A DNA stretch of 64,000 bases from Bythopirellula goksoeyrii. GTDB lineage: Bacteria; Planctomycetota; Planctomycetia; Pirellulales; Lacipirellulaceae. The notes beneath the pieces are model-generated. The model searched no databases. It saw only the letters and a list, made by a program, of their open reading frames with translations, and was not told where the DNA came from. The position numbers and the translations under genes are program-made. Numbering within the stretch: the first letter of the stretch is position 1; each line of letters begins with the position of its first letter. Positions 1 through 64,000 of the stretch are shown here, in pieces. The stretch covers positions 2,516,338 to 2,580,337 of the forward strand of contig NZ_CP042913.1 of NCBI RefSeq assembly GCF_008065115.1, given 5' to 3'.

Positions 1-468
1 CAAATGCTCAAGGACATAGCCACACGTCACCCCATCAAACGAGCCATCGGCGAAAGGTAATCGCTCCAAATCGGCAGTAACAAATTCTGGCCGGGAACTC
101 TTAAGCCGCAAACGAGCCCGGTGCAGCATCTGACGCGACAGATCGGTACAAACAATCTCTGTGCCTGGGTCGGAATACTTGAGCAAGTGTTGGGCAATCT
201 GTCCCGCTCCACTCCCGACGTCGAGAATCGATTTCATTCCGCGCAAATCATACTTGCGGGTTCGAAACAGACGTTCGCCGAGAGGAACGTGCAATGAAAG
301 CAGACTGGCAGTAGAAAGCAGAGCACCTTTGGGTCCGCCATAGACTCGCTGCACTTTGCGGCGATACTCCTCGCCGCTGACGCGACGGATCAGATCGTTT
401 TCGATTAAACGTTTCAGAGCCGCACTGCTTTTCCGCTTAGAATGCCTCTCATCAATTGTGTTATGCAT
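1..468 (-). CDS. Class I SAM-dependent methyltransferase, C-terminus cut by window edge
   Basis: The reading frame is open from an ATG at 468 to the window edge (156 codons), so the C-terminus is missing. The centre carries a clear SAM-binding motif I, ILDVGSGAGQIAQHLL (about residues 78-93). After an acidic strand (IVCTDLS) come LPFADGSFDGV and GYVLEHL, the usual order in the Methyltransf_11/UbiE-like fold. The first 60 residues are basic and may be a substrate or partner region. The substrate cannot be told from the sequence. It is the last visible gene downstream of the MoxR/DUF58/VWA operon, separated from the VWA gene by about 125 bases, so co-transcription is possible but unproven. Confidence 0.8.
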   Translation of the reverse strand, partial: MHNTIDERHSKRKSSAALKRLIENDLIRRVSGEEYRRKVQRVYGGPKGALLSTASLLSLHVPLGERLFRTRKYDLRGMKSILDVGSGAGQIAQHLLKYSDPGTEIVCTDLSRQMLHRARLRLKSSRPEFVTADLERLPFADGSFDGVTCGYVLEHL

Positions 469-593
469 TACTTCTCGGAGAAAAGTTCCGCCTTCAATGG
501 TGAGTTTTCCAACTCAGATTCAATCCAGCCCGGAATCATTCTAGTCCGAGAGCAATCCCATTGGATGCTCTGAGCTACTCGTTTGGGGTCCAA

Positions 594-2630
594 TCAGATA
601 TACACTCGGCGATTATAGATATACCATTCCAAGAGCAAGACGAACAGGGCCAGCAGCAACAAGGGTTTCCACATTTCCCGTCGTATTTCCGTTTGAGCCG
701 GTTGGGCTGCCACGTCGACATATCCGATCTCCAAGCTTTCCACTGTATTCAGACTATCTTCTCCCTCTTGCCTAACGCGTAGGGCAACATCGCTCTCAGG
801 GCGGTCAAACAAATTCACGGCGAATTGCTTGGCTCGACGGCCTCCCACAAGCACGTCGTAAACCCCCAGCTGTTCGGTGTCCTGAAAACCAAGTCGGCCG
901 GTATCGTCTACAGCGACATTTTGACGCGAGCCATCTGGTAGGATTACCTCGACATTTTCTTCTGTGGGGCTCAGTTTCAGTTCCACCATTTTTTCAGGAC
1001 GATTTGCCAATTGAGAATCGTCTGAACCCCCTGCAAAATGATCGAGTACGTTGAGCCAAAAGCCTGGGAAACTATGCTTTCGCGGCCAGTCTGTATTAAA
1101 CGTACTCTCCCCCGCGGCATTCTTTCCGATGATTTCAAACCCGATGGCGACATCTTCGTAATGATCTCGAGGTGCGATCGCGACAAGAGGTCCGTCCGTG
1201 GAATCGACGAGAACTCGGCCACCCAGGGGAGGCCTCACGATGTTCGCATCAGCTATCTGGATTCCTCCCAATTCCAGCAGACTCAGCAAAGCATGACTGC
1301 GCTGCCAGTCGATAATCTGGGGACCTACAACGCTTTCGGAATCATTGGCCTTCGTCCAATCATCACTAGGAGGCATTGTGCCAATGAAGAGCGTATTGGC
1401 TTGCGGCATGGATTTAGGTACGCACTGGTCAAAAATTATTAGATCGTAATACTCAGTTTGACTTTCTCGTTGATAGGCATTTCCCTCAAGTTCTGCAGGT
1501 GTAATCTTTTCTACTTTCGCCAATCGCTTGGCACGATCGGTCGTCAAAGCGGCTTCCAAAGAATTATTGCCGGGAGTAACAAGCAGAACCCGTGAATCAC
1601 GCTGATTCTCCAGAACGGCATAGGCCGTGTTATCAATTCCCAATTCGTCTTTGAAGTCATTCCCCGGGTCAATCGTGGCGCGCAACTCCCCTTCCGCTTC
1701 CCTGAGGAGGTTGAAGGTCGTCGAAGCGACTGCCTCAGCAGGCACTTGTACCTCGGCCGCATCAAGTAATTGATCGTTGAGATAAAGTTCGACCACGACC
1801 GAGTGATCTTCCGTGCTGAAATTTGCTAGCTGGACGAAAGCCTGGCGCAATTCAGGACGTTCTTCATTCTGACGAGTATTGAAGGCGGTGATTGCGACAT
1901 TCTCTGCAGATAACGATCCTATTGGCAGAAACAGTGGTTGCAGATTTCCCAGCGAGAAATCCTCCACTCCGGCAAAGCGGCCGTCGCTAAGAATATAGAG
2001 CTGAATATTTCGCTGTTCAGTCACCTCGTACTCAGCGTTTTCGTCCTCAATCGTCACTCGACCAGGATTAGCGAATCCGTCGGCAAGTCGCAGAGCACCG
2101 GTGAGATCCGTCTGGGCTGCTGAGGGCTCGATTCGAGCCAATGCCTCATGCAGTTGTCGGCGATTGTTAGTAAACTCCTGCACTACGTTCGGTTGTTCGG
2201 CAAAAGAAATAATCATTGCCGACATGTCCGACTCCATTTGGTCCACCAATGCCGAGACTCGTGCTTTGGCCTCGTCGAGCCGTGAGCGGCCATTCTCGCC
2301 ATCGGTGGCTGACATACTCGCCGAATTGTCAACGAGGAAGATAAACTGTTCGCCCTGCAGAGACTCGCCCTGCCACCCCGGGCGGAGCACGGCCAGGATG
2401 GCAAGGCCGACGACCAAGAGCTGCAAAAACATCAGCAGGCTCTTGCGCAATCTCTGCCAGAGGCTGTTCACATGCAGGTCTTCAATCACGCGATGCCACA
2501 AGTAGGTGCTCGGTACTTCAAGTGGTTGGCGTTTGAGTTTAAGGAAATAGAGCGCAAAGATTGCTGGCGGAATCAATCCCAGGATGATCCAGGCAGTCGG
2601 CCCCAGTGAGTTGCGAAAGAGACTTTCCAT
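594..2630 (-). CDS. BatA-like membrane protein with von Willebrand factor A domain
   Basis: A 678-residue protein. The N-terminus has the BatA arrangement: a membrane helix (about residues 13-31), a KLKRQPLEVPST stretch, a second helix (about 64-82), then a VWA domain with an intact MIDAS start D101-x-S103-x-S105 (DNSASMS). A long beta-rich extracytoplasmic-type region follows, and a C-terminal membrane helix (PLLLLALFVLLLEWY) ends in a short basic tail. Proteins of this type usually lie beside MoxR ATPases and DUF58 proteins, as here, and are linked to envelope integrity or assembly of protein complexes. It starts 6 bases after the DUF58 stop, so it is the last gene of a tight operon. The exact role is inferred from context only. 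Confidence 0.88.
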   Translation of the reverse strand: MESLFRNSLGPTAWIILGLIPPAIFALYFLKLKRQPLEVPSTYLWHRVIEDLHVNSLWQRLRKSLLMFLQLLVVGLAILAVLRPGWQGESLQGEQFIFLVDNSASMSATDGENGRSRLDEAKARVSALVDQMESDMSAMIISFAEQPNVVQEFTNNRRQLHEALARIEPSAAQTDLTGALRLADGFANPGRVTIEDENAEYEVTEQRNIQLYILSDGRFAGVEDFSLGNLQPLFLPIGSLSAENVAITAFNTRQNEERPELRQAFVQLANFSTEDHSVVVELYLNDQLLDAAEVQVPAEAVASTTFNLLREAEGELRATIDPGNDFKDELGIDNTAYAVLENQRDSRVLLVTPGNNSLEAALTTDRAKRLAKVEKITPAELEGNAYQRESQTEYYDLIIFDQCVPKSMPQANTLFIGTMPPSDDWTKANDSESVVGPQIIDWQRSHALLSLLELGGIQIADANIVRPPLGGRVLVDSTDGPLVAIAPRDHYEDVAIGFEIIGKNAAGESTFNTDWPRKHSFPGFWLNVLDHFAGGSDDSQLANRPEKMVELKLSPTEENVEVILPDGSRQNVAVDDTGRLGFQDTEQLGVYDVLVGGRRAKQFAVNLFDRPESDVALRVRQEGEDSLNTVESLEIGYVDVAAQPAQTEIRREMWKPLLLLALFVLLLEWYIYNRRVYI

Positions 2631-2636
2631 GATGCG

Positions 2637-3530
2637 TTAGCGAACGAGTCCTCTGCGGCGCAGGTGTTTAGCGACCAACTCTTCGACGGGTACCTGATTG
2701 TTTGCCAGCAGGTAGTGCATGCCGCGCTTTGCGCAAAACTGTTGTGCTCCGCTACAAAATGTGTTGAGTGTTTCGTGGTATTTTCGCAAGAGGGGCGCGC
2801 TGACCGTGATTTCTGCTTCGTCTTCATCTTCGCAATCGACCAGTCTCAGGTCTCCTTTAACGTCTGGCTCTATTTCCGCTTGGGAGAGGACCTGAATCAC
2901 AAAGCAATCCATTTCGTGCGACAAGAAATACTTGAGGGCTGACTCGTATCCCTCCTTATCCATGAGATCGCTGATCAGTACTACGATTCCACGCCCCGGG
3001 TTTCGCATGCAGAAGTTTTTTACTCCCGTGGCGAGTTGCGTACCGCCCTGCGGCTCGATTGCCCCGACTTGCTGCAGCATCCGCCAAGCACTGGCCCTCC
3101 CGCGGTAGACAGGATTTCGTTGCGACACGGGTTGATCGATCGTCTCGATTCTCACGCGGTCTGCCCGAATCAAGCCGACAAAAGCCAGCGCTGCGGCAAG
3201 CTGTTTGGCGTATTCCAACTTCGTTGGATCGCCAAAATCCATCGAGAGACTCGCATCGATCAAAGCATAGAAATGCAGGTCTTCCTCTTCGAGAAACAGC
3301 TTGAGGATCAATTTGTCGAGCCGGGCATACAGATTCCAATCCAACTGCCGGAGGTCGTCCCCCGCCACATAGTTGCGGAAGTCCGCGAACTCGACGCTTT
3401 GCCCTTTGCGCTTGCTGCGGCGTTCACCCTTCATACGGCCGCGGAATATCTTGCGAGTCACGAGCTCGAGCCGCTCCAATTGAGCGCAAAGTTCAGGCGA
3501 GAGTAGCGGGGATTGAGTTGCTTTGCTCAA
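2637..3530 (-). CDS. DUF58 domain protein
   Basis: The frame is open further upstream, but the better start is a TTG at 3530. That TTG overlaps the TGA of the preceding small membrane gene as TTGA, and the product then opens MSKATQSPLLSPELCAQLERLEL, the usual DUF58 N-terminus. This gives 297 residues. The signature GDDLRQLDW lies at about 57-65, and a VWA-like metal site D92-x-S94-x-S96 follows. DUF58 proteins work with MoxR ATPases and VWA membrane proteins; all three are consecutive here. The TTGA overlap suggests translational coupling. A longer product from 3650 is possible but would overlap the small membrane gene almost entirely. Confidence 0.9.
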   Translation of the reverse strand: MSKATQSPLLSPELCAQLERLELVTRKIFRGRMKGERRSKRKGQSVEFADFRNYVAGDDLRQLDWNLYARLDKLILKLFLEEEDLHFYALIDASLSMDFGDPTKLEYAKQLAAALAFVGLIRADRVRIETIDQPVSQRNPVYRGRASAWRMLQQVGAIEPQGGTQLATGVKNFCMRNPGRGIVVLISDLMDKEGYESALKYFLSHEMDCFVIQVLSQAEIEPDVKGDLRLVDCEDEDEAEITVSAPLLRKYHETLNTFCSGAQQFCAKRGMHYLLANNQVPVEELVAKHLRRRGLVR

Positions 3531-3679
3531 GGTTTCACCATGCAACCACGTAGGATGAGTAAGAAAGCAACCACAATTCCAATCATAGCGGGAAACAACA
3601 TGACAATCGATTCGAAAAGTTGGCTCCTTCTTGTCTGCATGCCCGGCCAAATGCTAGGCTTTTTGGATTGTCGCTCCAT
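3527..3679 (-). CDS. Small single-span membrane protein between moxR and DUF58 genes
   Basis: A 50-residue reading frame with ATG at 3679 and a GAGAGGTG ribosome-binding site just upstream. After a basic N-terminus (MERQSKKPSIWPGMQTRRSQ) it has one strong membrane helix (SIVMLFPAMIGIVVAFLLIL) and a short tail RGCMVKP. Its TGA overlaps the TTG start of the DUF58 gene, which supports real translation. It matches no family that I recognise. The placement suggests a small partner or membrane anchor for the MoxR/DUF58 system, but that is inference. Confidence 0.62.
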   Translation of the reverse strand: MERQSKKPSIWPGMQTRRSQLFESIVMLFPAMIGIVVAFLLILRGCMVKP

Positions 3680-3690
3680 GGCACCTCTCG

Positions 3691-3728
3691 CTATTCCGCA
3701 ATCCGCAATCCGCAATCCGAATTCCGCA
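3691..3728. repeat. Iterated ATTCCGC/AATCCGC words between moxR and the small membrane gene
   Basis: About five near-identical copies of a heptamer of the form ATTCCGC/AATCCGC run head to tail. The same words occur before tyrS (5737-5833) and, degraded, before clpB. Here only one arm is present. It lies 12 bases upstream of the small membrane gene in the direction of transcription. Confidence 0.7.
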
Positions 3729-3732
3729 TTGC

Positions 3733-4740
3733 TTATTTTTCGTCCGCCTTTTCAGGAACTTTCTTCACGATATCGGTTAGGACCTGATCCGGCTCGATCC
3801 CTTCGGCGGCGGCTTCGAAATTAAGTATCACCCGGTGTCGCATTGCTGGCAAATAAACCCGGCGGATATCGTCGAAGCTAACATTGTAGCGGCCGTTCAA
3901 GAGGGCCCTCACTTTCGCGGCAAGAGAGATCGTCTGAGCACCGCGAGGGCTGGAACCCCACCGCAGGTATTGATTCGTGGCGGGTTGCGCGAACGGGCCA
4001 TTGGGATGGGTGGCTAAAGTGAGTCGCACGATGTAATCCTGCACATGCGGGGCGATGATGACTTTTCGTATGAGCTGCTGCCAACGGAGGATTTCTTCGC
4101 CGTCCATCACTTTGTCAGGTTTCACCGTTTCACCACGCGTAGTGCGGTCGATGATTGTGGCCAGTTCCTCGCGGCTGGAGTAACCCACAACGAGCTTAAA
4201 GAAAAACCGGTCAAGCTGTGCTTCGGGGAGTGGATAGGTCCCTTCCTGCTCGATTGGGTTTTGCGTCGCCATCACAAAGAAAGGCAACTTCATCGGGAAC
4301 ACTTTCCCCGCAATGCTCACCTTTTGCTCCTGCATGGTTTCGAGCATTGCTGATTGTGTTTTGGGGGTAGCTCGATTGATTTCGTCTGCGAGACATATCT
4401 GAGTGAAGAGAGGCCCTTTTTGAAATTCGAAGCTACGCCTTCCTTCGGGAGTCTCTACCACCATGTTGGTCCCCAGGATGTCGGCGGGCATTAGATCAGG
4501 GGTAAATTGAATTCGCGAAAAGTCGAGGTCCAGCGTCTCAGCAAGAGTCTTCACCAGAAGCGTCTTGCCCAATCCGGGGACCCCTTCCAGCAGGCAATGT
4601 CCACCGACGAATAAACAAGTGAGAACCCCATGGACGATATCACTGTGCCCCACAATCACGCGGCCCAGTTGCTCACGGACAGCCTTGTAGCGCTGGGCGA
4701 ATTCCTCAGCATCTTTTTCTATTGATTTGCCATCACTCAT
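3733..4740 (-). CDS. MoxR-family AAA+ ATPase
   Basis: A 335-residue protein of normal length for the family. Walker A is GVPGLGKT (residues 53-60), Walker B is CLADE (about 116-120) with the typical continuation INRATPKTQSAMLE, and sensor 1 is MATQNPIEQEGTYPLPEAQLDRF. MoxR ATPases act as chaperone-like remodelers together with VWA proteins. This one heads an operon with a small membrane protein, a DUF58 protein and a BatA-like VWA protein. The ATG at 4740 is the first in frame; about 250 non-coding bases separate it from the divergent ispD, so a promoter should lie there. Confidence 0.95.
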   Translation of the reverse strand: MSDGKSIEKDAEEFAQRYKAVREQLGRVIVGHSDIVHGVLTCLFVGGHCLLEGVPGLGKTLLVKTLAETLDLDFSRIQFTPDLMPADILGTNMVVETPEGRRSFEFQKGPLFTQICLADEINRATPKTQSAMLETMQEQKVSIAGKVFPMKLPFFVMATQNPIEQEGTYPLPEAQLDRFFFKLVVGYSSREELATIIDRTTRGETVKPDKVMDGEEILRWQQLIRKVIIAPHVQDYIVRLTLATHPNGPFAQPATNQYLRWGSSPRGAQTISLAAKVRALLNGRYNVSFDDIRRVYLPAMRHRVILNFEAAAEGIEPDQVLTDIVKKVPEKADEK

Positions 4741-4917
4741 ATTCGCGGGTTCTCGCAGGGTGAGGAAAGTTTGCAGACGGTAGCCTGGCGAAGTGAAAGA
4801 GTAGTTTTAGTCCCTTTTAGCCTACCTGCCCAGACTTTTCTCCGCTAGCGCCCGAAGGACGATACCGCAATGAATGGAAATGTGTTAGCTTGGCGGTTTC
4901 GCCATCTACTACTGACC

Positions 4918-4985
4918 ACGAATCACCCTTGCCGGAAGCTTACGCATCCGGCTTGCCTGTATCTCCAGGCGCTAACGCTTCTGGC
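4918..4985. repeat. Two adjacent short palindromes before ispD
   Basis: The first arm pair is GCCGGA...TCCGGC around AGCTTACGCA. Directly after it comes a second imperfect hairpin, CCAGGCGCTAACGCTTCTGG. Paired palindromes like these resemble REP/BIME units. They lie in the divergent spacer between moxR and ispD, on the ispD side. Confidence 0.55.
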
Positions 4986-4994
4986 TCGCCTATC

Positions 4995-5732
4995 ATGTCC
5001 AATGTTGCCGTGATCATGCCCGCCGCCGGCGCCAGTCGGCGGTTTCATGACAAGAATTATAAGAAACCCTTTGCCCCGCTCGCCGGTAGAGCCGTGTGGC
5101 TCCACACGGCGGAAAAGTTTCTCAATCGGGCTGACGTGAAACAAGTTATTGTGGTGATTGCCGACGAGGACATGGAGGAATTCCAACGCAAGTTCGGGGC
5201 GAATCTTGCCATCTTGGGTGTCGAAGTCTGCCGCGGTGGTGATGAGCGGGCAGATTCGGTGGAAAAAGCCCTCGCGAAGGTGAAACCCGATTGCGATCTC
5301 GTTGCCGTGCATGACGCTGCTCGGCCCTGCCTGGCCGACAAATGGATCGATGCGGTGTTCGAGGCGGCAGCGAAAGATGGCGCCGCGATCCTCGCCGTGC
5401 CCGAGACGGCAACCTTGAAGCGAGTCGCTCAGGGTAAGATCACGGAGACCGTCAGCCGTGAATCACTCTGGCAAGCTCAGACTCCGCAGGTGTTCCGCCG
5501 CGAGTGGCTTATGGAGGCGTACACGGCTCGTGCTGGGAAAGCTGCAACCGACGATGCTGCACTTGTGGAGTTGGCCGGACATCCGGTGACTATTGTCGAA
5601 GGCTCACCACTCAACTTAAAGATCACCACTCGCGACGACCTCAAGCTCGCCGAACAGATACTCAAAATTCTCCCCAAGCCGAAGCTCGATGGTTTCGCCA
5701 ATCCCTTTGCCGGAGATGATATGTGGAGATAG
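4995..5732 (+). CDS. ispD: 2-C-methyl-D-erythritol 4-phosphate cytidylyltransferase
   Basis: Transfers CMP from CTP to methylerythritol phosphate, the third step of the MEP route to isoprenoids. The frame is open from 4890, but the first 35 codons are encoded by the palindromic repeat; the ATG at 4995 gives MSNVAVIMPAAGASRRF, the expected start, and 245 residues. Family motifs are present: the PAAGASRRF nucleotide loop, KPFAPLAGRAV, VHDAARP, ETVSRESLWQAQTPQVF, TDDAALVE and GSPLNLKITT. There is no clear Shine-Dalgarno site. It is followed in the same direction by tyrS after a repeat-filled spacer of about 100 bases. Confidence 0.95.
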   Translation: MSNVAVIMPAAGASRRFHDKNYKKPFAPLAGRAVWLHTAEKFLNRADVKQVIVVIADEDMEEFQRKFGANLAILGVEVCRGGDERADSVEKALAKVKPDCDLVAVHDAARPCLADKWIDAVFEAAAKDGAAILAVPETATLKRVAQGKITETVSRESLWQAQTPQVFRREWLMEAYTARAGKAATDDAALVELAGHPVTIVEGSPLNLKITTRDDLKLAEQILKILPKPKLDGFANPFAGDDMWR

Positions 5733-5736
5733 GTTG

Positions 5737-5833
5737 AATTCGGATTTCGGAATTCGGAATTCGGAATTAAGATAGTCCTCGCTGTTTCGTTTTTTGAATT
5801 CCGCATTCCGCAATCCCAAATCCGCATTCCAAT
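5737..5833. repeat. Two-armed iteron cassette (GAATTCGG / ATTCCGC words) before tyrS
   Basis: The left arm has repeats of TTCGGAATTCGG type (5737-5770). The right arm (5797-5832) has the complementary words ATTCCGC, so the two arms can pair across a spacer of about 28 bases. The right arm ends one base before the tyrS ATG, leaving no room for a Shine-Dalgarno site. Confidence 0.75.
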
Positions 5834-7123
5834 ATGTCTCTGATTTCCGATCTCCGTTGGCGTGACCTGATTCATCAAACAACGAATGATGAAGGCATTG
5901 ATGCCTGGCTCACCGAGAAACCTCGCACTCTCTATGCCGGCTTTGATCCTACGGCTTCGAGTCTGCACGTGGGCAGTTTGATGGGGCTCTTAATGTTGCG
6001 ACGTTTCCAACTGGCCGGACATCGCCCGATTGCCGTCGTTGGAGGTGCCACAGGGATGATCGGCGATCCAAGTGGGAAAAGCGACGAGCGAAACCTGCTC
6101 TCCAAGGAGCAACTCCAGGAAAATGTCGACGGCCTCGGAAAACAGATGGCCCGGTTTCTGGATTTTGATGAGGCGAAGAATCCAGCACTATTGGTCAACA
6201 ATTTCGACTGGACCGGCGGTTGGAGTTATCTCGATTTTCTGCGCGACATAGGCAAGAATTTTCCAGTGAACGTCATGCTCGCCAAGGACTCGGTCAAGAG
6301 TCGACTCGGACGGGGGGAGGATGCCGGTAGCGCTGGAATGAGCTACACGGAATTCAGCTACATGCTGCTGCAAGCCTATGACTTTGTGTACCTGAGCGAC
6401 AAGTACGGTTGCGAACTGCAAGCGGGCGGTAGCGACCAGTGGGGCAACATTACAGCGGGTATCGATCTGGCCCGCCGCATGCGAGGCACGCAGGTCTATG
6501 GCCTCACCTGGCCACTGCTCACAAAGTCCGATGGCACCAAGATGGGCAAGACCGAGAGTGGAGCCGTCTGGCTCGATGCCGAGCGCACTAGCCCCTATCA
6601 GTTCTATCAATATTGGATCAACGTTGACGACGCCGACGCCGGCAACTGCCTGCGACTATTGACGGATCTCAATCATGAAGAGATCGAGCTCTTGGATATT
6701 GCTCGAGTGAATAATCCCGGTCAACGAGACAGCCAGCGCCGCCTTGCCGAAGAACTTACGCGTCTTGTCCATGGCGAAACCGCTTTAGCAACCGCGCAGA
6801 AAGCCACTGAAATCTTCTTTGGCGCAGAGATCGCGGACCTCTCCGATGCCCAACTCACCGAAATCTTTGCCGACGTCCCAAGCAAATCTTTAAGCCTCTC
6901 ACAGCTTAGCGAAGGCCTCAACATTGTTGACGCCCTAGTCGAGGCCGGCCTGTCCAAGAGCAAAGGCGAAGCCCGCCGCACCGTCGAGCAGGGGGGGGCT
7001 TACGTCAACAATCGCCGCATCGCGGGTATCGACACGCACCTTTCCACCGAGCACCTGGCGAGCGAAACGGTGCTGGTCTTGCGGAGTGGGAAGAAGAAGT
7101 ACGCGCTATTGCGGTTTGAATAG
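5834..7123 (+). CDS. tyrS: Tyrosine--tRNA ligase
   Basis: Charges tRNA-Tyr with tyrosine. At 429 residues it is typical for bacterial TyrRS. The class I HIGH signature appears as HVGS in TASSLHVGSLMGL (about residues 44-47), and the KMSKS loop appears as KMGKT in SDGTKMGKTESG. YxxQAYD and GGSDQWGNI are tyrosine-binding segments. A C-terminal S4 RNA-binding domain is recognisable in LVEAGLSKSKGEARRTVEQGGAYVNNRRI. The ATG lies directly after the iteron cassette, so initiation probably does not rely on a Shine-Dalgarno site. Confidence 0.97.
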   Translation: MSLISDLRWRDLIHQTTNDEGIDAWLTEKPRTLYAGFDPTASSLHVGSLMGLLMLRRFQLAGHRPIAVVGGATGMIGDPSGKSDERNLLSKEQLQENVDGLGKQMARFLDFDEAKNPALLVNNFDWTGGWSYLDFLRDIGKNFPVNVMLAKDSVKSRLGRGEDAGSAGMSYTEFSYMLLQAYDFVYLSDKYGCELQAGGSDQWGNITAGIDLARRMRGTQVYGLTWPLLTKSDGTKMGKTESGAVWLDAERTSPYQFYQYWINVDDADAGNCLRLLTDLNHEEIELLDIARVNNPGQRDSQRRLAEELTRLVHGETALATAQKATEIFFGAEIADLSDAQLTEIFADVPSKSLSLSQLSEGLNIVDALVEAGLSKSKGEARRTVEQGGAYVNNRRIAGIDTHLSTEHLASETVLVLRSGKKKYALLRFE

Positions 7124-7303
7124 GTTGACAGATTATTAGTACCTAAAATCGCTGTAAATGGCGATCTCCAGCCAACGAATCTTGCCCCTTCAGTTGTGCT
7201 AGCAATGCTCCCCTTGCAGGTTTTGAATTGTTGGGGCTATAACAGTCGCTGGCTTGAAAGCCACTGAATCAATCGCCAAACGGACATTTGCGAGGATATA
7301 CCT

Positions 7304-7516
7304 ATGAGTTCCAATCACCTCCCTTTTACTCAACAGATTTCTGACGAAGCCATTGCTCAACGTGCTTATGAGATTTGGGAGTCCCGCGGCTGTCCCTCTG
7401 GTGACGGCTCCGCGGACTGGGAGACTGCCAAGCGGCAACTAGTTGCCGAGCAACGTCCCGGTGGTGGGCCGATTCGTTGGCTTATTGCACGGTTGCGAAA
7501 CCGCGCGGCGATGTAG
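7304..7516 (+). CDS. DUF2934 domain protein
   Basis: A 70-residue protein with a good GAGGA ribosome-binding site upstream of ATG 7304. The core RAYEIWESRGCPSGDGSADW with following AKRQL is the usual DUF2934 pattern, a short helical domain common in plant-associated and planctomycete bacteria. The tail ends in a basic helix (PIRWLIARLRNR). Function is unknown. It stands alone between tyrS and the DUF4160/DUF2442 pair. Confidence 0.75.
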   Translation: MSSNHLPFTQQISDEAIAQRAYEIWESRGCPSGDGSADWETAKRQLVAEQRPGGGPIRWLIARLRNRAAM

Positions 7517-7574
7517 CGTCTTCCAATAGGTCGGAGACTCGCGCTGAACGTAGATGTTCCAGCCTGAAATCGAG

Positions 7575-7583
7575 TGGTATAAT
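7575..7583 (+). promoter_or_regulatory. Extended -10 promoter element at the DUF4160 start
   Basis: The sequence TGG-TATAAT is a perfect extended -10 (TGn followed by TATAAT at 7578-7583). The ATG of the DUF4160 gene is only six bases further on, so a transcript starting the usual 6-8 bases after the -10 would begin at or next to the start codon. No good -35 hexamer is seen, which is normal for extended -10 promoters. Confidence 0.55.
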
Positions 7584-7589
7584 CAAAGT

Positions 7590-7847
7590 ATGCCAACAAT
7601 CTCTAGATTCTACGGGATTGTGATTTTCATGAATTATAATGATCACCTGCCTCCGCACTTTCACGCTCGCTATCAAGATCAAGAAATTACCGTCAATCTA
7701 GGCAGTGGTAAAGTGCAAGGAACCATGCCTCGTCGGGCATTGAATATGGTACTTGAGTGGAGGGAGCAGCACCAAGCGGAGTTATTGCAGAACTGGGAAT
7801 TGGCTAGGCAAAGACGTCCTCTGCAACAGGTACCGCCACTTTCTTAA
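7590..7847 (+). CDS. DUF4160 domain protein
   Basis: Using the ATG at 7590 gives 85 residues that begin MPTISRFYGIVIFMNYNDH, the standard DUF4160 opening. HLPPHFHARYQDQEI is the conserved core and the rest includes LEWREQHQAELLQNWELA. The pair DUF4160-DUF2442 recurs widely in bacteria and is often suspected to be a toxin-antitoxin-like or small regulatory module; no function is proven. The DUF2442 gene follows after 11 bases. A putative extended -10 almost touches the start codon. Confidence 0.85.
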   Translation: MPTISRFYGIVIFMNYNDHLPPHFHARYQDQEITVNLGSGKVQGTMPRRALNMVLEWREQHQAELLQNWELARQRRPLQQVPPLS

Positions 7848-7858
7848 GAAAGACAACC

Positions 7859-8113
7859 ATGTTTCTCCACGTAACCGAAGTTCGCTATCTGGAAGGTTAT
7901 CGCCTTGAAGTAAGCTTTAATGATGGGAGCATCAAGGAACTCGATTTGGTCAATGAACTTCATGGAGAGGTCTTTAAGCCTTTAAAGAACATCGAGACTT
8001 TTAAACAAGCCACTGTTAACGAGGAAACCAATACAATCGAGTGGCCCAATGGAGCTGATTTTGCTCCCGAGTTTCTTCACGAGATTGGAAGAGACATTCG
8101 TCAGCCGATATAA
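7859..8113 (+). CDS. DUF2442 domain protein
   Basis: An 84-residue protein starting at ATG 7859, 11 bases after the DUF4160 stop. The family pattern is clear: EVRYLEGYRLEVSFNDGS, KELDL, a central F-KPL segment, and the end TIEWPNGADFAPEFLHE. It belongs with the preceding DUF4160 gene as a two-gene unit. Function is unknown. It converges on the coaB gene; the stops are 17 bases apart. Confidence 0.85.
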   Translation: MFLHVTEVRYLEGYRLEVSFNDGSIKELDLVNELHGEVFKPLKNIETFKQATVNEETNTIEWPNGADFAPEFLHEIGRDIRQPI

Positions 8114-8130
8114 AGAATTGATCGCGCTGG

Positions 8131-8757
8131 CTATCTGATCAAACGCTCGGTGATTACGGCGAGGATTTCGTCGGCGACCAATCGCTTCGATCCTGCGATC
8201 TGTTTTAGAACGGTGCCAGCAGGATTGAGGATTTCTACCTCGTTATCAAGCGAGTCCATGGCAGAGACGCTATTGGAGACGATCAGGTCGCAGTGCTTGC
8301 GTTCGAGTTTTGCCAGGGCGCGCAAGCGATGATCCTCAGTCTCCAGGGCGAAACCGACAACCCAGCGAAATCCTTTCTCGGCGCCGAGTGTGGCGACGAT
8401 ATCGTCCGTCTCGATCAGGTGGAGTTCCAGAGGTTGGCCCGTCTTAGCGATTTTGTTGGGCTCGACATGTACTGGGCGATAATCGCAAGGAGCGGCGGCA
8501 CCGATCAAACCATCGCACGAGTCGAACTCTTCGCGACAGATGGTGAGCATGTCCTCGGTCGAGACAACAGGTACGACACGGGCTCCGGCCGGATATTCCA
8601 CTTCGACGGGTCCGCTCACTACGGTCACCTTGTGTCCCAATGCCAACGAAGCTTCGACCAGCGCGGCACCCATGCGGCCACTGGAAGCGTTCGTAAGATA
8701 ACGTACGGGATCAAGATACTGACGTGTAGGGCCTGAGGTGATGAGGATGTGTGCCAC
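8131..8757 (-). CDS. coaB: Phosphopantothenate--cysteine ligase (stand-alone CoaB)
   Basis: Couples 4'-phosphopantothenate to cysteine with a nucleotide triphosphate, in coenzyme A synthesis. The 208-residue protein opens with the family signature TSGPTRQYLDPVRYLTNASSGRMG. It carries AAPCDYRP, the KIAK motif (PNKIAKTG) and GFALETE, all expected in CoaB. In most bacteria it is fused to CoaC; here it is a separate gene 12 bases after coaC, starting with GTG. It ends the minus-strand run that begins with tpiA. Confidence 0.93.
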   Translation of the reverse strand: MAHILITSGPTRQYLDPVRYLTNASSGRMGAALVEASLALGHKVTVVSGPVEVEYPAGARVVPVVSTEDMLTICREEFDSCDGLIGAAAPCDYRPVHVEPNKIAKTGQPLELHLIETDDIVATLGAEKGFRWVVGFALETEDHRLRALAKLERKHCDLIVSNSVSAMDSLDNEVEILNPAGTVLKQIAGSKRLVADEILAVITERLIR

Positions 8758-8769
8758 GCCATTTGTGCC

Positions 8770-9309
8770 CTAGGTTTGTAGCAACTTTCTCACGGCTGCG
8801 GCGATCTCGGCAGGCTCGGCCATGCGGCCCATTCCCTTTTGTCGGCAGCTAAGCCAACCCTCATTGGGGCCAACGAGATGAAATCCATCGGATCGAAGTT
8901 GCTCGACGTTGCGTTGGACGGCGGCTTTCTCCCACATTTCGCAATTCATTGCTGGGGCCAGCACAATTGGGCCAGTGAAACTCAATATCAAAGTGCTCAG
9001 CAGATCGTCGGCAAGGCCGTGGGCCGCTTGAGCCATTAAATGTGCCGTTGCTGGAGCCACGCAGAGAAGGTTCGCTTGTCGGGCGAGCTCAATATGGGGA
9101 CCCAACGGAAAGTCGTGGCGGTCGAACGTTCGTGTCAACACGCGCCGGCCAGTGAGTGCCTGAAATGTGGCTGGGCCGACAAACTTCTGAGCGGCACGAG
9201 TCATGACGACAGTCACGCCGACGCCGCTTTGCACAAGATCGCTAACCAGCGCAGCCGTCTTGTATGCGGCTATGCCGCCGGACACGCCGACTACGATTTC
9301 ATGTGCCAT
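8770..9309 (-). CDS. coaC: Phosphopantothenoylcysteine decarboxylase (stand-alone CoaC)
   Basis: An FMN enzyme of coenzyme A synthesis. At 179 residues it is a lone CoaC domain. The start VGVSGGIAAYKTAALVSDL is the flavoprotein family signature. HIELARQANLLCVAPATAH contains the catalytic histidine region, PAMNCEMW is the PAMN motif (usual form PAMNTxMW), and SCRQKGMGRMAEP holds the substrate-clamp cysteine. Its ATG directly touches the octamer repeat array, which replaces any Shine-Dalgarno site. coaB follows after 12 bases. Confidence 0.93.
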   Translation of the reverse strand: MAHEIVVGVSGGIAAYKTAALVSDLVQSGVGVTVVMTRAAQKFVGPATFQALTGRRVLTRTFDRHDFPLGPHIELARQANLLCVAPATAHLMAQAAHGLADDLLSTLILSFTGPIVLAPAMNCEMWEKAAVQRNVEQLRSDGFHLVGPNEGWLSCRQKGMGRMAEPAEIAAAVRKLLQT

Positions 9310-9310
9310 A

Positions 9311-9433
9311 GTGAGTAGGTGAGTAGGTGAGTAGGTGAGTAGGTGAGTAGGTGAGTAGGTGAGTAGGTGAGTAGGTGAGTAGGTGAGAGTTCGTGGAAAT
9401 CTTCCTACTTACTCACTTATTAACCTACTCACT
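9311..9433. repeat. Two-armed octamer iteron cassette (GTGAGTAG) before coaC
   Basis: Nine perfect tandem copies of GTGAGTAG fill 9311-9382, followed by a partial copy. After about 20 unrelated bases the opposite-strand word appears (CTTACTCAC, CCTACTCAC) at 9404-9433, so the two arms can pair. The array begins one base from the coaC ATG (minus strand) and ends 9 bases before the rpoZ stop. The same octamer family recurs at 63582-63657. Confidence 0.92.
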
Positions 9434-9441
9434 TTTAAACA

Positions 9442-9708
9442 CTACAAACTGGTAAGATCCAACTCGGGAGGTCCACCATCGGCAACGACTTCTTCGCTGG
9501 CGACTTTCACTTGATTGGTAGAATCAAGATAGATTTTATCCTGGAGGATTTCCTGTACCACGATTTCCATTTTATCTTTGGACTCAAAATCGACCAAAGG
9601 TCGAGCGCCGGCATTAATCGCAGCAAGACGTTTTTGGATCAGCGTGGACAACTTAAAACGCCCACCAACTTTGTTGACAATCTGTTCTTCCTTTAAGGCA
9701 TCAATCAT
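9442..9708 (-). CDS. rpoZ: DNA-directed RNA polymerase omega subunit (planctomycete type)
   Basis: An 88-residue protein with the omega core [18 protein letters not shown], then an AGARPLV segment and an acidic tail. Omega assists assembly of RNA polymerase by binding beta-prime. Position supports the call: rpoZ directly after gmk and yicC is a conserved order in many bacteria. Its start overlaps the gmk stop by 8 bases, so the genes are probably translated together. Confidence 0.85.
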
Positions 9709-10303
9709 TGGGAATTCCTTCGTTTTGCAATTGGTTGACTATTTCTTCGACCGCCTTCGAGACGGTGTCATTGACTACTTGATATTTATAGCGACGGGCG
9801 AGCGCGATCTCACGGCGGGCCACTTCCAGTCGACGCTCGATGGCTGCGGGGGTCTCGGTGGCGCGAGACCGTAGACGACGTTCCAATTCTTCGATCGTCG
9901 AGGGTTGGATAAATATGGTCAGAGCATCCGGGAACTGGCGAAGAACCTCCTCGGCTCCCGCCACGTCAATCTCTAAGAGTACCCATTTTCCCGCAGAGAG
10001 ACTAGGCCTCACGGCACTCCAGAGCGTGCCATACCAGTGTCCGCGGCCAAAAACCTCGGCAGTTTCCAAAAAGTCTCCTGCCTCGCGTCGCCGGGTAAAC
10101 TCCGCGGGGGAGAGGAAAAAGTAATCCACACCGTCCGTCTCTCCAGAGCGAGGATCACGAGTCGTTGCCGAGATGCTAGGCACAAGTCGCCCTGCTAGTC
10201 GCTCCAGAACCTGTTTGACGACAGTACTCTTGCCAACGCCAGAAGGGCCGGAGACGACGACGAGTCTGCCGGGAACGTCGGATTTTCCGGGAGCGATAGT
10301 CAT
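9701..10303 (-). CDS. gmk: Guanylate kinase
   Basis: Phosphorylates GMP to GDP with ATP. The 200-residue length is typical. The P-loop is [12 protein letters not shown] near the N-terminus. The GMP-binding segment [19 protein letters not shown] and the [12 protein letters not shown] strand follow, then [17 protein letters not shown] (lid) and [13 protein letters not shown]. It overlaps yicC by 4 bases (ATGA type) and rpoZ by 8 bases. Confidence 0.97.
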
Positions 10304-11187
10304 TGGACGTTCTGAATCTGCTCCCGAATACGCTCCAGCGCGGTCTTGATTTCGACGATTTGCTGCGAGATGAGAGCATCATTGGCTTTTGAGCCAATCG
10401 TGTTTGTCTCGCGCCCCATTTCCTGGCAGATAAACTCCATCTTACGACCAGCACTCTCGGGCAATTTCTGAGCTTCAACGAACTGCTGAAGATGGCTTCG
10501 CAGTCGCACGATTTCTTCTGAAATGTCCGCCCGATCGGTGTAGAGGGCCACTTCGCGCACTAGATCCGTAGGCTCGAGTGTAACATTGAGCGAGGAAAGT
10601 GCCTCGTTCACGCGATCTTGGATCCGCTTGCGGTAGTTCTCACTTATCATGGGTGCTTGCCCTTCGATCACATCGAGGCAAGCGGCCACCGTGGAACATT
10701 GCTCGTTCAAATCGTCGGCCAGGGCTTCTCCCTCGGCGGTACGCATTTTTGTGAGTTGGTTGATTGCGCTACGAAGCGTCGGTTCAACGAGTGGCCACAA
10801 ACTCGCGGCATCGAGTGATTCAGCCGAAAGCTGTTCGACAACACCTGGTAGGCTCGCCAAGGGCTCAAGACGAATCATTTCGTCCAAGTTGCGTTTGGCC
10901 GCAACTTCCTGCAGTTGATCCACATACTGATTGAGAACGCGAGTGTTAAGCCGGAAGTCCTCAGCACTTGCCAGATGACGAATACGAAGATTGCAACTCA
11001 CCGTGCCGCGTTTTACGGTTTCACGAATCGCTGACTCGATGAGAGTTTCGAGGGAACTATAGCCCTCAGTTGTGCGGATATTGAGCTTGAAGTAACGGTT
11101 GTTAACCGTACGAAGTTCGACCGCGATGGCATATCCGCCCCGCTGTTCGATCACTTCGCCGAAGCCGGTCATGCTCAAGAGGGCCAA
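10300..11187 (-). CDS. yicC: YicC-family protein (putative endoribonuclease)
   Basis: A 295-residue protein, normal for YicC. The start LLSMTGFGE and the end [45 protein letters not shown] are the two family signatures. YicC proteins have been reported as RNA endonucleases acting in RNA turnover. The start used is a TTG at 11187; an ATG five codons in (11172) is possible. It overlaps gmk by 4 bases. Confidence 0.93.
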   Translation of the reverse strand: MALLSMTGFGEVIEQRGGYAIAVELRTVNNRYFKLNIRTTEGYSSLETLIESAIRETVKRGTVSCNLRIRHLASAEDFRLNTRVLNQYVDQLQEVAAKRNLDEMIRLEPLASLPGVVEQLSAESLDAASLWPLVEPTLRSAINQLTKMRTAEGEALADDLNEQCSTVAACLDVIEGQAPMISENYRKRIQDRVNEALSSLNVTLEPTDLVREVALYTDRADISEEIVRLRSHLQQFVEAQKLPESAGRKMEFICQEMGRETNTIGSKANDALISQQIVEIKTALERIREQIQNVQ

Positions 11188-11250
11188 GTTTGTACCTCAA
11201 TTATCGGATTTTGACCGGATAGAGTTCGGCTATGAAAGTTTTCGACTGGA

Positions 11251-11676
11251 CTATTCTGCCTTCGATTCATCCGCTGAGTCGGAACTCGCTTCGCTGGTTG
11301 AGCTTTCACTGCTGGCGGCGGGGTCCTCGCTTACTGAGGTACTCTCCTCGCTGGCATCAGCACCGGGAATTAGAGGACCAGAGCTTTCCACGGGAGTGCC
11401 AATATCTAACCGGCTTCCACTACTGCTGGAAGAAGCAAACTTCGTGGCAGCAATGCAGAGCAAAATCCACACTGCGGCAGCGACAATTGTGATACGAGTG
11501 AAAATGTCGCCAGCCTTGGCGCCAAATGCACTCGAACCGCCCATGCCACCCAAGGCACCGGCCAAGCCGCCACCACGGCCACGTTGCACAAGAACCAGCA
11601 AGATCAGGAAAATGGCAACTAAGGTCAACAGGATTTGGAATACCACTTGGAATGCGGCAAAAATCGGAATGATCAC
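11251..11676 (-). CDS. secG: Protein translocase subunit SecG
   Basis: A 141-residue protein with a GTG start. It has two membrane helices (about residues 5-30 and 60-78) joined by the Gly-rich loop [16 protein letters not shown] with SAFGAKAG, the SecG signature. The C-terminal 60 residues are a Ser/Glu-rich low-complexity tail, longer than in E. coli SecG but common in planctomycetes. SecG helps the SecYEG channel. It lies between tpiA and yicC on the same strand. Confidence 0.93.
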
Positions 11677-11752
11677 TTCGAAAGCTCCGTCTTTATCGTA
11701 GAAGACTGGTAATTAGGTTGGTACTGTATTTCAGCTTTTTGAATTCAACTAA

Positions 11753-12523
11753 CTAGGACTTGGCAACCGCGGCCCCGGCAGCTGCAATAGCGAGGAAATC
11801 GTCGGCTTTGAGGCTCGCCCCACCGATGAGTGCTCCATCTACGTTAGGCTGTGATAGAAGTTGCTCAGCATTATCAGGCTTAACGCTGCCGCCGTAGAGA
11901 ATGCGGATCTTCTCGGCAGTCTCGGCATTGTAGCGGCTGGTGAGTTGATTGCGAAGATCGGCATGGACCTCTTCTGCTTGCTCGGTGGTGGCGACTTTCC
12001 CCGTGCCGATGGCCCAGACCGGCTCGTATGCAATGACGGTGGAGAGAATCTGCTCCTCGGAGACATTGGCTAGCGACCCCTCAAACTGGCGACGAATCAC
12101 CTCGGAGGTCTTGCCGGCTTCACGCTCTTCGAGAAGCTCCCCGACACACACGATCGGTCGAAGCCCTGCTTTGAGAGCAGCCAGGGTTTTCTTGTTCACA
12201 TCTTGGTCCGACTCACCGAGGATGTGCCTTCGTTCGCTGTGGCCCAAGATTACGTACTGCACGCCCAAGTCGCAAAGCATGTCTGTACTTGTCTCGCCAG
12301 TGAAGGCACCATTGGCTTCGGGATAGACGTTTTGCGCTCCGAGGCCAACGGCAGCATCTCCAATTGCGTCCCGCACCAACGACAAATAGACATTGGGTGG
12401 ACAGACCAGGAGTTCTGTACCAGCTGCTTCATCAGCACGGCTAGCAATCGCGCTGGCCAACTGGCGTGCACCGGCGGTGTCTGTGTTCATCTTCCAATTG
12501 CCGGCAATGAGGGGGGTACGCAT
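11753..12523 (-). CDS. tpiA: Triosephosphate isomerase
   Basis: Interconverts dihydroxyacetone phosphate and glyceraldehyde 3-phosphate. The frame is open from 12556 but the ATG at 12523 gives [13 protein letters not shown], the normal TIM start, and 256 residues. Catalytic Lys is in AGNWKMN, catalytic His in [12 protein letters not shown], and catalytic Glu in [15 protein letters not shown]. The phosphate loop [12 protein letters not shown] and GALIGGASL close the barrel. It heads the tpiA-secG-yicC-gmk-rpoZ-coaC-coaB run. Confidence 0.97.
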
Positions 12524-12598
12524 ACTATCTACTCCAATCGAATCTAGGCCAAACAAACTTTGTCGGGGAAACTTGTCGAACTACTTCCCATCCTCTTG

Positions 12599-12660
12599 TA
12601 GCCGTGGCCGGAAGGCCATGGTGTAATTTGAAACGAACCATGGCCTTCCGGCCACGGCTA
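12599..12660. terminator. Perfect 24-bp inverted repeat downstream of pheA
   Basis: Arms 12599-12622 and 12637-12660 are exact reverse complements (24 of 24) around a 14-base loop. The arms are GC-rich with a GGCCGGAAGGCC core. It lies after the pheA stop and before tpiA on the same strand, so it could end pheA transcripts, though there is no U-run. It may instead be a dispersed REP-like repeat. Confidence 0.7.
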
Positions 12661-12695
12661 GGAAGAAATGGGGGCCGTTTCTATAGCCCCTCAGT

Positions 12696-13853
12696 TTAGC
12701 CTATTGGCTCGGTCTGCGCATAGGAGCCTAGTACAGTCAGACGCAAGGCCCTTTTCTCCAGAGCAGCAAGTGCCCGGCGGGCTCGCAATTGAGAAGCATG
12801 GCCCTGAAATTCGACAAAGAAGAGGTAGCTCCCCCGTTGACCTGGCAGTGGGAACGACTCGATCCAGGTCATATTGAGCTTCTGACGCTTGAAAATCCCC
12901 ATGGCATCGGCCAGTGCACCGGGTTGGTGGTCGATTTCAAACACTATCGCAGTCTTGTCTTTACCGGTCTTCTTGCCGATCTCCATACCGATGACGGCAA
13001 ATCGGGTCACATTGTCGCTGTTATCCTCGATCCCTAGAGTTAGCGCAGCCACTCCATGGTTGACTCCTGCCTGCTGACTGGCGATGGCTGCCGAGCCAGG
13101 TTCAGCGGCTGCTTTGCGAGCGGCTTCAGCGGAACTGGAGACCTCGATAAGTTGAACGTCGGGCAGATGCTTACTGAGCCAGTTGCGACATTGCGAGAGG
13201 GGTTGGCGCTTACTGTAAACGCGTTCGATCTCGTTGCGGCCACAATTGGCTAGCAAGCAATGGCGAATCCTCAGCGGGACTTCGCCACAAATTTGAACAG
13301 GGGATCGAGCCAGGCATTCTAGCGCATCGGCCACGCGGCCGTCGGTTGAGTTTTCAATCGGTACCAAACCATAATCAGCATGCCCTCGTTCTACTTCTTC
13401 GAATACTGCGGCAATTGTCGCAACGGGGACCAGTTCAGCACTCTGACCGAAACGCTCGATGGCTGCCAAATGGCTGTAAGTGAACTCCGGACCTAGGTAG
13501 GCGACCCGTGTTCTGTTGGATGCAGCCTGGGTGCCACTGATGATCTCGCGGAATACGGATCGGACTGTGTCAGCACTGAGAGGGTTCTTGTCGGAAGCTC
13601 CTAGCTCAACCACGTGTTCCAATGCAAGCCGTAAATCAGGACTGTCGGCTTGAGAATTCTGGCTGCGCTTTCTTGCCAACTCAGCACGACGGTTCATCAG
13701 AGCCAATATTTCGCGATCGAGCTTGTCAATTTGTCTCTGCGCAGGAATTCTAGCTCCATGGGAGGATCCTTCGGCCGAATCTTTGCTTTTCTTCTTTTTA
13801 GCCATCGAACCAGTATGAGTTTCGAGATTCAACACGCCAAGTGAGTTGCTCAT
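12696..13853 (-). CDS. pheA: Bifunctional chorismate mutase / prephenate dehydratase (P-protein)
   Basis: Makes phenylpyruvate from chorismate in phenylalanine synthesis. ATG 13853 gives 385 residues; ATG 13805 (MAKKKKSKD) is equally possible. The N-terminal AroQ mutase domain is seen in QIDKLDREILALMNRRAELARKR. The prephenate dehydratase domain has AYLGPEFTYSHLAA, VPIENSTDGRVADALE and DNVTRFAVIG. The C-terminal ACT domain (TAIVFEIDHQPGALADAM, MTWIESFPLPG) is the phenylalanine-binding regulatory part. It is separated from tpiA by the perfect inverted repeat. Confidence 0.95.
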   Translation of the reverse strand: MSNSLGVLNLETHTGSMAKKKKSKDSAEGSSHGARIPAQRQIDKLDREILALMNRRAELARKRSQNSQADSPDLRLALEHVVELGASDKNPLSADTVRSVFREIISGTQAASNRTRVAYLGPEFTYSHLAAIERFGQSAELVPVATIAAVFEEVERGHADYGLVPIENSTDGRVADALECLARSPVQICGEVPLRIRHCLLANCGRNEIERVYSKRQPLSQCRNWLSKHLPDVQLIEVSSSAEAARKAAAEPGSAAIASQQAGVNHGVAALTLGIEDNSDNVTRFAVIGMEIGKKTGKDKTAIVFEIDHQPGALADAMGIFKRQKLNMTWIESFPLPGQRGSYLFFVEFQGHASQLRARRALAALEKRALRLTVLGSYAQTEPIG

Positions 13854-14172
13854 TGCTGGGAGATCTGCCAATCTGGCATTGGCCGTGGATTTCCCAACGC
13901 AAGCTTACCGCGCCAAACTCTGCCATTCTGACAGCTTTGGCCTCAATTCTGTCAATTTGCCAGACGACATTTCGATCTCTAAGTCATTTAATAGTAAAAT
14001 CTTACGTGATTGACTCTGCTTTCTGTTGATCGGCATGAACTTTGCGTAAATGGCATCAGGGTTAGTCTGCGCATTTGTGCAGCAGCCCGGATTCAAACAT
14101 AAAACTGGATTGCTGGTGTGAGCCTGGCAATTCCTCAACCTGACAAATTAGGTTCATAACCAGGAGTAAGAA
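13854..14172. other. Divergent spacer pheA / dnaK
   Basis: About 320 bases with no supported gene. No CIRCE operator (TTAGCACTC-N9-GAGTGCTAA) is visible before dnaK. The only clear signal is the dnaK ribosome-binding site AGGAG at 14162-14166. Promoters for both genes should lie here but cannot be placed with confidence. Confidence 0.6.
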
Positions 14173-16092
14173 ATGGCTAGCGAAAAAATCATTGGTATCG
14201 ATCTTGGCACGACCAACTCGGTCGTGGCCGTGATGGAAGGCAAAGAAGCAAAGGTGATCCCCAATCCCGAGGGGAATCGCCTTACGCCCAGCGTGGTGGC
14301 ATTCACCGACAAAGGAGAGGTACTTGTTGGTGAACCTGCGCGTCGTCAAGCAGTCACCAACCCTTCAAAGACGGTTTATTCGATCAAGCGGTTCATGGGC
14401 CGGCGTCATGACGAAGTCGCCTCAGAAGAAAAGATGGTTCCGTATGACATCGTCGGCGGTCCGCAAGACTATGTGAAGATCAAAGCAGGCGATCAAGAGT
14501 TCACTCCGCCGGAGATCTCTGCTAAGACGCTACGCAAGTTGAAGGAGTCGGCCGAGGCGTATCTGGGTCATACCGTAAACAAAGCCGTGATCACGGTACC
14601 GGCGTATTTCAATGACGCCCAACGCCAGGCGACTAAGGACGCCGGGCAGATTGCTGGTCTTGAAGTTGCTCGCATTATCAACGAGCCCACCGCGGCCTCG
14701 TTGGCTTATGGATTGGACAGCAAAGCCCACGAGAAAATCTGCGTATTTGACCTTGGTGGCGGTACTTTCGACGTCTCGATTCTTGAAGTGGCTGACGGTG
14801 TGTTCCGAGTGATCGCCACCAATGGGGATACCCATCTTGGTGGTGACGATTTCGACGAAGCCCTAATCAACTTCGTGGCTGATGAGTTTAAGAAAGAGCA
14901 GGGAATTGATCTACGTAAAGATCAGATGGCCCTCCAGCGATTGCAGGAAGCCTGCGAGAAAGCAAAGAAGGAGCTTAGCTCCGCCCATTCGACGGACATC
15001 AATCTGCCGTTTATTACGGCCGACGCTAGTGGTCCGAAGCATTTACAGATGAACATCACCCGGGCCGATTTTGAGAAACTAGTTGATGACTTGATCGAGC
15101 GCGTGCGTGGTCCCGTCTTGCAGGCTATGAAGGATGCCAAGATGCAGCCCGGCGACATCGACGAGGTGGTGCTGGTCGGTGGTTCGACCCGTATTCCCAA
15201 AGTGCAGGAAGTCGTCAAGGAAATCTTTGGCAAAGACCCTCATAAGGGGGTCAATCCCGATGAGGTGGTGGCCATTGGCGCCGCAATCCAAGGTGGTGTT
15301 CTCAGTGGTGAGGTGCAGGATATTCTCTTGCTCGACGTCACTCCACTCTCGCTCGGTATCGAGACTCTGGGTGGCGTGATGACCAAACTGGTCGAGCGCA
15401 ATACCACGATTCCCGCCGAGCGTAAGCAGGTATTTAGCACGGCCGACGACAATCAAACTGCCGTCACAGTGCGCGTCTTCCAAGGCGAACGCGAGATGTG
15501 TGCCGATAACCGGCTATTGGGACAATTCAACCTCGAAGGTATTCCACCTGCTCCGCGCGGTGTGCCTCAAGTCGAAGTGAAGTTTGACCTTGATGCCAAT
15601 GGCATTCTCAACGTCGCTGCCAAGGACCTTGGTACCGGTAAAGAGCAGACCGTTCGGATCGAACAATCCAGCGGCCTGAGCGAGGAAGAAATCGAAAAGA
15701 TGAAGAGCGATGCCTCGGCACATGCGGAGGAAGACAAAAAGAAACGCGAACTGGTAGAAGCTCGTAATGAAGCAGAATCACGTTGCTATCAACTTGAGAA
15801 GCTGATCAAGGAGCAAGGCGACAAGCTCAAGGATGCCGACAAGCAGTCGCTCGAAGCAGCCATTTCCAAGGTCCGAGAAGCGGCCAAGGGCGAGGATGCT
15901 GCGGCAATCAAAACTGCCGTAGGCGAGTTAGAAGCCGCATCCCACGCGATGAGCGAAGCGCTCTATAAGTCGACCACCGCCGAAGGCGAGTCGGCTCCAG
16001 CGGACGGCGGAGGTGAAGCAAGCTCCGAAGGTGATTCGGCGGATTCTTCCGATGACGACGCGATTGACGCGGAATTTGAAGTAAAGAGCTAA
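14173..16092 (+). CDS. dnaK: Chaperone protein DnaK (Hsp70)
   Basis: ATP-driven chaperone of 639 residues, full length. The nucleotide domain starts [18 protein letters not shown] and has [42 protein letters not shown] and [13 protein letters not shown]. The linker [19 protein letters not shown] leads into the substrate domain, and the tail is acidic and Gly/Ser-rich, ending in [13 protein letters not shown], the EExxD-type end that binds co-chaperones. A strong AGGAG lies 6 bases before the ATG. clpB follows in the same direction. Confidence 0.98.
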
Positions 16093-16102
16093 GCAAGGTA
16101 TT

Positions 16103-16145
16103 TCCCTTCGGGATCCTAGGTTCATGGACTTAGGACCCGGAGGGA
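16103..16145 (+). terminator. Hairpin after dnaK
   Basis: Arms 16103-16118 (TCCCTTCGGGATCCTA) and 16131-16145 (TAGGACCCGGAGGGA) pair with one bulge around a 12-base loop. It starts 10 bases after the dnaK stop. There is no U-run after it, so it may reduce rather than stop read-through into clpB. Confidence 0.6.
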
Positions 16146-16216
16146 GTTCTGCTTTGTGGGTGTCGATATTTGCGTACTCTGCTGCGCTGGCGCTCCGCAT
16201 CGCGGCTAACTTCTTT

Positions 16217-16258
16217 CTTTTAATCCGCATTTCGAATTCTTAATTCAGCATTTAATAC
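16217..16258. repeat. Degenerate ATTCCGC-type iterons before clpB
   Basis: The words AATCCGCATTTCGAATTCTTAATTCAGCATT resemble a decayed copy of the repeat before tyrS. It stops two bases before the clpB ATG, again leaving no room for a Shine-Dalgarno site. Confidence 0.45.
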
Positions 16259-16259
16259 T

Positions 16260-18920
16260 ATGGCATTTCGATTTGACAAACTTACGATCAAGGCTCAAGA
16301 GGCCGTGCAGAGGGCGCAGGAACTTGCGGCTGACGCGGGGAATCCCCAGCTTGAGCCAATTCACCTGCTGGCTGCGCTTCTGGAAGAGCAAGATGGAGTG
16401 GTGAGACCGTTGTTGGATCGCATCGGTGCCAATCAAGGTCAACTCAAGAAGATTGTCGACGCTGAATTGGGACATCTACCGAAAGCATCCGGGGGGTCAC
16501 CGCCACAACTGAGTACCGTTGCAAGCAAGATCCTCGATGCTGCACAGTCTCAAGCGAAGACGATGCAGGACGAGTTTGTCTCGACTGAACATCTGCTCTT
16601 GGCATTAGCCCATGAAAAATCGCCAGCCCAAGATGTGTTGAAGCTCAATGGGGTCGATGAGCAGGATATCCTCAAAGCATTACAGGATGTGCGTGGTTCG
16701 GCGCGTGTGACCGATCCCAATCCCGAAGCGAAATTCCAGGCCTTAGAGAAATACGGCATTGATCTAGTGCAGCGGGCTGAGCAAGGGAAACTGGATCCCG
16801 TAATCGGCCGCGACCAGGAAATCCGCCGTGTAATCCAGGTGCTTTCACGCCGCACCAAGAACAATCCCGTGTTGATTGGTGAGCCAGGTGTCGGCAAGAC
16901 GGCGATTGCGGAGGGGCTTGCTCTGAGAATTGTGCAGAGCGACGTCCCGCAGAGTTTGAAGAATAAGCGAGTCGTTGCGCTCGACATGGGTGCTTTAATC
17001 GCGGGCACGAAGTTTCGCGGCGAGTTTGAAGAGAGGCTTAAAGCCGTTCTCCGCGAAGTGCAGGATGCCGGCGGATCTGTGATACTGTTCATTGACGAAC
17101 TTCACACAGTCGTGGGTGCTGGCGCTGCCGAGGGGGGCAACGATGCGGCTAACTTGCTCAAACCTGCACTTGCTCGCGGTGAACTCCGCTGCATCGGAGC
17201 GACGACGCTCGATGAGTATCGTAAATACATCGAGAAGGATGCGGCATTGGAACGCCGATTCCAACCCGTGTTCGTGGGTGAGCCAAACGTCGAGGATACA
17301 ATCGCTATCCTGCGTGGTTTGAAACCCCGCTACGAAGCCCACCACAAGGGAGTGCGCATCAAAGATTCTGCGCTCGTGGCTGCGGCAGAGTTGTCGCATC
17401 GATACATCGCCGACCGCTTCTTGCCAGACAAGGCCATCGATCTGATGGATGAGGCCACGAGTCGACTGGCGATGGAGCTCGAAAGCGTTCCCACAGAAAT
17501 CGATCAACTGCAGCGCAAGCTGATGCAGCTTGAACTTGCCGCCCGCCAACTGGCTGACGAAACCGAAGAGCATGCTAAGCAACGTCTGGCTGAAGTCAAC
17601 GAAGACATGGCTCAAATAAAAGAGCAGTTGGCCAATTTGCGTGAGCAGTGGGAAAGCGAGAAGCTTGGTGTCGGCGACGTGCAACAAGTCCGTGAAAAGT
17701 TGCTCGACGTCACGCATCGTGCTGAACAACTTTCGGCCACCATTAACGACAAGCAATCTGCGGGCGAGCCTGTAGGGGAGGATTTGTACCAATCCCTTTA
17801 CGAATATGATGTCCAGCGTAAACAACTTACTCAGCATTTAGAGGAGATTGAGCAGCGCCAATCCGCCAATTCAGGTGAGAGTTCTGTAAAGACTGAAGGT
17901 ACTAGGCGACTATTACGGCAAGAAGTTGGCCCCGACGAAATCGCTGAAGTGGTAAGTGCTTGGACGGGTGTCCCCGTTTCGCGCATGATGGAAACCGAGC
18001 GAGCCAAACTACTTGTGCTGGAAGAACGTCTGCACCAACGAGTCGTTGGTCAAGACGAAGCTGTTACGGCGGTAGCCAACGCGGTACGCCGTAGTCGGAG
18101 TGGCTTGCAGGATCCAAATCGTCCTATCGGATCTTTCCTGTTCTGCGGCCCTACTGGCGTGGGTAAAACGGAGCTTTGCAAAGCACTGGCAGAGACGCTC
18201 TTTGACGATGAAAATGCGATGGTACGCATCGACATGAGCGAGTTCATGGAGAAGCACACCGTCAGTCGACTCATCGGAGCGCCTCCTGGATACGTTGGTT
18301 ACGAGGAGGGTGGCAAGCTCACCGAGGCAGTTCGTCGCCGCCCCTACTCGGTGGTCCTCTTAGATGAAATCGAAAAGGCCCACAACGACGTCTTCAATAT
18401 CCTTCTGCAAGTACTGGATGACGGACGCCTTACCGACAATCACGGTCATACGGTCGATTTCACGAACACAATTGTCGTAATGACTTCCAATGTGGGGAGC
18501 CAACTCATTCAGCAGATCACCTCCGAAGGAGGTTCGCAGGAAGAGTTGCGTCAAGCGCTGAATGAAACCCTCAAGTCACGCTTCCTGCCTGAATTCCTCA
18601 ATCGCATCGATGAAACTATCGTGTTTCAACCGCTCAACCGAGAGCAGGTCGCACAGATCGTTGATCTGCAATTGGAGAAACTTGCCGATCTATTGAAGAA
18701 GCGGGATTTGAATCTTGTTGTGACCGAAGCAGCTCGCCTTCAAATCGCCGCCGAAGGATACGATCCGTTGTTTGGAGCACGACCCGTGAAGCGAGTGATT
18801 CAGCAATCGATTCAAAACCCCTTGGCCACGGAACTTCTCAAAGGAGAATATCCCGAGGATTCCACGATTGAGGTCGACTACCAAGGCGACGAATTCTCGT
18901 TTGAAAAGCAGGTGGCTTAG
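16260..18920 (+). CDS. clpB: Chaperone protein ClpB (disaggregase)
   Basis: At 886 residues this is full-length ClpB, which rescues aggregated protein with DnaK. The N-domain (about 1-150) has Clp_N repeats. NBD1 has Walker A GEPGVGKT and Walker B LFIDELH. The coiled middle domain (about 405-530), with a Glu/Gln/Leu-rich pattern, distinguishes it from ClpA/ClpC. NBD2 has GPTGVGKT and [11 protein letters not shown], and the C-terminal domain contains [16 protein letters not shown]. It follows dnaK; its stop overlaps that of the convergent DUF6800 gene. Confidence 0.98.
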
Positions 18921-19108
18921 CGGCCTGCTTCGACAAGTTCCCATTCGACGATGAGTTTCTCGGCGCCGGGAGACATTTCACGGAGCTTACGGACGATTTC
19001 GAGCTTTTCAGACTGCGTCGCCTTGGCGAGTTTGCCTTTCAACTGGGCCAATTTATGACGGCGTTTGCGGCGGCGGCGTAGTTCTCTCTGGCGTTCACTG
19101 GCTCCCAC
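18917..19108 (-). CDS. DUF6800-family small basic protein
   Basis: A GTG at 19108 preceded by GGAG gives a 63-residue product that opens [23 protein letters not shown]; the frame is open to 19174 but the ribosome-binding site decides the start. The very basic N-terminal helix and the [17 protein letters not shown] end are typical of a short planctomycete family (DUF6800). The basic helix may contact RNA or ribosomes, but no function is known. The TAA shares bases with the TAG of clpB on the opposite strand. Confidence 0.72.
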
Positions 19109-19244
19109 GAAAATCTCCTTGCGAAAGGTCACCTTGTTAGAAAATGGGCTCGACTGGTAAGTAGAGATTGGCAACTTGCCAGCTCTAGCCTATCTTTTGT
19201 ACTGGAGACCAGTCGAACCGTCAATGTGGCGGAAGTCTCCTTTC

Positions 19245-19329
19245 GGTCGGGTGCCAGAGTGGTCGAATGGACCGGTCTTGAAAACCGGCGTACCTCCGGG
19301 TACCGTGGGTTCGAATCCCACCCCGACCG
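19245..19329 (+). tRNA. tRNA-Ser (anticodon UGA)
   Basis: Acceptor arms GGTCGGG (19245-19251) and CCCGACC (19322-19328) pair perfectly, with G as discriminator. The anticodon stem CCGGT/ACCGG surrounds the loop CTTGAAA, so the anticodon is TGA (19279-19281), reading UCA codons. A long variable arm (TACCTCCGGGTA) and the TGGGTTCGAATCCCA T-arm complete a class II serine tRNA. The 3' CCA is not encoded. Confidence 0.97.
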
Positions 19330-19545
19330 CTTTGTGCCATCCGCTGTATCGGAATCCGCAGAGTTTCCCCCTTTTTCACTCTCGTCTTGCACATCATTTC
19401 TTCTCATTTCGGACCTCGACTAGACTGCAACTTCTCATGCGTCGCCGTAAGCTTGTAAAGGAGGGCCGCAACTCAGGAAACTATGGAATGAAGGGCGATC
19501 TAGTGAATTAGAGGCTACAATTATCTCCCTCAGATCGGAGTAGGG

Positions 19546-19839
19546 ATGAACGAGGCCTACGGAAAAGACTTCAGGGGCCTGCAACTTACCAGCCGGGAGC
19601 AAGCGGCCGTCGATCGATTCGAGAAGGAGAAGGCTGAGCGCATTCCTTGGCAGTCTGATCGTTCGATTCCTCAAAAGTATTGGCGACAGATGTCCGGCTG
19701 GCATACCAAGGTTATTAACGAGCCCGATGGTCAATACTTGAATGAAGGTACCGTGGGGTACTGGTTCGTCCACCCAGAGAGCACCCTCAACCCACTTCAT
19801 CGCTGTCATACCCAACAGGCCAAAAGCAGCAAATCTTAG
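19546..19839 (+). CDS. Hypothetical protein
   Basis: A 97-residue frame with a GGAG about 10 bases before the ATG. It is rich in Trp and charged residues (IPQKYWRQMSGWHTKVI, GTVGYWFVHPES). I recognise no family. It lies 200 bases after tRNA-Ser in a low-density stretch, so it could be what is left of an integrated element. The opposite strand carries a longer open frame (19435-20073) that looks like a shadow. Moderate to low confidence. Confidence 0.35.
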   Translation: MNEAYGKDFRGLQLTSREQAAVDRFEKEKAERIPWQSDRSIPQKYWRQMSGWHTKVINEPDGQYLNEGTVGYWFVHPESTLNPLHRCHTQQAKSSKS

Positions 19840-20180
19840 TCGCGGCTCTTCTCGTCGCAGAATGTTGGCTGGCACTCCTTTCGAGCAAAAACCGACTAGC
19901 AAACTTGAAGTGGCGCTGAAACAGATGGTTGTGATTCTCCCCAAACGCAACAGGCATCGGATGCTTACAACTCCCATGGCGGAGGTTGAAATGTCAGCCC
20001 GTGCGGCAACTAACAAACCACAATGAACAATTGCGGATAGGACGCGAAGAATGCCGGTATTGTTACACGCCACTCCTATGATGCAACCATTCGGTCGATC
20101 AGATGTTGGTGCTCAGCATATTGGCCGCCCTGCACAAATAAATTGGCACAAAGGTGATCGCCAGAATTAAACTGTATATA

Positions 20181-20750
20181 TCATGCAGCGTTGCCGTTAT
20201 CTAAGCCATTGGCCATCGACTCGGCACATTTGGGGCAGATCGTTTCACGCATTATTGGGAATCTTTCGGCATCAAATAATTTCAGTCTGGCAGAGACATC
20301 TTCCGCAGCCAACCATCCTACTGGCTCGAGCAAGGCTCGCTTGCAACAACTGCACAATGTCAGAATTCTATTGGAGCGCGGTCGTGACATGTCGAGGATT
20401 CCAAGATAGGGCTGCGACTCCGTCTTCGTAAGCAGGCTCTCGTAGAGTATTTGGCCGCCTTCCTCGGGGTGGATGATCATCCGCATGTGGCGTATCAGCG
20501 TGGGAGTATCACAACGGAACGGCAGCACGACTGGTTTGTTGTTTGATCGAACACGAGAATGCACTTGCTGATAGAGAGCGCAAACAGACTCGCCCCCGAC
20601 GAAATTCCACAGGGACCGCCCGATGACATATTCCTGAGTCAATTCCGTGGCACCATTTTCTTTAGCAAAGCCTAACCAGTGCGAGTCCACCCAAATCAGA
20701 AGGTCGTCCCGATCAACTCGGTATCGATATCTCGGTATCTCGGCGGCCAT
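20181..20750 (-). CDS. PAS-like protein with C-terminal zinc-ribbon cysteines
   Basis: A 189-residue protein. The first 110 residues look PAS-like (YRVDRDDLLIWVDSHWLGFA, VIGRSLWNFVGGE, VVLPFRCDTP). The C-terminal half has two Cys pairs, CSCCKR and CPKC, about 45 residues apart, fit for a zinc ribbon. No DNA-binding or enzyme domain is attached. Similar stand-alone proteins occur near metabolic genes, but I can name no function. It lies downstream of the acetate kinase pseudogene on the same strand and might once have been co-transcribed with it. Confidence 0.65.
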   Translation of the reverse strand: MAAEIPRYRYRVDRDDLLIWVDSHWLGFAKENGATELTQEYVIGRSLWNFVGGESVCALYQQVHSRVRSNNKPVVLPFRCDTPTLIRHMRMIIHPEEGGQILYESLLTKTESQPYLGILDMSRPRSNRILTLCSCCKRALLEPVGWLAAEDVSARLKLFDAERFPIMRETICPKCAESMANGLDNGNAA

Positions 20751-20887
20751 GATGGATGAATGTGTTTCGCAAAAGGAAAACTACTAGGGCCTTCTTTTAA
20801 TTATGGCCGCGGTTTACTCCATCAACAAGAATCCCTCTGAAATAATTAGCCACCCTAATTGGTGCTATTCATCGGTTTTTTTGTCAT

Positions 20888-21574
20888 TGAAGCCACCTTT
20901 TAAGCGAGGTAGGAGGCGTCTTCCTCCGATGTGATGTCGAGAATGCGCATGGCATTCAGTCTGTCGCCGCTGCCTAGATGCACTACCAGAGTAATGCCTA
21001 GTGCGATATGCGGATGCTCTTTCGCAAGTTCGTGGGTAACCTATTCGTAGGAAAGGCCGTAGAAATCATATCAGCAGATACCTTGATCGCGTAAATACTT
21101 GGGAAGTGCGTAGTGTCGAAACACGGGTGCGTGATGCTTGTGAAATGCAGTGTCAAAACAGCCAATTTGTAAGATGTCCGGATGTGATTCCGCTCTCGCG
21201 CAAACTGCTGCGAGACAAGTTGGCTGTTGCAGTGGCGCCAGAGGAATCAACGCCTCACATTGCTGGAAGTCCTCGTACGTCAAAATGACCGGAACTGAAA
21301 AAAGTTCTCCTCCATGGACAATGCGTTGACCGAAAGCTTGAAGACACGAGTTACCTGCGCATCGTTGAATTAAGGCCAAGAGTTCCCGTAATACATCTGC
21401 GTCATTAAGCGTGGTAGGGAATTCCTCAATGACGTTGCCATTCCACGAAAACTCTGCTTGGGTACCAATTCTCGCAATTCGTCGGGAGGTTAAAAATGGT
21501 AAGTCGGCTACTGGTTCAAAGGCGCTGGCTCTTCAACTCGAGGAACCTGCATTCAATACTAAGATCACGTTCAT
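20888..21574 (-). pseudogene. ackA: Acetate kinase pseudogene
   Basis: Reading one frame on the minus strand from ATG 21574 gives MNVILVLNAGSSS, the acetate kinase start, then a TGA. The frame continues to FGQRIVHGGELFSVPV, ALIPLAPLQQPTCLAA, IGCFDTAFHKHHAPVFRHYALP and, after further stops (TGA 21071-21073, then a TAG and a TAA), YDFYGLSYE, IALGITLVVHLGSGDRLNAM and ILDITSEE. These align in order with AckA motifs. Only about the first half of a roughly 400-residue enzyme is visible. It begins 2 bases after the stop of an intact phosphotransacetylase fusion, the normal pta-ackA order. Confidence 0.88.
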
Positions 21575-21576
21575 GG

Positions 21577-22986
21577 TCACTTAATATCACCTCGCTGTCG
21601 TGCCTCGGCCATCAGAACTGACAGCGCACATGACATCAGGCGGGTTCGTTGAGAATCGGCCCGACTCGTTAGCATAATGGGTACGCGAGCGCCCAAAACG
21701 ATACCCGCAGCGGCGGCGTTCCCCAGAAAGGTCAGTTGCTTTGCCACCATATTGCCCGAATGTATGTCAGGCGCCACCAGAATATCGGAGTCACCCGCAA
21801 CGCACGATTTCAAGCCCTTGTCTTGAACAGCTTGTTGGCTGATCGCCAGATCCAGTGCCAAAGGGCCGTCCAACAGGGCATGGTCAATCTGAAGGCGATC
21901 TGCCATTTTACAAAGGCAGGCCGCATCCACGGTGGCTTGCATCTTCGAATTTACTTTCTCTGTGGCGGCAAGAATGGCCACCTTGGGCTCGGTTGCCCCA
22001 CGCATCATCACGCGCCACAGATCAATAGCGTTACGACAGATGTCCGCCTTCTCGGCCATCGAGGGGGCAACATTAATCGCCGCGTCGGTGATCATCAGCA
22101 TTTTATGGTAACTGGCGACGTCGATCACGTAGGCATGACTGATCCGCCGCTCAGATCGTAGACCGGCAGCCGACGGAACCACGGCAGACATAAGTTCGTC
22201 TGTCGGCAAACTACCTTTCATGAGTGCTGCCACATCTCCAGCGACGGCCATTTCCACGGCCTTTATTGCAGCACCATGACTGTGCTCAGTAGGAACGACG
22301 TCATAGAAACCAATATCAATACCAGCGTCAACTGCAGCCTTGCGGATTCGTCTTTCAGGCCCCACCAAAACAGGATCTATCAGTTTCTCCTCGACTGCCT
22401 CCACAACAGCTTTGATCGCAGTTTCGGATACGGGGTGAACGACCGCTGTTCTTACTGGCGGCAGTTTTTTACAACTGTCAATCAGGTCGCGAAAGTGGTC
22501 GTGAAAGTGGAATTGCACATCGGGTAGCTCAGGTCTCGTACGCCGAATCTTTTGAGTCGGTGCAATCACCGTTGAAGTACCTATCGCTACAGTTTCTCCC
22601 AGCATATTTACACAATGACAGTCGAACACGACTATATGGTTCTTCTGCTTTTTCTCTTTTACTGAGACATCAACATGGATCGTCTCGCCTGGACGGACAG
22701 GCTTCTTGAATGCCAAATCCTGATTGAGATAGATCGTCCCCGGTCCAGGCAAGGCTGTGCCAAGCAAGGCAGAAATCAAGGCACCTGTCCACATTCCATG
22801 TCCGACGACACCGCGAAAGATACTGTCCTCAGCATACGAGTCGTCCAAATGAGCAGGGTTTACATCACCCGACAAAACAGCAAACAACTGGATGTCCTGT
22901 TGAGAAAGCGTGCGAGTCAGACTTGCTGTCTGCCCGACCTTGAGTTCATCGAATGTAACGTTTACTAACTCGTGTTGGTCGCTCAT
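21577..22986 (-). CDS. MaoC-like hydratase fused to phosphate acetyl/butyryltransferase
   Basis: A 469-residue two-domain protein. Residues 1 to about 150 are a MaoC/hot-dog domain (SGDVNPAHLDDSYAE, GVVGHGMWTGALIS with the hydratase Asp/His). Residues about 165-469 are a phosphotransacetylase domain (DPVLVGPERRIRKAA, ALMKGSLPTDELM, DAAINVAPS, GPLALDLAIS, SGNMVAKQLTFLGNAAAAGIVLGARVPIMLTSRADS). Such fusions are annotated as bifunctional enoyl-CoA hydratase/phosphate acetyltransferase. It should form acyl phosphates from acyl-CoA, yet its kinase partner downstream is a pseudogene. Confidence 0.9.
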   Translation of the reverse strand: MSDQHELVNVTFDELKVGQTASLTRTLSQQDIQLFAVLSGDVNPAHLDDSYAEDSIFRGVVGHGMWTGALISALLGTALPGPGTIYLNQDLAFKKPVRPGETIHVDVSVKEKKQKNHIVVFDCHCVNMLGETVAIGTSTVIAPTQKIRRTRPELPDVQFHFHDHFRDLIDSCKKLPPVRTAVVHPVSETAIKAVVEAVEEKLIDPVLVGPERRIRKAAVDAGIDIGFYDVVPTEHSHGAAIKAVEMAVAGDVAALMKGSLPTDELMSAVVPSAAGLRSERRISHAYVIDVASYHKMLMITDAAINVAPSMAEKADICRNAIDLWRVMMRGATEPKVAILAATEKVNSKMQATVDAACLCKMADRLQIDHALLDGPLALDLAISQQAVQDKGLKSCVAGDSDILVAPDIHSGNMVAKQLTFLGNAAAAGIVLGARVPIMLTSRADSQRTRLMSCALSVLMAEARQRGDIK

Positions 22987-23483
22987 GCCACGTCTCCATG
23001 ATGAATGACCCTAGTTATTAATTCTTAACACAAAGTCTCTACGAATTCGTGTAATTGCATACTTAATCGCATATTCTGTGCCGATGCGCTTTGGCCGAAC
23101 TTCCTGTAAGCAATCGACTCCTTGCATAAATCTGAACCTTCCATGATGCGTTCTAACTCTCGCTAAGGCGTGCGATTCCGCACACTTTCATCCCGCTTGG
23201 CAAACTAACCATATTCAATGAAAAGATTGCCAACGAGGATTTCCGCCCGAGCCAAAACTGCTGAGCCTCACCCTCGTCAAAGAGGAAGCCATTCTTTGAG
23301 TCGATTAGTGGTGACATGTGCATATGACACAACACCTCATTTCCCGTCTTTGCCCACTTGCTAGCTTTTCCTTTAATCTTAAGAGTACCGATGTTCAGCT
23401 TGCCGGCCCCACGATCACAGAGATATAAACCTACTCCCGTCAATCAACATCCGCCGCAGTCTTCGCAATCAGGAGGGACGAAG
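22987..23483. other. Spacer with a possible decayed DUF192-like frame (23153-23443, minus)
   Basis: The only candidate is a 96-codon minus-strand frame. Its middle, GFLFDEGEAQQFWLG then SLAIFSLN, resembles the GMLFVF...FWMxNTLIPLDIIFLD core of DUF192, but the conserved Asn-Thr and Pro are lost and the C-terminal third is missing. It may be a remnant or chance similarity. Nothing else is seen up to the small gene at 23484. Confidence 0.3.
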
Positions 23484-23696
23484 ATGACTGATTCCCACTC
23501 TCGGCCAGTTCAAAAAGACAACAGGAGAATGGGTAAGCCAACGCCCAAGTACCTTCCGGGTCAGCGCTCTCTGTTCTGCGAAGAACCAGCGCCTGAGGTA
23601 GTTTCTGCGGAAGCCACAACTGAACTATTTTACACTGGCAGAGACTTGCCCGGTGGAAAGGAAACGGAGCAAGCAATCCTCTGGGATGTCATCTGA
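23484..23696 (+). CDS. Small hypothetical protein (70 aa)
   Basis: The frame is open from 23358, but a very strong AGGAGG six bases before ATG 23484 fixes the start. The product (MTDSHSRPVQKDNRRMGKPT...) is hydrophilic with a Pro/Arg-rich first half and an acidic middle (FCEEPAPEVVSAEATTELF), and ends GKETEQAILWDVI. No membrane segment, signal peptide or known domain is seen. The quality of the ribosome-binding site, rare in this window, argues for real translation. Confidence 0.55.
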   Translation: MTDSHSRPVQKDNRRMGKPTPKYLPGQRSLFCEEPAPEVVSAEATTELFYTGRDLPGGKETEQAILWDVI

Positions 23697-23768
23697 CCAC
23701 AGCTCGCCATGACGGATCCCTCGGTGGGGATGACGAGACTTACTCTGATTACCGCACGACAATCTAAG

Positions 23769-25253
23769 CTACTTCGCTTCGTGGCGGATCACATCTACCA
23801 TTCCTTCGACAGAAGAATACTCACCAATGATGCTAGTACGCGGAAACATCAGTTTTGGGATCGCTCCTGCTCCCACTTTTTGGTAAATCTCAACATGTTT
23901 TGCTATGTATCGATCAGGAATTCCGGATGCTATTTCGGCATCAAGTTTTTTATCATCAACGAGTGTCGCTGCCTTCATCTTTGCATCTGCATAGCTCGGC
24001 ACCACTGTACCTTGGAACATCCAATTGTGAAGCGATGCGAAACGGGTTGGATCCACTCGCCATACTGCCACAGCTAGCTTCGCCAATTCGCACGATTCCT
24101 CGAAATTCGGGTTTGTCACTCGTACGCTGGGGTTGCAGGTTGAATTGAGCGGGACAGGCAAACAAATGACAGCCAATTGATCATCTAAATTCTCTCGGGC
24201 GCGAGAGACGGTCATGTAAGTTTTGCGACAAGGTGGGCAGCAATAATCGAACATTGCAACAAAAACATACTTCGCATCATTGGAACCGACCAGCGGCCAC
24301 TGTGCTACATCTAGCTTGATAGCGCCACCTTGAATTGCAACGATCCGACGGTTTGCAGATTCGGGTACGCTTGCATCATCTACAATCATTTCTGTGGCTA
24401 GAAAGGTTGGGAAAGCGACCCTCGCTTGACTTGGAAAGTAAACCGAGACCAAGTCCGGCCACAACGCAGTCGCACTAAGATTGTCCGTCGTCGGAGGTTG
24501 GAATAGCTCGTCATTTGACTTCTCATCCAATGCCTCCTCGGCCGGGCTTCCTTCTGTTGGTGGAGCGAACTCGATCTGCTCTGACTCTGAACCTGCTGGA
24601 TTGTCAAACTTCTCGATTCGATGCATGTCTTGCGGGCGGGCAAACACCTGACCGACAACTAAAACCGCAAGCCCTACAAAACTTAAGGCCGCTGCGGCTA
24701 ACATCGCCTTTGCTCTCAACGGACTGGCCAGCAGCATGGTCACCGTTGCGACCAGACTACATGTATGAGCAATCATGCAATAGAGACAAATGTGTTTGAG
24801 GACAATCAACTGTAGTGCTACAAACCACATTGCACTGAGCCCAGCCGCAAACACGGCGGTGGTAACGACGACCCAGCTGACCTTTCGCACCGATCGACTA
24901 AACCAGCTAACGGATCCAGTGACCAGAGCCGTCGCCATCGCCAGATAGATCCCCAGCGCCAGGAAGCTTACGGGGACGCCAAGCCACAGAGCCCAAGGGC
25001 TGCTGGCGACATTCTCGCAATCGACCCACCCGCCACCACTACCGCAGCCTGCTATCGGTGACGAAGTTAAGTTGGTCCAGAGTAAATAGACGCTCGCACT
25101 GATAGCCACAATGATACAAAGCGCCAAGACAAGTGTCACTGGCCATCCCGGCAAGGCCTTGATGTCTTGAATGAACCAGCGAATTGCTCCAAGTCGAAGC
25201 GTTGCGTTGTTAGTGGAGTGTTGCGTTGAGCTTACTGAATGTGTTGAAATCAT
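23769..25253 (-). CDS. VKOR-DsbA fusion (membrane disulfide-forming protein)
   Basis: A 494-residue fusion. The N-terminal half is a vitamin K epoxide reductase-type domain with about five membrane helices: loop cysteines in CGSGGGWVDCENV, the Ser-Pro-Trp segment SSPWALWLGVPVSF, and the redox pair CLYC in KHICLYCMIAH. After a helix (about 185-205) and a Glu/Pro-rich linker comes a thioredoxin-like domain with FDYCCPPCRKTY and a cis-Pro region GAGAIPKLMFP. The VKOR part should pass electrons to quinone while the outer domain oxidises periplasmic proteins, giving a self-contained disulfide machine. The start codon lies inside a 21-bp tandem repeat. Confidence 0.88.
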   Translation of the reverse strand: MISTHSVSSTQHSTNNATLRLGAIRWFIQDIKALPGWPVTLVLALCIIVAISASVYLLWTNLTSSPIAGCGSGGGWVDCENVASSPWALWLGVPVSFLALGIYLAMATALVTGSVSWFSRSVRKVSWVVVTTAVFAAGLSAMWFVALQLIVLKHICLYCMIAHTCSLVATVTMLLASPLRAKAMLAAAALSFVGLAVLVVGQVFARPQDMHRIEKFDNPAGSESEQIEFAPPTEGSPAEEALDEKSNDELFQPPTTDNLSATALWPDLVSVYFPSQARVAFPTFLATEMIVDDASVPESANRRIVAIQGGAIKLDVAQWPLVGSNDAKYVFVAMFDYCCPPCRKTYMTVSRARENLDDQLAVICLPVPLNSTCNPSVRVTNPNFEESCELAKLAVAVWRVDPTRFASLHNWMFQGTVVPSYADAKMKAATLVDDKKLDAEIASGIPDRYIAKHVEIYQKVGAGAIPKLMFPRTSIIGEYSSVEGMVDVIRHEAK

Positions 25254-25292
25254 GATTGTTCAGCGGTGGAACATGATTGTTCGGCGGTGGAA
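25251..25292. repeat. 21-bp tandem repeat over the VKOR gene start
   Basis: Two 21-base units (25251-25271 and 25272-25292) differ at one position. On the minus strand each unit ends in ATG; the inner one is the gene start. The outer ATG (25274) is in frame but meets TGA after four codons, giving a tiny upstream reading frame. Confidence 0.75.
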
Positions 25293-25885
25293 TAAGTAGA
25301 ACTATTGAAGCGATAAAGCACGCTGCTAAAAACGCAAATGCCGTACCAATGAGGCGAATGGAAGGGCGTTATCGAAGCGCTGGCTGCTATCTGCCCATTT
25401 TGTGAAGTCGTAAAGTTTCGTGAATTTGCCTTATGGCACGCCTGAGAAGGCCAACGCACTATCTATGTAGAAGGTTGATACAGCGCAATTGGATGTTGCT
25501 TTCACATCCACTAGTTGTCTCATAGCCTGTGCACTCTCCAGAACGTGACGCGGTGACTCCTGTCTGGCTTCGGTTAGGTAGGGTGCATACTTCTATCACT
25601 TCTCCGTGCATTTCCGCACATCCATGACCGCTGTAAGCCGTGCGTCTACGGGATTTCGGCTCCTCAAGTTTCTAATCCAGAATATGAGAAATCTTTGCCA
25701 GCGGTCACGCCGACCTCATTTAGTTCGCGAGCCGTCCTATTTGCTGAAGTTGGGCCTACCGACGCGGCTTAGCCTCTCCTCAAATTGACGGAGGTGGCGG
25801 CGACCGACGATGTCTGTAGTTGTGCCACCTAATCGACAACAATAGTCCCTGACTAGCGAAACCCGCTTCGTCTACACACTTCCTG
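25293..25885. other. Non-coding stretch downstream (in sense) of the group II intron remnant
   Basis: About 590 bases with no supported gene; the short open frames here show no family motif and no ribosome-binding site. It is the 3' flank of the intron remnant. Confidence 0.5.
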
Positions 25886-26460
25886 GGCAATGACCGGGTG
25901 GCCCCAGGCGTTGCCGCCCTGGGGCTACCACAGATCCGTACGTGCGCTCATTAGCGCATACGGTTCCTCTCTTTATGGCTTCGCTGCGCGTTTGAGAGTT
26001 GAACAGACTTAGCGTGCAGGAGCAAGTGGGTAACGACGCAGGATGACATCGAATTTCTCCAAGGTCATTGAGCGGAGATTATTGCGGCGATTAAGCCATA
26101 GTCACTACCGCGGTCCGACCTCATGGAGAACCCGCGTCAATGCTGCCGAGTTTCCTGTCACTCCGTAGTAGGCATAGTGTCCGCGCAACTACTCGTTCAG
26201 TTTCGGATGTTGTTCGCGAATTGGCAGGTATCGATTGTCTCGGCACGAGTGGTCGATGCTGCGAACCGATCGTGTAAAGCAATCCTTGGCGGTCTTGGGT
26301 TTGACTACCCAGTACCCATTCTGGGAGCGTCACCAGTAATGGGTGATGCCAAGGAGGTCAAACGTCCCAGGACAATCTTCTAGTGGACCACCCCGATCCT
26401 TCCGCAAGGAAAGAGGACGGAACCGAACCAGTTTCGTATTGGTGGTGGCCTGCCCCCAAA
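25886..26460 (-). pseudogene. 3' end of a dead group II intron with reverse transcriptase remnant
   Basis: One minus-strand frame from about 26450 to the TAA at 25973 reads TKLVRFRPLSLRKDRGG, CPGTFDLLGITHYW, stop, RSQNGYWVVKPKTAKD, then LRGHYAYYGVTGNSAALTR, WLNRRNN, MTLEKFDVILRRYPLAPAR and VCSTLKRAAKP. This is the C-terminal thumb/maturase part of bacterial group II intron reverse transcriptases (usual GTFDFLGFTHYWG, LRGHYAYYGITGN, RYPLPPPR). At least five in-frame stops interrupt it. The RNA domain V hairpin follows at 25933-25966 and a GC-rich domain VI-like hairpin at about 25895-25929. The intron 5' part and the catalytic RT domain are absent from the window. Confidence 0.85.
25933..25966 (-). 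ncRNA. Group II intron domain V-like hairpin
   Basis: The 34-base minus-strand sequence has the domain V form: a lower stem ACCGTAT/ACGTACGGAT with the AC bulge region, and an upper stem GCGC/GCGC. Compared with the well-known yeast aI5-gamma domain V it agrees at most positions, as I recall that sequence. The catalytic AGC triad at the start reads AAC here, and the GNRA tetraloop is lost. Both changes fit a dead ribozyme. Confidence 0.75.
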
Positions 26461-26656
26461 AGTGGTAACACTCTTCATGAGAGTAGTGGTTGGGTAACTC
26501 CGCTGCTGTTCTGGAGTGAGGGCGTGGCCCGAACGGAAGACCAGCAGCAGGCCGGGAACGAGTTCTCGGCGGATACATTCGGAAATTCCCAGTTGTTTCA
26601 CGTTGTCAGTGATTATCATGGATAGGACATAAACTCATTCGCCCTAAGTCCCCTGC

Positions 26657-27508
26657 ATGCCAAGCTCAATGAAGTATCGACGAATCAACGTTCTCGGCGT
26701 GGGCATTAGTGTTTTGACACTCGACACGGCTGTAGAAGCTGTGAATAAAGCACTTGCATCTGGAATCCAAAGCTATATCACCGTAACTGGGGTACATGGC
26801 ATCAGCGAATGCCAGCGAGATCCGGAACTGTTGCGAATACACAATGAGTCGCTGCTATCAACCCCTGATGGGATGCCACTCACCTGGTTAGGACGCTTTC
26901 ACGGCATCGGACCTACAGAAATGGACCGTGTCTATGGCCCCGATCTGATGCTGCGCATTATCGAAGATGGACAGCAATCAAAGCAGCGCGACAAGGGATT
27001 GCGGCATTTCCTCTTAGGTGGAGCTGAAGGTGTTGCAGAAATCTTGCGAGACAAGTTACTTGCACGCATACCCAATGCCGAAATTGTTGGGATTCGTACC
27101 CCACCTTTTCGGCCGCTCACTCAGGTCGAAGAACATGACCTTGTGGAAGAACTGAGACTGCTCAGACCAGACTGCCTGTGGGTAGGGCTGAGTACACCGA
27201 AGCAAGAACGCTTTATGGCCGATCTCTTGTCGCGTTATGGTGCAGCGTCAACGGGGACGCTTAAGTTACCTGCACCATTAGTCATGTTCGGTGTGGGGGC
27301 GGCGTTTGATTTTCACGCCGGCTTAATGCCACAAGCACCCCGCTGGATACAGCGTGCCGGGATGGAGTGGGGCTACCGACTGGCTACGGAGCCACGCCGA
27401 CTGTGGCGACGCTATTTGACGAACAACCCACTATTCGTCGCACGCATAGCGATGCAGCTTCTGGGGCTTAGGAAGTACGAGTTACCAGCGGATCTCCCCC
27501 TTGAGTAG
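26657..27508 (+). CDS. WecB/TagA/CpsF-family glycosyltransferase (GT26)
   Basis: A 283-residue cytoplasmic glycosyltransferase of the type that adds a second sugar, often ManNAc-like, to a lipid-linked monosaccharide. Motifs: TVTGVHGISECQRDPELL, LSTPDGMPLTWLGR, ERVYGPDL-like MDRVYGPDLM, FLLGGAEGVAE, and WVGLSTPKQERFM (usual GLGxPKQE). The C-terminal FGVGAAFDFHAGLMPQAPRWIQRAGMEWGYRL segment is the membrane-association part. It opens the exopolysaccharide locus but stands 890 bases from the next gene. ATG 26669 is an alternative start. Confidence 0.93.
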   Translation: MPSSMKYRRINVLGVGISVLTLDTAVEAVNKALASGIQSYITVTGVHGISECQRDPELLRIHNESLLSTPDGMPLTWLGRFHGIGPTEMDRVYGPDLMLRIIEDGQQSKQRDKGLRHFLLGGAEGVAEILRDKLLARIPNAEIVGIRTPPFRPLTQVEEHDLVEELRLLRPDCLWVGLSTPKQERFMADLLSRYGAASTGTLKLPAPLVMFGVGAAFDFHAGLMPQAPRWIQRAGMEWGYRLATEPRRLWRRYLTNNPLFVARIAMQLLGLRKYELPADLPLE

Positions 27509-28396
27509 TTGTCTTGGATGACCCGGTTAAGATATACCGATCCAGATCAAGGAAGAGCAAAAAGTATGCCGTTTCACGTGAGTTGAAGCGGAGCCTGTTC
27601 GATGGCCTGATTTTCATCAGAACGCGTTCCTATTGGCACAGCACAGCGTGGGGCACTCGACCCAGTCATGCTTAGAAGGAGGGTGGTCAGTTTGAAAGTA
27701 GATTTTATTGCGGATAGTCGCAACTTAGTCTGCTTGAAGATTCCTCTCAAGTAGTTGATTGATGGAAGTATTGGCTAACACAGAATCAGTAATTAAGGTA
27801 AAAGGATTGCGACTTAGGTATCAACCAATGCTCGCGAGCCCCATTTTAGGCCGGAAACCTAGCTAGAGTCCGGTTTAGGGGCCTATTTCCACTTGGTGTC
27901 GCTGCGGCAGTTCAGTCGTCAAGAGTGGCAGGATGCCGTTCTTTGTCGAAGCGATTCTTAAGTGCCAAGGGCCTCACCTTCCAAGCCCCCAAAACAATGC
28001 CATGATCTGTTTTGCCCACTGATTATTACCAAGCCCAAAGCCCTAGAGTTCTGTTTTCAAAAAATAAGGTCGCACTCAGGGTTACGTCGTATTATAATCG
28101 AAGTCGCATAATATAACCGCACTAATCGGACATGATTTGTTGTCCGATTCCCACCTGCATTTGGCAGGGGTTCGTTGTTACCACTACTTTGAAGAATACG
28201 TTCAGAATCCCATATTCTTACCTCGCCAGAGTTAATTTATCATTTTCAGCCATCCGTCATCTTAGTTCATGCGTACGAGACATGTAACTGTGGACGCATT
28301 TTTCCACATACTTTGATTCGTGGAATGATGTGCAATAGCAGATTAGGGTTGGAAATGGAATCTCTAGTATGAGCCTGCAACTTGGATACCAACAGA
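27509..28396. other. Long non-coding leader before the priming sugar transferase
   Basis: About 890 bases without a supported gene. It holds an imperfect hairpin (27848-27884: AGGCCGGAAACC facing GGTTTAGGGGCCT), a TATAAT word at 28093-28098 with no clear -35, and AT-rich stretches. The length suggests a regulatory leader for the EPS genes or decayed sequence; the sequence does not decide. Confidence 0.45.
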
Positions 28397-29470
28397 ATGC
28401 AATTTAAGTTTTCTTTCCAAAGGCGTTATCGATCGAAGTTCAGTAATTACTCACACAATTCCAATAGGCTACTGCTTCCCGAAGAAGAACTTCGATTTGC
28501 TGCAGAATGCGAACGCATGCGCGTTGATCGCAACGGATCCATTCTTTCAATTCTGTTTATCACTCTGTCCGAAGAGGGTGATCTCGCCCTGATGGAACGT
28601 GTATTAGAAGGCCGGCTGCGCCTGACTGACACGCCGGGCATGCTTAACGATGGGCGCATCGTTTTGCTGCTTCCCGACACTCCGGAAGAGGGCGCTTGGA
28701 AGGTTGCTGCCGACATCAGTGAAGTTTATCCGCCCGGACCACATCGTCCTCAATGCGACGTAATCGTTTACCCCGATGTTCGAACCAAACGCATCAAGGA
28801 AGTAAGCGATTCATCACATAGTTTGGGAGTTGCTCCAAGTGGCACAGACGCTGCTCTCCTCTTTTGCCAGCCACTTCCCAGGTGGAAACGCTTTTTGGAT
28901 ATCATTGGCAGCATTACTTGCCTGATAGCCATGGCACCAACCATGGCCCTTGCCGCGATCGCCATCAAGCTCACTTCACCAGGACCTATCTTGTTTAGTC
29001 AAGAACGGGAAGGTCTAGGAGGCAAACGGTTTCGGATTTGGAAAATGCGCACTATGATCGACGGAGCTGACGAATTGAAACACACGCTCAGTCTTCCTAG
29101 CCATCAAGACGGACCTGCCTTCAAGATGAAAACAGATCCTCGCACGACTCCAGTGGGGCGAATACTGCGTTGGACCAGCATCGACGAACTCCCGCAGTTT
29201 TGGAACGTGCTCAAAGGAGACATGTCGCTTGTTGGACCACGACCTCTGCCAACCTCCGAATCTCAAGCCTGCGCTAATTGGCAGCGACGGCGGCTATCGG
29301 TGCCACCAGGCATGACCTGTACCTGGCAAGTGTTTGCCCGGGGAAATGTATCCTTCGACGAGTGGATGCGCATGGATTTGCAGTACAGCCGTCAAGTTTC
29401 TCTGTGGGGCGACATCAAGTTGGCAATGCTTACGCTACCCTCTTTATTGCTCCATAAAGGTATTCGCTAG
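28397..29470 (+). CDS. Priming sugar transferase (polyprenyl-phosphate glycosyl-1-phosphate transferase)
   Basis: Starts lipid-linked repeat-unit synthesis by moving a sugar phosphate from a UDP-sugar to undecaprenyl phosphate. ATG 28397 is used (a TTG lies 5 codons upstream). The C-terminal half is the bacterial sugar transferase domain: a membrane hairpin (RFLDIIGSITCLIAMAP), GPILFSQEREGLGGKRFRIWKMRTM, RTTPVGRILRWTSIDELPQFWNVLKGDMSLVGPRP and PPGMTCTWQV. The first 160 residues are a soluble domain (LPEEELRFAAECERMR, SILFITLSEEG, GRIVLLLPDT) that recalls a reduced GGDEF-like fold and has no catalytic motif. It converges on the GT8 gene. Confidence 0.9.
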   Translation: MQFKFSFQRRYRSKFSNYSHNSNRLLLPEEELRFAAECERMRVDRNGSILSILFITLSEEGDLALMERVLEGRLRLTDTPGMLNDGRIVLLLPDTPEEGAWKVAADISEVYPPGPHRPQCDVIVYPDVRTKRIKEVSDSSHSLGVAPSGTDAALLFCQPLPRWKRFLDIIGSITCLIAMAPTMALAAIAIKLTSPGPILFSQEREGLGGKRFRIWKMRTMIDGADELKHTLSLPSHQDGPAFKMKTDPRTTPVGRILRWTSIDELPQFWNVLKGDMSLVGPRPLPTSESQACANWQRRRLSVPPGMTCTWQVFARGNVSFDEWMRMDLQYSRQVSLWGDIKLAMLTLPSLLLHKGIR

Positions 29471-29502
29471 CGTTCAACGCGTCGGCAGTTACAAGTTTCG
29501 AT

Positions 29503-30513
29503 TCAAAATTCGTTGCCGAACTTGCGTCGAGCGTAACCTGCGTAATACCGAAGGCTCGACGGACTCAGCGGCGTCGGTATCCAATATCGCAGACTGGACC
29601 GCTGTCGACAGGCTACAAAATCTCGGTTTGCCGAGCGGATATTGAATGGAAAAATCCAGGGTTTTTTCGTTCCCATGTAGTGGCATATCTTTCTCTCCGA
29701 CCAAAGTTGATCGTGCTGCTCTCGTCGCGACACTTCTACCAGCGTGCTGTCAATCGGATAGTTCCAAACGGGGTCTACCGCTGTCCAATTTCCCATCAGG
29801 AGTAAATTGTACAGGTCCTGATCGGAATAGCGCACTTTGATACCACGATACTTGGCGGCTTCACTCAATAGATCCAAACGTCTTAGTCGCTCGATGTCCA
29901 TGACCATCACACCGGAGTTGAGGTAAGGTTGGTCGTCCACTTGGTCAAGATAATCCCGAATCGGAGAGTTCTGGCACAATACTGTCGGCACAAGCCAGTC
30001 CTGGACAGCACCAACAGGTCTTCCATGTAAGGCTTGCTCGTAGAGTCCACGCAAGTCGGAAAGTACGATCGTGTCGGCATCCAGAAACACGGCCCGAGGA
30101 GTCTCGACAAACTCGGGAACCAAGAACTTCAAGTAGGCTACATCGCCGATGGTTCCAAGAGGCAATGCTCTGCCCTTGAGTCGCTGCAGTTCATCAATCG
30201 CATTGATCAACCGGAAAGATATCTCTCCACAGGTTCGCTGCAAGTGACGGCTGACGCGCTCCTGGTCATTGCCGGAATAGAGGACGCAAACACCGGCCAG
30301 CCCGTTTGATTGTTCCAGGGCGGAGCTCAGCGAGATCATCATCGCATAAGCGTTGCGTTGATCGACAGCATAAACTAGCGTGGTATCCGGTGGCGACGGT
30401 TGATGATTCTTTTCCAAAACCGTTTCCCCGGTCAGCCTGTCAATCGACTTTTTTCGACAGAGATCTTTGACACGCAACTGTATTCTACGAAGTCCTCGGA
30501 TGGATCGAGGCAC
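29503..30513 (-). CDS. Glycosyltransferase family 8 protein
   Basis: A 336-residue GT-A enzyme with a GTG start. The core is TTLVYAVDQRNAYAMMISL, LGTIGDVAYLKFLVPEFV, the metal-binding DxD as FLDADTIVLSDLRGLYE, PYLNSGVMVMDIERLR and YSDQDLYNLLLMGNWTAVDPVWN. The final HYMGTKKPW is the usual GT8 HxxGxxKPW. GT8 enzymes are retaining galactosyl/glucosyl transferases. It is the only minus-strand gene in this part of the EPS locus; its stop lies 32 bases from the priming transferase stop. Confidence 0.92.
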   Translation of the reverse strand: MPRSIRGLRRIQLRVKDLCRKKSIDRLTGETVLEKNHQPSPPDTTLVYAVDQRNAYAMMISLSSALEQSNGLAGVCVLYSGNDQERVSRHLQRTCGEISFRLINAIDELQRLKGRALPLGTIGDVAYLKFLVPEFVETPRAVFLDADTIVLSDLRGLYEQALHGRPVGAVQDWLVPTVLCQNSPIRDYLDQVDDQPYLNSGVMVMDIERLRRLDLLSEAAKYRGIKVRYSDQDLYNLLLMGNWTAVDPVWNYPIDSTLVEVSRREQHDQLWSERKICHYMGTKKPWIFPFNIRSANRDFVACRQRSSLRYWIPTPLSPSSLRYYAGYARRKFGNEF

Positions 30514-31003
30514 GTGTTTCAGCGGCTTTCAAACAAAGTAATTTCCGACAGCCAAGATCTCTGGTGAGAATATCGGTCGGTAAATGCGCCCAAATTCGGA
30601 TGACTAATCGCTTGCTCGTTTCCGGTTCTCTGCGCGGCTAAGGAAACCAATTGACAACCTCTTGTTCGCATAACACTTTCTTATTATTGACACTATTTCA
30701 CAGATCGGCAGTCAATAGGATACCGCTGAGAGAAGCAGAAGTAGCGGAATATCCTCGTGCGAAAGACCCGGCCAGACTTCCCCAAGACTTCGTATTCCGC
30801 ATATTCACTACTACCCCTAAAGTAATTCGGTGCCCCCCAGGTGTCAAACTATCGAAGGCTTCTTTTGTTGAAAAATAACCTGTTCCAGTTAAGATGAAGG
30901 TTGGCGAGGCAATAGGGTCCAACACCGTCCGTCCGTTTACCTTCAAATCAAGTTACCGCGCCTAAGTTCTCTCCTGTGTTTTCAGTACCACGGAACAGCA
31001 ATA
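30514..31003. other. Divergent spacer GT8 / Wzz-like gene
   Basis: About 490 bases. Two overlapping short frames (30651-30878 plus, 30698-30946 minus) lack family motifs and a ribosome-binding site, so I call neither. Promoters for the Wzz-like gene and GT8 should lie here. Confidence 0.5.
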
Positions 31004-32557
31004 ATGCCAGACGTATCAGGATCTCTTCGCGAGCAACTGTCTGTTTTGAATCGGCATCGTCGCAAGATGGTTCTGTTCTTCTTGAGCACGATGGCAGTGG
31101 TCACACTAGGCATAATTCTCTGCCCGCGGACTTATGAATCGCAGGCTATGCTGCACGTACTTATCGGGCGTGAGAATGTTTCAATTGACCCAACTGCCGC
31201 GACGGGACCTACCATTACGATGATGGAAACCCGAGAACACGAAATTAACACAGTCAAAGATATGCTGCAAAGTAGAACCGTTCTCGACAAAGTAGTCGCA
31301 GAGCTAGGTGCCCAGAATATCTTGGATCCCGAGCAATACTCAAACCCTGACCAGTCGAGAGATACCGACGAATTCTCGTTCCTAGGTAAGATCTACAACC
31401 TGATGCTTGCGGTGAATTTGGCGGACCCTGTGAGCGAAGGCGAACGAGCAGCTCTCCAACTCGCCAACGATGTGAAAGTGAGCTCCGAACCAGAATCCAA
31501 TGTCATTCAAGTAGTCTTTCGGTCCGGGACGCCGGAATTTGCCCAACGCCTTGGCGAGGTTTTTCTCGCCTCCTACCAAGAGCAGCACAGCCGGGCTCAT
31601 CGGACCCATGGATCGCAGGAATTTTTTGTCGAACAATCCCAGGAACGGGCCTCCGCTCTGGCTGCCGCCGAACAGAAATTGCGCGACCTAAAAAACAAGT
31701 ATGGAATAGTCACCATCAGTGCGCGTCAACTAACTCTCAGCAAGCAACTGGAGCAGGTAGAGACTGATATGCTTTCGACAGCTTCTGCCATTGCTGGCGC
31801 GAACGCTAAGATTCAAGCCCTGCGTCAGTCCTTGGAGGAAATCCCCGAGCGATTAGTCACCGAGGAAATAACTGAGGCAAGTCAGGCTGCCGACACTATG
31901 CGAAACACGCTGTATGACCTGCAAATCAGGGAACAAGAGCTTTCCGCCAAACATACTGACCAAAATCCACTGGTGATGGCTATTCGCCAGCAAGTTGCTC
32001 AAGCGCAGAAGTTACTCAGTGAAGAAGATAAACGTCGGGTTCAGCCAACCAGCAGCCTCAATCCGGCTAACCAGCAACAGAAACTAGCCTTATTCGCCGA
32101 ACTGGCGTCCCTTTCGGGTCTCGAAGCCCGCTACTCCTCTGTCAAAGGGCAACGCGAAGAATTGCTCGCCGATCTCAAGCGGCTGAATCAGCAAGAAATC
32201 GAAGTTGCTGAACTCGATCGCGAGGTATCGCTATTGCGAAGTGAATACCTGACCTATATGCACAATACGGAACTGGCTCGGATTAATTTAGCTTTGGAGG
32301 CTGAAAGTATTTCGAACGTCAATGTAGTACAACCGCCCACGTTTGTGGAAAAACCGGTCGTTCCGCCCAAGGCTCTGATAATTGTGCTTGGATTCTTGAT
32401 TGCCGTTTCTGGTGCGATTGGTTTGGGGCTACTGTGTGAGAATCTGCAGGCCGGCGTTATTCACTCGCCGGAAAAAATGGAAACAGCTTTCGGTGCTCCC
32501 GTGATGGAGTCGATCCCCTCTGTCCACCTGCAAAACGCCGGGGCATCCGCGAAATAG
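31004..32557 (+). CDS. Polysaccharide chain-length / export protein (Wzz-GumC family)
   Basis: A 517-residue inner-membrane protein. It has a first helix (about residues 22-41) after a basic N-terminus, the Wzz domain with YESQAMLHVLIGRENVSIDP, a long periplasmic coiled coil (about 190-410) rich in Gln/Glu/Leu, and a second helix (about 466-487) preceded by a Pro-rich PPTFVEKPVVPPK. This is the periplasmic polymerase-control component of Wzy-type pathways. It ends shortly after the second helix, so the tyrosine kinase domain is separate; the next gene encodes that partner. Confidence 0.92.
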   Translation: MPDVSGSLREQLSVLNRHRRKMVLFFLSTMAVVTLGIILCPRTYESQAMLHVLIGRENVSIDPTAATGPTITMMETREHEINTVKDMLQSRTVLDKVVAELGAQNILDPEQYSNPDQSRDTDEFSFLGKIYNLMLAVNLADPVSEGERAALQLANDVKVSSEPESNVIQVVFRSGTPEFAQRLGEVFLASYQEQHSRAHRTHGSQEFFVEQSQERASALAAAEQKLRDLKNKYGIVTISARQLTLSKQLEQVETDMLSTASAIAGANAKIQALRQSLEEIPERLVTEEITEASQAADTMRNTLYDLQIREQELSAKHTDQNPLVMAIRQQVAQAQKLLSEEDKRRVQPTSSLNPANQQQKLALFAELASLSGLEARYSSVKGQREELLADLKRLNQQEIEVAELDREVSLLRSEYLTYMHNTELARINLALEAESISNVNVVQPPTFVEKPVVPPKALIIVLGFLIAVSGAIGLGLLCENLQAGVIHSPEKMETAFGAPVMESIPSVHLQNAGASAK

Positions 32558-32581
32558 AATTGCGAGTCACACAAGCACTTC

Positions 32582-33241
32582 ATGTCGCAGCCCACTGTCC
32601 CACAAACGTCGTTTGACCTGACCCCCGAACTCAACCGCTGGTCGAAATTGGCTCACGATTTCGAGCGACTTGCAGCGCGCATATTGAACCTGACCTCTCG
32701 CCAAGGAATTCCGATTCGGCAGGTGGGATTTACCAGCATTGCCCGCCAGACGGGGACCAGTTCCATCGCAATTCAGTTGGCGGCAGCTATGAGTCGGTTA
32801 GGCGAGCAATCTGTGATCCTGGTGGACGCCAACCGCGAACATTCCTGGTTTGACAGACAGTTTCCTGATAACAACAGTCCCGGGCTACTCAACGCACTGT
32901 CCGGAGATGTAGAGATCGCCGACTGCATTCACAATACTACGACTTCCAACCTTTCAGTGGTACCATTGGGAAATCCAGTGTGGGCTGAAGCTGACTACGG
33001 CAATCGATCGTTGGTAGACACATTTCAAGGCCTTGGCGAGCGTGCGGACTGGCTTCTGGTCGATCTTCCGGTCATAAGTGATATGAGCCATTTCCGGGCG
33101 CTAGTGCAACAATTGGACGGTGTGATTCTGGTGCTGACACCACGGCTGGCTCGGTTGGAGCTCGCCGCTCAAGTAAGACACCGGTTGACGCAACTGGACG
33201 TTCATTTGTTGGCAGTTGTCCCTAACCAATGGAACTCTTAG
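32582..33241 (+). CDS. CpsD/CapB-like partner protein with defective P-loop
   Basis: A 219-residue protein with the fold order of bacterial tyrosine kinases and ParA-like ATPases, placed right after the Wzz-like gene as CpsD normally is. The Walker A region reads TSIARQTGTSSIAIQLA (51-67), with Thr59 where the catalytic Lys should be. Walker A' reads VILVDANREHSWF instead of LLIDADLRRP, and Walker B is LLVDLPVI. There is no C-terminal tyrosine cluster. It is probably a non-catalytic regulator; ATP binding cannot be ruled out. Confidence 0.78.
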   Translation: MSQPTVPQTSFDLTPELNRWSKLAHDFERLAARILNLTSRQGIPIRQVGFTSIARQTGTSSIAIQLAAAMSRLGEQSVILVDANREHSWFDRQFPDNNSPGLLNALSGDVEIADCIHNTTTSNLSVVPLGNPVWAEADYGNRSLVDTFQGLGERADWLLVDLPVISDMSHFRALVQQLDGVILVLTPRLARLELAAQVRHRLTQLDVHLLAVVPNQWNS

Positions 33242-34611
33242 CCGATATGGCCAACATCAATCATACGGAAGCGACCGCACCGCCCTTTTCCCCAGGCTGG
33301 GATCTCGGAACTACTGCCGAAGTTGTGCCAGGACAAAGATTCTACCTGGTGTTTCTGCTGTGCCTGGCCCTGACCTCCATTCCGGTGAAAAACCTGGCCT
33401 ACATCGTCCCGCCAGTGTTTCTCTTCCTCGAGCTGATCGTGGGGGAAAAATCGGCCTGGCGCACGTTGCTTTTGATGGCATTGTTCGCGACTCTGTCAGG
33501 TGTCTCGATGATGTACGACGGGTTCCGTGGCCAAGCTATCAACGTGCCGGGACTACTCTTTGCGCTGCTCACCTACCTGCCAATGTTTCTGTTCCTGGCG
33601 TCACGTCCTGACCGCGAAATCGACTCTTCGCTTTTCACCAAGTTCATCAACCTAACGGCTTGGTTTGTTATCGTGCAGTCTCTGGTGGGCGTAATACAGT
33701 TTGTGATCAGCCGCAACGGCGACGCAGTTACTGGCACATTTGGGCTGTTGGACTTTCATCTCAACACGATCTCGATCACCCAGGTTTACTTCACATTCAC
33801 GCTGTTCGGAATGATACTGTTTTTGATGCTTGATGCCCGTAGGCTGCTCCCGCAGGTTGCCATCGTGGCCGGTTTATTGACTTGCGCAATAGCACAGTCG
33901 GGTCATCAAACTGTGTTCTTCGCTGCCAGTTTGGCGCTTTGCTGTACGATCCAGTTTCGACGTTTCGGGACCGCGTTGGGAGGTATTGCACTGGTCGGCT
34001 GTTTGACCTTCATCGTCGTACAACTCTACCCCGACACCATAATGCACACGCAAGAATGGTACAGAAAAGTCGTACAGGATCCGCGATCTGCCAAACGTAT
34101 GGTACTCACCGACAGCGCCGAGTATCTTTCCGATCCCAAGAATGCACTGCTGGGTGTAGGTTTGGGGCAATATACCAGTCGGGCTGCATTGATCTCTTCG
34201 AATACTTACCTCAATCGCGAATTGCCCGGGCCACTCTCTGGACGGTCTGACTATTTTGTCGACTCGATGCTCCCCGCCATGCACCGGTTCGACGAAGTTG
34301 GTGAGGGTAGCGCGATATCCAAACCCTACTTCTCTGCACTTTCGGCGGCGATGGAATTGGGGCCTCCTTTGACGTTTGTCTGCCTAGGAGTGCTGGGCGT
34401 TCACCTGCTTAGAAATTTGCATTGGATGCTTTCTTCCAACCCCAAGTTAGCTCGCGCCGGATTGGTGAGTTGCATAGGCCTGCTTTTCTTTCTGCTGTGC
34501 TGCGTCATCGAGAACTACCTTGAGTTTCCCCAGGCGATCTTCCTGCCGTTTCTGTTGTATCTTGTCGTACAAGCGCGTGCGACGCAGCTTTCAACTCGCT
34601 CACCAGCGTGA
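33229..34611 (+). CDS. O-antigen ligase / polymerase-like membrane protein (Wzy-type)
   Basis: A 460-residue protein with about 10-11 predicted membrane helices and one larger outer loop (about residues 260-360, with GVGLGQYTSRAALISSNTYLNRE). The GxGxGQ-like motif in the loop is common in O-antigen ligase/polymerase proteins. Its place between the chain-length pair and a GT4 gene supports a polymerase role. It overlaps the upstream gene by 13 bases from ATG 33229; ATG 33247 would avoid the overlap. Its TGA overlaps the GTG of the next gene. Confidence 0.83.
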   Translation: MELLADMANINHTEATAPPFSPGWDLGTTAEVVPGQRFYLVFLLCLALTSIPVKNLAYIVPPVFLFLELIVGEKSAWRTLLLMALFATLSGVSMMYDGFRGQAINVPGLLFALLTYLPMFLFLASRPDREIDSSLFTKFINLTAWFVIVQSLVGVIQFVISRNGDAVTGTFGLLDFHLNTISITQVYFTFTLFGMILFLMLDARRLLPQVAIVAGLLTCAIAQSGHQTVFFAASLALCCTIQFRRFGTALGGIALVGCLTFIVVQLYPDTIMHTQEWYRKVVQDPRSAKRMVLTDSAEYLSDPKNALLGVGLGQYTSRAALISSNTYLNRELPGPLSGRSDYFVDSMLPAMHRFDEVGEGSAISKPYFSALSAAMELGPPLTFVCLGVLGVHLLRNLHWMLSSNPKLARAGLVSCIGLLFFLLCCVIENYLEFPQAIFLPFLLYLVVQARATQLSTRSPA

Positions 34612-35852
34612 GTAACACCTGCCAACTTGCCCTGGAAACCGTTCACTTTATGAACTCCTCGCCTGCCACCTCGCCTGATCCATTCAAGGTGCTGCTCTGC
34701 CACAACTTCTACAAGTTGGCCGGTGGAGAGGATCGGGTGTTTGAGGACGAAGCAAAGCTGCTGGAGAACCATGGTCATCAGGTGATTCGCTATACGGTCT
34801 CGAACGACGAGATTGACACGATGAGCTCCTGGTCGGCCGCGGTGCGCACGATATGGAATCGGAAAACATACGCCGAACTCCGAAGTCTGATTCGCGAGGA
34901 ACGCCCCACGGTGGTACACTTTACCAACACGTTTCCACTAATCTCCCCGGCCGCCTACTATGCGGCTCGCAAGGAACGTGTGCCGGTTGTCCAAACGCTG
35001 CAGAACTACCGTCTGGTCTGCCCTGGTGCGCTGTTGATGCGCGACGGCCAGATCTGCGAAGATTGCCTTGCCAAGCGAATCAAATGGCCTGCTGTGCTCC
35101 ATGGCTGCTATCGGGGCAATCGGCTGGCATCGGCCTGCGTCACCACGATGTTGGCCACACACTCGGCGCTGGGTACCTGGCGGAACCTGGTATCGCGCTA
35201 CGTGGTGGCAACCGAATTCGGACGCCAGAAATTCATCGAAGCTGGTTTCCGTGCCGAGCAAATCACTGTGAAACCCAATTTCGTCGCCTCCGTTCCTCCC
35301 TGTGGAAAGGGCGACGGCGGGCATTTTGTGTTTGTCGGTCGGCTATCTCCTGAAAAAGGCATCAACACTCTGCTCGAAGCATGGCCGCGTTTCGGTAGAA
35401 GCCTCAAGATCCTTGGCGATGGCCCGTTGGCAGACAAAGTGGCCCAATTCGCCTCGCAGCACGAGGGCGTGCAGTGGCTAGGCCACCAACCCCCCGAGAC
35501 TGTCCACCAGGTGGTTGCCGATGCGATCTCCCTGATTGTCCCGTCAATCTGGTACGAGGGACTGCCGAAAACAATCATCGAAGCTTTTTCGGTCGGCACT
35601 CCCATTATTGGTTCGGACCTGGGAGCCATGTCCGAAGTAATCACCCCCGGCAAAACAGGGATGCTCTTTCCGGCAGGAGACGCGAACAAACTACTGGAAG
35701 CACTTCATCAGATGAGCGACTCACCTGAGCGGTGTCAATCAATGCGAGACAATGTCCGCCAACAGTTTGAGCAGCTCTACACTGCTGAACGCAACTACGA
35801 TTTGTTGCGCGATATCTATTGTCAGGCAATTGACGAGGGTGACCTTCTGTAG
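34608..35852 (+). CDS. Glycosyltransferase family 4 protein
   Basis: A 414-residue GT-B enzyme. The GTG start overlaps the Wzy-like stop as GTGA. The acceptor-binding half starts KVLLCHNFYKLAGGEDRVFEDEAKLLENHGH, with HFTNTFPLISPAAYYAAR. The donor half has FVFVGRLSPEKGINTLLEAW, ILGDGPL and PSIWYEGLPKTIIEAFSVGTPII, the E-x7-E GT4 motif. A Cys-rich insert (CPGALLMRDGQICEDC, HGCYRGNRLASAC) is typical of a GT4 subgroup in EPS loci. The sugar is not predictable. Confidence 0.92.
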   Translation: MSNTCQLALETVHFMNSSPATSPDPFKVLLCHNFYKLAGGEDRVFEDEAKLLENHGHQVIRYTVSNDEIDTMSSWSAAVRTIWNRKTYAELRSLIREERPTVVHFTNTFPLISPAAYYAARKERVPVVQTLQNYRLVCPGALLMRDGQICEDCLAKRIKWPAVLHGCYRGNRLASACVTTMLATHSALGTWRNLVSRYVVATEFGRQKFIEAGFRAEQITVKPNFVASVPPCGKGDGGHFVFVGRLSPEKGINTLLEAWPRFGRSLKILGDGPLADKVAQFASQHEGVQWLGHQPPETVHQVVADAISLIVPSIWYEGLPKTIIEAFSVGTPIIGSDLGAMSEVITPGKTGMLFPAGDANKLLEALHQMSDSPERCQSMRDNVRQQFEQLYTAERNYDLLRDIYCQAIDEGDLL

Positions 35853-35853
35853 T

Positions 35854-35875
35854 CCGTTCAATTTGATCTGAACGG
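35854..35875. terminator. Bidirectional hairpin between convergent EPS genes
   Basis: Arms CCGTTCA (35854-35860) and TGAACGG (35869-35875) pair perfectly around an 8-base loop. It sits between the stops of the plus-strand GT4 and the minus-strand C-methyltransferase. Confidence 0.6.
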
Positions 35876-35884
35876 GGTTCGATT

Positions 35885-37159
35885 CTAATCGAAAATTTGA
35901 GTCTCAGGGATAGGCACTACGAACTTGCCGCCCCACTGACGTATGTAAGAAAGCTGCTCCATGATCTCTTCTCGCAGGTTCCAGGGGAGAATCAATACAT
36001 AGTCGGGACGCGTCTCAGCGATGCGCTCGGGGGTGTACACCGGAATGCGTGAACCTGGGAGTAGCGTATTCTGCTTGACCGGATTTCGGTCGACGGTATA
36101 GAGAATAGAATCCGAGCGAATCCCGCAGTAGTTTAAGAGGGTATTTCCTTTGCCGGGCGCGCCGTATCCGACCACTGTCTTGCCAGCCCGTTTGGCCTGC
36201 ATCAAGAATTCCAGCAGTTTCCACTTGGTCTCGACTACCCGCTGTGCGAAGGCCGAGTAGGTGGCCAACGTGTTGTAGCCTTTTTCGATCTCCTGGTCGA
36301 TCAACGTTTGCACTGATTTCAAAACCGGTTTGCCGGAATCTTCGCTGTGGCGGGCGTAGATTCTTAGCGACCCACCGTGGGTCATAAGTTGATTAACATC
36401 GAAAATCGTCAATCCATGGTGCAGAAAAATCTTCTGGATGGCCAGCAATGAAAAGTAGCAATAATGCTCTTGGTAAATCGTGTCGAATTGATTTCCTTCG
36501 ATCAGACACATCAGGTGCGGAAATTCAAAGGTAATCACACCATCATTCTTGAGCAGGATCTTGAGTCCCGTCACAAAGTCATTCAGATCTGGGACATGGG
36601 CCAGCACATTATTTCCCAGCAGCAAGTCGGGGCGAATGTTTTGCTCGACCAACTTTTGGGCAGTTGCGGCACCAAAGAATTCGTTGATCGAATGGACACC
36701 CTTCGCCCGAGCTGCCTCGGCTACAGTTACGGCTGGTTCCACGCCCAGAGCAGGAATGCCTTTCTGAACGAAATACTGCAGTAAGTAGCCATCGTTGCTG
36801 GCCACCTCGACGACCTGGCTTTGGGGGCCGAGTTGCAATCGGTCGGTCATCAGCTCCACGTACTCTCGGCAATGCTTCAGCCACGAGTCGGAATACGAAG
36901 AAAAATAGGCATAGTCGCTCTGGAAGATGTCCTCGCCCATCACATGGGCATGCACCTGCACCAGCCAGCAGGCTTCGCAGACTCGCACTTGCAGTGGGTA
37001 GAACACTTCGGGTTGTCCGGCCTGTTCGAGCGTAACTATGTTTTGACACAAGGGAGAAAGTCCCAAGTCAACGACCGTATGTTCCAGATTCTTTTCGCAG
37101 AAACGGCAACATTCGGAGAGACTGCTGTCAGTCAGAGGCGAGTCGGGCGAAGAGCTCAT
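35885..37159 (-). CDS. Sugar C-methyltransferase (NDP-hexose C-methyltransferase type)
   Basis: A 424-residue three-part protein: an N-terminal zinc-type domain (CRFCEKNLEHTVVDLGLSPLCQ and VRVCEACWLVQ), a SAM-binding middle domain (VVEVASNDGYLLQYF, HVPDLNDFVTGLK) and a C-terminal domain with VGYGAPGKGNTLLNYCG and YVLILPWN. This is the layout of enzymes that add a methyl branch to nucleotide-linked 4-keto sugars. Its ATG overlaps the stop of the preceding gene by 4 bases. With the neighbouring cytidylyltransferase and SDR it points to a branched sugar in the polymer. Confidence 0.92.
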   Translation of the reverse strand: MSSSPDSPLTDSSLSECCRFCEKNLEHTVVDLGLSPLCQNIVTLEQAGQPEVFYPLQVRVCEACWLVQVHAHVMGEDIFQSDYAYFSSYSDSWLKHCREYVELMTDRLQLGPQSQVVEVASNDGYLLQYFVQKGIPALGVEPAVTVAEAARAKGVHSINEFFGAATAQKLVEQNIRPDLLLGNNVLAHVPDLNDFVTGLKILLKNDGVITFEFPHLMCLIEGNQFDTIYQEHYCYFSLLAIQKIFLHHGLTIFDVNQLMTHGGSLRIYARHSEDSGKPVLKSVQTLIDQEIEKGYNTLATYSAFAQRVVETKWKLLEFLMQAKRAGKTVVGYGAPGKGNTLLNYCGIRSDSILYTVDRNPVKQNTLLPGSRIPVYTPERIAETRPDYVLILPWNLREEIMEQLSYIRQWGGKFVVPIPETQIFD

Positions 37160-38025
37160 TGGGCGGCAACTACTTCCTCGGGAATGGGCGTAAGGTCGCC
37201 AGCTTGCATGTACTCGCCTAGCGTCGTTCCCACGGCTTGGTTGTCCACGTTTGGTGCTGCGTTGCCAGAAATCACATCCTCTATATTGACGGTACGAAAA
37301 TCGACGCTGAAACGTGTATGGCCAGAAGTATTGGGACTAGTCGAGTGGAGGTGAGAGGCCGAGAACAATATTAATCCGCCCTCCTCACACTGGATGACGA
37401 TATCGGAACCGTGATCGATGTCCTGAGTAATCTCAGGAAGATTGCGGGTGTCTTTCTTTACGTGTTGAACTGCTGCTGAGCGGGCATTGGCCAACCAATC
37501 GTTGTGATTGTAGCGGCCGGAGATGTTCTCCACACCACGACTGAAGTACCCTGGATGCAGCACCATCGTATTGTTCGGTTGAACGCCTTTCATCGGAAAC
37601 CACCAGTTTAATTGCGATTGGTGCCCCGCGAACCAGGTGTCGCGGTGCGGCGGCACGGCCAAGGCGATGCCAGTGCGCAGGTAATCACCGTGGGTCATGG
37701 TACGCATGCGGGGCACATCGAAATACGTCTCTTGAGGATCAGCACCAAAGTCCTCCAACATGGCACGTAGGAAATCTTTGACCTGTGGATGGTGCATGAA
37801 CTGCGGTTTCAATTTGCCTAGTATTTCTGCAAATTGCTCGGGCGGCAAGTGATGTTGAGCTTCGCACGGATCATGCGGTGCAAATGCCTCATCGGCCATC
37901 TGGCGGGCAAAAGCTATGAGATTGCAGATCGAAGGACGAGGCGAAAATACATAAATATCACCCTTCATAATATTGGCACGACGCTGCGGATCGGGGTGTT
38001 GCGAATCAAAATAGAGTGTCGTCAT
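37156..38025 (-). CDS. Putative 2-oxoglutarate/Fe(II) oxygenase-like protein
   Basis: A 289-residue protein that fits a double-stranded beta-helix oxygenase. A His-x-Asp pair lies in PPHRDTWFAGHQSQLNWW (H127, D129), the distal His in SASHLHSTSPN (H225 or H227) and an Arg about 11-13 residues later (TRFSVDFRTV), as expected for 2-oxoglutarate binding. No family name can be given with certainty. It is tightly placed between the DegT aminotransferase and the C-methyltransferase, so a sugar or lipid intermediate is a likely substrate. Confidence 0.65.
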   Translation of the reverse strand: MTTLYFDSQHPDPQRRANIMKGDIYVFSPRPSICNLIAFARQMADEAFAPHDPCEAQHHLPPEQFAEILGKLKPQFMHHPQVKDFLRAMLEDFGADPQETYFDVPRMRTMTHGDYLRTGIALAVPPHRDTWFAGHQSQLNWWFPMKGVQPNNTMVLHPGYFSRGVENISGRYNHNDWLANARSAAVQHVKKDTRNLPEITQDIDHGSDIVIQCEEGGLILFSASHLHSTSPNTSGHTRFSVDFRTVNIEDVISGNAAPNVDNQAVGTTLGEYMQAGDLTPIPEEVVAAQ

Positions 38026-38052
38026 AGGTCAACCTCAAGGCCTGATATTCAT

Positions 38053-39243
38053 TCAAATGGTCGGTGAAGGAGAAGCAGCAAAGTCTAGGTTCAACTGGCG
38101 GAAAACATCAGAGACCCGAACCACATCCTCGTGAGTCATCTTCAAGTTGCTTGGTAAATTAAAACCATAAAGGCTCTCGTCGTAAGACACTCGATTCGAT
38201 TCTTGAGCCTCGCGCCCACTGGGCGTGTCACAATAAGGAGGCAGGGAACTGAGTGGATAGTAGAGCGGGCGAATATCGATATTACAGTCCTCCAGCTTCC
38301 GCATCACATCCAACTTATCAAATTGCTGATCCGGTTCGATCGAGACGGCAGGTAACCAATACGAACTGTTCAGGCCCTTACGCTCAGTGTGTATTCGAAA
38401 ACACTCAAGCTCTCCCATTTGTTCGCAATACCACTGGTGTAACTGGCGTTTGCGGGCCACCAGCTCTTCTGCTCGCTCGATCTGAGCCAAGGCCAACGCC
38501 GCCTGCATGCTGCTCATTTTGAATTTGTTGCCGAGTTCGAAATGATAGTAGTAACGGTCAAAATCTTCGTAAAACCGGGTTCCATCCAAGCGGCGGCCAT
38601 GGTCTCGCAGAGTCAAGGCTCGCTCGAAGAGGTCTTGGCGGTCGGTGACAAATAGGCCTCCTTCACCAGACGTGACAGTTTTCGAGCCATGCAGACTGAA
38701 GATGCCGATGTCGCCAAAGGTACCCGCCATGCGACCTTGCCAACTCGAACCAAAGGCTTGGGCGGCGTCTTCGATGACTGCAATGCCACGTCGATCTGCG
38801 ATCTCACGAATCCGTTGGTAGTCCGGCATATCGCCGTATAGATCGACAACGACCACGGCTCGGGTGCGGGAGGTGATTTTGGATTCCAACGAATCGGCTG
38901 AAAGGCACCAATGGTTGGGATCGACGTCGGCAAACACAGGCGAAGCTCCGACATAACTCACGGGAGCCGCGCTACCAATCCAGGTCAGCTCAGGCACAAT
39001 GACTTCGTCTCCCGGTCCAATGCCCAGCACCATCATCGCCAGATGAATGGCCGATGTTCCGGTAGGTGTCGGTACCACGTACCTCGCACCCAGATACTCA
39101 GCAGTTGCCGACTCCAGTCGCTGATGATACTTCCCCGCATCAGAATACCAGCAATTGGTCACGGCATCAGTGACGTAAGAGATTTCTCGCTCCGTAATGG
39201 AAGGCCCTGCACAGTGAATGCGTGGTCGGTTGGTGTCTGCCAT
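38053..39243 (-). CDS. DegT/DnrJ/EryC1/StrS-family PLP enzyme
   Basis: A 396-residue fold-type I PLP enzyme from ATG 39243. The PLP lysine is in FSLHGSKTVTSGEGG (Lys188), the ring-stacking/Asp region is VIEDAAQAFGS, and PTPTGTSAIHLAM is the phosphate-binding turn. Enzymes of this family aminate keto-sugars bound to nucleotides; those with His in place of Lys are dehydratases, and here Lys is kept, so an aminotransferase is expected. It supplies an amino sugar for the EPS repeat unit. Confidence 0.93.
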   Translation of the reverse strand: MADTNRPRIHCAGPSITEREISYVTDAVTNCWYSDAGKYHQRLESATAEYLGARYVVPTPTGTSAIHLAMMVLGIGPGDEVIVPELTWIGSAAPVSYVGASPVFADVDPNHWCLSADSLESKITSRTRAVVVVDLYGDMPDYQRIREIADRRGIAVIEDAAQAFGSSWQGRMAGTFGDIGIFSLHGSKTVTSGEGGLFVTDRQDLFERALTLRDHGRRLDGTRFYEDFDRYYYHFELGNKFKMSSMQAALALAQIERAEELVARKRQLHQWYCEQMGELECFRIHTERKGLNSSYWLPAVSIEPDQQFDKLDVMRKLEDCNIDIRPLYYPLSSLPPYCDTPSGREAQESNRVSYDESLYGFNLPSNLKMTHEDVVRVSDVFRQLNLDFAASPSPTI

Positions 39244-39292
39244 CAATTAATTTCCAGCGAGAGATGCCTCAGAATATTATCCGAAAGAGTGC

Positions 39293-40081
39293 TTAGCGAA
39301 TTCGTTTGAGCCAGCCCCCCGGCGCGTAGGTCACCGGATCGGTCAATGGAGACTCGTTAAACTCGAATTCGGGGGTTTCGAGGATGAAGTTGGGGTTCTC
39401 TTTGGCGAACGCTTGAGCGGCCACTTGCGGATTATTGGTGCGCCAATCATCGTTCGGGCGATCGTCATCAAATCGCTTCAAACCGGCCAGTTCCTGCATC
39501 AATCCATCCGCTGCCACGATGTACGAGCCAACCGTCACCAGCGGAGAATAATTCTTCAGTTCCTGTGCAACGTGATCTCGGGTATGGTTGCCGTCAAGCA
39601 TGACAAATACGGTTTCATTGGGGCGAATCATTGACTTCACTTGTTCCACAGTTTCAAGGGCATTCGAGTCTCCTTCGAGCAACTCGATGCAGTCGAACAT
39701 CTCGTGACTTTCAAGAGCGGCGCGATTTTGTGGCCGAATCTCGATATCGACTCCGATTACTCGTCCCTTGCCAAACATCTTGCACAGACTGGCATAGAAA
39801 ATGAGTGATCCGCCATGGGCGATGCCCGTCTCGACGATCACATCGGGCCGGAGGCGATATAGCACTTCCTGAGTGCGTACCATATCCTCAGGCAACTGAA
39901 TTACTGGGCGGCCCATCCAAGTAAACGTGTAGACCTGCTTATTCTGCCAGCCGCATTTGAGCCAAGCGTCTGATAGTGCCCGAAAAGTCTCTGGTGAGTC
40001 GATCGGACACTGGATAACACCCTTTGAAGAGCCAATACGTGCCTGTCCCGACTCCCAGTCAATCTCCAGTTTGTCCACCAT
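39293..40081 (-). CDS. CmcI-type methyltransferase (cephalosporin hydroxylase family)
   Basis: A 262-residue SAM-dependent enzyme. Motif I is VIVETGIAHGGSLIFYASL, then VIGVDIEIRPQNR, and the metal-binding region MLDGNHTRDHVAQELKNYSPLVTVGSY with YIVAADG. The family includes CmcI and rhamnosyl O-methyltransferases; despite the name the members are methyltransferases. In an EPS locus it most likely O-methylates a sugar. It is 49 bases from the DegT gene. Confidence 0.9.
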   Translation of the reverse strand: MVDKLEIDWESGQARIGSSKGVIQCPIDSPETFRALSDAWLKCGWQNKQVYTFTWMGRPVIQLPEDMVRTQEVLYRLRPDVIVETGIAHGGSLIFYASLCKMFGKGRVIGVDIEIRPQNRAALESHEMFDCIELLEGDSNALETVEQVKSMIRPNETVFVMLDGNHTRDHVAQELKNYSPLVTVGSYIVAADGLMQELAGLKRFDDDRPNDDWRTNNPQVAAQAFAKENPNFILETPEFEFNESPLTDPVTYAPGGWLKRIR

Positions 40082-40127
40082 AGCAGCCTTTTACTCTGTT
40101 GCGAACGGACACCACTACACGCTGTCG

Positions 40128-40985
40128 CTATCGAGGGTGTGAATTCGAAAGCGAATCATGCTTCCCATAGGGGTTCTTCCAGTGCAAGAACTTCTGGGGA
40201 TCGTCCTGTCCTCGGTCCCATACCTCCCAAGGTGTCTCCCCGCGAGAGTACATTTCGTCGAATCGTTGCTTGTCTTTGTGAGTATCCATGCAGCCCCAGA
40301 AACCGTCATACTTATAGGCATGTAGGCGCTCGGCAGCAATCAATTTTGAGAAGCACTCATGCACCAAATCGTCGCCATCTTCCAAATAGTCGAAAATCTT
40401 GTTACGGAAGAGGAAGTAGCCGCCGTCGATCCACGTATCGGAGGTGCTAATGGGTTCGATAGCGCGAACTTCTCCCTGATCGCCAATCAACACTGTGTGG
40501 AAGGTCTGATTAGGTTGAACTGCCAGGAACGAACCAACGGCATCGCGCTCAGTAGCAAAGTCGACTAGCTCAGGCAGGTGAAAATCTGTGAGCCCGTCAG
40601 AGTAGTTGGCGAAGAACATCTCTTCGCCTTCGAGATGCTTCTTGACCCGCAACAGCCGTTGCCCGACATTCGCCTTCGTTCCAGTGTCGACGAAGGTGAT
40701 GTTCCAGTCTTGGATGTCATTGTCGAGCAATTTGATGTCGCGACCGCCGTCCGACAGTACAAAGTCATTTGACAGGCACTCATCGTAATTCAGGAAATAC
40801 TCTTTGATCGCATCCGCTTTCCACCCCAAACATAAGATAAAATCCTTGTGCCCAAAATGGGCGTAGTAACGCATCACATGCCATAAGATCGGCCGATATC
40901 CCAGCCTGACCATAGGTTTGGGGATCGACTCAGAGTAATCACGCAGTCGTGTGCCGAAGCCTCCACAAAAGAGTACGACTTTCAT
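40128..40985 (-). CDS. Glucose-1-phosphate cytidylyltransferase-like nucleotidyltransferase
   Basis: A 285-residue sugar nucleotidyltransferase. The signature VVLFCGGFGTRLRDYSESIPKPMVRLGYRPILWH is the RfbF/glucose-1-phosphate cytidylyltransferase form. FFANYSDGLTDFHL holds the metal Asp, and WIDGGYFLF and YDGFWGCMDTHKDKQ close the domain. A 25-residue Trp-rich tail follows. It should make a CDP- (or related) hexose for the deoxy- or branched sugar. It overlaps the SDR gene by 4 bases. Confidence 0.88.
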   Translation of the reverse strand: MKVVLFCGGFGTRLRDYSESIPKPMVRLGYRPILWHVMRYYAHFGHKDFILCLGWKADAIKEYFLNYDECLSNDFVLSDGGRDIKLLDNDIQDWNITFVDTGTKANVGQRLLRVKKHLEGEEMFFANYSDGLTDFHLPELVDFATERDAVGSFLAVQPNQTFHTVLIGDQGEVRAIEPISTSDTWIDGGYFLFRNKIFDYLEDGDDLVHECFSKLIAAERLHAYKYDGFWGCMDTHKDKQRFDEMYSRGETPWEVWDRGQDDPQKFLHWKNPYGKHDSLSNSHPR

Positions 40986-42058
40986 ATCATTAGCTCGCCA
41001 GAAGGTGAATCTTGATGGGCCTCCGCGGTAACAGGTTCCGTCCAGCGCAGATCTTCGTCGATTAATCCTTGAACTCTAAGTTGTTGCAGACGTGCCAGTC
41101 GGCGATAACTATGCCCGTTCATGTCGTCGGCAGTCAAAGGTCGGGCTTGGTACGCTGCGAGTAATTGTTCTACGCCCCGAGTAACGGTCCATTGCGGCTC
41201 GAATCCGGGCAATTTAAGTTCTGCTTTGCTGAAATCTACTCGATAGCAACGCAGATCGGGACCTGCGCCGGGAGCATACTCAATTGTAGCATTGGGAATC
41301 GTTTGGCGGATGATATCTGCCAATTCTGAGATTCGGTAGTTTTCACTTGTCGAACCAATGTTGAATGCTTCGTTGTGGACAGCTTCTAGGGGAGCCTTCA
41401 AGGCGGCAATAAACGCTTGAGAAATATCTTCGATATGTACTAGCGGACGCCAGGGGGTGCCGTCGCTGAGCATCAGGATTTTGCCCGTCAAGAATGCAGA
41501 GGCCACCAGATCGTTGAGCACCAGATCCAAGCGCAGCCGCGGCGACGCACCATAGGCGGTCGCGTGGCGCAGGAAAACCGGCGTAAATGAATCGTCTGCC
41601 AACTGGCTCACATCGCGATCGATCAGAGCCTTGCTCATTCCATAGGGTGTCACTGGATTGAGCTGCGCGGTCTCATCAATCAGAGCGTCTCCTGCCTTGC
41701 CATAGATACTACAAGACGAAGACACGATAAACCGGCGCACCCCGGCCTGTTTGGCGAATTTAGCGAGTCGCAGTGTTCCCTCGTGATTGAGTCGCAAGGT
41801 GAGCTCTGGGTCGAGGTTGCCCAAGGGATCATTCGACAATGCAGCCAGATGCAGGATCGCGTCAAAACCGGCCAGATCCTCCAACGTCACATCGCGCATG
41901 TCCTGTTTCCGCAGAACGAACCCGTCCTGAGACGGTTGAAACAGGCAATCGTTAAACCACCCTGTATCGAGTCCGACCACGTCGCACTCGGCTTCTCTGA
42001 GCCGCGTGGTGAGGATACTTCCGATATAACCTTGGGAACCCGTTACTAGGACTCGCAT
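40982..42058 (-). CDS. NAD-dependent epimerase/dehydratase (extended SDR)
   Basis: A 358-residue extended short-chain dehydrogenase. The dinucleotide motif is TGSQGYIGS (residues 6-14), the catalytic pair is Y139-x3-K143 in PYGMSKA, and SSSCSIYG carries the catalytic Ser/Thr region. Substrate-loop motifs RHATAYGASPRLR and WRPLVHIEDISQAF follow. It could be a 4,6-dehydratase, epimerase or 4-reductase acting on the nucleotide sugar made next door; the sequence does not decide. It overlaps both neighbours. Confidence 0.9.
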   Translation of the reverse strand: MRVLVTGSQGYIGSILTTRLREAECDVVGLDTGWFNDCLFQPSQDGFVLRKQDMRDVTLEDLAGFDAILHLAALSNDPLGNLDPELTLRLNHEGTLRLAKFAKQAGVRRFIVSSSCSIYGKAGDALIDETAQLNPVTPYGMSKALIDRDVSQLADDSFTPVFLRHATAYGASPRLRLDLVLNDLVASAFLTGKILMLSDGTPWRPLVHIEDISQAFIAALKAPLEAVHNEAFNIGSTSENYRISELADIIRQTIPNATIEYAPGAGPDLRCYRVDFSKAELKLPGFEPQWTVTRGVEQLLAAYQARPLTADDMNGHSYRRLARLQQLRVQGLIDEDLRWTEPVTAEAHQDSPSGELMI

Positions 42059-43098
42059 TTTACTTTTTCCGCTTTTTCGTCAGCCATTGTCAAAGTTTTA
42101 GAACAAGAGTTGCTAGCCGACATTTCGCAGTCGGCGTTTTTTTTCTGTAGAGATTCTTTTTCGATTTCAGATAAATAAGAATGATAGCCACCACCAGTAC
42201 CTTGTTTCCGAAATGTTGCATTCAGCACTTTTTTCCATTTCGAAACTTGCAGTAAATATCGCGACAAGACCATATAGCAACGCAGCCGCTCGGCCATACC
42301 AAGATCGAAGCGATGCACTGCATGCCAATGAGCCCGCAACAATCGCCAACGCATGAACGTGAAGCGAGACTTCACCCGGGGATCAATGTAGTGCTGCAGT
42401 TCCTGTTCGGTCGTCAGTGACCCGGAAGCCTTGGGATGAACACGCAAGTAGAATAAAGTTTCGGGGATTTCGTAGTATTTCCCCAATAGAGCCAGTTCGC
42501 CGAGAAACACTTTTTCGGATCCATAGTGCGGCTGATAAACGCCTGTCTTGGCAACGACTTCACGGCGGTGCAATGCGTAAATGTCTAATCCCGTGTGCGC
42601 CAACAATACCGATTGAAATCTCTGGTGAGGCTTCGAAGAGGATCGGTCCCAGCCATTTTCGCTGAGCAAACTTGCGTCACGACCCTCAGCAACGTTCAGC
42701 AACTGACCATTCGGACCGATGTGGCTGTGTAGGCAGAAACACCATAAGACTTCGGGATGATGGTCGAGAATATCGACTGCCTTTTCCAGAAAGGTTGGCA
42801 GGTGAATATCGTCATCCGCCGCCCATTTGAAATACTCAGCCCGCGATAGTTCGAAGACTCGATTGTAGTTCCAGGCACAACCAAGATTCTCATTTACGCG
42901 GTGGTAGACGATTCGATTGTCCAGTTTGGCGTAATGAGTACAGATTTCCTGAGTTCTGTCAGAAGAACCGTTGTCGGAGATGATCAGTTCAAAATCACCG
43001 TATGTCTGCCCTAGGAGCGACTCGATCGACTCGCCTAAGAAAGTCTCGCCGTTGTAAACTGGTAGACCGATACTGACACGAGGTTCTGTACTTACCAT
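42046..43098 (-). CDS. Glycosyltransferase family 2 protein
   Basis: A 350-residue GT-A enzyme. It has the usual start RVSIGLPVYNGETFLGESIESLLGQTYGDFELIISDNGSSDRT, the metal-binding WAADDDIHLPTFL, and a C-terminal acceptor part. The last 50 residues are charged and low in complexity, and they overlap the SDR start by 13 bases. The sugar is not predictable. It is the first gene of the sugar-modification run, 363 bases after the flippase. Confidence 0.92.
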   Translation of the reverse strand: MVSTEPRVSIGLPVYNGETFLGESIESLLGQTYGDFELIISDNGSSDRTQEICTHYAKLDNRIVYHRVNENLGCAWNYNRVFELSRAEYFKWAADDDIHLPTFLEKAVDILDHHPEVLWCFCLHSHIGPNGQLLNVAEGRDASLLSENGWDRSSSKPHQRFQSVLLAHTGLDIYALHRREVVAKTGVYQPHYGSEKVFLGELALLGKYYEIPETLFYLRVHPKASGSLTTEQELQHYIDPRVKSRFTFMRWRLLRAHWHAVHRFDLGMAERLRCYMVLSRYLLQVSKWKKVLNATFRKQGTGGGYHSYLSEIEKESLQKKNADCEMSASNSCSKTLTMADEKAEKVKCES

Positions 43099-43461
43099 GA
43101 CTGAAGTTTAGTTCTTCACAAAGTATATGAACGGGCTACGTTTGGTTGAACGACGGTAAGCGTTCTTTGCGTTTATCGAATAAGTAGAGTTTAAGCCGTC
43201 AATACTTGTCTTCTCTCAACAGAGAGTCTATTGCGCGTTGAAACTGCTTCGCGTGGGAAGGCGAAAAACACTGTGCGGGCTATAGACGCCGTGTGTGGCG
43301 TCTGATTGCCGGCGACTACCGACAAGAGAACCAGCAACCTCAAAGCAAGCAAGTCTAAAAATCAGCTACACTAACTCCAATGAGGCTATTATCTTACGAT
43401 AAATACAAGCTCCGCGGATGTCAACTTTTCTCAGGGGCAAAATCGTTAGGCCGTCGGATGT
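43099..43461. other. Spacer between flippase and GT2 genes, with a perfect hairpin
   Basis: No gene is supported. A perfect 7-bp hairpin (AGACGCC, 43284-43290, facing GGCGTCT, 43297-43303) could end flippase transcripts; no U-run follows. A promoter for the downstream minus-strand genes may lie in the rest. Confidence 0.5.
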
Positions 43462-44835
43462 TTATTCCACTTTGCCGTCCATCGCCGCTGACATTAGCAT
43501 CTGGTCGGAAGGTTCGTCGTCGGCTGCGGTAGCCGGATTATTCGGAATATTGGTTTCAGCAGGTACTAGTGCATTTCTTTCAATGAACAATTGGCGGTAA
43601 CTAGCGATTGCAAAGGCAGTACCAACGGTTATTCCCAATAAGCGAGCCAAGGCTGCTCCGATCAAATCGAAACTTCCTACCAGGGGTATAGCCAACAAGA
43701 GGGTCGTCACGATACTGGCTAGATTGGCTCTGAAAAGCAGATCCGTTCGCTCGAGAACGGTCAAACCTGAAGAGGCTCCAATTCCCAAGGCAAAGACCAG
43801 TTCGCCAAGTGCCAACAAGACCAAGAGGCTCTGATGCCCCGTATACTTGCTTCCGTAAGACATACCTATGATTTGATCTCCTGCCACGTACAGCACGAGA
43901 GGAAGTAGGCCCATACCCAGGGCAAGTATCAAGGTTGTCTTGCCAACCACTCGCTGCAGACCGGCAATCTTACTTTCTGCATAAGCTGTCGCTGCCTTGG
44001 GGCTAAGCACGTTCTGTACGGCAACCATTAGCGGTGCTGAAAGGCCCACCAACGTCGCACAAGCGGAGTATATGCCCGTTTGCGCTTCACCCAAGAAGGC
44101 CGCGATGATCCACGGCAAAGATTGAACCGCGGCAATGGTCGTGCATTGACTGGCCGCCAACCAGCGTCCCAAAGACCAGTTCTTAATGAAGTGTGGAATG
44201 AACTGCTCACGGTTGATGCAAAACGCAACTTGTTGCTGCAGCCACCAGGCGAAACTCGTCAGTGCATAGACGCAGGTTACCACCAGAAAACTCAGAGCAG
44301 CAGTTAGAGCATCGAAATAGTAGAGCGCCATGATCGCAGAAAGCTGGAGGACTGCAATCGCAGTATCCACGATGAGTGCTCTGCCCAACTGCATGAACGC
44401 GTAGTCAAACCTTCTTGCGAATTGACGCACCATGCGAAAGGGGACCGAGATTACCATAGCAGCGAACACGAGTGCCAATTCGGTAAAGCCCGCGAGATAG
44501 ATGCCTACGTTGGCTACCAAGAGCACTGAGATCGCAAGTGTGGCGAGCCCCAGTACCTGAGCTATGGCACTGCCTGCATAGGTCGACCGTTCATTCTCAG
44601 TCATTCGGTGTACAAACACCGTGAAGGGCGACGTGACGAGGGCTTCGAGTACCGCTAGAATCAAGTACCAAGCAGACAAAGCCAATGCGAAATACCCCAT
44701 TTCTGTGGGACCACACTGCCGTCCGACAAACACAGCAGTCAAGAAATTCGTTCCCCCCACTACCGCCTGATCCAGCATCGCCAAACCACTCATGCGAATG
44801 TTGCGACCATGAATCATCGAGGTTAGTCTTCGCAT
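43462..44835 (-). CDS. Polysaccharide flippase (Wzx/MATE-like)
   Basis: From ATG 44835 the product is 457 residues with about 12-14 membrane helices, no large loops, and the start LAMLDQAVVGGTNFLTAVFVGRQCGPTEMGYFALAL, typical of polysaccharide biosynthesis flippases. It should move the finished lipid-linked repeat unit across the inner membrane for the Wzy-like polymerase. A TTG at 44901 would give a 479-residue form. It follows the GT4 gene by about 150 bases. Confidence 0.88.
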   Translation of the reverse strand: MRRLTSMIHGRNIRMSGLAMLDQAVVGGTNFLTAVFVGRQCGPTEMGYFALALSAWYLILAVLEALVTSPFTVFVHRMTENERSTYAGSAIAQVLGLATLAISVLLVANVGIYLAGFTELALVFAAMVISVPFRMVRQFARRFDYAFMQLGRALIVDTAIAVLQLSAIMALYYFDALTAALSFLVVTCVYALTSFAWWLQQQVAFCINREQFIPHFIKNWSLGRWLAASQCTTIAAVQSLPWIIAAFLGEAQTGIYSACATLVGLSAPLMVAVQNVLSPKAATAYAESKIAGLQRVVGKTTLILALGMGLLPLVLYVAGDQIIGMSYGSKYTGHQSLLVLLALGELVFALGIGASSGLTVLERTDLLFRANLASIVTTLLLAIPLVGSFDLIGAALARLLGITVGTAFAIASYRQLFIERNALVPAETNIPNNPATAADDEPSDQMLMSAAMDGKVE

Positions 44836-44985
44836 GCATGTCTCATTTATGATGAAGGGCGGCCCACCGGCGCGGTGCAAGAAGTTCGTCAGCAGCAACA
44901 AAAGTTAGAGGCTAGTCCTGGCTGTCGCTGAAGAGTCTCGCTAATTGCGGGCCATAATCCGATTTCCTCCATCCTAGCAGGAAGA

Positions 44986-46338
44986 TTAGCTTTTGGCATA
45001 AAGAGAAACCATTTCTTTCGAATCCTCGGGCAGTTGGTCGGGAATTTCGATCCGAATTTCATCCGTTGATTTACAATGCTTTTCAAGCACTTGGCGATAA
45101 ATCCTCGCCATTCGCTCTCCCTGTCGGTCCCATAAAAATACCTTTGCTCGTTCCAATGCGCCCTCACTCTTGCGTCGGACTAGATCTCGATCCCGCGCAC
45201 ATTCGACCACGGCCTCCGTTAGTGTTTCAATAACCGTCTGAGGAGAGGTCACAGGAATCCTGATGCCGCATTCTTCGGTAACAAAATCATGGGCCCCCTG
45301 GTGATCAAGACATATCACTGGAACCCCACTGGCAAACGCCTCCAACATGACCGTCCCCGTCGTGTCTCGCAAACTACTGAACACAAACACATCAGCCCAA
45401 TGGTATTGTTCGAGGGCTTTTTCGTGTGGGATACGACCCAACCACTCGATGTTTCGGGCAATCCCTAATTCATCGGCCAACTTCTGAAGGTTTTGGCGAA
45501 GCGGACCATCCCCCACAACTCGCAACTCGTACGACGATTCGCTCGGCAACCGCGACAAGGCATGAAGCACCAAATGCAATGCCTTTCGGAAATTGAGGCC
45601 ACCACTCCATAGCAGTCGCAAAGGCTCGTCAAAATTGCGATTGTGCTGTTTTTGCCCCACGATTTTCTCAATCCCGTTTTCGTGCATCAGAAAAGCAGGG
45701 TAACCTAGAACTTGTTCCACATACCGCTTGGCCGTGGAATTTGCAGTTAATCGCACGCTTGCCCGCGAAGCGGCTCGACGGACTCGTAAACTGGTCCGTA
45801 GTTGGATGGAATTGCAAATGGTGCGTATGGTCTCTTTGATCCGCGAGCCACCCCACGGCAACGAGAACCGCCAGGGGCAATTCTGTACACCCCCGATCGG
45901 CCCCCAAACAAACGGTACTCCCATCTTCCAGAGATACCCAGGTTCTCGATAGCCAATAAAGTTTACGTGATGCACCAAATCAAAATCGATGTCAGCGTGA
46001 AGCTTTCTCGCAAGCTGATAAGCCTGGTAATGCCACCGCTTAAACGCATAGTAATTCAGAAAGGGCAACCATCTGCTGAACTTGTGAATCCCGCGTTGTA
46101 TTTTGGATTGAGGCAGGAAAACGAAATTCAAGTATGGAATCTCGCCGTTCTCTGCCAAGTACTGCTCTATCACCCCCCGGCAATCGTCGGCACAGCAGAT
46201 GACCCAAATGTCGCAAGCTCTACTAGCCTGTTTGGCCCAATTCCAGCCGACTCCCTGCTCCGATCCATAGTACGGTTCGCAGGCGTAGGCAACTTGCAAC
46301 ACGCGAGGGCGTCGTGGAGTCGCAGTGGAAGATGTCAT
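44986..46338 (-). CDS. Glycosyltransferase family 4 protein
   Basis: A 450-residue GT-B enzyme from ATG 46338 (a TTG at 46371 is an alternative). The N-terminal half opens RVLQVAYACEPYYGSEQGVGWNWA and has HHVNFIGYREPGYLWKMGVPFVWGPIGG. The donor half has LLWSGGLNFRKALHLVLHAL, VVGDGPLRQNLQKLA, WLGRIPHEKALEQYHWADVFVFSSLRDTTGTVMLEAFASGVPVI and DHQGAHDFV. It is the outermost gene of the minus-strand EPS run and probably adds one sugar of the repeat unit. Confidence 0.92.
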   Translation of the reverse strand: MTSSTATPRRPRVLQVAYACEPYYGSEQGVGWNWAKQASRACDIWVICCADDCRGVIEQYLAENGEIPYLNFVFLPQSKIQRGIHKFSRWLPFLNYYAFKRWHYQAYQLARKLHADIDFDLVHHVNFIGYREPGYLWKMGVPFVWGPIGGVQNCPWRFSLPWGGSRIKETIRTICNSIQLRTSLRVRRAASRASVRLTANSTAKRYVEQVLGYPAFLMHENGIEKIVGQKQHNRNFDEPLRLLWSGGLNFRKALHLVLHALSRLPSESSYELRVVGDGPLRQNLQKLADELGIARNIEWLGRIPHEKALEQYHWADVFVFSSLRDTTGTVMLEAFASGVPVICLDHQGAHDFVTEECGIRIPVTSPQTVIETLTEAVVECARDRDLVRRKSEGALERAKVFLWDRQGERMARIYRQVLEKHCKSTDEIRIEIPDQLPEDSKEMVSLYAKS

Positions 46339-46371
46339 AGGTAGTTCGTCAACGGAGGGGCTGGCTGGCAA

Positions 46372-46853
46372 TCGTAGTTCAGAGATCTTAAACCTTCAAC
46401 TTCTAATTCTGGTAGATCCTTCCCTTGTCTGGGAACACGGAGCCTTCGCCTTCGGAATCATTGGTCGGCAAAGAATCGCGATAGCGTGTGAGAAACACGA
46501 TTTGTCTCTTTCCAGTCTAATCAGACCCGGAAGAAATGTCATGTGTTTTATAGGATCTACCCGTAGATGTCCCGAGACAGTTCGTGATATTATTAGCCCT
46601 CGATCATCCTGAAAAGAGACGAAGCCTCCTCCTCGAATCGGTGCAACGCCGGGGCGAAGGATATGAACAGCCTTTGCACCGTGTTTCGAACACACGCCTT
46701 CGGAATCACAATCCAGGATTAGTATTCTCTAGCTGACTTGCGGATAGCGGTTAATAGACTTGCGACGACGCAAGATTATGGTTGCAGTGCTAGTTGCATA
46801 TAAGTGCCGGAAAACGTTCACGAAGCGACTTACGAGACTAAAAGCGAGCCGAC
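46372..46853. other. Non-coding boundary of the EPS locus
   Basis: About 480 bases with no supported gene. The open frames here are short and without motifs. Together with the remnant that follows it looks like decayed mobile DNA at the edge of the EPS locus. Confidence 0.45.
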
Positions 46854-47261
46854 TTGAAACGGCTTGAATCGCTCGCCGTTGACAAGGCATTGTCCATGAC
46901 AAACCGGCTTGGCTTTCTTGAAAAGCAGCCGAAGTGTGGGGCGTTACTCTTAAGATGCAGGGCGACTTGCCGGATTTGCTCTGCCGAGTTGACGGGCTGC
47001 TCTTGGCAAATTACTGCGAAGTTTGGGATACCTATCAGCAAGCGAACAATGCAACGTGATAAGACTGTGCCGGAACGGCTTGAATGCTTTGCCAAACAAC
47101 TAGCCCAAGCAGTGACCGACGACTACAAACGCAAGAGCACGAAAGCAAGTCGCAACTATCCCAGACAATTTGAACAAAAAGGAATTGCTAAGCCAACAAT
47201 CATTGTCGCAACCAAAAAACACAAGAAACGGCTTAAGCATTACCTGGAAATTGCGGCATAA
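46854..47261 (+). pseudogene. Possible C-terminal remnant of a transposase
   Basis: A 135-codon frame. Only its last 50 residues look like a real protein tail, with KRKSTKASRNYPRQ and a very basic end (ATKKHKKRLKHYLEI). Tails of this kind occur in some planctomycete insertion-sequence transposases, as far as I remember, but the catalytic part is absent and the N-terminal half has no motif. Treat as a weak call. Confidence 0.28.
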
Positions 47262-47297
47262 ACAAAATGCTTAACGGCGTTGTTTGGCAGATCGGTG

Positions 47298-47936
47298 CTA
47301 GGAGAACATTGCGCGGCTGAGAGTGATAACACAGACTATCATTGCAGTAAGAATCATGTTCGATGGTTCTGGCACCGTGAGTACACCGGCCGTGGCATCG
47401 CCATATTGGTTCTGCCAATCCTCTAGGCCTACGCCACTCCCCTCGCCGCGTTGCCAGATCAGGAAGTCTTGGCCGTCGACGTCGCCGTCTTCGTCAAAAT
47501 CAGCCGTGAGTACTGGTGCGAAAGTTCCAGAGCCAAAATTTGCATTAGCCGCCACGCACCATACAGAGATCGCGTTCAAGCCTTCGAGAGTGTTTCCTGT
47601 AGGTAGATCATAGATGAGTGGGGCCTGGGTGCCATCATACGAAGTACCAAACAAATCAAAACCGATTGGCGTTCCCATAGTGAACGCGGATTGGGAATCT
47701 TCTGTTCCGAGGTAAAACTTTACGACGATTCCTCCTCCATCGTAGGTAAAGTTGTCGACCTGAATCGAGTCTTCGTCCAGTATTGTGACTGTTCCTGACA
47801 CATCATGCGCCAATTCACTCAACTGCGCTTGCCAGCCGATCTGGGGCGACGTCAATTGTGCTTGGCAATCCGATACCTGCAGAGCGTAAAAAGCGATCGA
47901 CTCGAGAAGAAAACAAGAAGTAAGAATAATGCGCAC
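47298..47936 (-). CDS. Secreted DM13 - dockerin-like - PEP-CTERM protein
   Basis: A 212-residue exported protein with a GTG start and a signal peptide (about residues 1-26). Residues about 40-145 form a DM13 domain: HDVSGTVTILDEDSIQVDNFTYDGGG, VVKFYLG, and NAISVWCVAANANFGSGTF with the single conserved Cys. Next comes a dockerin/EF-hand-like calcium loop (DFDEDGDVDGQDFLIWQRGEG) and a PEP-CTERM sorting tag (VPEPSNMI, a helix, then a short end). DM13 is linked to redox or extracellular matrix proteins. PEP-CTERM proteins are usually sorted by an exosortase in EPS-producing bacteria, which fits the EPS locus nearby. Confidence 0.87.
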   Translation of the reverse strand: MRIILTSCFLLESIAFYALQVSDCQAQLTSPQIGWQAQLSELAHDVSGTVTILDEDSIQVDNFTYDGGGIVVKFYLGTEDSQSAFTMGTPIGFDLFGTSYDGTQAPLIYDLPTGNTLEGLNAISVWCVAANANFGSGTFAPVLTADFDEDGDVDGQDFLIWQRGEGSGVGLEDWQNQYGDATAGVLTVPEPSNMILTAMIVCVITLSRAMFS

Positions 47937-48164
47937 GATTTAAATGCCTTTCATCTTCCATTAAAGAGCAACATGAAAGGTTCGTCGAGCGAAAACTCGA
48001 TTTCTTACACGAGAATATGAGATTTTCACTCACGGCAATGCTTTTTCGCAGATTGAGCTTTGGAGCAGTGCTTCACCGACGTGTTACGGAGCAATGGGCA
48101 CTTCGATCAACAGAGTTGCCCCTCTGCTTGCAGTCAGCCTAGAAAAGGGCCCTCGGTAGGCAGA

Positions 48165-49235
48165 TCAATCTCCAGTGAATAGTGTCTCCCCCTCGTCCCG
48201 GGTGGCCATTGAACGCCATACGAGGAGGTCGATATCCCCATTGACGGCTTCAACCGAGCCATCCATGCGAGCGGTGTTCACCAAATTACCACTGTGATAG
48301 CTTCGCGACGTGACAGCAGCATAGGTCACCTGCGTTTCAGAAAGATAGGCAGTTGGATTTGCTGGATCCCAACCGTTTGTACGATGATTGTTCCAATCGA
48401 CGTCGTAATTGATGTCGCCGTTAGAACACATGACTTGAGTATTAGGGGCAAATGTTGCAGTAAAGCCTGCTTGATGAACGCGACCGTCGATCCATTCGGT
48501 GTGGCCAGAGTCGGTCTTGAAATTTCCCGCAAGCGAACAGATTTCATTAGTTGTCGAGGCGATAGTCGGTGTGCCACTGCCGCCGTCACGGTAGTAAGGT
48601 TGCCAGCCGCGAACTTCAGAGAGCATGAGAGTGTTTGAAAGTCCATCGCTAAAACTGTTGGTTCCAAGACCGGCATTCGGGTAAAAGGCGCCCTCTCCGC
48701 CACTACGGTCGCGAGGATCGTAGACTTTCCAGATCCCGCAATTCACCGCATAGTTGAGAAGGTAGTCCGTAGGGTTGCCCGTGCCGGAGTCGACCCGCTG
48801 TTCATCGCGTACTTCATCTGGGCAAATGTAATTCTGCACCCGAAGCGACTTCAGAAGCTCTCCATTGAGAAAGACATTGTGATAGTCTTCGTTGAAGTCG
48901 ATGTTACCCGCGATGCCACTTTGTTCGATGAAAGGCAATATTCGAGCCTGGGCCGACCAGCGATACTGGTTGGGGCCAATGAACATGCTCGGGGGAAATT
49001 TCTTGTTGGCTGATTCAAAATTGTGCATGGCCAGGGCTGTCTGGCGCATGTTGTTAGAACAGCTCATTCGACGTGCGGCCTCACGTGCAGCCTGAATCGC
49101 AGGCAGTAGCAATGCCACCAAGACCCCGATAATGGCGATAACGACTAGGAGTTCTACAAGTGTAAAGGCTTTCCTAGGTGTTCGGCCTAGCGTCTGGGTG
49201 TAGAAGTCCAGTTCGGCGGGCTTGGCAAATTTCAT
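48165..49235 (-). CDS. DUF1559 protein with type IV pilin-like N-terminus
   Basis: A 356-residue member of a very large planctomycete family. The N-terminus has the prepilin motif [20 protein letters not shown] (G/A-F-T-L-x-E cleavage and methylation site) followed by the continuous helix and [20 protein letters not shown]. The body contains typical DUF1559 segments ([17 protein letters not shown]-like, ICSLAGNF) and the H-x8-9-DG end ([20 protein letters not shown]). It is probably a surface pseudopilin; the family's role is unknown. Confidence 0.93.
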
Positions 49236-49498
49236 GCTTCTCGTCCGTTTGTTGGGGGGGAGTGTAGCTTCTGGCCAGGATTTATTCGTTATCGAGACTC
49301 AATATCACTAAGGCATTAGTCGCAATTATCGGTTTGAAAAGTCTTATGTCAAGGGACAAGAAAAAAACTTCAATTTCAGCATTTCTAACAGTATGTGAGA
49401 AGTAAACCGAGGGAATTTGTGTCAGTGCGTCAATCGTTAGAGTTGCATATAATCAAGGGTTTACCCACAACCCGTGACCGCACGCTGGGCATGCTCCT

Positions 49499-52339
49499 GT
49501 GACGTATTCCACGATTTCCTTGCGCGGCGTTGCCGTCAATAATCTGCAGAAGGTTGACCTCGACCTGCCGCACCGCCGACTGATTGCCTTCTGCGGAGTC
49601 AGTGGCAGTGGCAAGACGAGTCTGGCGCTGGATACCCTCTATGCCGAAGGACAACGCCGCTACATTGAAAGCTTTTCCACTTACACGCGGCAGTTTCTTG
49701 AGCAGCTCGACAAACCGGCTGCGGAAAGTATCGAAGGAATTCCCCCTTCCATTGCCGTCACCCGCAAAAACGTTGGTCGGTCCAGTCGCGCCAACGTGGG
49801 AAGCGCCACGCAGATCAACGAACATCTGCAACTGCTGTTTTCGCGGATCGGTGAGGTGGTATGTCACGATTGTGGACAAAAGGTAAGTCAAGACTCGGCC
49901 GACTCCGCCGCCGAGAGACTTGGGCATCTGCCTGATGGCACACGATTGATGGTAGGATTCTCCTCGAAGCGAGGCGAGGATCGCCCCGTCGAAGTGTGGA
50001 TCGCCGATCTCGTTGCCCTCGGATATCGACGCATCATTGTGGACAGTCGCTCCGTGGAACTCAGCCCCGCAGCAGTGGAAGAGTTAGCCAGTGAAGAGGT
50101 GATAGACGTTGTTCTTGATCGGGTGGTGGTCAGCGGCGAAGCAACGACTCGACTCCGCGATTCACTTGAGGCGGCCCAGGAAGCAGGGCGGGGCACCTCG
50201 CTGGTATGGATTGATGCGCGAAATTTGGACGATGAGTCATCACTTAAGGGAGTTCGAGTCGAAATCGACGACCAACCATGGCTTCGTTGTCGCTTCAGCC
50301 AGTTCTTCCGTTGTGAAACCTGTGATCTCGACTATCCTCCGCTGGAACCTCAGCTTCTCAATTACAACAACCCGTTGGGGGCCTGTTCTGAATGTGAAGG
50401 TTTTGGCAATGTGATTGGCATCGACATGGATCGCGTTGTTCCCGATCCGAGCAAATCGCTTCGCGAAGGTGCGATTGCTCCTTGGAACACGCCGGCGTAC
50501 GAACACGAGTTGCAGGAACTACTGGCGCTCGCCAAGGATTACCACCTGCCAGTCGACATCCCGTTTAGCGAACTCTCTCCCGAACATTTGGCGCTGCTCC
50601 AGGACGGTGTACCGGAGCGTGAATTTGGCGGACTCTCTGGATTCTTCAAATGGCTCGAACGTCGAAAATATAAGATGCATCTGCGCGTGTATCTCAGCCG
50701 TTGGCGGAGTTACTATCCTTGTGAAGCATGCAAAGGGGCGCGACTCAATCCGTCTGCGCTGGCCGTGCGGATCGGTGGTTTGAACATTGCTGAGATTTCT
50801 CGCATGAAGATTCGCGACGCTCTCCAGTGGCTGGTTACCTGGGAACTCTCAAGCTGGCAGGAACAGGTTGGCCGACTGCTGATCGAGCAAGTTGCCAACC
50901 GGCTCCAGTACCTCGATCGCGTGGGAGTGGGGCATCTTTCATTGGAGCGATCTTTGCGCACTCTGAGTGCTGGTGAAGCCCAGCGTGTATCGCTCACCTC
51001 GGCTTTGGGCTCGAACTTGGTTGGAATGTTGTATGTGTTAGACGAACCATGTATTGGCTTGCACCCGGCCGATGTTCCCCAGCTTGTAGACGCCATCGAG
51101 GGGCTTCGCGATCGGGGCAACACAGTCGCGGTGATCGAACATGACGCCGCTGTGCTACGAGGAGCTGATCACATTGTGGAAATGGGTCCAGGTGCTGGTG
51201 AGTTTGGCGGTCAAGTAGTATTCCAAGGCACTCCCTCTGAAATGTTGCAGTGTACCGACAGCCGCACGGGGGATTGGCTTTCCGGTCGTAGAACCTTGGG
51301 CCATCGCGGAGCGCGTCGTCCGACGGAGCATGGTGTCATTCGTCTCGACGGAGCCCGTGGCAACAACTTGCAGAACATCTCGGTAGAGTTTCCACTCGGA
51401 GTGATGTGCGTGGTGACTGGGGTGAGTGGTTCGGGCAAGAGTACCCTTGTGCAGCAGACTTTGTACCCGGCAGTTGCCCAAAGACTTCACATCGACGTAG
51501 ATAGTCCTGCACCGTTCGACGAGATTCTCGGTGTGCATCAGATTGAAGATGCCGTGCTGGTTGATCAAAGTCCCATTGGTCGAACTCCACGCTCGAATCC
51601 TATTACCTACATCAAGGCATTCGACCCGATCCGTGCCCTCTTTGCCGAGACGACGGAAGCCCAGGCTCGGGGATTCAAGACGAGTCATTTTAGTTTCAAT
51701 GTGGATGGGGGGCGCTGCGAAGCCTGTCGCGGCGATGGATTCTTGCAGATCGACATGCGGCTAATGGCCGACGTGTACATGAAATGTCCCGAATGCCAGG
51801 GAAAACGGTTTCGCCAAGAAGTGCTCGACGTGAAATACCGAGGGCTCAATATTTCTGAAGTACTCAATTTGTCTGTTCGGGAAGCTTTTGCATTCTTTCG
51901 TGGCCACCGCAAGATTCTTTCCCACATGAAGTCCTTAATCGATGTGGGACTGGATTACCTGCGACTCGGTCAGCCGGCGAATACGCTGTCAGGTGGCGAG
52001 GCACAACGACTTAAAATGGCATCCTACATGTCGGCCAAACGTCGGGGACGAACCCTGTTTGTGCTTGATGAACCCACCACAGGGTTGCATTCTTCAGACG
52101 TTTTGCAGCTCTTAGACTGTTTTGATTCGCTCATCGATCTGGGGCACTCGCTCGTGGTGGTAGATCACAATCTGCTAATCATGCAGGCCGCTGATTGGAT
52201 CGTGGACTTAGGCCCCGGAGCAGCTGACGAGGGGGGGCGCGTAGTGGCCCGTGGCACCCCTGAACAAGTAAGCGAGAATCCCGACTCCGCAACGGGCAGA
52301 TTTCTCGCAGGACAATTGGATGTAGTAGACGCGCCATGA
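49499..52339 (+). CDS. uvrA: UvrA-family excinuclease ABC subunit A
   Basis: A 946-residue double-ABC ATPase with a GTG start. NBD1: GVSGSGKTSLALDTLYAEGQRRYIESFSTY, with signature LSAGEAQR and Walker B LYVLDEPCIGLHP. NBD2: GVSGSGKSTLV, LSGGEAQRLK, LFVLDEPTTGLH. Zinc modules are present (FRCETC...CSEC and CEACRGDG...CPEC). The region after the first Walker A resembles the UvrB-binding part, so it is not an obvious UvrA2. Cys replaces the usual Ser in DEPSIGLH. Planctomycetes often hold several UvrA copies, so this may be a paralog. It overlaps the next gene by 4 bases. Confidence 0.9.
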   Translation: MTYSTISLRGVAVNNLQKVDLDLPHRRLIAFCGVSGSGKTSLALDTLYAEGQRRYIESFSTYTRQFLEQLDKPAAESIEGIPPSIAVTRKNVGRSSRANVGSATQINEHLQLLFSRIGEVVCHDCGQKVSQDSADSAAERLGHLPDGTRLMVGFSSKRGEDRPVEVWIADLVALGYRRIIVDSRSVELSPAAVEELASEEVIDVVLDRVVVSGEATTRLRDSLEAAQEAGRGTSLVWIDARNLDDESSLKGVRVEIDDQPWLRCRFSQFFRCETCDLDYPPLEPQLLNYNNPLGACSECEGFGNVIGIDMDRVVPDPSKSLREGAIAPWNTPAYEHELQELLALAKDYHLPVDIPFSELSPEHLALLQDGVPEREFGGLSGFFKWLERRKYKMHLRVYLSRWRSYYPCEACKGARLNPSALAVRIGGLNIAEISRMKIRDALQWLVTWELSSWQEQVGRLLIEQVANRLQYLDRVGVGHLSLERSLRTLSAGEAQRVSLTSALGSNLVGMLYVLDEPCIGLHPADVPQLVDAIEGLRDRGNTVAVIEHDAAVLRGADHIVEMGPGAGEFGGQVVFQGTPSEMLQCTDSRTGDWLSGRRTLGHRGARRPTEHGVIRLDGARGNNLQNISVEFPLGVMCVVTGVSGSGKSTLVQQTLYPAVAQRLHIDVDSPAPFDEILGVHQIEDAVLVDQSPIGRTPRSNPITYIKAFDPIRALFAETTEAQARGFKTSHFSFNVDGGRCEACRGDGFLQIDMRLMADVYMKCPECQGKRFRQEVLDVKYRGLNISEVLNLSVREAFAFFRGHRKILSHMKSLIDVGLDYLRLGQPANTLSGGEAQRLKMASYMSAKRRGRTLFVLDEPTTGLHSSDVLQLLDCFDSLIDLGHSLVVVDHNLLIMQAADWIVDLGPGAADEGGRVVARGTPEQVSENPDSATGRFLAGQLDVVDAP

Positions 52340-53223
52340 GAGACAGTCTAACGATCAGAATTGGCAATTGCACTCACAACGACGCTCGGTTGGTGCTCGA
52401 ACCGTATAGCGATTCGGAGATTCTAGAAGTCACTGGCTTTGTCAGAGGGCCGTTCAGCGAATTTGCCAAGACGCTTACTGCAGATTTTAAACTGCGGCCT
52501 GTTAGGCAAGCCGGAGCTAAAGCAGCATCCGCCGAAGTCCTGGTGATGGAACCCTGCTACTGGACTCCAAAATTGCCATTCTTGTACGAATTGCATCTGA
52601 AACTTAAGCTTGCAGACGGAAGTGAAGAGGTTGCACGTTTGCGAACCGGCATCAAGAGATTGCATGTCGAAGGCTGTAGCTTGCGTTTGCAGGGGAAGCG
52701 AATTGTCTTGCGCGGGCTGCGATGTAATTCGCCTGACGACCAGATGATGCGTTTGGCCTGCGAACAGGAAACGGCACTTGTCGTCGGTAGTCCCTCTGAA
52801 TCGGTGTGCGAATCGGCGAGCCGTTTGGGCGTCCCTTTGATCGCAGACTTGCGTGATGTCGTAGAGCCTTGGCAAGACATCTGTCGCAAGCTGGATTGGT
52901 ATCCCGCCGTGTGTCTCGTTCTCTTGAAAGTCGATCAATTGACCGGAATCGGTGGGGGGTGGAAATGGCCCCAACACAGCCTCGTTGCAGCGATGGCCTC
53001 GGCTAGCAGCACTGCCACAGAGTTCTCTAGCGTAAAATACCAAGCGTTGGCTGTGGAATTGGCTTCAGGAGAGCGGCCTCCTGGGTGGCTGGCCACAACA
53101 GACAATCCTGTGTTTGCGCTTTCTAGCGGCACCGCTTCAAGTATCGAAGATGCCCGTGCTCTTTGCGATCGTTGGCAGACAGAGTTGGCTCCTGAGTTCG
53201 ATTTGGCTGGCTACATCGTGTAA
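52336..53223 (+). CDS. Hypothetical protein with a GH2-like beta-sandwich segment
   Basis: A 295-residue protein without signal peptide. Residues about 70-135 (EPCYWTPKLPFLYELHLKL, RTGIKRLHVEGCSLRLQGKRIVLRGL) closely follow the immunoglobulin-like sandwich of glycoside hydrolase family 2, which normally precedes the catalytic barrel. The barrel is replaced by about 150 residues that keep an alpha/beta rhythm (ALVVGSPSESV, VPLIADLRDV) but no catalytic Glu motif. It may be a truncated, repurposed GH2 relative. It overlaps the uvrA stop (ATGA) and is followed after 9 bases by the ThiF gene, so it is co-transcribed with both. Confidence 0.7.
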   Translation: MRDSLTIRIGNCTHNDARLVLEPYSDSEILEVTGFVRGPFSEFAKTLTADFKLRPVRQAGAKAASAEVLVMEPCYWTPKLPFLYELHLKLKLADGSEEVARLRTGIKRLHVEGCSLRLQGKRIVLRGLRCNSPDDQMMRLACEQETALVVGSPSESVCESASRLGVPLIADLRDVVEPWQDICRKLDWYPAVCLVLLKVDQLTGIGGGWKWPQHSLVAAMASASSTATEFSSVKYQALAVELASGERPPGWLATTDNPVFALSSGTASSIEDARALCDRWQTELAPEFDLAGYIV

Positions 53224-53232
53224 AGTGTGAAC

Positions 53233-54273
53233 ATGGACGACGCTGACAAAATCTCGGATCGCTACATTCGCCAGACGCGGTTTGCGCCGCTTGGCGTCGA
53301 GGGTCAACGGCGGCTTGGTGAAGCTCGCATGCTAGTTTGTGGTTGCGGCGCACTTGGGTCAGTGGTAGCCGACCTGCTGGTCCGCGCGGGAGTCGGTTTT
53401 CTGCGGATTGTCGACCGTGATTTTGTTGAACTCGACAACCTGCACAGGCAAGTTTTGTTCACGGAGCAAGATGCTGCTGAGCAATTGCCCAAAGCGATTG
53501 CTGCGCATCGACGACTCACGCAAGTGAATTCCGATGTCGAGATCGAATCCGTGGTAGCCGATGTCAACGCGGCGAATATTCGTCACTTGGCTCAGGGTAT
53601 CGATGTGCTCGTGGATGGCACGGACAATTTTGAGACCCGCTATTTGCTCAATGATATCGCCGTTGAACTTGGCTTGCCGTGGGTATTCGCAGGCTGTGTG
53701 GGAGCCGAAGGGCAGACCATGGCAATTATCCCTGGTCAGACTCCGTGCTTGAGTTGCTTTCTCCCGGAGCCCCCGCCAGCCAGTAGTCAGCCAACTTGTG
53801 AAACGGCAGGTGTGCTGGGCCCCTTGGTGGGGGTGATCGCTTCGCTGCAGGCGATGGAAGCTTTGAAACTTGGTAGCGGCAACGCCTCAGCAGTGAATCC
53901 CTACCTCAACGTGCTGGACTTGTGGAACAACCAGATTCGTTCGATCAATATGGCGAAGAGCCGTCGGGAGGATTGCCCTACCTGTGGAGAGCGGAAGTTC
54001 CCCTGGCTGACGGGTCAAAAAGGGACTGCGGTTACCAGCTTGTGCGGCAGGAATTCCGTGCAGATTTCTCCGGCTGCTGGCGAGTCCGTCAATATGGCAG
54101 TGCTAGCAGAACGGCTTAGCAGTCTGGGGCAGGTAACTTCCAATCCCTATCTGTTGCGAGTCACCATTGGGCAGTACCTGCTGACGGTATTTGCCGATGG
54201 CCGCACGATTGTTGGGGGCACGGACGATCCGGCAGTTGCCCGCACAGTGCATGCAAAATACGTCGGCAATTGA
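53233..54273 (+). CDS. ThiF/MoeB-family adenylyltransferase
   Basis: A 346-residue E1-like enzyme from ATG 53233. The nucleotide loop is VCGCGALGSVVADLL, then RIVDRDFVELDNLHRQVLF and DGTDNFETRYLLNDIA. Zinc cysteines are in CLSC and CPTC, and the thioester cysteine region is TCETAGVLGPLVGV. MoeB/ThiF enzymes activate the C-terminus of a ubiquitin-like sulfur carrier. The last 80 residues may be a small carrier-like or rhodanese-replacing domain. No ThiS/MoaD gene is nearby. It sits in an operon with uvrA and the GH2-like gene. Confidence 0.92.
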   Translation: MDDADKISDRYIRQTRFAPLGVEGQRRLGEARMLVCGCGALGSVVADLLVRAGVGFLRIVDRDFVELDNLHRQVLFTEQDAAEQLPKAIAAHRRLTQVNSDVEIESVVADVNAANIRHLAQGIDVLVDGTDNFETRYLLNDIAVELGLPWVFAGCVGAEGQTMAIIPGQTPCLSCFLPEPPPASSQPTCETAGVLGPLVGVIASLQAMEALKLGSGNASAVNPYLNVLDLWNNQIRSINMAKSRREDCPTCGERKFPWLTGQKGTAVTSLCGRNSVQISPAAGESVNMAVLAERLSSLGQVTSNPYLLRVTIGQYLLTVFADGRTIVGGTDDPAVARTVHAKYVGN

Positions 54274-54522
54274 CGTTAAACCTCGCCTTGCTTTGCCAGA
54301 TTCACTCGTGAGGCGGTAAACATTGGTATCTCCAGGGGATGCAGTTCGAGTGGCAGAGGCTTTTCGGTCGATGGAGGAGGTAGACCCACTTGCTCCCGTC
54401 GCCAACCATGAGTCACCTCGCAGTTACCTTGGTGGTCGGCAGCAACCAAACGATTTCAGGACGTCCCGCAATTCTTGTGTCCTAGATTTCGACCCTTTTT
54501 CTTGAAAAGACGACATTGCAGA

Positions 54523-55440
54523 ATGGCTACCGCCGAACGTACGTCAACTGTTTCCACCAACTTCGCAGCGCATAGCAGCACCCCCCAGCAATCCGCCATC
54601 GGACGGATGGGCCCCTGGCAGTTGGTCCACTTGCTGAGTGAAAGCGAATTGGCGCGAGTCTATTCCGCGCGGCCTGCCGACGCCCCGCCGAGCCAGACGC
54701 CTCGCTATGTGGTCAAAGCATTGCGCAAGGAGTGGTGGCGCGACCCACAAACAATCGAAATGCAGCGTCGCGCGGTGTTCGTTGGGCAGCAACTCTCCCA
54801 TCCGCACCTCTTGCCGGTGCTGTCGGCCAATGTTCAGCAAGCTCCCTTTTACTACGTCACGCCGAGAATCCCTGGCTGCACGTTGGCACAGATTCTGCAA
54901 CAAGGCACTCGACTTCCCGTCCCCATGAGTCTATGGATCATGCGGCAAGTGGCTGAGGCGCTTGCTGTTCTGCATGAATCAGCAAAGATGATCCACTCGG
55001 ATGTGAAACCCAGCAATATCATCGTGTCCCGCGAAGGGCATGCGACGCTGATCGACTTAGGATTCGCCTTCGCAGCGAACGAGGCACGTCACTGGTCAGC
55101 CCGCCCAGTGACGGGAACTCTCAATTACATCGCCCCCGAAGCGGTGACGTCCTGCCTGTCGATTGACGAGACGAGCGATCTCTATAGTCTGGGTGTGACG
55201 CTCTACGAACTGCTTGCCGGCCAGGTTCCATTCTGCGCCAAGTCGCCCGACGAATTGGTTCGCATGCATCGCGAGTCGAAACCGACCTGTATTCGTGAGC
55301 GTCTTCCAAGTTTGCCCAAGCCAGTCGCCTCGCTCGTGCATCGGCTCCTTTCCAAAGACCCACTCCGCAGACCAGCCTCGGCGACTACAGTTGCTGAAGA
55401 ATTATTGCGATTGGAGATTGAGTGTTTTTCGGTTGATTGA
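54523..55440 (+). CDS. Serine/threonine protein kinase
   Basis: A 305-residue cytoplasmic kinase, just the catalytic domain. ATG 54523 is used. The glycine loop is weak (LLSESELARVYSAR). The ATP lysine lies in RYVVKALRKEWW, the catalytic loop is HSDVKPSNII (HSD for HRD, Asp and Lys and Asn kept), the metal motif is DLG (LIDLGFAFA), the APE motif is IAPEAV, and DLYSLGVTLYELL follows. Activity is therefore likely despite the divergent loop. There is no PASTA or membrane helix. A gap of 250 bases separates it from thiF. Confidence 0.9.
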   Translation: MATAERTSTVSTNFAAHSSTPQQSAIGRMGPWQLVHLLSESELARVYSARPADAPPSQTPRYVVKALRKEWWRDPQTIEMQRRAVFVGQQLSHPHLLPVLSANVQQAPFYYVTPRIPGCTLAQILQQGTRLPVPMSLWIMRQVAEALAVLHESAKMIHSDVKPSNIIVSREGHATLIDLGFAFAANEARHWSARPVTGTLNYIAPEAVTSCLSIDETSDLYSLGVTLYELLAGQVPFCAKSPDELVRMHRESKPTCIRERLPSLPKPVASLVHRLLSKDPLRRPASATTVAEELLRLEIECFSVD

Positions 55441-55530
55441 AGTGGTTCTTCCGGGAATCATGGTGGGTGAACGACTTCTAAAAAGGGATACCATTTATGG
55501 GTTGAACTTATCCCAGAGGGATCAAAGCAA

Positions 55531-56147
55531 TTAGCCCCGGTTTGAGGAGCCTAGGCGACGACAACCGGGGTTAAAGAACACACATAAGATATACGTCCCG
55601 GAGGGATGACAGCCAAGCTTATTGGAGTTTCACGCCGAACGCGGATTTTAGATTAGTTCTGCCAAGCGGCGACACGGGGCAAGTAGAACGTATTACCGCA
55701 ACGCGGTTACACATCGTAGCCCAGGGTTCGCCAGAGCGAGCCTCGGCGAGCAATGGCGTACCCTGGGTTTGCGAGGAAACACCCGTCACGGCCGAGCGAA
55801 GAACATGGCCTACCGCCGGAGTGTCGCCGAGGCCGAACCATGCCGCGGTTTGCTTCGGCCTCAGCAATGTGCCGCCGGGAAAAGCGCGTTGTGCTCGGCC
55901 GAGGAATCTGTTGGGGCATAATCCCAGAGTACACAAACACTCGCGGAACTCGCATTTGCGAACCTTGGGCTACGATGATGGTACGGCTTCGCCGTAAGAG
56001 TTTTCGCGCCGATTATTACATTGCAAGAAGGAAAATGATTTGAAGAGTAGAATCTGACACGCCTCCGGGGTGTACGCATTTGTTGCTACCGTATCCGGGG
56101 GTGTCGCTACGCTCAACCCCCGGCTAATTGCTACGATCCCTCCGGGA
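55531..56147. repeat. Array of palindromic repeats
   Basis: No gene is supported in 55441-56446. Clear palindromes are 55531-55542 with 55563-55574 (12-bp arms, one wobble), 55720-55733 with 55754-55767 (14-bp arms, one mismatch) and 56095-56102 with 56116-56123 (8 bp). The 12-base word TCCCGGAGGGAT at 55596-55607 returns in inverted orientation at 56136-56147, bounding a 550-base block. This resembles a REP/BIME cluster. Confidence 0.72.
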
Positions 56148-56446
56148 TAGAAAAGCCACCTAGAGAAAGTTTGAACGACTTCAGGCTCGCATAGGGACAG
56201 CCATCTTCGAAGTTTCGAAGCGATCCCTGCAAATCCCTTTTCTTTACAGAAATTCCACTCTGATCGAGATGGGTTTCTGCTTTGCTCCGATGGGCACAGG
56301 GGATACCCTATAAGTAGCGGCGGTCGATAAAGCCGAGGAACTTATCGAAACGAACGTTCGTTGCCTTTTTCTCGAGAAAGTGTGAAGATGTTTCACTTGG
56401 ATGATGTCTCCATCTATTGAGAGCCCTCGCAGTGATATGCTGTAAT

Positions 56447-56974
56447 ATGCTCACTTGGCTACGATTGTTTCTGTCTTGCTTTTGCATAGTGCTGTGCGTC
56501 TTGTTCACGGCATTGTGGGTGCGAAGTTGGTATTACTTGGATACAGTCTTTGAGTCCAGGCTCATCTTGTCTTCTATACAATTGCAACGCATTGAAGAAT
56601 CAATAATATCTGCAAACCGAGTAATCGGATACGGTACAAATGATCGGAAGGGTTGGTCCTTTGTAGACAAGGTTGCTGATGAATCGCGATGGCATTGGAC
56701 AACTACGCCGCTTAGGCAAGGGAATCCACAAATAAAGATCATGCCTGCTTTTCTTGGCTTTCAGTACGTCAACGAAATGAAACCCAACGGTACACGTTTT
56801 AGGGGAATAAGGCTTCCGATCTGGTTCCTAGTACTATCAACAGGATTGATTGCTGCTGCTATCCGGCCAATACCTCGATGGCAATTTGGTCTAAGGGAAT
56901 TGTTCGTTCTCTCGACGATCGCAGCATTCATCCTCGGGCCACTGGGGATACTGATGAGGTATTTAGGCAGCTGA
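56447..56974 (+). CDS. Hypothetical membrane protein of planctomycete type
   Basis: From ATG 56447 the product has 175 residues (a TTG at 56417 would add 10). One helix is at the N-terminus (about 3-25), an outer region of about 85 residues follows, then two C-terminal helices (IWFLVLSTGLIAAAI and LFVLSTIAAFILGPLGIL). Between the last two lies RWQFGLRELF, a form of the RFSLRxLL motif common in small planctomycete membrane proteins. Function is unknown. It stands alone between the palindrome array and the IS element. Confidence 0.65.
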   Translation: MLTWLRLFLSCFCIVLCVLFTALWVRSWYYLDTVFESRLILSSIQLQRIEESIISANRVIGYGTNDRKGWSFVDKVADESRWHWTTTPLRQGNPQIKIMPAFLGFQYVNEMKPNGTRFRGIRLPIWFLVLSTGLIAAAIRPIPRWQFGLRELFVLSTIAAFILGPLGILMRYLGS

Positions 56975-57442
56975 GACCCTATCTAGCGGCGGTGAACGCG
57001 AGGGCTGATCACGCCATTGGGTTTTTGCAAGGACGGATTCTTACGCGGGTTCAACTTGCGACTGGTACGCTTCCTGGTACTAACTGAGTAAGGCATCGGG
57101 ATTCTCCTCAATAGGGGGGTGGAAGGTGTAACTCCATCCCAATAGCATTCCAGATTGCCGAAGTTCTCCAGAAGAGTAATTTTCTGAGATCAAACCATCA
57201 TACCCGTGCCAAACCGCCGCTCCAAACGAGCATTGGTAAATGCGGGCTACGTTGCCGACATCGAACGCGAAATGGGAATTCACAATACCGACTTTGGAGC
57301 CGGATAGGCGAAAGGAAAGAACAATCGAACCCCGAGAAAGCGTCAGAATGCGCTCCTAGAACAAACCTCGGCCACAATCAACCGAAATGAGGCTTTTTCT
57401 GGATTCTTGGAGATATTGCAGATCGGCTGACGAACTCAAAGT
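56975..57442. other. Spacer before the IS element
   Basis: About 470 bases. A 67-codon minus-strand frame (57080-57283: FAFDVGNVARIYQCSFGAAVW, ending HPPIEENPDALLS) has a protein-like composition and may be the tail of a lost gene, but no family or start can be named. Nothing else is seen. Confidence 0.35.
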
Positions 57443-57450
57443 CTATGTAG
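57443..57450. repeat. Left target-site duplication CTATGTAG
   Basis: Eight-base direct repeat immediately before the IS left end, identical to 58977-58984. Confidence 0.85.
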
Positions 57451-58976
57451 TCGTCCCTGAAAAACCTTGGAAGTCCTTGAATTGTGGGGATGCAACGGCG
57501 TTTTGCTGGCGCTAAAATTTGCCAGGTTTTGATCCGTTGGTCCCCGAAAGCTGGCAAAAAATGAAGCCCAAGACGCCGACTCCGCAGCGTGAACTCTTTG
57601 GCGCGCACCTGAGCGAACTTCTCAATCCGGAGCATCCCCTTTACCTCCTTGCCGACCGGATTGACTGGCGGCAGTTCGACCTGGCCATCGATGCCTGCTA
57701 CGCCGACGAACTGGGTCGGCCAGGGGTGAACACCCGCCTGATGGTCGGCCTGATGTACCTCAAGTACACATTCAGCGAAAGTGACGAATCGGTAGTGGCC
57801 CGGTGGGTGGAAAACCCATATTGGCAGTACTTCTGTGGGTTGCAGTACATGCAGCACGAGCTGCCCATCGATTCGTCCATGATGAGCAAGTGGCGAAAGC
57901 GAGTGGGAGCCGAGCGTCTCGAAACACTTCTGGAAGCAACGATCCACACTGCGTTGGCGATGAAAGCGCTCAAGCCCCAAGAACTCCAGCGAGTGAACGT
58001 CGACACGACTGTCCAGGAGAAGGCAATTGCCTTTCCGACCGATGCCCGGCTGTACCACAAGATGCGGATTGCTTTGGTGCGGCACGCCAAAGCGCTCGGA
58101 ATCCCTTTGCGTCAAAGCTACCAATTCGTGGGGAAGAAGACGCTGTTTTGGCAGCATCGGTACGCTCATGCCAGGCAGATGAGGCGGGCGGCGAAGATGA
58201 ACCGCAAGCTGAAAACGCTCCTGGGTCGGGTGGTGCGAGATATCGAGCGGAAGGCCCGTAAGTTTCGGGGAAAGATTGCCGACGAACCGTTGCGCGAGTT
58301 GTTGGCACTGGCGCAGCGTCTGCTTGCCCAAGAGCGTAACAGCAAGAACAAAATCTACAGTGTGCACGCTCCGGAAGTGGAGTGCATCGCCAAGGGTAAG
58401 GCGCACAAGCGTTACGAGTTCGGCTGCAAAGCGAGTGTTGCGACTACCAGCAAGAACAATTGGATTGTCGGCGCGCAGGCCCTGCACGGCAATCCGTATG
58501 ATGGACATACGTTGGCCGGGGCGATCGAGCAGATCGAACGGCTCACGGCTAAAACACCCCAGGATGTGATGGTCGACCAGGGTTATCGAGGTCACGGTTA
58601 CAAAGGAGAAGCGACGGTGCATGTCGTGCACACAATTCCCAAGGAGGCAACACACGCGGTGCGGCGGATGCTCAAGCGTCGCGCGGCGGTCGAACCGACG
58701 ATCGGTCACTTGAAGATTGATAACCGGCTGAGTCGCAACCATCTGACTGGCACAGCAGGCGACCAAATCAACGTGCTGTTGGCCGCCGCAGGATACAATC
58801 TGCGTAAGCTGCTGCGCTGGATCGTTTTTTCGCCCGTTTTGCGGCTCTTGAACCGGCTGGAATCGCTGCTGAACTTCAAATCGGCCCTCCAACGCCGTCT
58901 GCTGAGCCCATAATTAACAGGAGCAAGTCGACGGAATTTACCACGACTCGGCCGAAAGAGAATTTATCAGGGACGG
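57451..58976 (+). mobile_element. Complete IS5-type insertion sequence
   Basis: A 1526-bp element with one transposase gene. The ends are short inverted repeats: left TCGTCCCTGA, right TCAGGGACGG (9 of 10 paired), with weaker extension inward. An identical 8-bp direct repeat CTATGTAG flanks both ends, which shows insertion by transposition. Both ends, the duplication and the transposase frame are intact, so the insertion may be recent. Confidence 0.92.
57561..58913 (+). CDS. IS5-family (DDE) transposase
   Basis: About 450 residues from ATG 57561; the frame is open back to a TTG at 57519. The N-terminal DUF772-type domain is seen in DRIDWRQFDLAID, GRPGVNTRLMVGLMYLKYTFSESDE and LPIDSSMMSKWRKRVG. 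The DDE triad is visible: Asp in VNVDTTVQEKAI, Asp in MVDQGYRGHGY and Glu in AAVEPTIGHLKID. It is full length with no frameshift, so the element could still move. Confidence 0.94.
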   Translation: MKPKTPTPQRELFGAHLSELLNPEHPLYLLADRIDWRQFDLAIDACYADELGRPGVNTRLMVGLMYLKYTFSESDESVVARWVENPYWQYFCGLQYMQHELPIDSSMMSKWRKRVGAERLETLLEATIHTALAMKALKPQELQRVNVDTTVQEKAIAFPTDARLYHKMRIALVRHAKALGIPLRQSYQFVGKKTLFWQHRYAHARQMRRAAKMNRKLKTLLGRVVRDIERKARKFRGKIADEPLRELLALAQRLLAQERNSKNKIYSVHAPEVECIAKGKAHKRYEFGCKASVATTSKNNWIVGAQALHGNPYDGHTLAGAIEQIERLTAKTPQDVMVDQGYRGHGYKGEATVHVVHTIPKEATHAVRRMLKRRAAVEPTIGHLKIDNRLSRNHLTGTAGDQINVLLAAAGYNLRKLLRWIVFSPVLRLLNRLESLLNFKSALQRRLLSP

Positions 58977-58984
58977 CTATGTAG
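58977..58984. repeat. Right target-site duplication CTATGTAG
   Basis: Identical to 57443-57450, directly after the IS right end. Confidence 0.85.
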
Positions 58985-59055
58985 TGAGGTAAACATTCAG
59001 GTAAACGAAAGGCTGATGGGCCCCCCGAAACTCAAAAACCCCCCATAAACAAATA

Positions 59056-59128
<73 letters not shown>

Positions 59129-59446
59129 ATACGGCTCAGGCAAAACCTGCAAACCAGAGCAGCAGAGTATAATCGCTCCCGGCCACTTCGGCTAGCCGCT
59201 CCTTTGGCCAGTTTGGTGGTAAATTGGCAGGACCAAGGGTCCAGATGAGCGGTCGCCTGACATGGCAGCCCAAAGCATAGCGGTAGACGCTAAGAAGAAT
59301 TCCATGAAGGGACTGTCTACTCAGAGTTACGCAGAATCTGTGCCTTGCCCACCATGAATTAAACAACGAGAGGAATCACGCACGATTCCCCTCGTTGCTT
59401 CGCTGGGTTTCCCTAGTGCTCGGTGCTCGGGCTGGCAGTGTGGATT
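59129..59446. other. Spacer upstream of tRNA-Lys
   Basis: About 320 bases without a supported gene; a 76-codon minus-strand frame has no motif. The tRNA-Lys promoter must lie here on the minus strand. Confidence 0.5.
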
Positions 59447-59767
59447 CTACTGCCCACAGTTGCAGTCGCCGGTTTCCATTGGAACGCCCATCATCGATGT
59501 TCCCATCATAGGGGAGCCCATCATTGGTGAGCTGCCATCGAAGCCGTAGCTCACTGCAGAACTATCGGAACAGCAAGGATCGCATGCCGGCATGCAGCAT
59601 GTCGGCTGAGGGCAACAGGTGGGTGCGGGTGCACAGCGCTGGACGCTCCCCATCATCGGAGTTGCACAGGCACGCTGTCGAGAACCAAACAAATTGTGAC
59701 AAACACCGCAGCCGGTGGAGTTCAGGATCAACGCGGCTGCCGCTATCAATAATAAAGTCTTTTTCAT
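59447..59767 (-). CDS. Small Cys- and Met-rich lipoprotein
   Basis: The frame is open from 59995, but ATG 59767, directly preceded by AGGAG, gives MKKTLLLIAAAALILNSTGC, a lipoprotein signal peptide with Cys20 as the lipidated residue. The mature 87 residues have about 13 cysteines in pairs (CCPQPTCCMPACDPCC) and a C-terminal tandem MMGxPMMGxSMMG, then ETGDCNCGQ. Similar short Cys-rich lipoproteins are frequent in planctomycetes. Metal binding or cross-linking in the envelope is possible but unproven. Confidence 0.72.
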   Translation of the reverse strand: MKKTLLLIAAAALILNSTGCGVCHNLFGSRQRACATPMMGSVQRCAPAPTCCPQPTCCMPACDPCCSDSSAVSYGFDGSSPMMGSPMMGTSMMGVPMETGDCNCGQ

Positions 59768-60228
59768 CTCCTGCTTTGTCCCGCGGGTGGGGACGCTCCG
59801 TTCACGTGGTTTGCCAAAGGCAATGTTGGCCAGCCAGCCACGAACGCTCATTCGTAGTCGGCAAGCAATGATTTCTCCACGCAAACATTCCCCACGGAGT
59901 GGTGATAAGCAAACATCACGGTGACTTTTTGCATCATTTTCCCCGACAAAGATACACTGCATACCGTTTGTGGCGAATGCGCGCTTGACCGGCAACCGGT
60001 TATTCCATCAAGAATGATTGTTCCATCGATCACGACTGTTTACGATGAAAGTACCTTTGCGAACTGTCCCAAATACAATGGAACTGGTTTGATGCTGCGT
60101 TTAAAATCACTACCGAAAGCACCTGCTACTTTATTGAGCCACGGATGAAACACGGACATACATCGACTTAAAGCTTCCGACTTATCCGTGAATACTCTGT
60201 GCAGATCCGTGGCTAAACTCCTCCCACT
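59768..60228. other. Divergent spacer lipoprotein / signal peptidase
   Basis: About 460 bases with no supported gene. Its right end holds the CACGGAT-type two-armed repeat (60137-60214). Confidence 0.5.
60137..60214. repeat. Two-armed CACGGAT iteron cassette before the first signal peptidase
   Basis: The left arm starts AGCCACGGAT (60137-60146) and repeats as ACACGGACAT. The right arm has TTATCCGTGAA and ends ATCCGTGGCT (60205-60214), the exact reverse complement of the left end. Ten-base outer arms and imperfect inner words face each other, as in the cassettes before tyrS and coaC. It ends 14 bases before the TTG start of the signal peptidase. Confidence 0.75.
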
Positions 60229-61467
60229 TTGAAAACTTCATTCACCACATCCATTGCTGCAGTTGCCAAGCTTGCCATAGGCACGTTCGTCTTGGCTATA
60301 CTGCTACGTACTTGGTTGGAAATGGGACTTGTTGAGCCGGTCACGGTGGCGGGCAGTTCCATGGCACCAACTCTACTAGGGCCTCATGCGTCGGTGCAGT
60401 GCGAGCGCTGCCAAAATGGGTTCGACGTAGGCGCAGAGTTCGCTGCGGTTGCGGACGAAGCCGAGTGCCCTCAGTGCGGCTTTCAAAAAAACTCGCTGGC
60501 TGAGTTGCCAGTGAACCGAGGTGACCGCCTCCTCATCGATCGCACAGCTTTCACCTATCGCATACCCGAACGTTGGGAGCCCGTCGTGTTTGCCTCGCCC
60601 ATGGAAGAAGGAGGCCTGGTCGTCAAACGCGTCGTCGGCCTCCCAGGTGAAACGATCCAACTTCGTGACGGAGAGCTTTGGACCAATGGTCGATTGGCAA
60701 AGAAACCACTTGCTACTCAACGGACCTTGCGCAGCTTGGTTCACAAAGAAACGGCAGCTGCCAATCGGTGGCGTGGCTCTGGTTGGACGTGGCGCAACAA
60801 TTCATGGAATTGTGAATCAGAAACTGATTGGCAGTGGCTCAGCTACGAGCATCCAGGTAAGAAGCCGATTACCGACGACTCGGCTCACAATGCCGGCCTG
60901 ACACGTCGTTTATTCGAGGTGCGAGATCTCTGCCTCTCGATGAGATTGCAAACTACTGGCAACGGCGACTTCGCAATCCGCATGAACGCTGACGAAAAAG
61001 TTCTAGAAATTAAACTCAACCCAAGTGCGGGCACCCTGGAATATCTGGCGGGTGAAAAGATACTCTCCCGCAAGGAACTCTCCACAGAAGCCTTGCGAAA
61101 TTTGCAAAATCGCGAAGTGCAATTAGAGCTGTCCTTCTGCGACCAGCAATTGCTTGTGGCTATCGAGGGACGCGTGGAATTTATACAAGAAAAGGTGGCG
61201 GAGGTCGAATTTCATGACCCCCGTCCCCTCTTTTCAGTGGGAGCGCGGAATCTCTCTGTGACCTTGTGCGACTTGCAGGTTTATCGGGACATATATTATG
61301 CATCGCGAGAGGAATCGCAGGGCTTCAAGGAGCCTATGGTACCCGTCACACTCGGCGAGAGAGATATCTTTGTTCTGGGAGACAATGTGCCGATCTCGCT
61401 CGACAGCCGCCATTGGGGGCCCCTTCCGCTGCGATTCTTGGTTGGTCGGCCGCTGGGTGTCCGCTAG
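60229..61467 (+). CDS. lepB: Signal peptidase I with zinc ribbon and inserted beta domain
   Basis: Cleaves signal peptides at the membrane. The product has 412 residues from a TTG start. After one membrane helix (about 10-30) the catalytic Ser44 lies in VAGSSMAPTLLG and the catalytic Lys133 in LVVKRVVGLPGE. LGDNVPISLDSRHWGPL is the C-terminal S26 box. Two insertions are unusual: a CxxC-x18-CxxC zinc ribbon (Cys58, 61, 80, 83) right after the Ser box, and about 190 residues of beta-rich sequence (LCLSMRLQTTGNGDFAIRM, QLELSFCDQQLLVAIEG) before the last box. A second, larger relative follows. Confidence 0.92.
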   Translation: MKTSFTTSIAAVAKLAIGTFVLAILLRTWLEMGLVEPVTVAGSSMAPTLLGPHASVQCERCQNGFDVGAEFAAVADEAECPQCGFQKNSLAELPVNRGDRLLIDRTAFTYRIPERWEPVVFASPMEEGGLVVKRVVGLPGETIQLRDGELWTNGRLAKKPLATQRTLRSLVHKETAAANRWRGSGWTWRNNSWNCESETDWQWLSYEHPGKKPITDDSAHNAGLTRRLFEVRDLCLSMRLQTTGNGDFAIRMNADEKVLEIKLNPSAGTLEYLAGEKILSRKELSTEALRNLQNREVQLELSFCDQQLLVAIEGRVEFIQEKVAEVEFHDPRPLFSVGARNLSVTLCDLQVYRDIYYASREESQGFKEPMVPVTLGERDIFVLGDNVPISLDSRHWGPLPLRFLVGRPLGVR

Positions 61468-61596
61468 CACCTCTCGCCCTGCGGACATTCAAGTTTCCCG
61501 TGTTTGGGAATTTTGACTATATTGCCCGTTCGCAAGCGAATAGAATCTAGCTCCTACCTATATTGATGCTGAACTGAACCCTCTCCCCCTGAATTC

Positions 61597-63585
61597 ATGG
61601 CCAAGAAAAAAACACCCAAATACCGTAGTTCTCCGCCTAGTGCGCCAGCGCGCGAAGAGATTAGCTCGTCGAGCAGTAGCACCGTGGCTTTTCGCGAGAC
61701 GATCGAGTCGATCGTGATTGCCTTCGTGCTGGCATTCCTATTTCGCACCTTCGAAGCCGAAGCGTTTGTGATCCCCACCGGTTCGATGTCCCCTTCCCTG
61801 CTGGGTCAACATAAGGATGTGGAGTGCAGCGAGTGTGGCTACCGTTTTCGTACGACGGCCAGCACCGAGGGAGAAGACCGAGATGCGCGAATGGCCCGCC
61901 TTCGCCAGCCCAACGTGACTCCTCAGGAGCGGATGCATTTGGAACGAGAGATCGCCGGAGCCGAAGTGATCGCGGGCATGTGCCCCATGTGTCGGCAGAC
62001 GATGCTCTACCGCAGCGACGATCTCCCGCTTGGCCTTCCACCATCGGTGGACTCCGCACATATTGTCGACGAACCGAGCTATCCCGGTGACCGTATTCTG
62101 GTCAACAAATACAGCTTTGGCTTCCGCGATCCGAAGCGTTGGGAAGTCGTCGTATTCAAGTTCCCCGGTAACGGTGAAATGAACTACATCAAGCGACTCG
62201 TTGGCTTACCGGGAGAAGTTCTGCAAGTCTATCAAGGAGATATCTTTATCCGCCCCGAAGAGGAGGGTTCAGAATTTCACATCGAGCGTAAACCACCGCA
62301 CAAGGTGAAGGCAATGCTCCAGCCAGTGCATGATACGGACTACGATCCTTCGATCCTCTATGATGCCGGCTGGCCCTTGCGGTGGAGCGATGCGAACGGA
62401 GGCTGGCAAACCGAAGTAGAAAAGGACGATTCCAACATCGTGCAACGACACAAGTTTGTTTCTACCGATTCCCCAGCAGACGCGCCCGTGGCATGGCTCC
62501 GGTATCAACACCTGCTGCCGGACGACAATGATTGGACCGTCGCCCGCCGCTATGCCGACCAGGGTAAGTTTGTGGGAACCACGAAGGAGCAGTGGATCGA
62601 GGGCGTTCGACCACAACTCATCAGCGATTTTAACCCCTATAATGCCCGCATCCTGCGAGCTCAGCTCATGAATCGTGGACCCCTGCAGATGGAACCCCAT
62701 TTGTTGGGAATGGAGTGGGTCATGGACCTCGGGGTCTTGTTCGACGTAGACATTCATGAGGCCCAGGGTGAATTGCTGTTGGACCTCGTCGAGGCAGGAA
62801 AGCATTTTACTTGCCAGATCGATCTCAAGACGGGCATAGCGACTCTAAGCATCGACGGGCTTTCAGAATTTACGGCGACTGCCCAAACGCCACTCTCCAG
62901 AGCAGGCAATTTTCGAGTGCAGTTTGCCAATGTCGATGATCAACTCATGCTGTGGGTCGATGACAAGCTTATTTTGTTCGGGGATGGCGAGGGCGCAGCG
63001 ACGTACGATGCCGACAAGCTTTTTGGCGGCCGCGAGAATGCCATTCCACAGACCTCAGAGGATGACCCCGGCGATCTTTCTCCGATCGGTATCGGTGCCC
63101 GAGGTGCTTCGCTCACCATCAACCATATCGAAGTGCTGCGAGACATTTATTACATTTCTGCGCGAGCCAGCGATAAACCGGTTCGAGCCAAGTGGAGCGG
63201 AATGGGCTATCACCTCGACTACGATCATCCCGACGATGAGGCCCAACTAGCGGACGGAACGGTCCTTCCGCCGCTGAGTTATGAGCGTCAGATGTTCTCT
63301 GACCCCGACACGTGGCCCCGCTTCCTCACGCGTCACAAACGCACATTCCCCGTGGAGAAGGGGCAATATTTTGTCATGGGAGACAACAGCCCCGAAAGCC
63401 TCGACTGCCGCCTTTGGAAACACGGGAATGATCCAAACGCCGTTCCGGGGGGAGCTTATCTAGATGCACGATTGATGACCGGCGATGCCGTCTGCGTATT
63501 TTGGCCCCATTCGTGGGGAAACATTCCTGGGTTGAAAAAGCTACCTGGATTCCCCAACTTTTGGGATATGAGAATTGTGAGGTGA
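61597..63585 (+). CDS. lepB: Large signal peptidase I with zinc ribbon and inserted beta domain
   Basis: At 662 residues this is more than twice the usual length. A basic cytoplasmic start, one helix (about 35-52), Ser63 in IPTGSMSPSLLG, and Lys199 in NYIKRLVGLPGE. YFVMGDNSPESLDCR and DAVCVFWP are the final S26 boxes. A zinc ribbon (Cys77, 80, 129, 132) follows the Ser box. About 350 residues between the Lys and GDN boxes form a beta-rich domain that resembles a LamG/DUF1080-like jelly roll (FRVQFANVDDQLMLWVDDKLILF, INHIEVLRDIYYISAR). The last codons and stop lie inside the octamer repeat. Confidence 0.93.
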   Translation: MAKKKTPKYRSSPPSAPAREEISSSSSSTVAFRETIESIVIAFVLAFLFRTFEAEAFVIPTGSMSPSLLGQHKDVECSECGYRFRTTASTEGEDRDARMARLRQPNVTPQERMHLEREIAGAEVIAGMCPMCRQTMLYRSDDLPLGLPPSVDSAHIVDEPSYPGDRILVNKYSFGFRDPKRWEVVVFKFPGNGEMNYIKRLVGLPGEVLQVYQGDIFIRPEEEGSEFHIERKPPHKVKAMLQPVHDTDYDPSILYDAGWPLRWSDANGGWQTEVEKDDSNIVQRHKFVSTDSPADAPVAWLRYQHLLPDDNDWTVARRYADQGKFVGTTKEQWIEGVRPQLISDFNPYNARILRAQLMNRGPLQMEPHLLGMEWVMDLGVLFDVDIHEAQGELLLDLVEAGKHFTCQIDLKTGIATLSIDGLSEFTATAQTPLSRAGNFRVQFANVDDQLMLWVDDKLILFGDGEGAATYDADKLFGGRENAIPQTSEDDPGDLSPIGIGARGASLTINHIEVLRDIYYISARASDKPVRAKWSGMGYHLDYDHPDDEAQLADGTVLPPLSYERQMFSDPDTWPRFLTRHKRTFPVEKGQYFVMGDNSPESLDCRLWKHGNDPNAVPGGAYLDARLMTGDAVCVFWPHSWGNIPGLKKLPGFPNFWDMRIVR

Positions 63586-63657
63586 GTAGGTGACGGGTGA
63601 GTAAGTCGGACATCCCAACACTTACTCACTTACTCACTTACTCACTTACTCACCTAC
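63582..63657. repeat. Two-armed octamer iteron cassette (GTGAGTAG/GTGAGTAA) before lptB
   Basis: The left arm has GTGAGTAGGTGACGGGTGAGTAAG (positions 63582-63605 in two words, GTGAGTAG and GTGAGTAA). After about 15 bases the right arm carries the complementary word CTTACTCA repeated four times and CCTAC (63621-63657). The stop codon of the upstream signal peptidase is inside the left arm. It is the same family as 9311-9433. Confidence 0.88.
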
Positions 63658-63684
63658 TAACTCCCCCCGTCATGGAGGACGAAC

Positions 63685-64000
63685 GTGTCACTACTGCGAG
63701 CAAGTGGATTGGTAAAAAGCTACGGCCGGCGCCGCGTGGTTGATGGTGTCGACTTTGCTGTCGAGCGGGGCGAGATCGTGGGACTTCTGGGTCCCAATGG
63801 TGCAGGTAAAACGACTTCTTTCCGCATGACTTGCGGTATGGTTGAGCCCGATTCAGGCCAAGTCATGCTGGGCGGGCACGAAGTGACCGAATGGCCCATG
63901 TATCGCCGCGCCCGCGACGGAGGAATGGGCTACTTGGCGCAAGAATCGAGTGTCTTCCGCAAACTCTCGGTTCAGAACAACCTCCTGGGCGTGATGGAAA
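63685..64000 (+). CDS. lptB: LptB-type ABC transporter ATPase, truncated at window edge
   Basis: GTG at 63685 with a strong GGAGG upstream; 105 codons are visible. The start LLRASGLVKSYGRRRVVDGVDFAVERGEIVGLLGPNGAGKTT has a perfect Walker A. FRMTCGMVEPDSGQVMLGG and the Q-loop GYLAQESSVFRKLSVQNNL match LptB, the ATPase that drives lipopolysaccharide export (LPS to the outer leaflet). The signature motif, Walker B and the rest lie outside the window. It follows the signal peptidase pair across the octamer repeat. Confidence 0.88.
   Translation, partial: MSLLRASGLVKSYGRRRVVDGVDFAVERGEIVGLLGPNGAGKTTSFRMTCGMVEPDSGQVMLGGHEVTEWPMYRRARDGGMGYLAQESSVFRKLSVQNNLLGVME

What the first reader, a model, noticed from the sequence alone, without database searches (positions are those of the whole stretch)
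3691..63657. Three unrelated repeat words share one architecture and one location: just 5' of a gene in a same-strand spacer
Six cassettes (3691, 5737, 9311, 16217, 60137, 63582) end 1-30 bases from the next start codon: the small membrane gene, tyrS, coaC, clpB, lepB and lptB. In tyrS, coaC and clpB the repeat replaces any Shine-Dalgarno site. Different words with the same form suggest a common process (slippage-built hairpins, or a mobile element class recognised by shape) and a role in translation initiation or operon uncoupling. To my knowledge this is not a described element class.
Basis: partly seen in the sequence, partly recalled or inferred. Interest (0 to 1): 0.8.

Follow-up and report, generated by a model that had tools for sequence, protein, structure and literature searches.

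The report
Heptad-word hairpins at gene junctions
Short hairpins built from a repeated seven- or eight-letter DNA word sit between neighbouring genes of this planctomycete; relatives often have the same gap empty or filled by a hairpin spelled with another word, so an unidentified process seems to keep writing, copying and losing them there.

Summary
All six sites carry repeat words beside a start codon. Four fold as strong hairpins (tyrS, coaC, lepB, lptB); the clpB and 3691 sites do not. In sampled spacers of this genome and its relative G004 there is a specific 7-nt (some 8-nt) periodicity that shuffles lack. Arrays lie within 10 nt of a gene end far more often than chance, also in long spacers. 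Orthologous junctions in relatives are often empty or hold another word. The two arms match within a species but not across species. Words are genome-specific, and one family (TTTGATG) shows an ordered phrase at several unrelated sites, so copies are dispersed rather than made only by local slippage. Hairpins beside the RAYT genes examined are of another form. Heptamer arrays near gene ends are described in Cyanobacteria, Xanthomonas and Beggiatoaceae, so this is a new variant of a known kind. Most likely: dispersed, fast-turnover hairpins tolerated at operon junctions. A translational role is possible but unproven, and pairing is not always kept.

The parts
3691..3731 (-). single-armed heptad array (GGATTGC/GGAATTC), directly 3' of the moxR-like stop codon (gene 3733-4740 minus), 11-15 nt 5' of a 50-codon ORF
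   Evidence: no strong hairpin (z -1.75); decayed arm also after the moxR stop in G004
5736..5829 (+). heptad hairpin filling the ispD-tyrS spacer: G-rich arm 5736-5768, loop 28, C-rich arm 5797-5829, ATG at 5834
   Evidence: z -5.4; orthologous spacers
9310..9433 (-). octad hairpin 5' of coaC: short arm 9407-9433, (CTACTCAC)9.6 array 9311-9387 flush with ATG 9309; most of the long array is predicted unpaired
   Evidence: z -4.3; empty sites in relatives
16220..16255 (+). weak single-armed ATTCCGC-like stretch 5' of clpB, preceded by a GCATCGCGGCTAA word at 16197-16209
   Evidence: no hairpin (z +1.2)
60137..60214 (+). CACGGAT-word hairpin 5' of the first lepB-like gene
   Evidence: (z -3.0); not a tandem array by Tandem Repeats Finder
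63580..63663 (+). octad hairpin (GTGAGTAG .. CTTACTCAC; stem 63580-63655) overlapping the stop of the second lepB-like gene (TGA 63583-63585), 5' of the retained GGAGG site and lptB GTG 63685
   Evidence: (z -4.2); G004 has a TTAGCAA-word hairpin in the same slot

Best explanation
The cassettes belong to a loose class of dispersed imperfect hairpins whose arms are tandem 7- or 8-nt words. Shown: in this genus they are frequent, specific to period 7 (and 8), genome-specific in wording, present or absent at orthologous junctions, and often flush with gene ends, with the G-rich arm after a stop and the C-rich arm before a start. Inferred: whole hairpins are copied to new junctions by an unidentified agent, perhaps through single-stranded hairpin intermediates. 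Word units then expand, homogenise and mutate within arms by slippage, pairing decays, and the slot can later be refilled with another word. Same-strand operon junctions, and the removable leader codons of prepilin genes, are places where such insertions do least harm, so they persist there. Any effect on mRNA (stem-loop between cistrons, absence of a Shine-Dalgarno site) is secondary and site-dependent.
For: Period-7 specificity against shuffles in G000, G004 and G027. 23 sites of one word in the genome; all 4 sites where the pattern hits both strands are G-first. At coaC, 10 of 11 other same-genus species with a readable spacer have 7-40 nt and no cassette. Same slot, different word at lepB2-lptB (GTGAGTAG in G000, TTAGCAA in G004, GCGCTAG in G002 and G011, GGAGCGAG in G010). 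Arms match within a species (mean 22.6) but not when the 3' arm is swapped between species at the same junction (13.9; no permutation of 5000 reached the observed sum; 57 junctions). Arms from other junctions of the same genome match better (15.5) than fully unrelated ones (12.7). Patchy dictionaries: (GTGAGTAG)2 in 10 of 43 family genomes (reversed control 0); TTTGATGTTTGATGT with one mismatch in 16 of 43, with 21 and 19 hits in G007 and G011 and none in G000 or G004 (reversed control 5 hits in all). GATTGTTGAT phrase (<=1 mismatch, within 16 nt of the loop) in the 5' arm of 8 of 11 word hairpins found among 20 fetched TTTGATG regions. Of 38 conserved G000/G004 junctions, hairpins >=26 are in G000 only at 7, in G004 only at 2, in both at 0 (at lptB both have one, 22 and 28, with different words).
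Against: No terminal signature, target-site duplication or transposase was found for the word hairpins (target-site duplications were not searched systematically); the 8 RAYT loci examined carry other hairpins or none. Some arms look locally slipped (coaC 9.6 perfect octads in one arm). The phrase test was made for one word family only, and in 2 of the 11 hairpins (L288, L305) an equally or nearly equally good match lies elsewhere in the arm. Flush placement in long spacers (14 of 36 against 2.15 expected) and stop/start polarity are more ordered than simple tolerance predicts.
Confidence: 0.5

Rival explanations
1. Selected, word-independent RNA device: the stem bridges the intercistronic spacer so that the ribosome ending at the upstream stop opens the stem next to the downstream start, coupling translation; only shape matters, so words can change.
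For: G-rich arm at stop, C-rich arm at start (within 10 nt: 12 G/stop, 14 C/start, 2 C/stop, 0 G/start). Flush ends also in spacers >=200 nt. Arms matched within species. Strong folds at tyrS, coaC and lptB. A type IV pilus operon with arm score >=22 at 18 of 39 junction-species combinations (sequences).
Against: Pairing has decayed at tyrS in G004 (arm score 11 against 41 in G000). At coaC the start-side array is mostly unpaired and at lptB the hairpin ends before the Shine-Dalgarno region. Most relatives lack the hairpin altogether at coaC. In prepilin genes the 3' arm lies inside leader codons, not before the start. G013 has no arm score >=22 at 8 junctions of this operon. Matched arms also follow from copying or inverted duplication.
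Confidence: 0.2
2. Local birth by replication slippage plus snap-back or template-switch copying of the G-rich strand, with no dispersal.
For: Perfect tandem units, arms with different unit wording in G024 as if each arm homogenised alone, G-first polarity (18 G-first, 3 C-first, 1 even in same-strand spacers) as expected if the G-rich strand folds back.
Against: The same word at 23 sites in one genome, genome-specific dictionaries and the ordered phrase at unrelated sites point to copying between sites.
Confidence: 0.15
3. They are REPINs mobilised by the RAYT (Y1 transposase) genes of this genome.
For: 15 Y1_Tnp matches, 14 over the cut-off, in the genome; many REP-like hairpins (TAGCC...GGCTA) are present.
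Against: Of 8 RAYT loci read (8 of 15 matches), 6 have hairpins >=26, by eye none of them a word hairpin; 2 have none.
Confidence: 0.08
4. Ordinary filler: chance low-complexity sequence or terminators in spacers.
For: Two of six cassettes do not fold better than shuffles.
Against: lag spectrum; hairpins >=24 in 79 of 602 spacers against 3.3 in shuffles; no terminator-like site of the scans lies on a cassette.
Confidence: 0.03

Closest known systems
TAACTGA heptamer direct repeats of Beggiatoaceae, Cyanobacteria and Bacteroidetes (MacGregor 2015, PMC4679880; outline with abstract, and passages read)
   Same: 7-nt units, intergenic, most within a few nt 5' of a start codon and mostly without a Shine-Dalgarno site; patchy across phyla; indels in 7-nt steps between strains
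   Different: one word studied, with one inverted repeat reported in that genome; here many words, often with an inverted partner arm at the upstream stop
GGGAATC heptamers of Xanthomonas and GGGGA(C/T)T of Nostoc (Rehm 2015, PMC4692102; section 10 and passages read)
   Same: G-rich heptamers in intergenic sequence, 70 and 75 convergent inverted pairs in two genomes, closer to the 5' neighbouring ORF, mostly same-direction genes, length and sequence varying between species
   Different: one word per genome; studied as quadruplex-forming; replacement of the word at orthologous junctions not shown in the parts read
Heptanucleotide repeats of cyanobacteria (three words in Calothrix, as stated in a passage of PMC4692102; STRR name from a reference title in PMC4748335)
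   Same: tandem 7-nt words, several per genome; one STRR word (TTGGTCA, recalled) also occurs here
   Different: hairpin form and gene-end placement of the cyanobacterial ones not checked
REP/REPIN with RAYT (PMC3733652 and PMC3116915; passages read)
   Same: short dispersed inverted pairs, genome-specific families, non-autonomous
   Different: word hairpins have heptad-periodic arms of variable length, no common end seen, and no copy at the RAYT loci read
Heptamer-derived satellites of bacteria (PMC6749651; passages read)
   Same: heptamer-derived arrays scattered in a genome (22 from one heptamer in Chloroflexus); non-coding satellite transposition proposed by the authors
   Different: no hairpin form or gene-end rule in the passages read
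Borg tandem repeats (PMC9879509; passages read)
   Same: rapidly evolving, genome-specific tandem repeats of independent origin, intergenic and in ORFs
   Different: perfect units (18-21 nt in the examples read), archaeal extrachromosomal elements, head-to-tail, not inverted pairs

Membership tests
Heptamer SSR / STRR class | tandem 7-nt units over-represented in intergenic DNA | tested here: met
   lag 7 in 26 of 657 spacers against 0.25 shuffled (G000), 17 of 259 against 0.25 (G004)
Heptamer SSR / STRR class | several different words per genome | tested here: met
Heptamer SSR / STRR class | homology or a shared maintaining enzyme with cyanobacterial STRRs | not testable with these tools
   I know of no enzyme to look for; words are short
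TAACTGA start-codon repeats | repeat within a few nt of a start codon, without a Shine-Dalgarno site | tested here: met
   14 C-rich arrays within 10 nt of a start; 0 of 14 flush genes with a Shine-Dalgarno motif against 439 of 1278, p 0.0037
TAACTGA start-codon repeats | the word TAACTGA | tested here: not met
   other words at the six sites; TAACTGC occurs in the G004 lptB cassette
REPIN / REP | inverted pair of a short repeat | tested here: met
   (4 of the 6 window cassettes)
REPIN / REP | GTAG or CGTC tag at one end of the palindrome | tested here: inconclusive
   arms of the 30 rows classed as word hairpins share no common end by inspection; sequence outside the arms was not examined for the tag
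REPIN / REP | cognate copies beside a RAYT gene | tested here: not met
   8 of 15 Y1_Tnp loci read (about 3.3 kb each): 0 word hairpins >=26
Intrinsic terminators | G+C-rich hairpin followed by a T run | tested here: not met
   no terminator-like site on the six cassettes (the scan allows loops of 3-8 only)
Rfam structured RNAs | match to a curated family | tested here: not met
   only two tRNAs in the window at gathering scores

The most novel reading that the evidence does not exclude
An unrecognised process, recognising form rather than sequence, writes heptad-word hairpins into gene junctions. Junction slots persist over species while the word in them is overwritten by whatever word the genome currently uses, as a rule with the G-rich arm at the stop and the C-rich arm at the start. 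This would be a shape-defined class of mobile or trans-templated DNA spread over many phyla, possibly used as a word-independent translation-coupling stem in long operons such as the pilus operon.
Probability: 0.25. Interest if true: 0.85.

Novelty: new variant of a known kind. Interest (0 to 1): 0.6.

Why it matters
Heptamer repeats at gene ends have been reported separately in Cyanobacteria, Xanthomonas and Beggiatoaceae, and in the papers seen here their cause is open. Here one genus gives many words, empty sites, same-slot word replacement and a dispersed phrase, which makes the origin question (slippage, mobility or selection for a stem) directly testable by comparing close strains. It also warns that start-codon-proximal repeats in such genomes need not be regulatory sites.

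Tried and rejected
Word-supplies-the-stop-codon idea: among 13 arrays flush with a stop, the stop triplet continues the repeat at 0.44 of positions, the upstream triplets at 0.21-0.46, so dropped as a rule. Orientation test on 52 public loci: 28 have an ORF stop within 25 nt of the 5' side, but the word itself carries stops, so only arrays starting at or after the stop are fair (12 of 52, against 2 of 52 for the mirror). In the same of 52 had an ORF start near the 3' side, partly because the word offers GTG starts, and 2 a minus-strand start near the 5' side. Period-10/11 CACGGAT hairpins and the CCAAT...ATTGG family (C-first) do not follow the heptad or polarity rule. My own simple gene caller makes start errors: 13 of 86 arrays fell inside called genes and were left out of the placement counts; some are prepilin leaders. 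The type IV pilus operon was compared after I noticed it, so its density is not a random sample. The same-strand excess is p 0.002 in G000 (34 of 43) but only 0.07 in G004 (21 of 26), and arrays are not independent. Only open-access papers were searched; no paper describing this class in planctomycetes appeared in those listings, which is no proof of absence.
Full report
Setting. The window lies at 2,516,338-2,580,337 of a single-contig genome of 6,473,141 bp. Its family (f1) contains Lacipirellula: the GTGAGTAG match of G063 at C1:444335 has the same position as that in the Lacipirellula limnantheis chromosome fetched (stretch starting at 440001, match at 4335), so the family is taken to be the Lacipirellulaceae (inference). 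Genomes are called G000 (own), G001-G013 (same genus) and so on, as the tool names them.

The six sites. Searches confirm the sequences; the exact picture is in the observation check. Two words are period 7 or 8 (GGAATTC/GGATTGC and GTGAGTAG). The lepB word (CACGGAT) is a looser hairpin, and the clpB stretch is a weak single arm. Folding separates four good hairpins from two sites that are not. No Rfam match other than tRNA, no terminator-like or promoter-like site of the scans on a cassette.

Genome-wide frequency. I took 60 stretches of 20 kb plus the window, 1.264 Mb or 19.5% of the genome, and called genes with a small Markov model (881 genes, 82% coding). Spacers of G000 contain lag-7 arrays in 26 of 657 and lag-8 in 8, with near zero in shuffles and 0-2 at other lags except the lag-14 harmonic (16). 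G004 shows 17 of 259 for lag 7 and 2 for lag 8, G027 4 of 76 for lag 7; G017, G040 and G051 show none at lag 7 or 8 in 53, 59 and 51 spacers, though G017 has 2 at lag 10. Imperfect hairpins of score >=24 occur in 79 of 602 spacers (up to 800 nt) against 3.3 in shuffles; many of these are not word hairpins but REP-like families.

Placement. In G000, G004 and G027, 86 arrays were found: 59 in same-strand spacers, 11 divergent, 3 convergent, 13 inside called genes. Density per kb of spacer is 0.29 same-strand, 0.12 divergent and 0.07 convergent in G000, and 0.40, 0.21 and 0 in G004; against spacer length the same-strand excess has p 0.002 in G000 and 0.07 in G004. Of the 59, 28 lie within 10 nt of a gene end against 10.5 +- 2.6 for random placement in the same spacers. 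In spacers of 200 nt or more it is 14 of 36 against 2.15 +- 1.42, so short spacers alone do not explain it. G-rich arrays are nearer the stop in 16 of 19 cases and C-rich ones nearer the start in 27 of 40 (Fisher p 2.5e-4); within 10 nt the counts are G/stop 12, G/start 0, C/stop 2, C/start 14. Among hairpins whose arms my script classed as periodic, those in same-strand spacers are 18 G-first, 3 C-first and 1 even; in divergent or convergent spacers 3, 4 and 1. Start positions come from my gene caller and are not curated.

Orthologous junctions. coaC: G000 has a 132-nt spacer filled by the octad hairpin; among the 11 other same-genus genomes with a readable spacer, 10 have 7-40 nt and one (G013) has 199 nt without such an array; G002 and G012 could not be read. 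G039, of another family, has a (GGGTTCA)n hairpin there. lepB2-lptB: the slot between the stop and a conserved GTCAYGGAGGACGA-like site holds GTGAGTAG in G000, TTAGCAA in G004 (95% identical lptB), GCGCTAG in G002 and G011, GGAGCGAG in G010, and is 32-43 nt in G001, G008 and G009; G006, G012 and G013 (53-82 nt) have no clear array, G003 is odd (880 nt), and G005 and G007 lack a readable lptB. tyrS: GGATTTC-like words in G000, G001, G004, G010, G013, G024 and G032, TTTGATG in G006, G007 and G011, GATTTATG/GATTTAGG in G034. So words are sometimes inherited and sometimes replaced. At clpB the picture is mixed. In 38 conserved neighbour pairs of G000 and G004, hairpins of score >=26 are private to G000 at 7, to G004 at 2 and shared at none; at lptB both species have one, but G000's scores 22. 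Word arrays are private to G000 at 3 and shared at 1 (lptB). REP-like hairpins turn over as fast.

A whole operon. The type IV pilus operon (G000 L034; G004, G010, G007, G013 in L283-L286) has a word hairpin at many junctions, with wording that differs by species and junction. In the prepilin genes the 3' arm runs through the leader codons up to the conserved TLIE region. By the arm score, 18 of 39 junction-species combinations reach 22; G013 has none of 8, and the first two junctions have none of 9.

Arms match within, not between, species. For 57 junctions (tyrS, coaC and lptB spacers of at least 60 nt in the same genus, plus the pilus operon; one shorter junction dropped; clpB not included) the 5' arm pairs with its own 3' arm at mean score 22.6. 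With the 3' arm of another species at the same junction it is 13.9, with another junction of the same genome 15.5, with neither shared 12.7, with a shuffled 5' arm 13.4. None of 5000 permutations of species within junctions reached the observed sum. The two arms change together, but copying of a hairpin as a unit would give the same result, so this is not by itself proof of selection for pairing. Against strict selection, the tyrS hairpin of G004 has lost pairing (score 11 against 41 in G000).

Words are genome-specific and dispersed. (GTGAGTAG)2 occurs in 10 of 43 family genomes (reversed control none) and TTTGATGTTTGATGT (one mismatch) in 16 of 43 (reversed control 5 hits in all, so single hits mean little); G007 and G011 have 21 and 19 of the latter while G000 and G004 have none. 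Of 20 short regions around such sites (13 of G007, 6 of G011, 1 of G022), 11 gave a word hairpin as the best hairpin. In 8 of these 11 the 5' arm carries GATTGTTGAT with at most one mismatch within 16 nt of the loop, and likewise 8 of 11 3' arms, while outer units vary in number and kind; in two of them a similar match also lies elsewhere in the arm. An ordered phrase at unrelated sites is best explained by copying between sites. The exact word (GTGAGTAG)3 also occurs in 52 stretches from many phyla; by a crude count 7 of 52 show the inverted octad partner nearby.

Agent. The genome has 15 Y1_Tnp (RAYT-type) matches, 14 over the cut-off. Of the 8 loci read, 6 carry hairpins of score >=26, by eye none with heptad words. 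So the RAYTs probably serve REP-like hairpins, and the agent behind the word hairpins is unknown.

Comparison with what is known. MacGregor (PMC4679880; abstract and passages) describes TAACTGA repeats just 5' of start codons with few Shine-Dalgarno sites. Rehm and colleagues (PMC4692102; section 10 and passages) describe G-rich heptamers of Xanthomonas, often as convergent inverted pairs and nearer the 5' neighbouring ORF. REP and REPIN papers (PMC3733652, PMC3116915; passages), a survey of prokaryotic satellites (PMC6749651; passages) and the Borg tandem-repeat paper (PMC9879509; passages) are further neighbours. I therefore file it as a new variant of a known kind and keep the bolder reading as a minority view.

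Noticed in passing
L034:4169-13201 (G000 C1:2136169-2145201): Type IV pilus/prepilin operon in which many junctions hold a different word hairpin, and 3' arms encode prepilin leader codons.
   Followed up: partly
L153:2499 to L154:13245 (G004): Gene cluster of polysaccharide-synthesis appearance with word arms at many junctions; two copies of a GAGGCGC array lie inside one called gene (L154:413-2713).
   Followed up: no
window 12524-12695; L037:15563-15647; L040:12853-12958; L031:11590-11764; L052:12079-12186: REP-like TAGCC...GGCTA-type hairpins; the three orthologous G004 spacers compared (window, L037, L040) lack that hairpin.
   Followed up: partly
L038:6471, L042:838, L043:17261, L032:14844: Dispersed TGTCATTTCGAGG..CCTCGGGATGACA hairpin family in spacers.
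   Followed up: no
L019:15890, L024:4937, L034:16357, L008:4893: Longer dispersed element (about 130-165 nt matched, CAGGAGAACTGCAAAG-like with CCAAT/ATTGG arms, C-first), possibly a MITE.
   Followed up: no
window 16197-16209: GCATCGCGGCTAA word beside the clpB array; its first 12 letters are the most widespread 12-mer of the sample (14 places).
   Followed up: no
L065, L069, L073, L075, L084, L085 (spacer before tyrS): A TATGATG motif lies in the tyrS spacer of 6 of 25 readable genomes over several genera (G001, G013, G027, G034, G032, G024), perhaps a promoter element.
   Followed up: no
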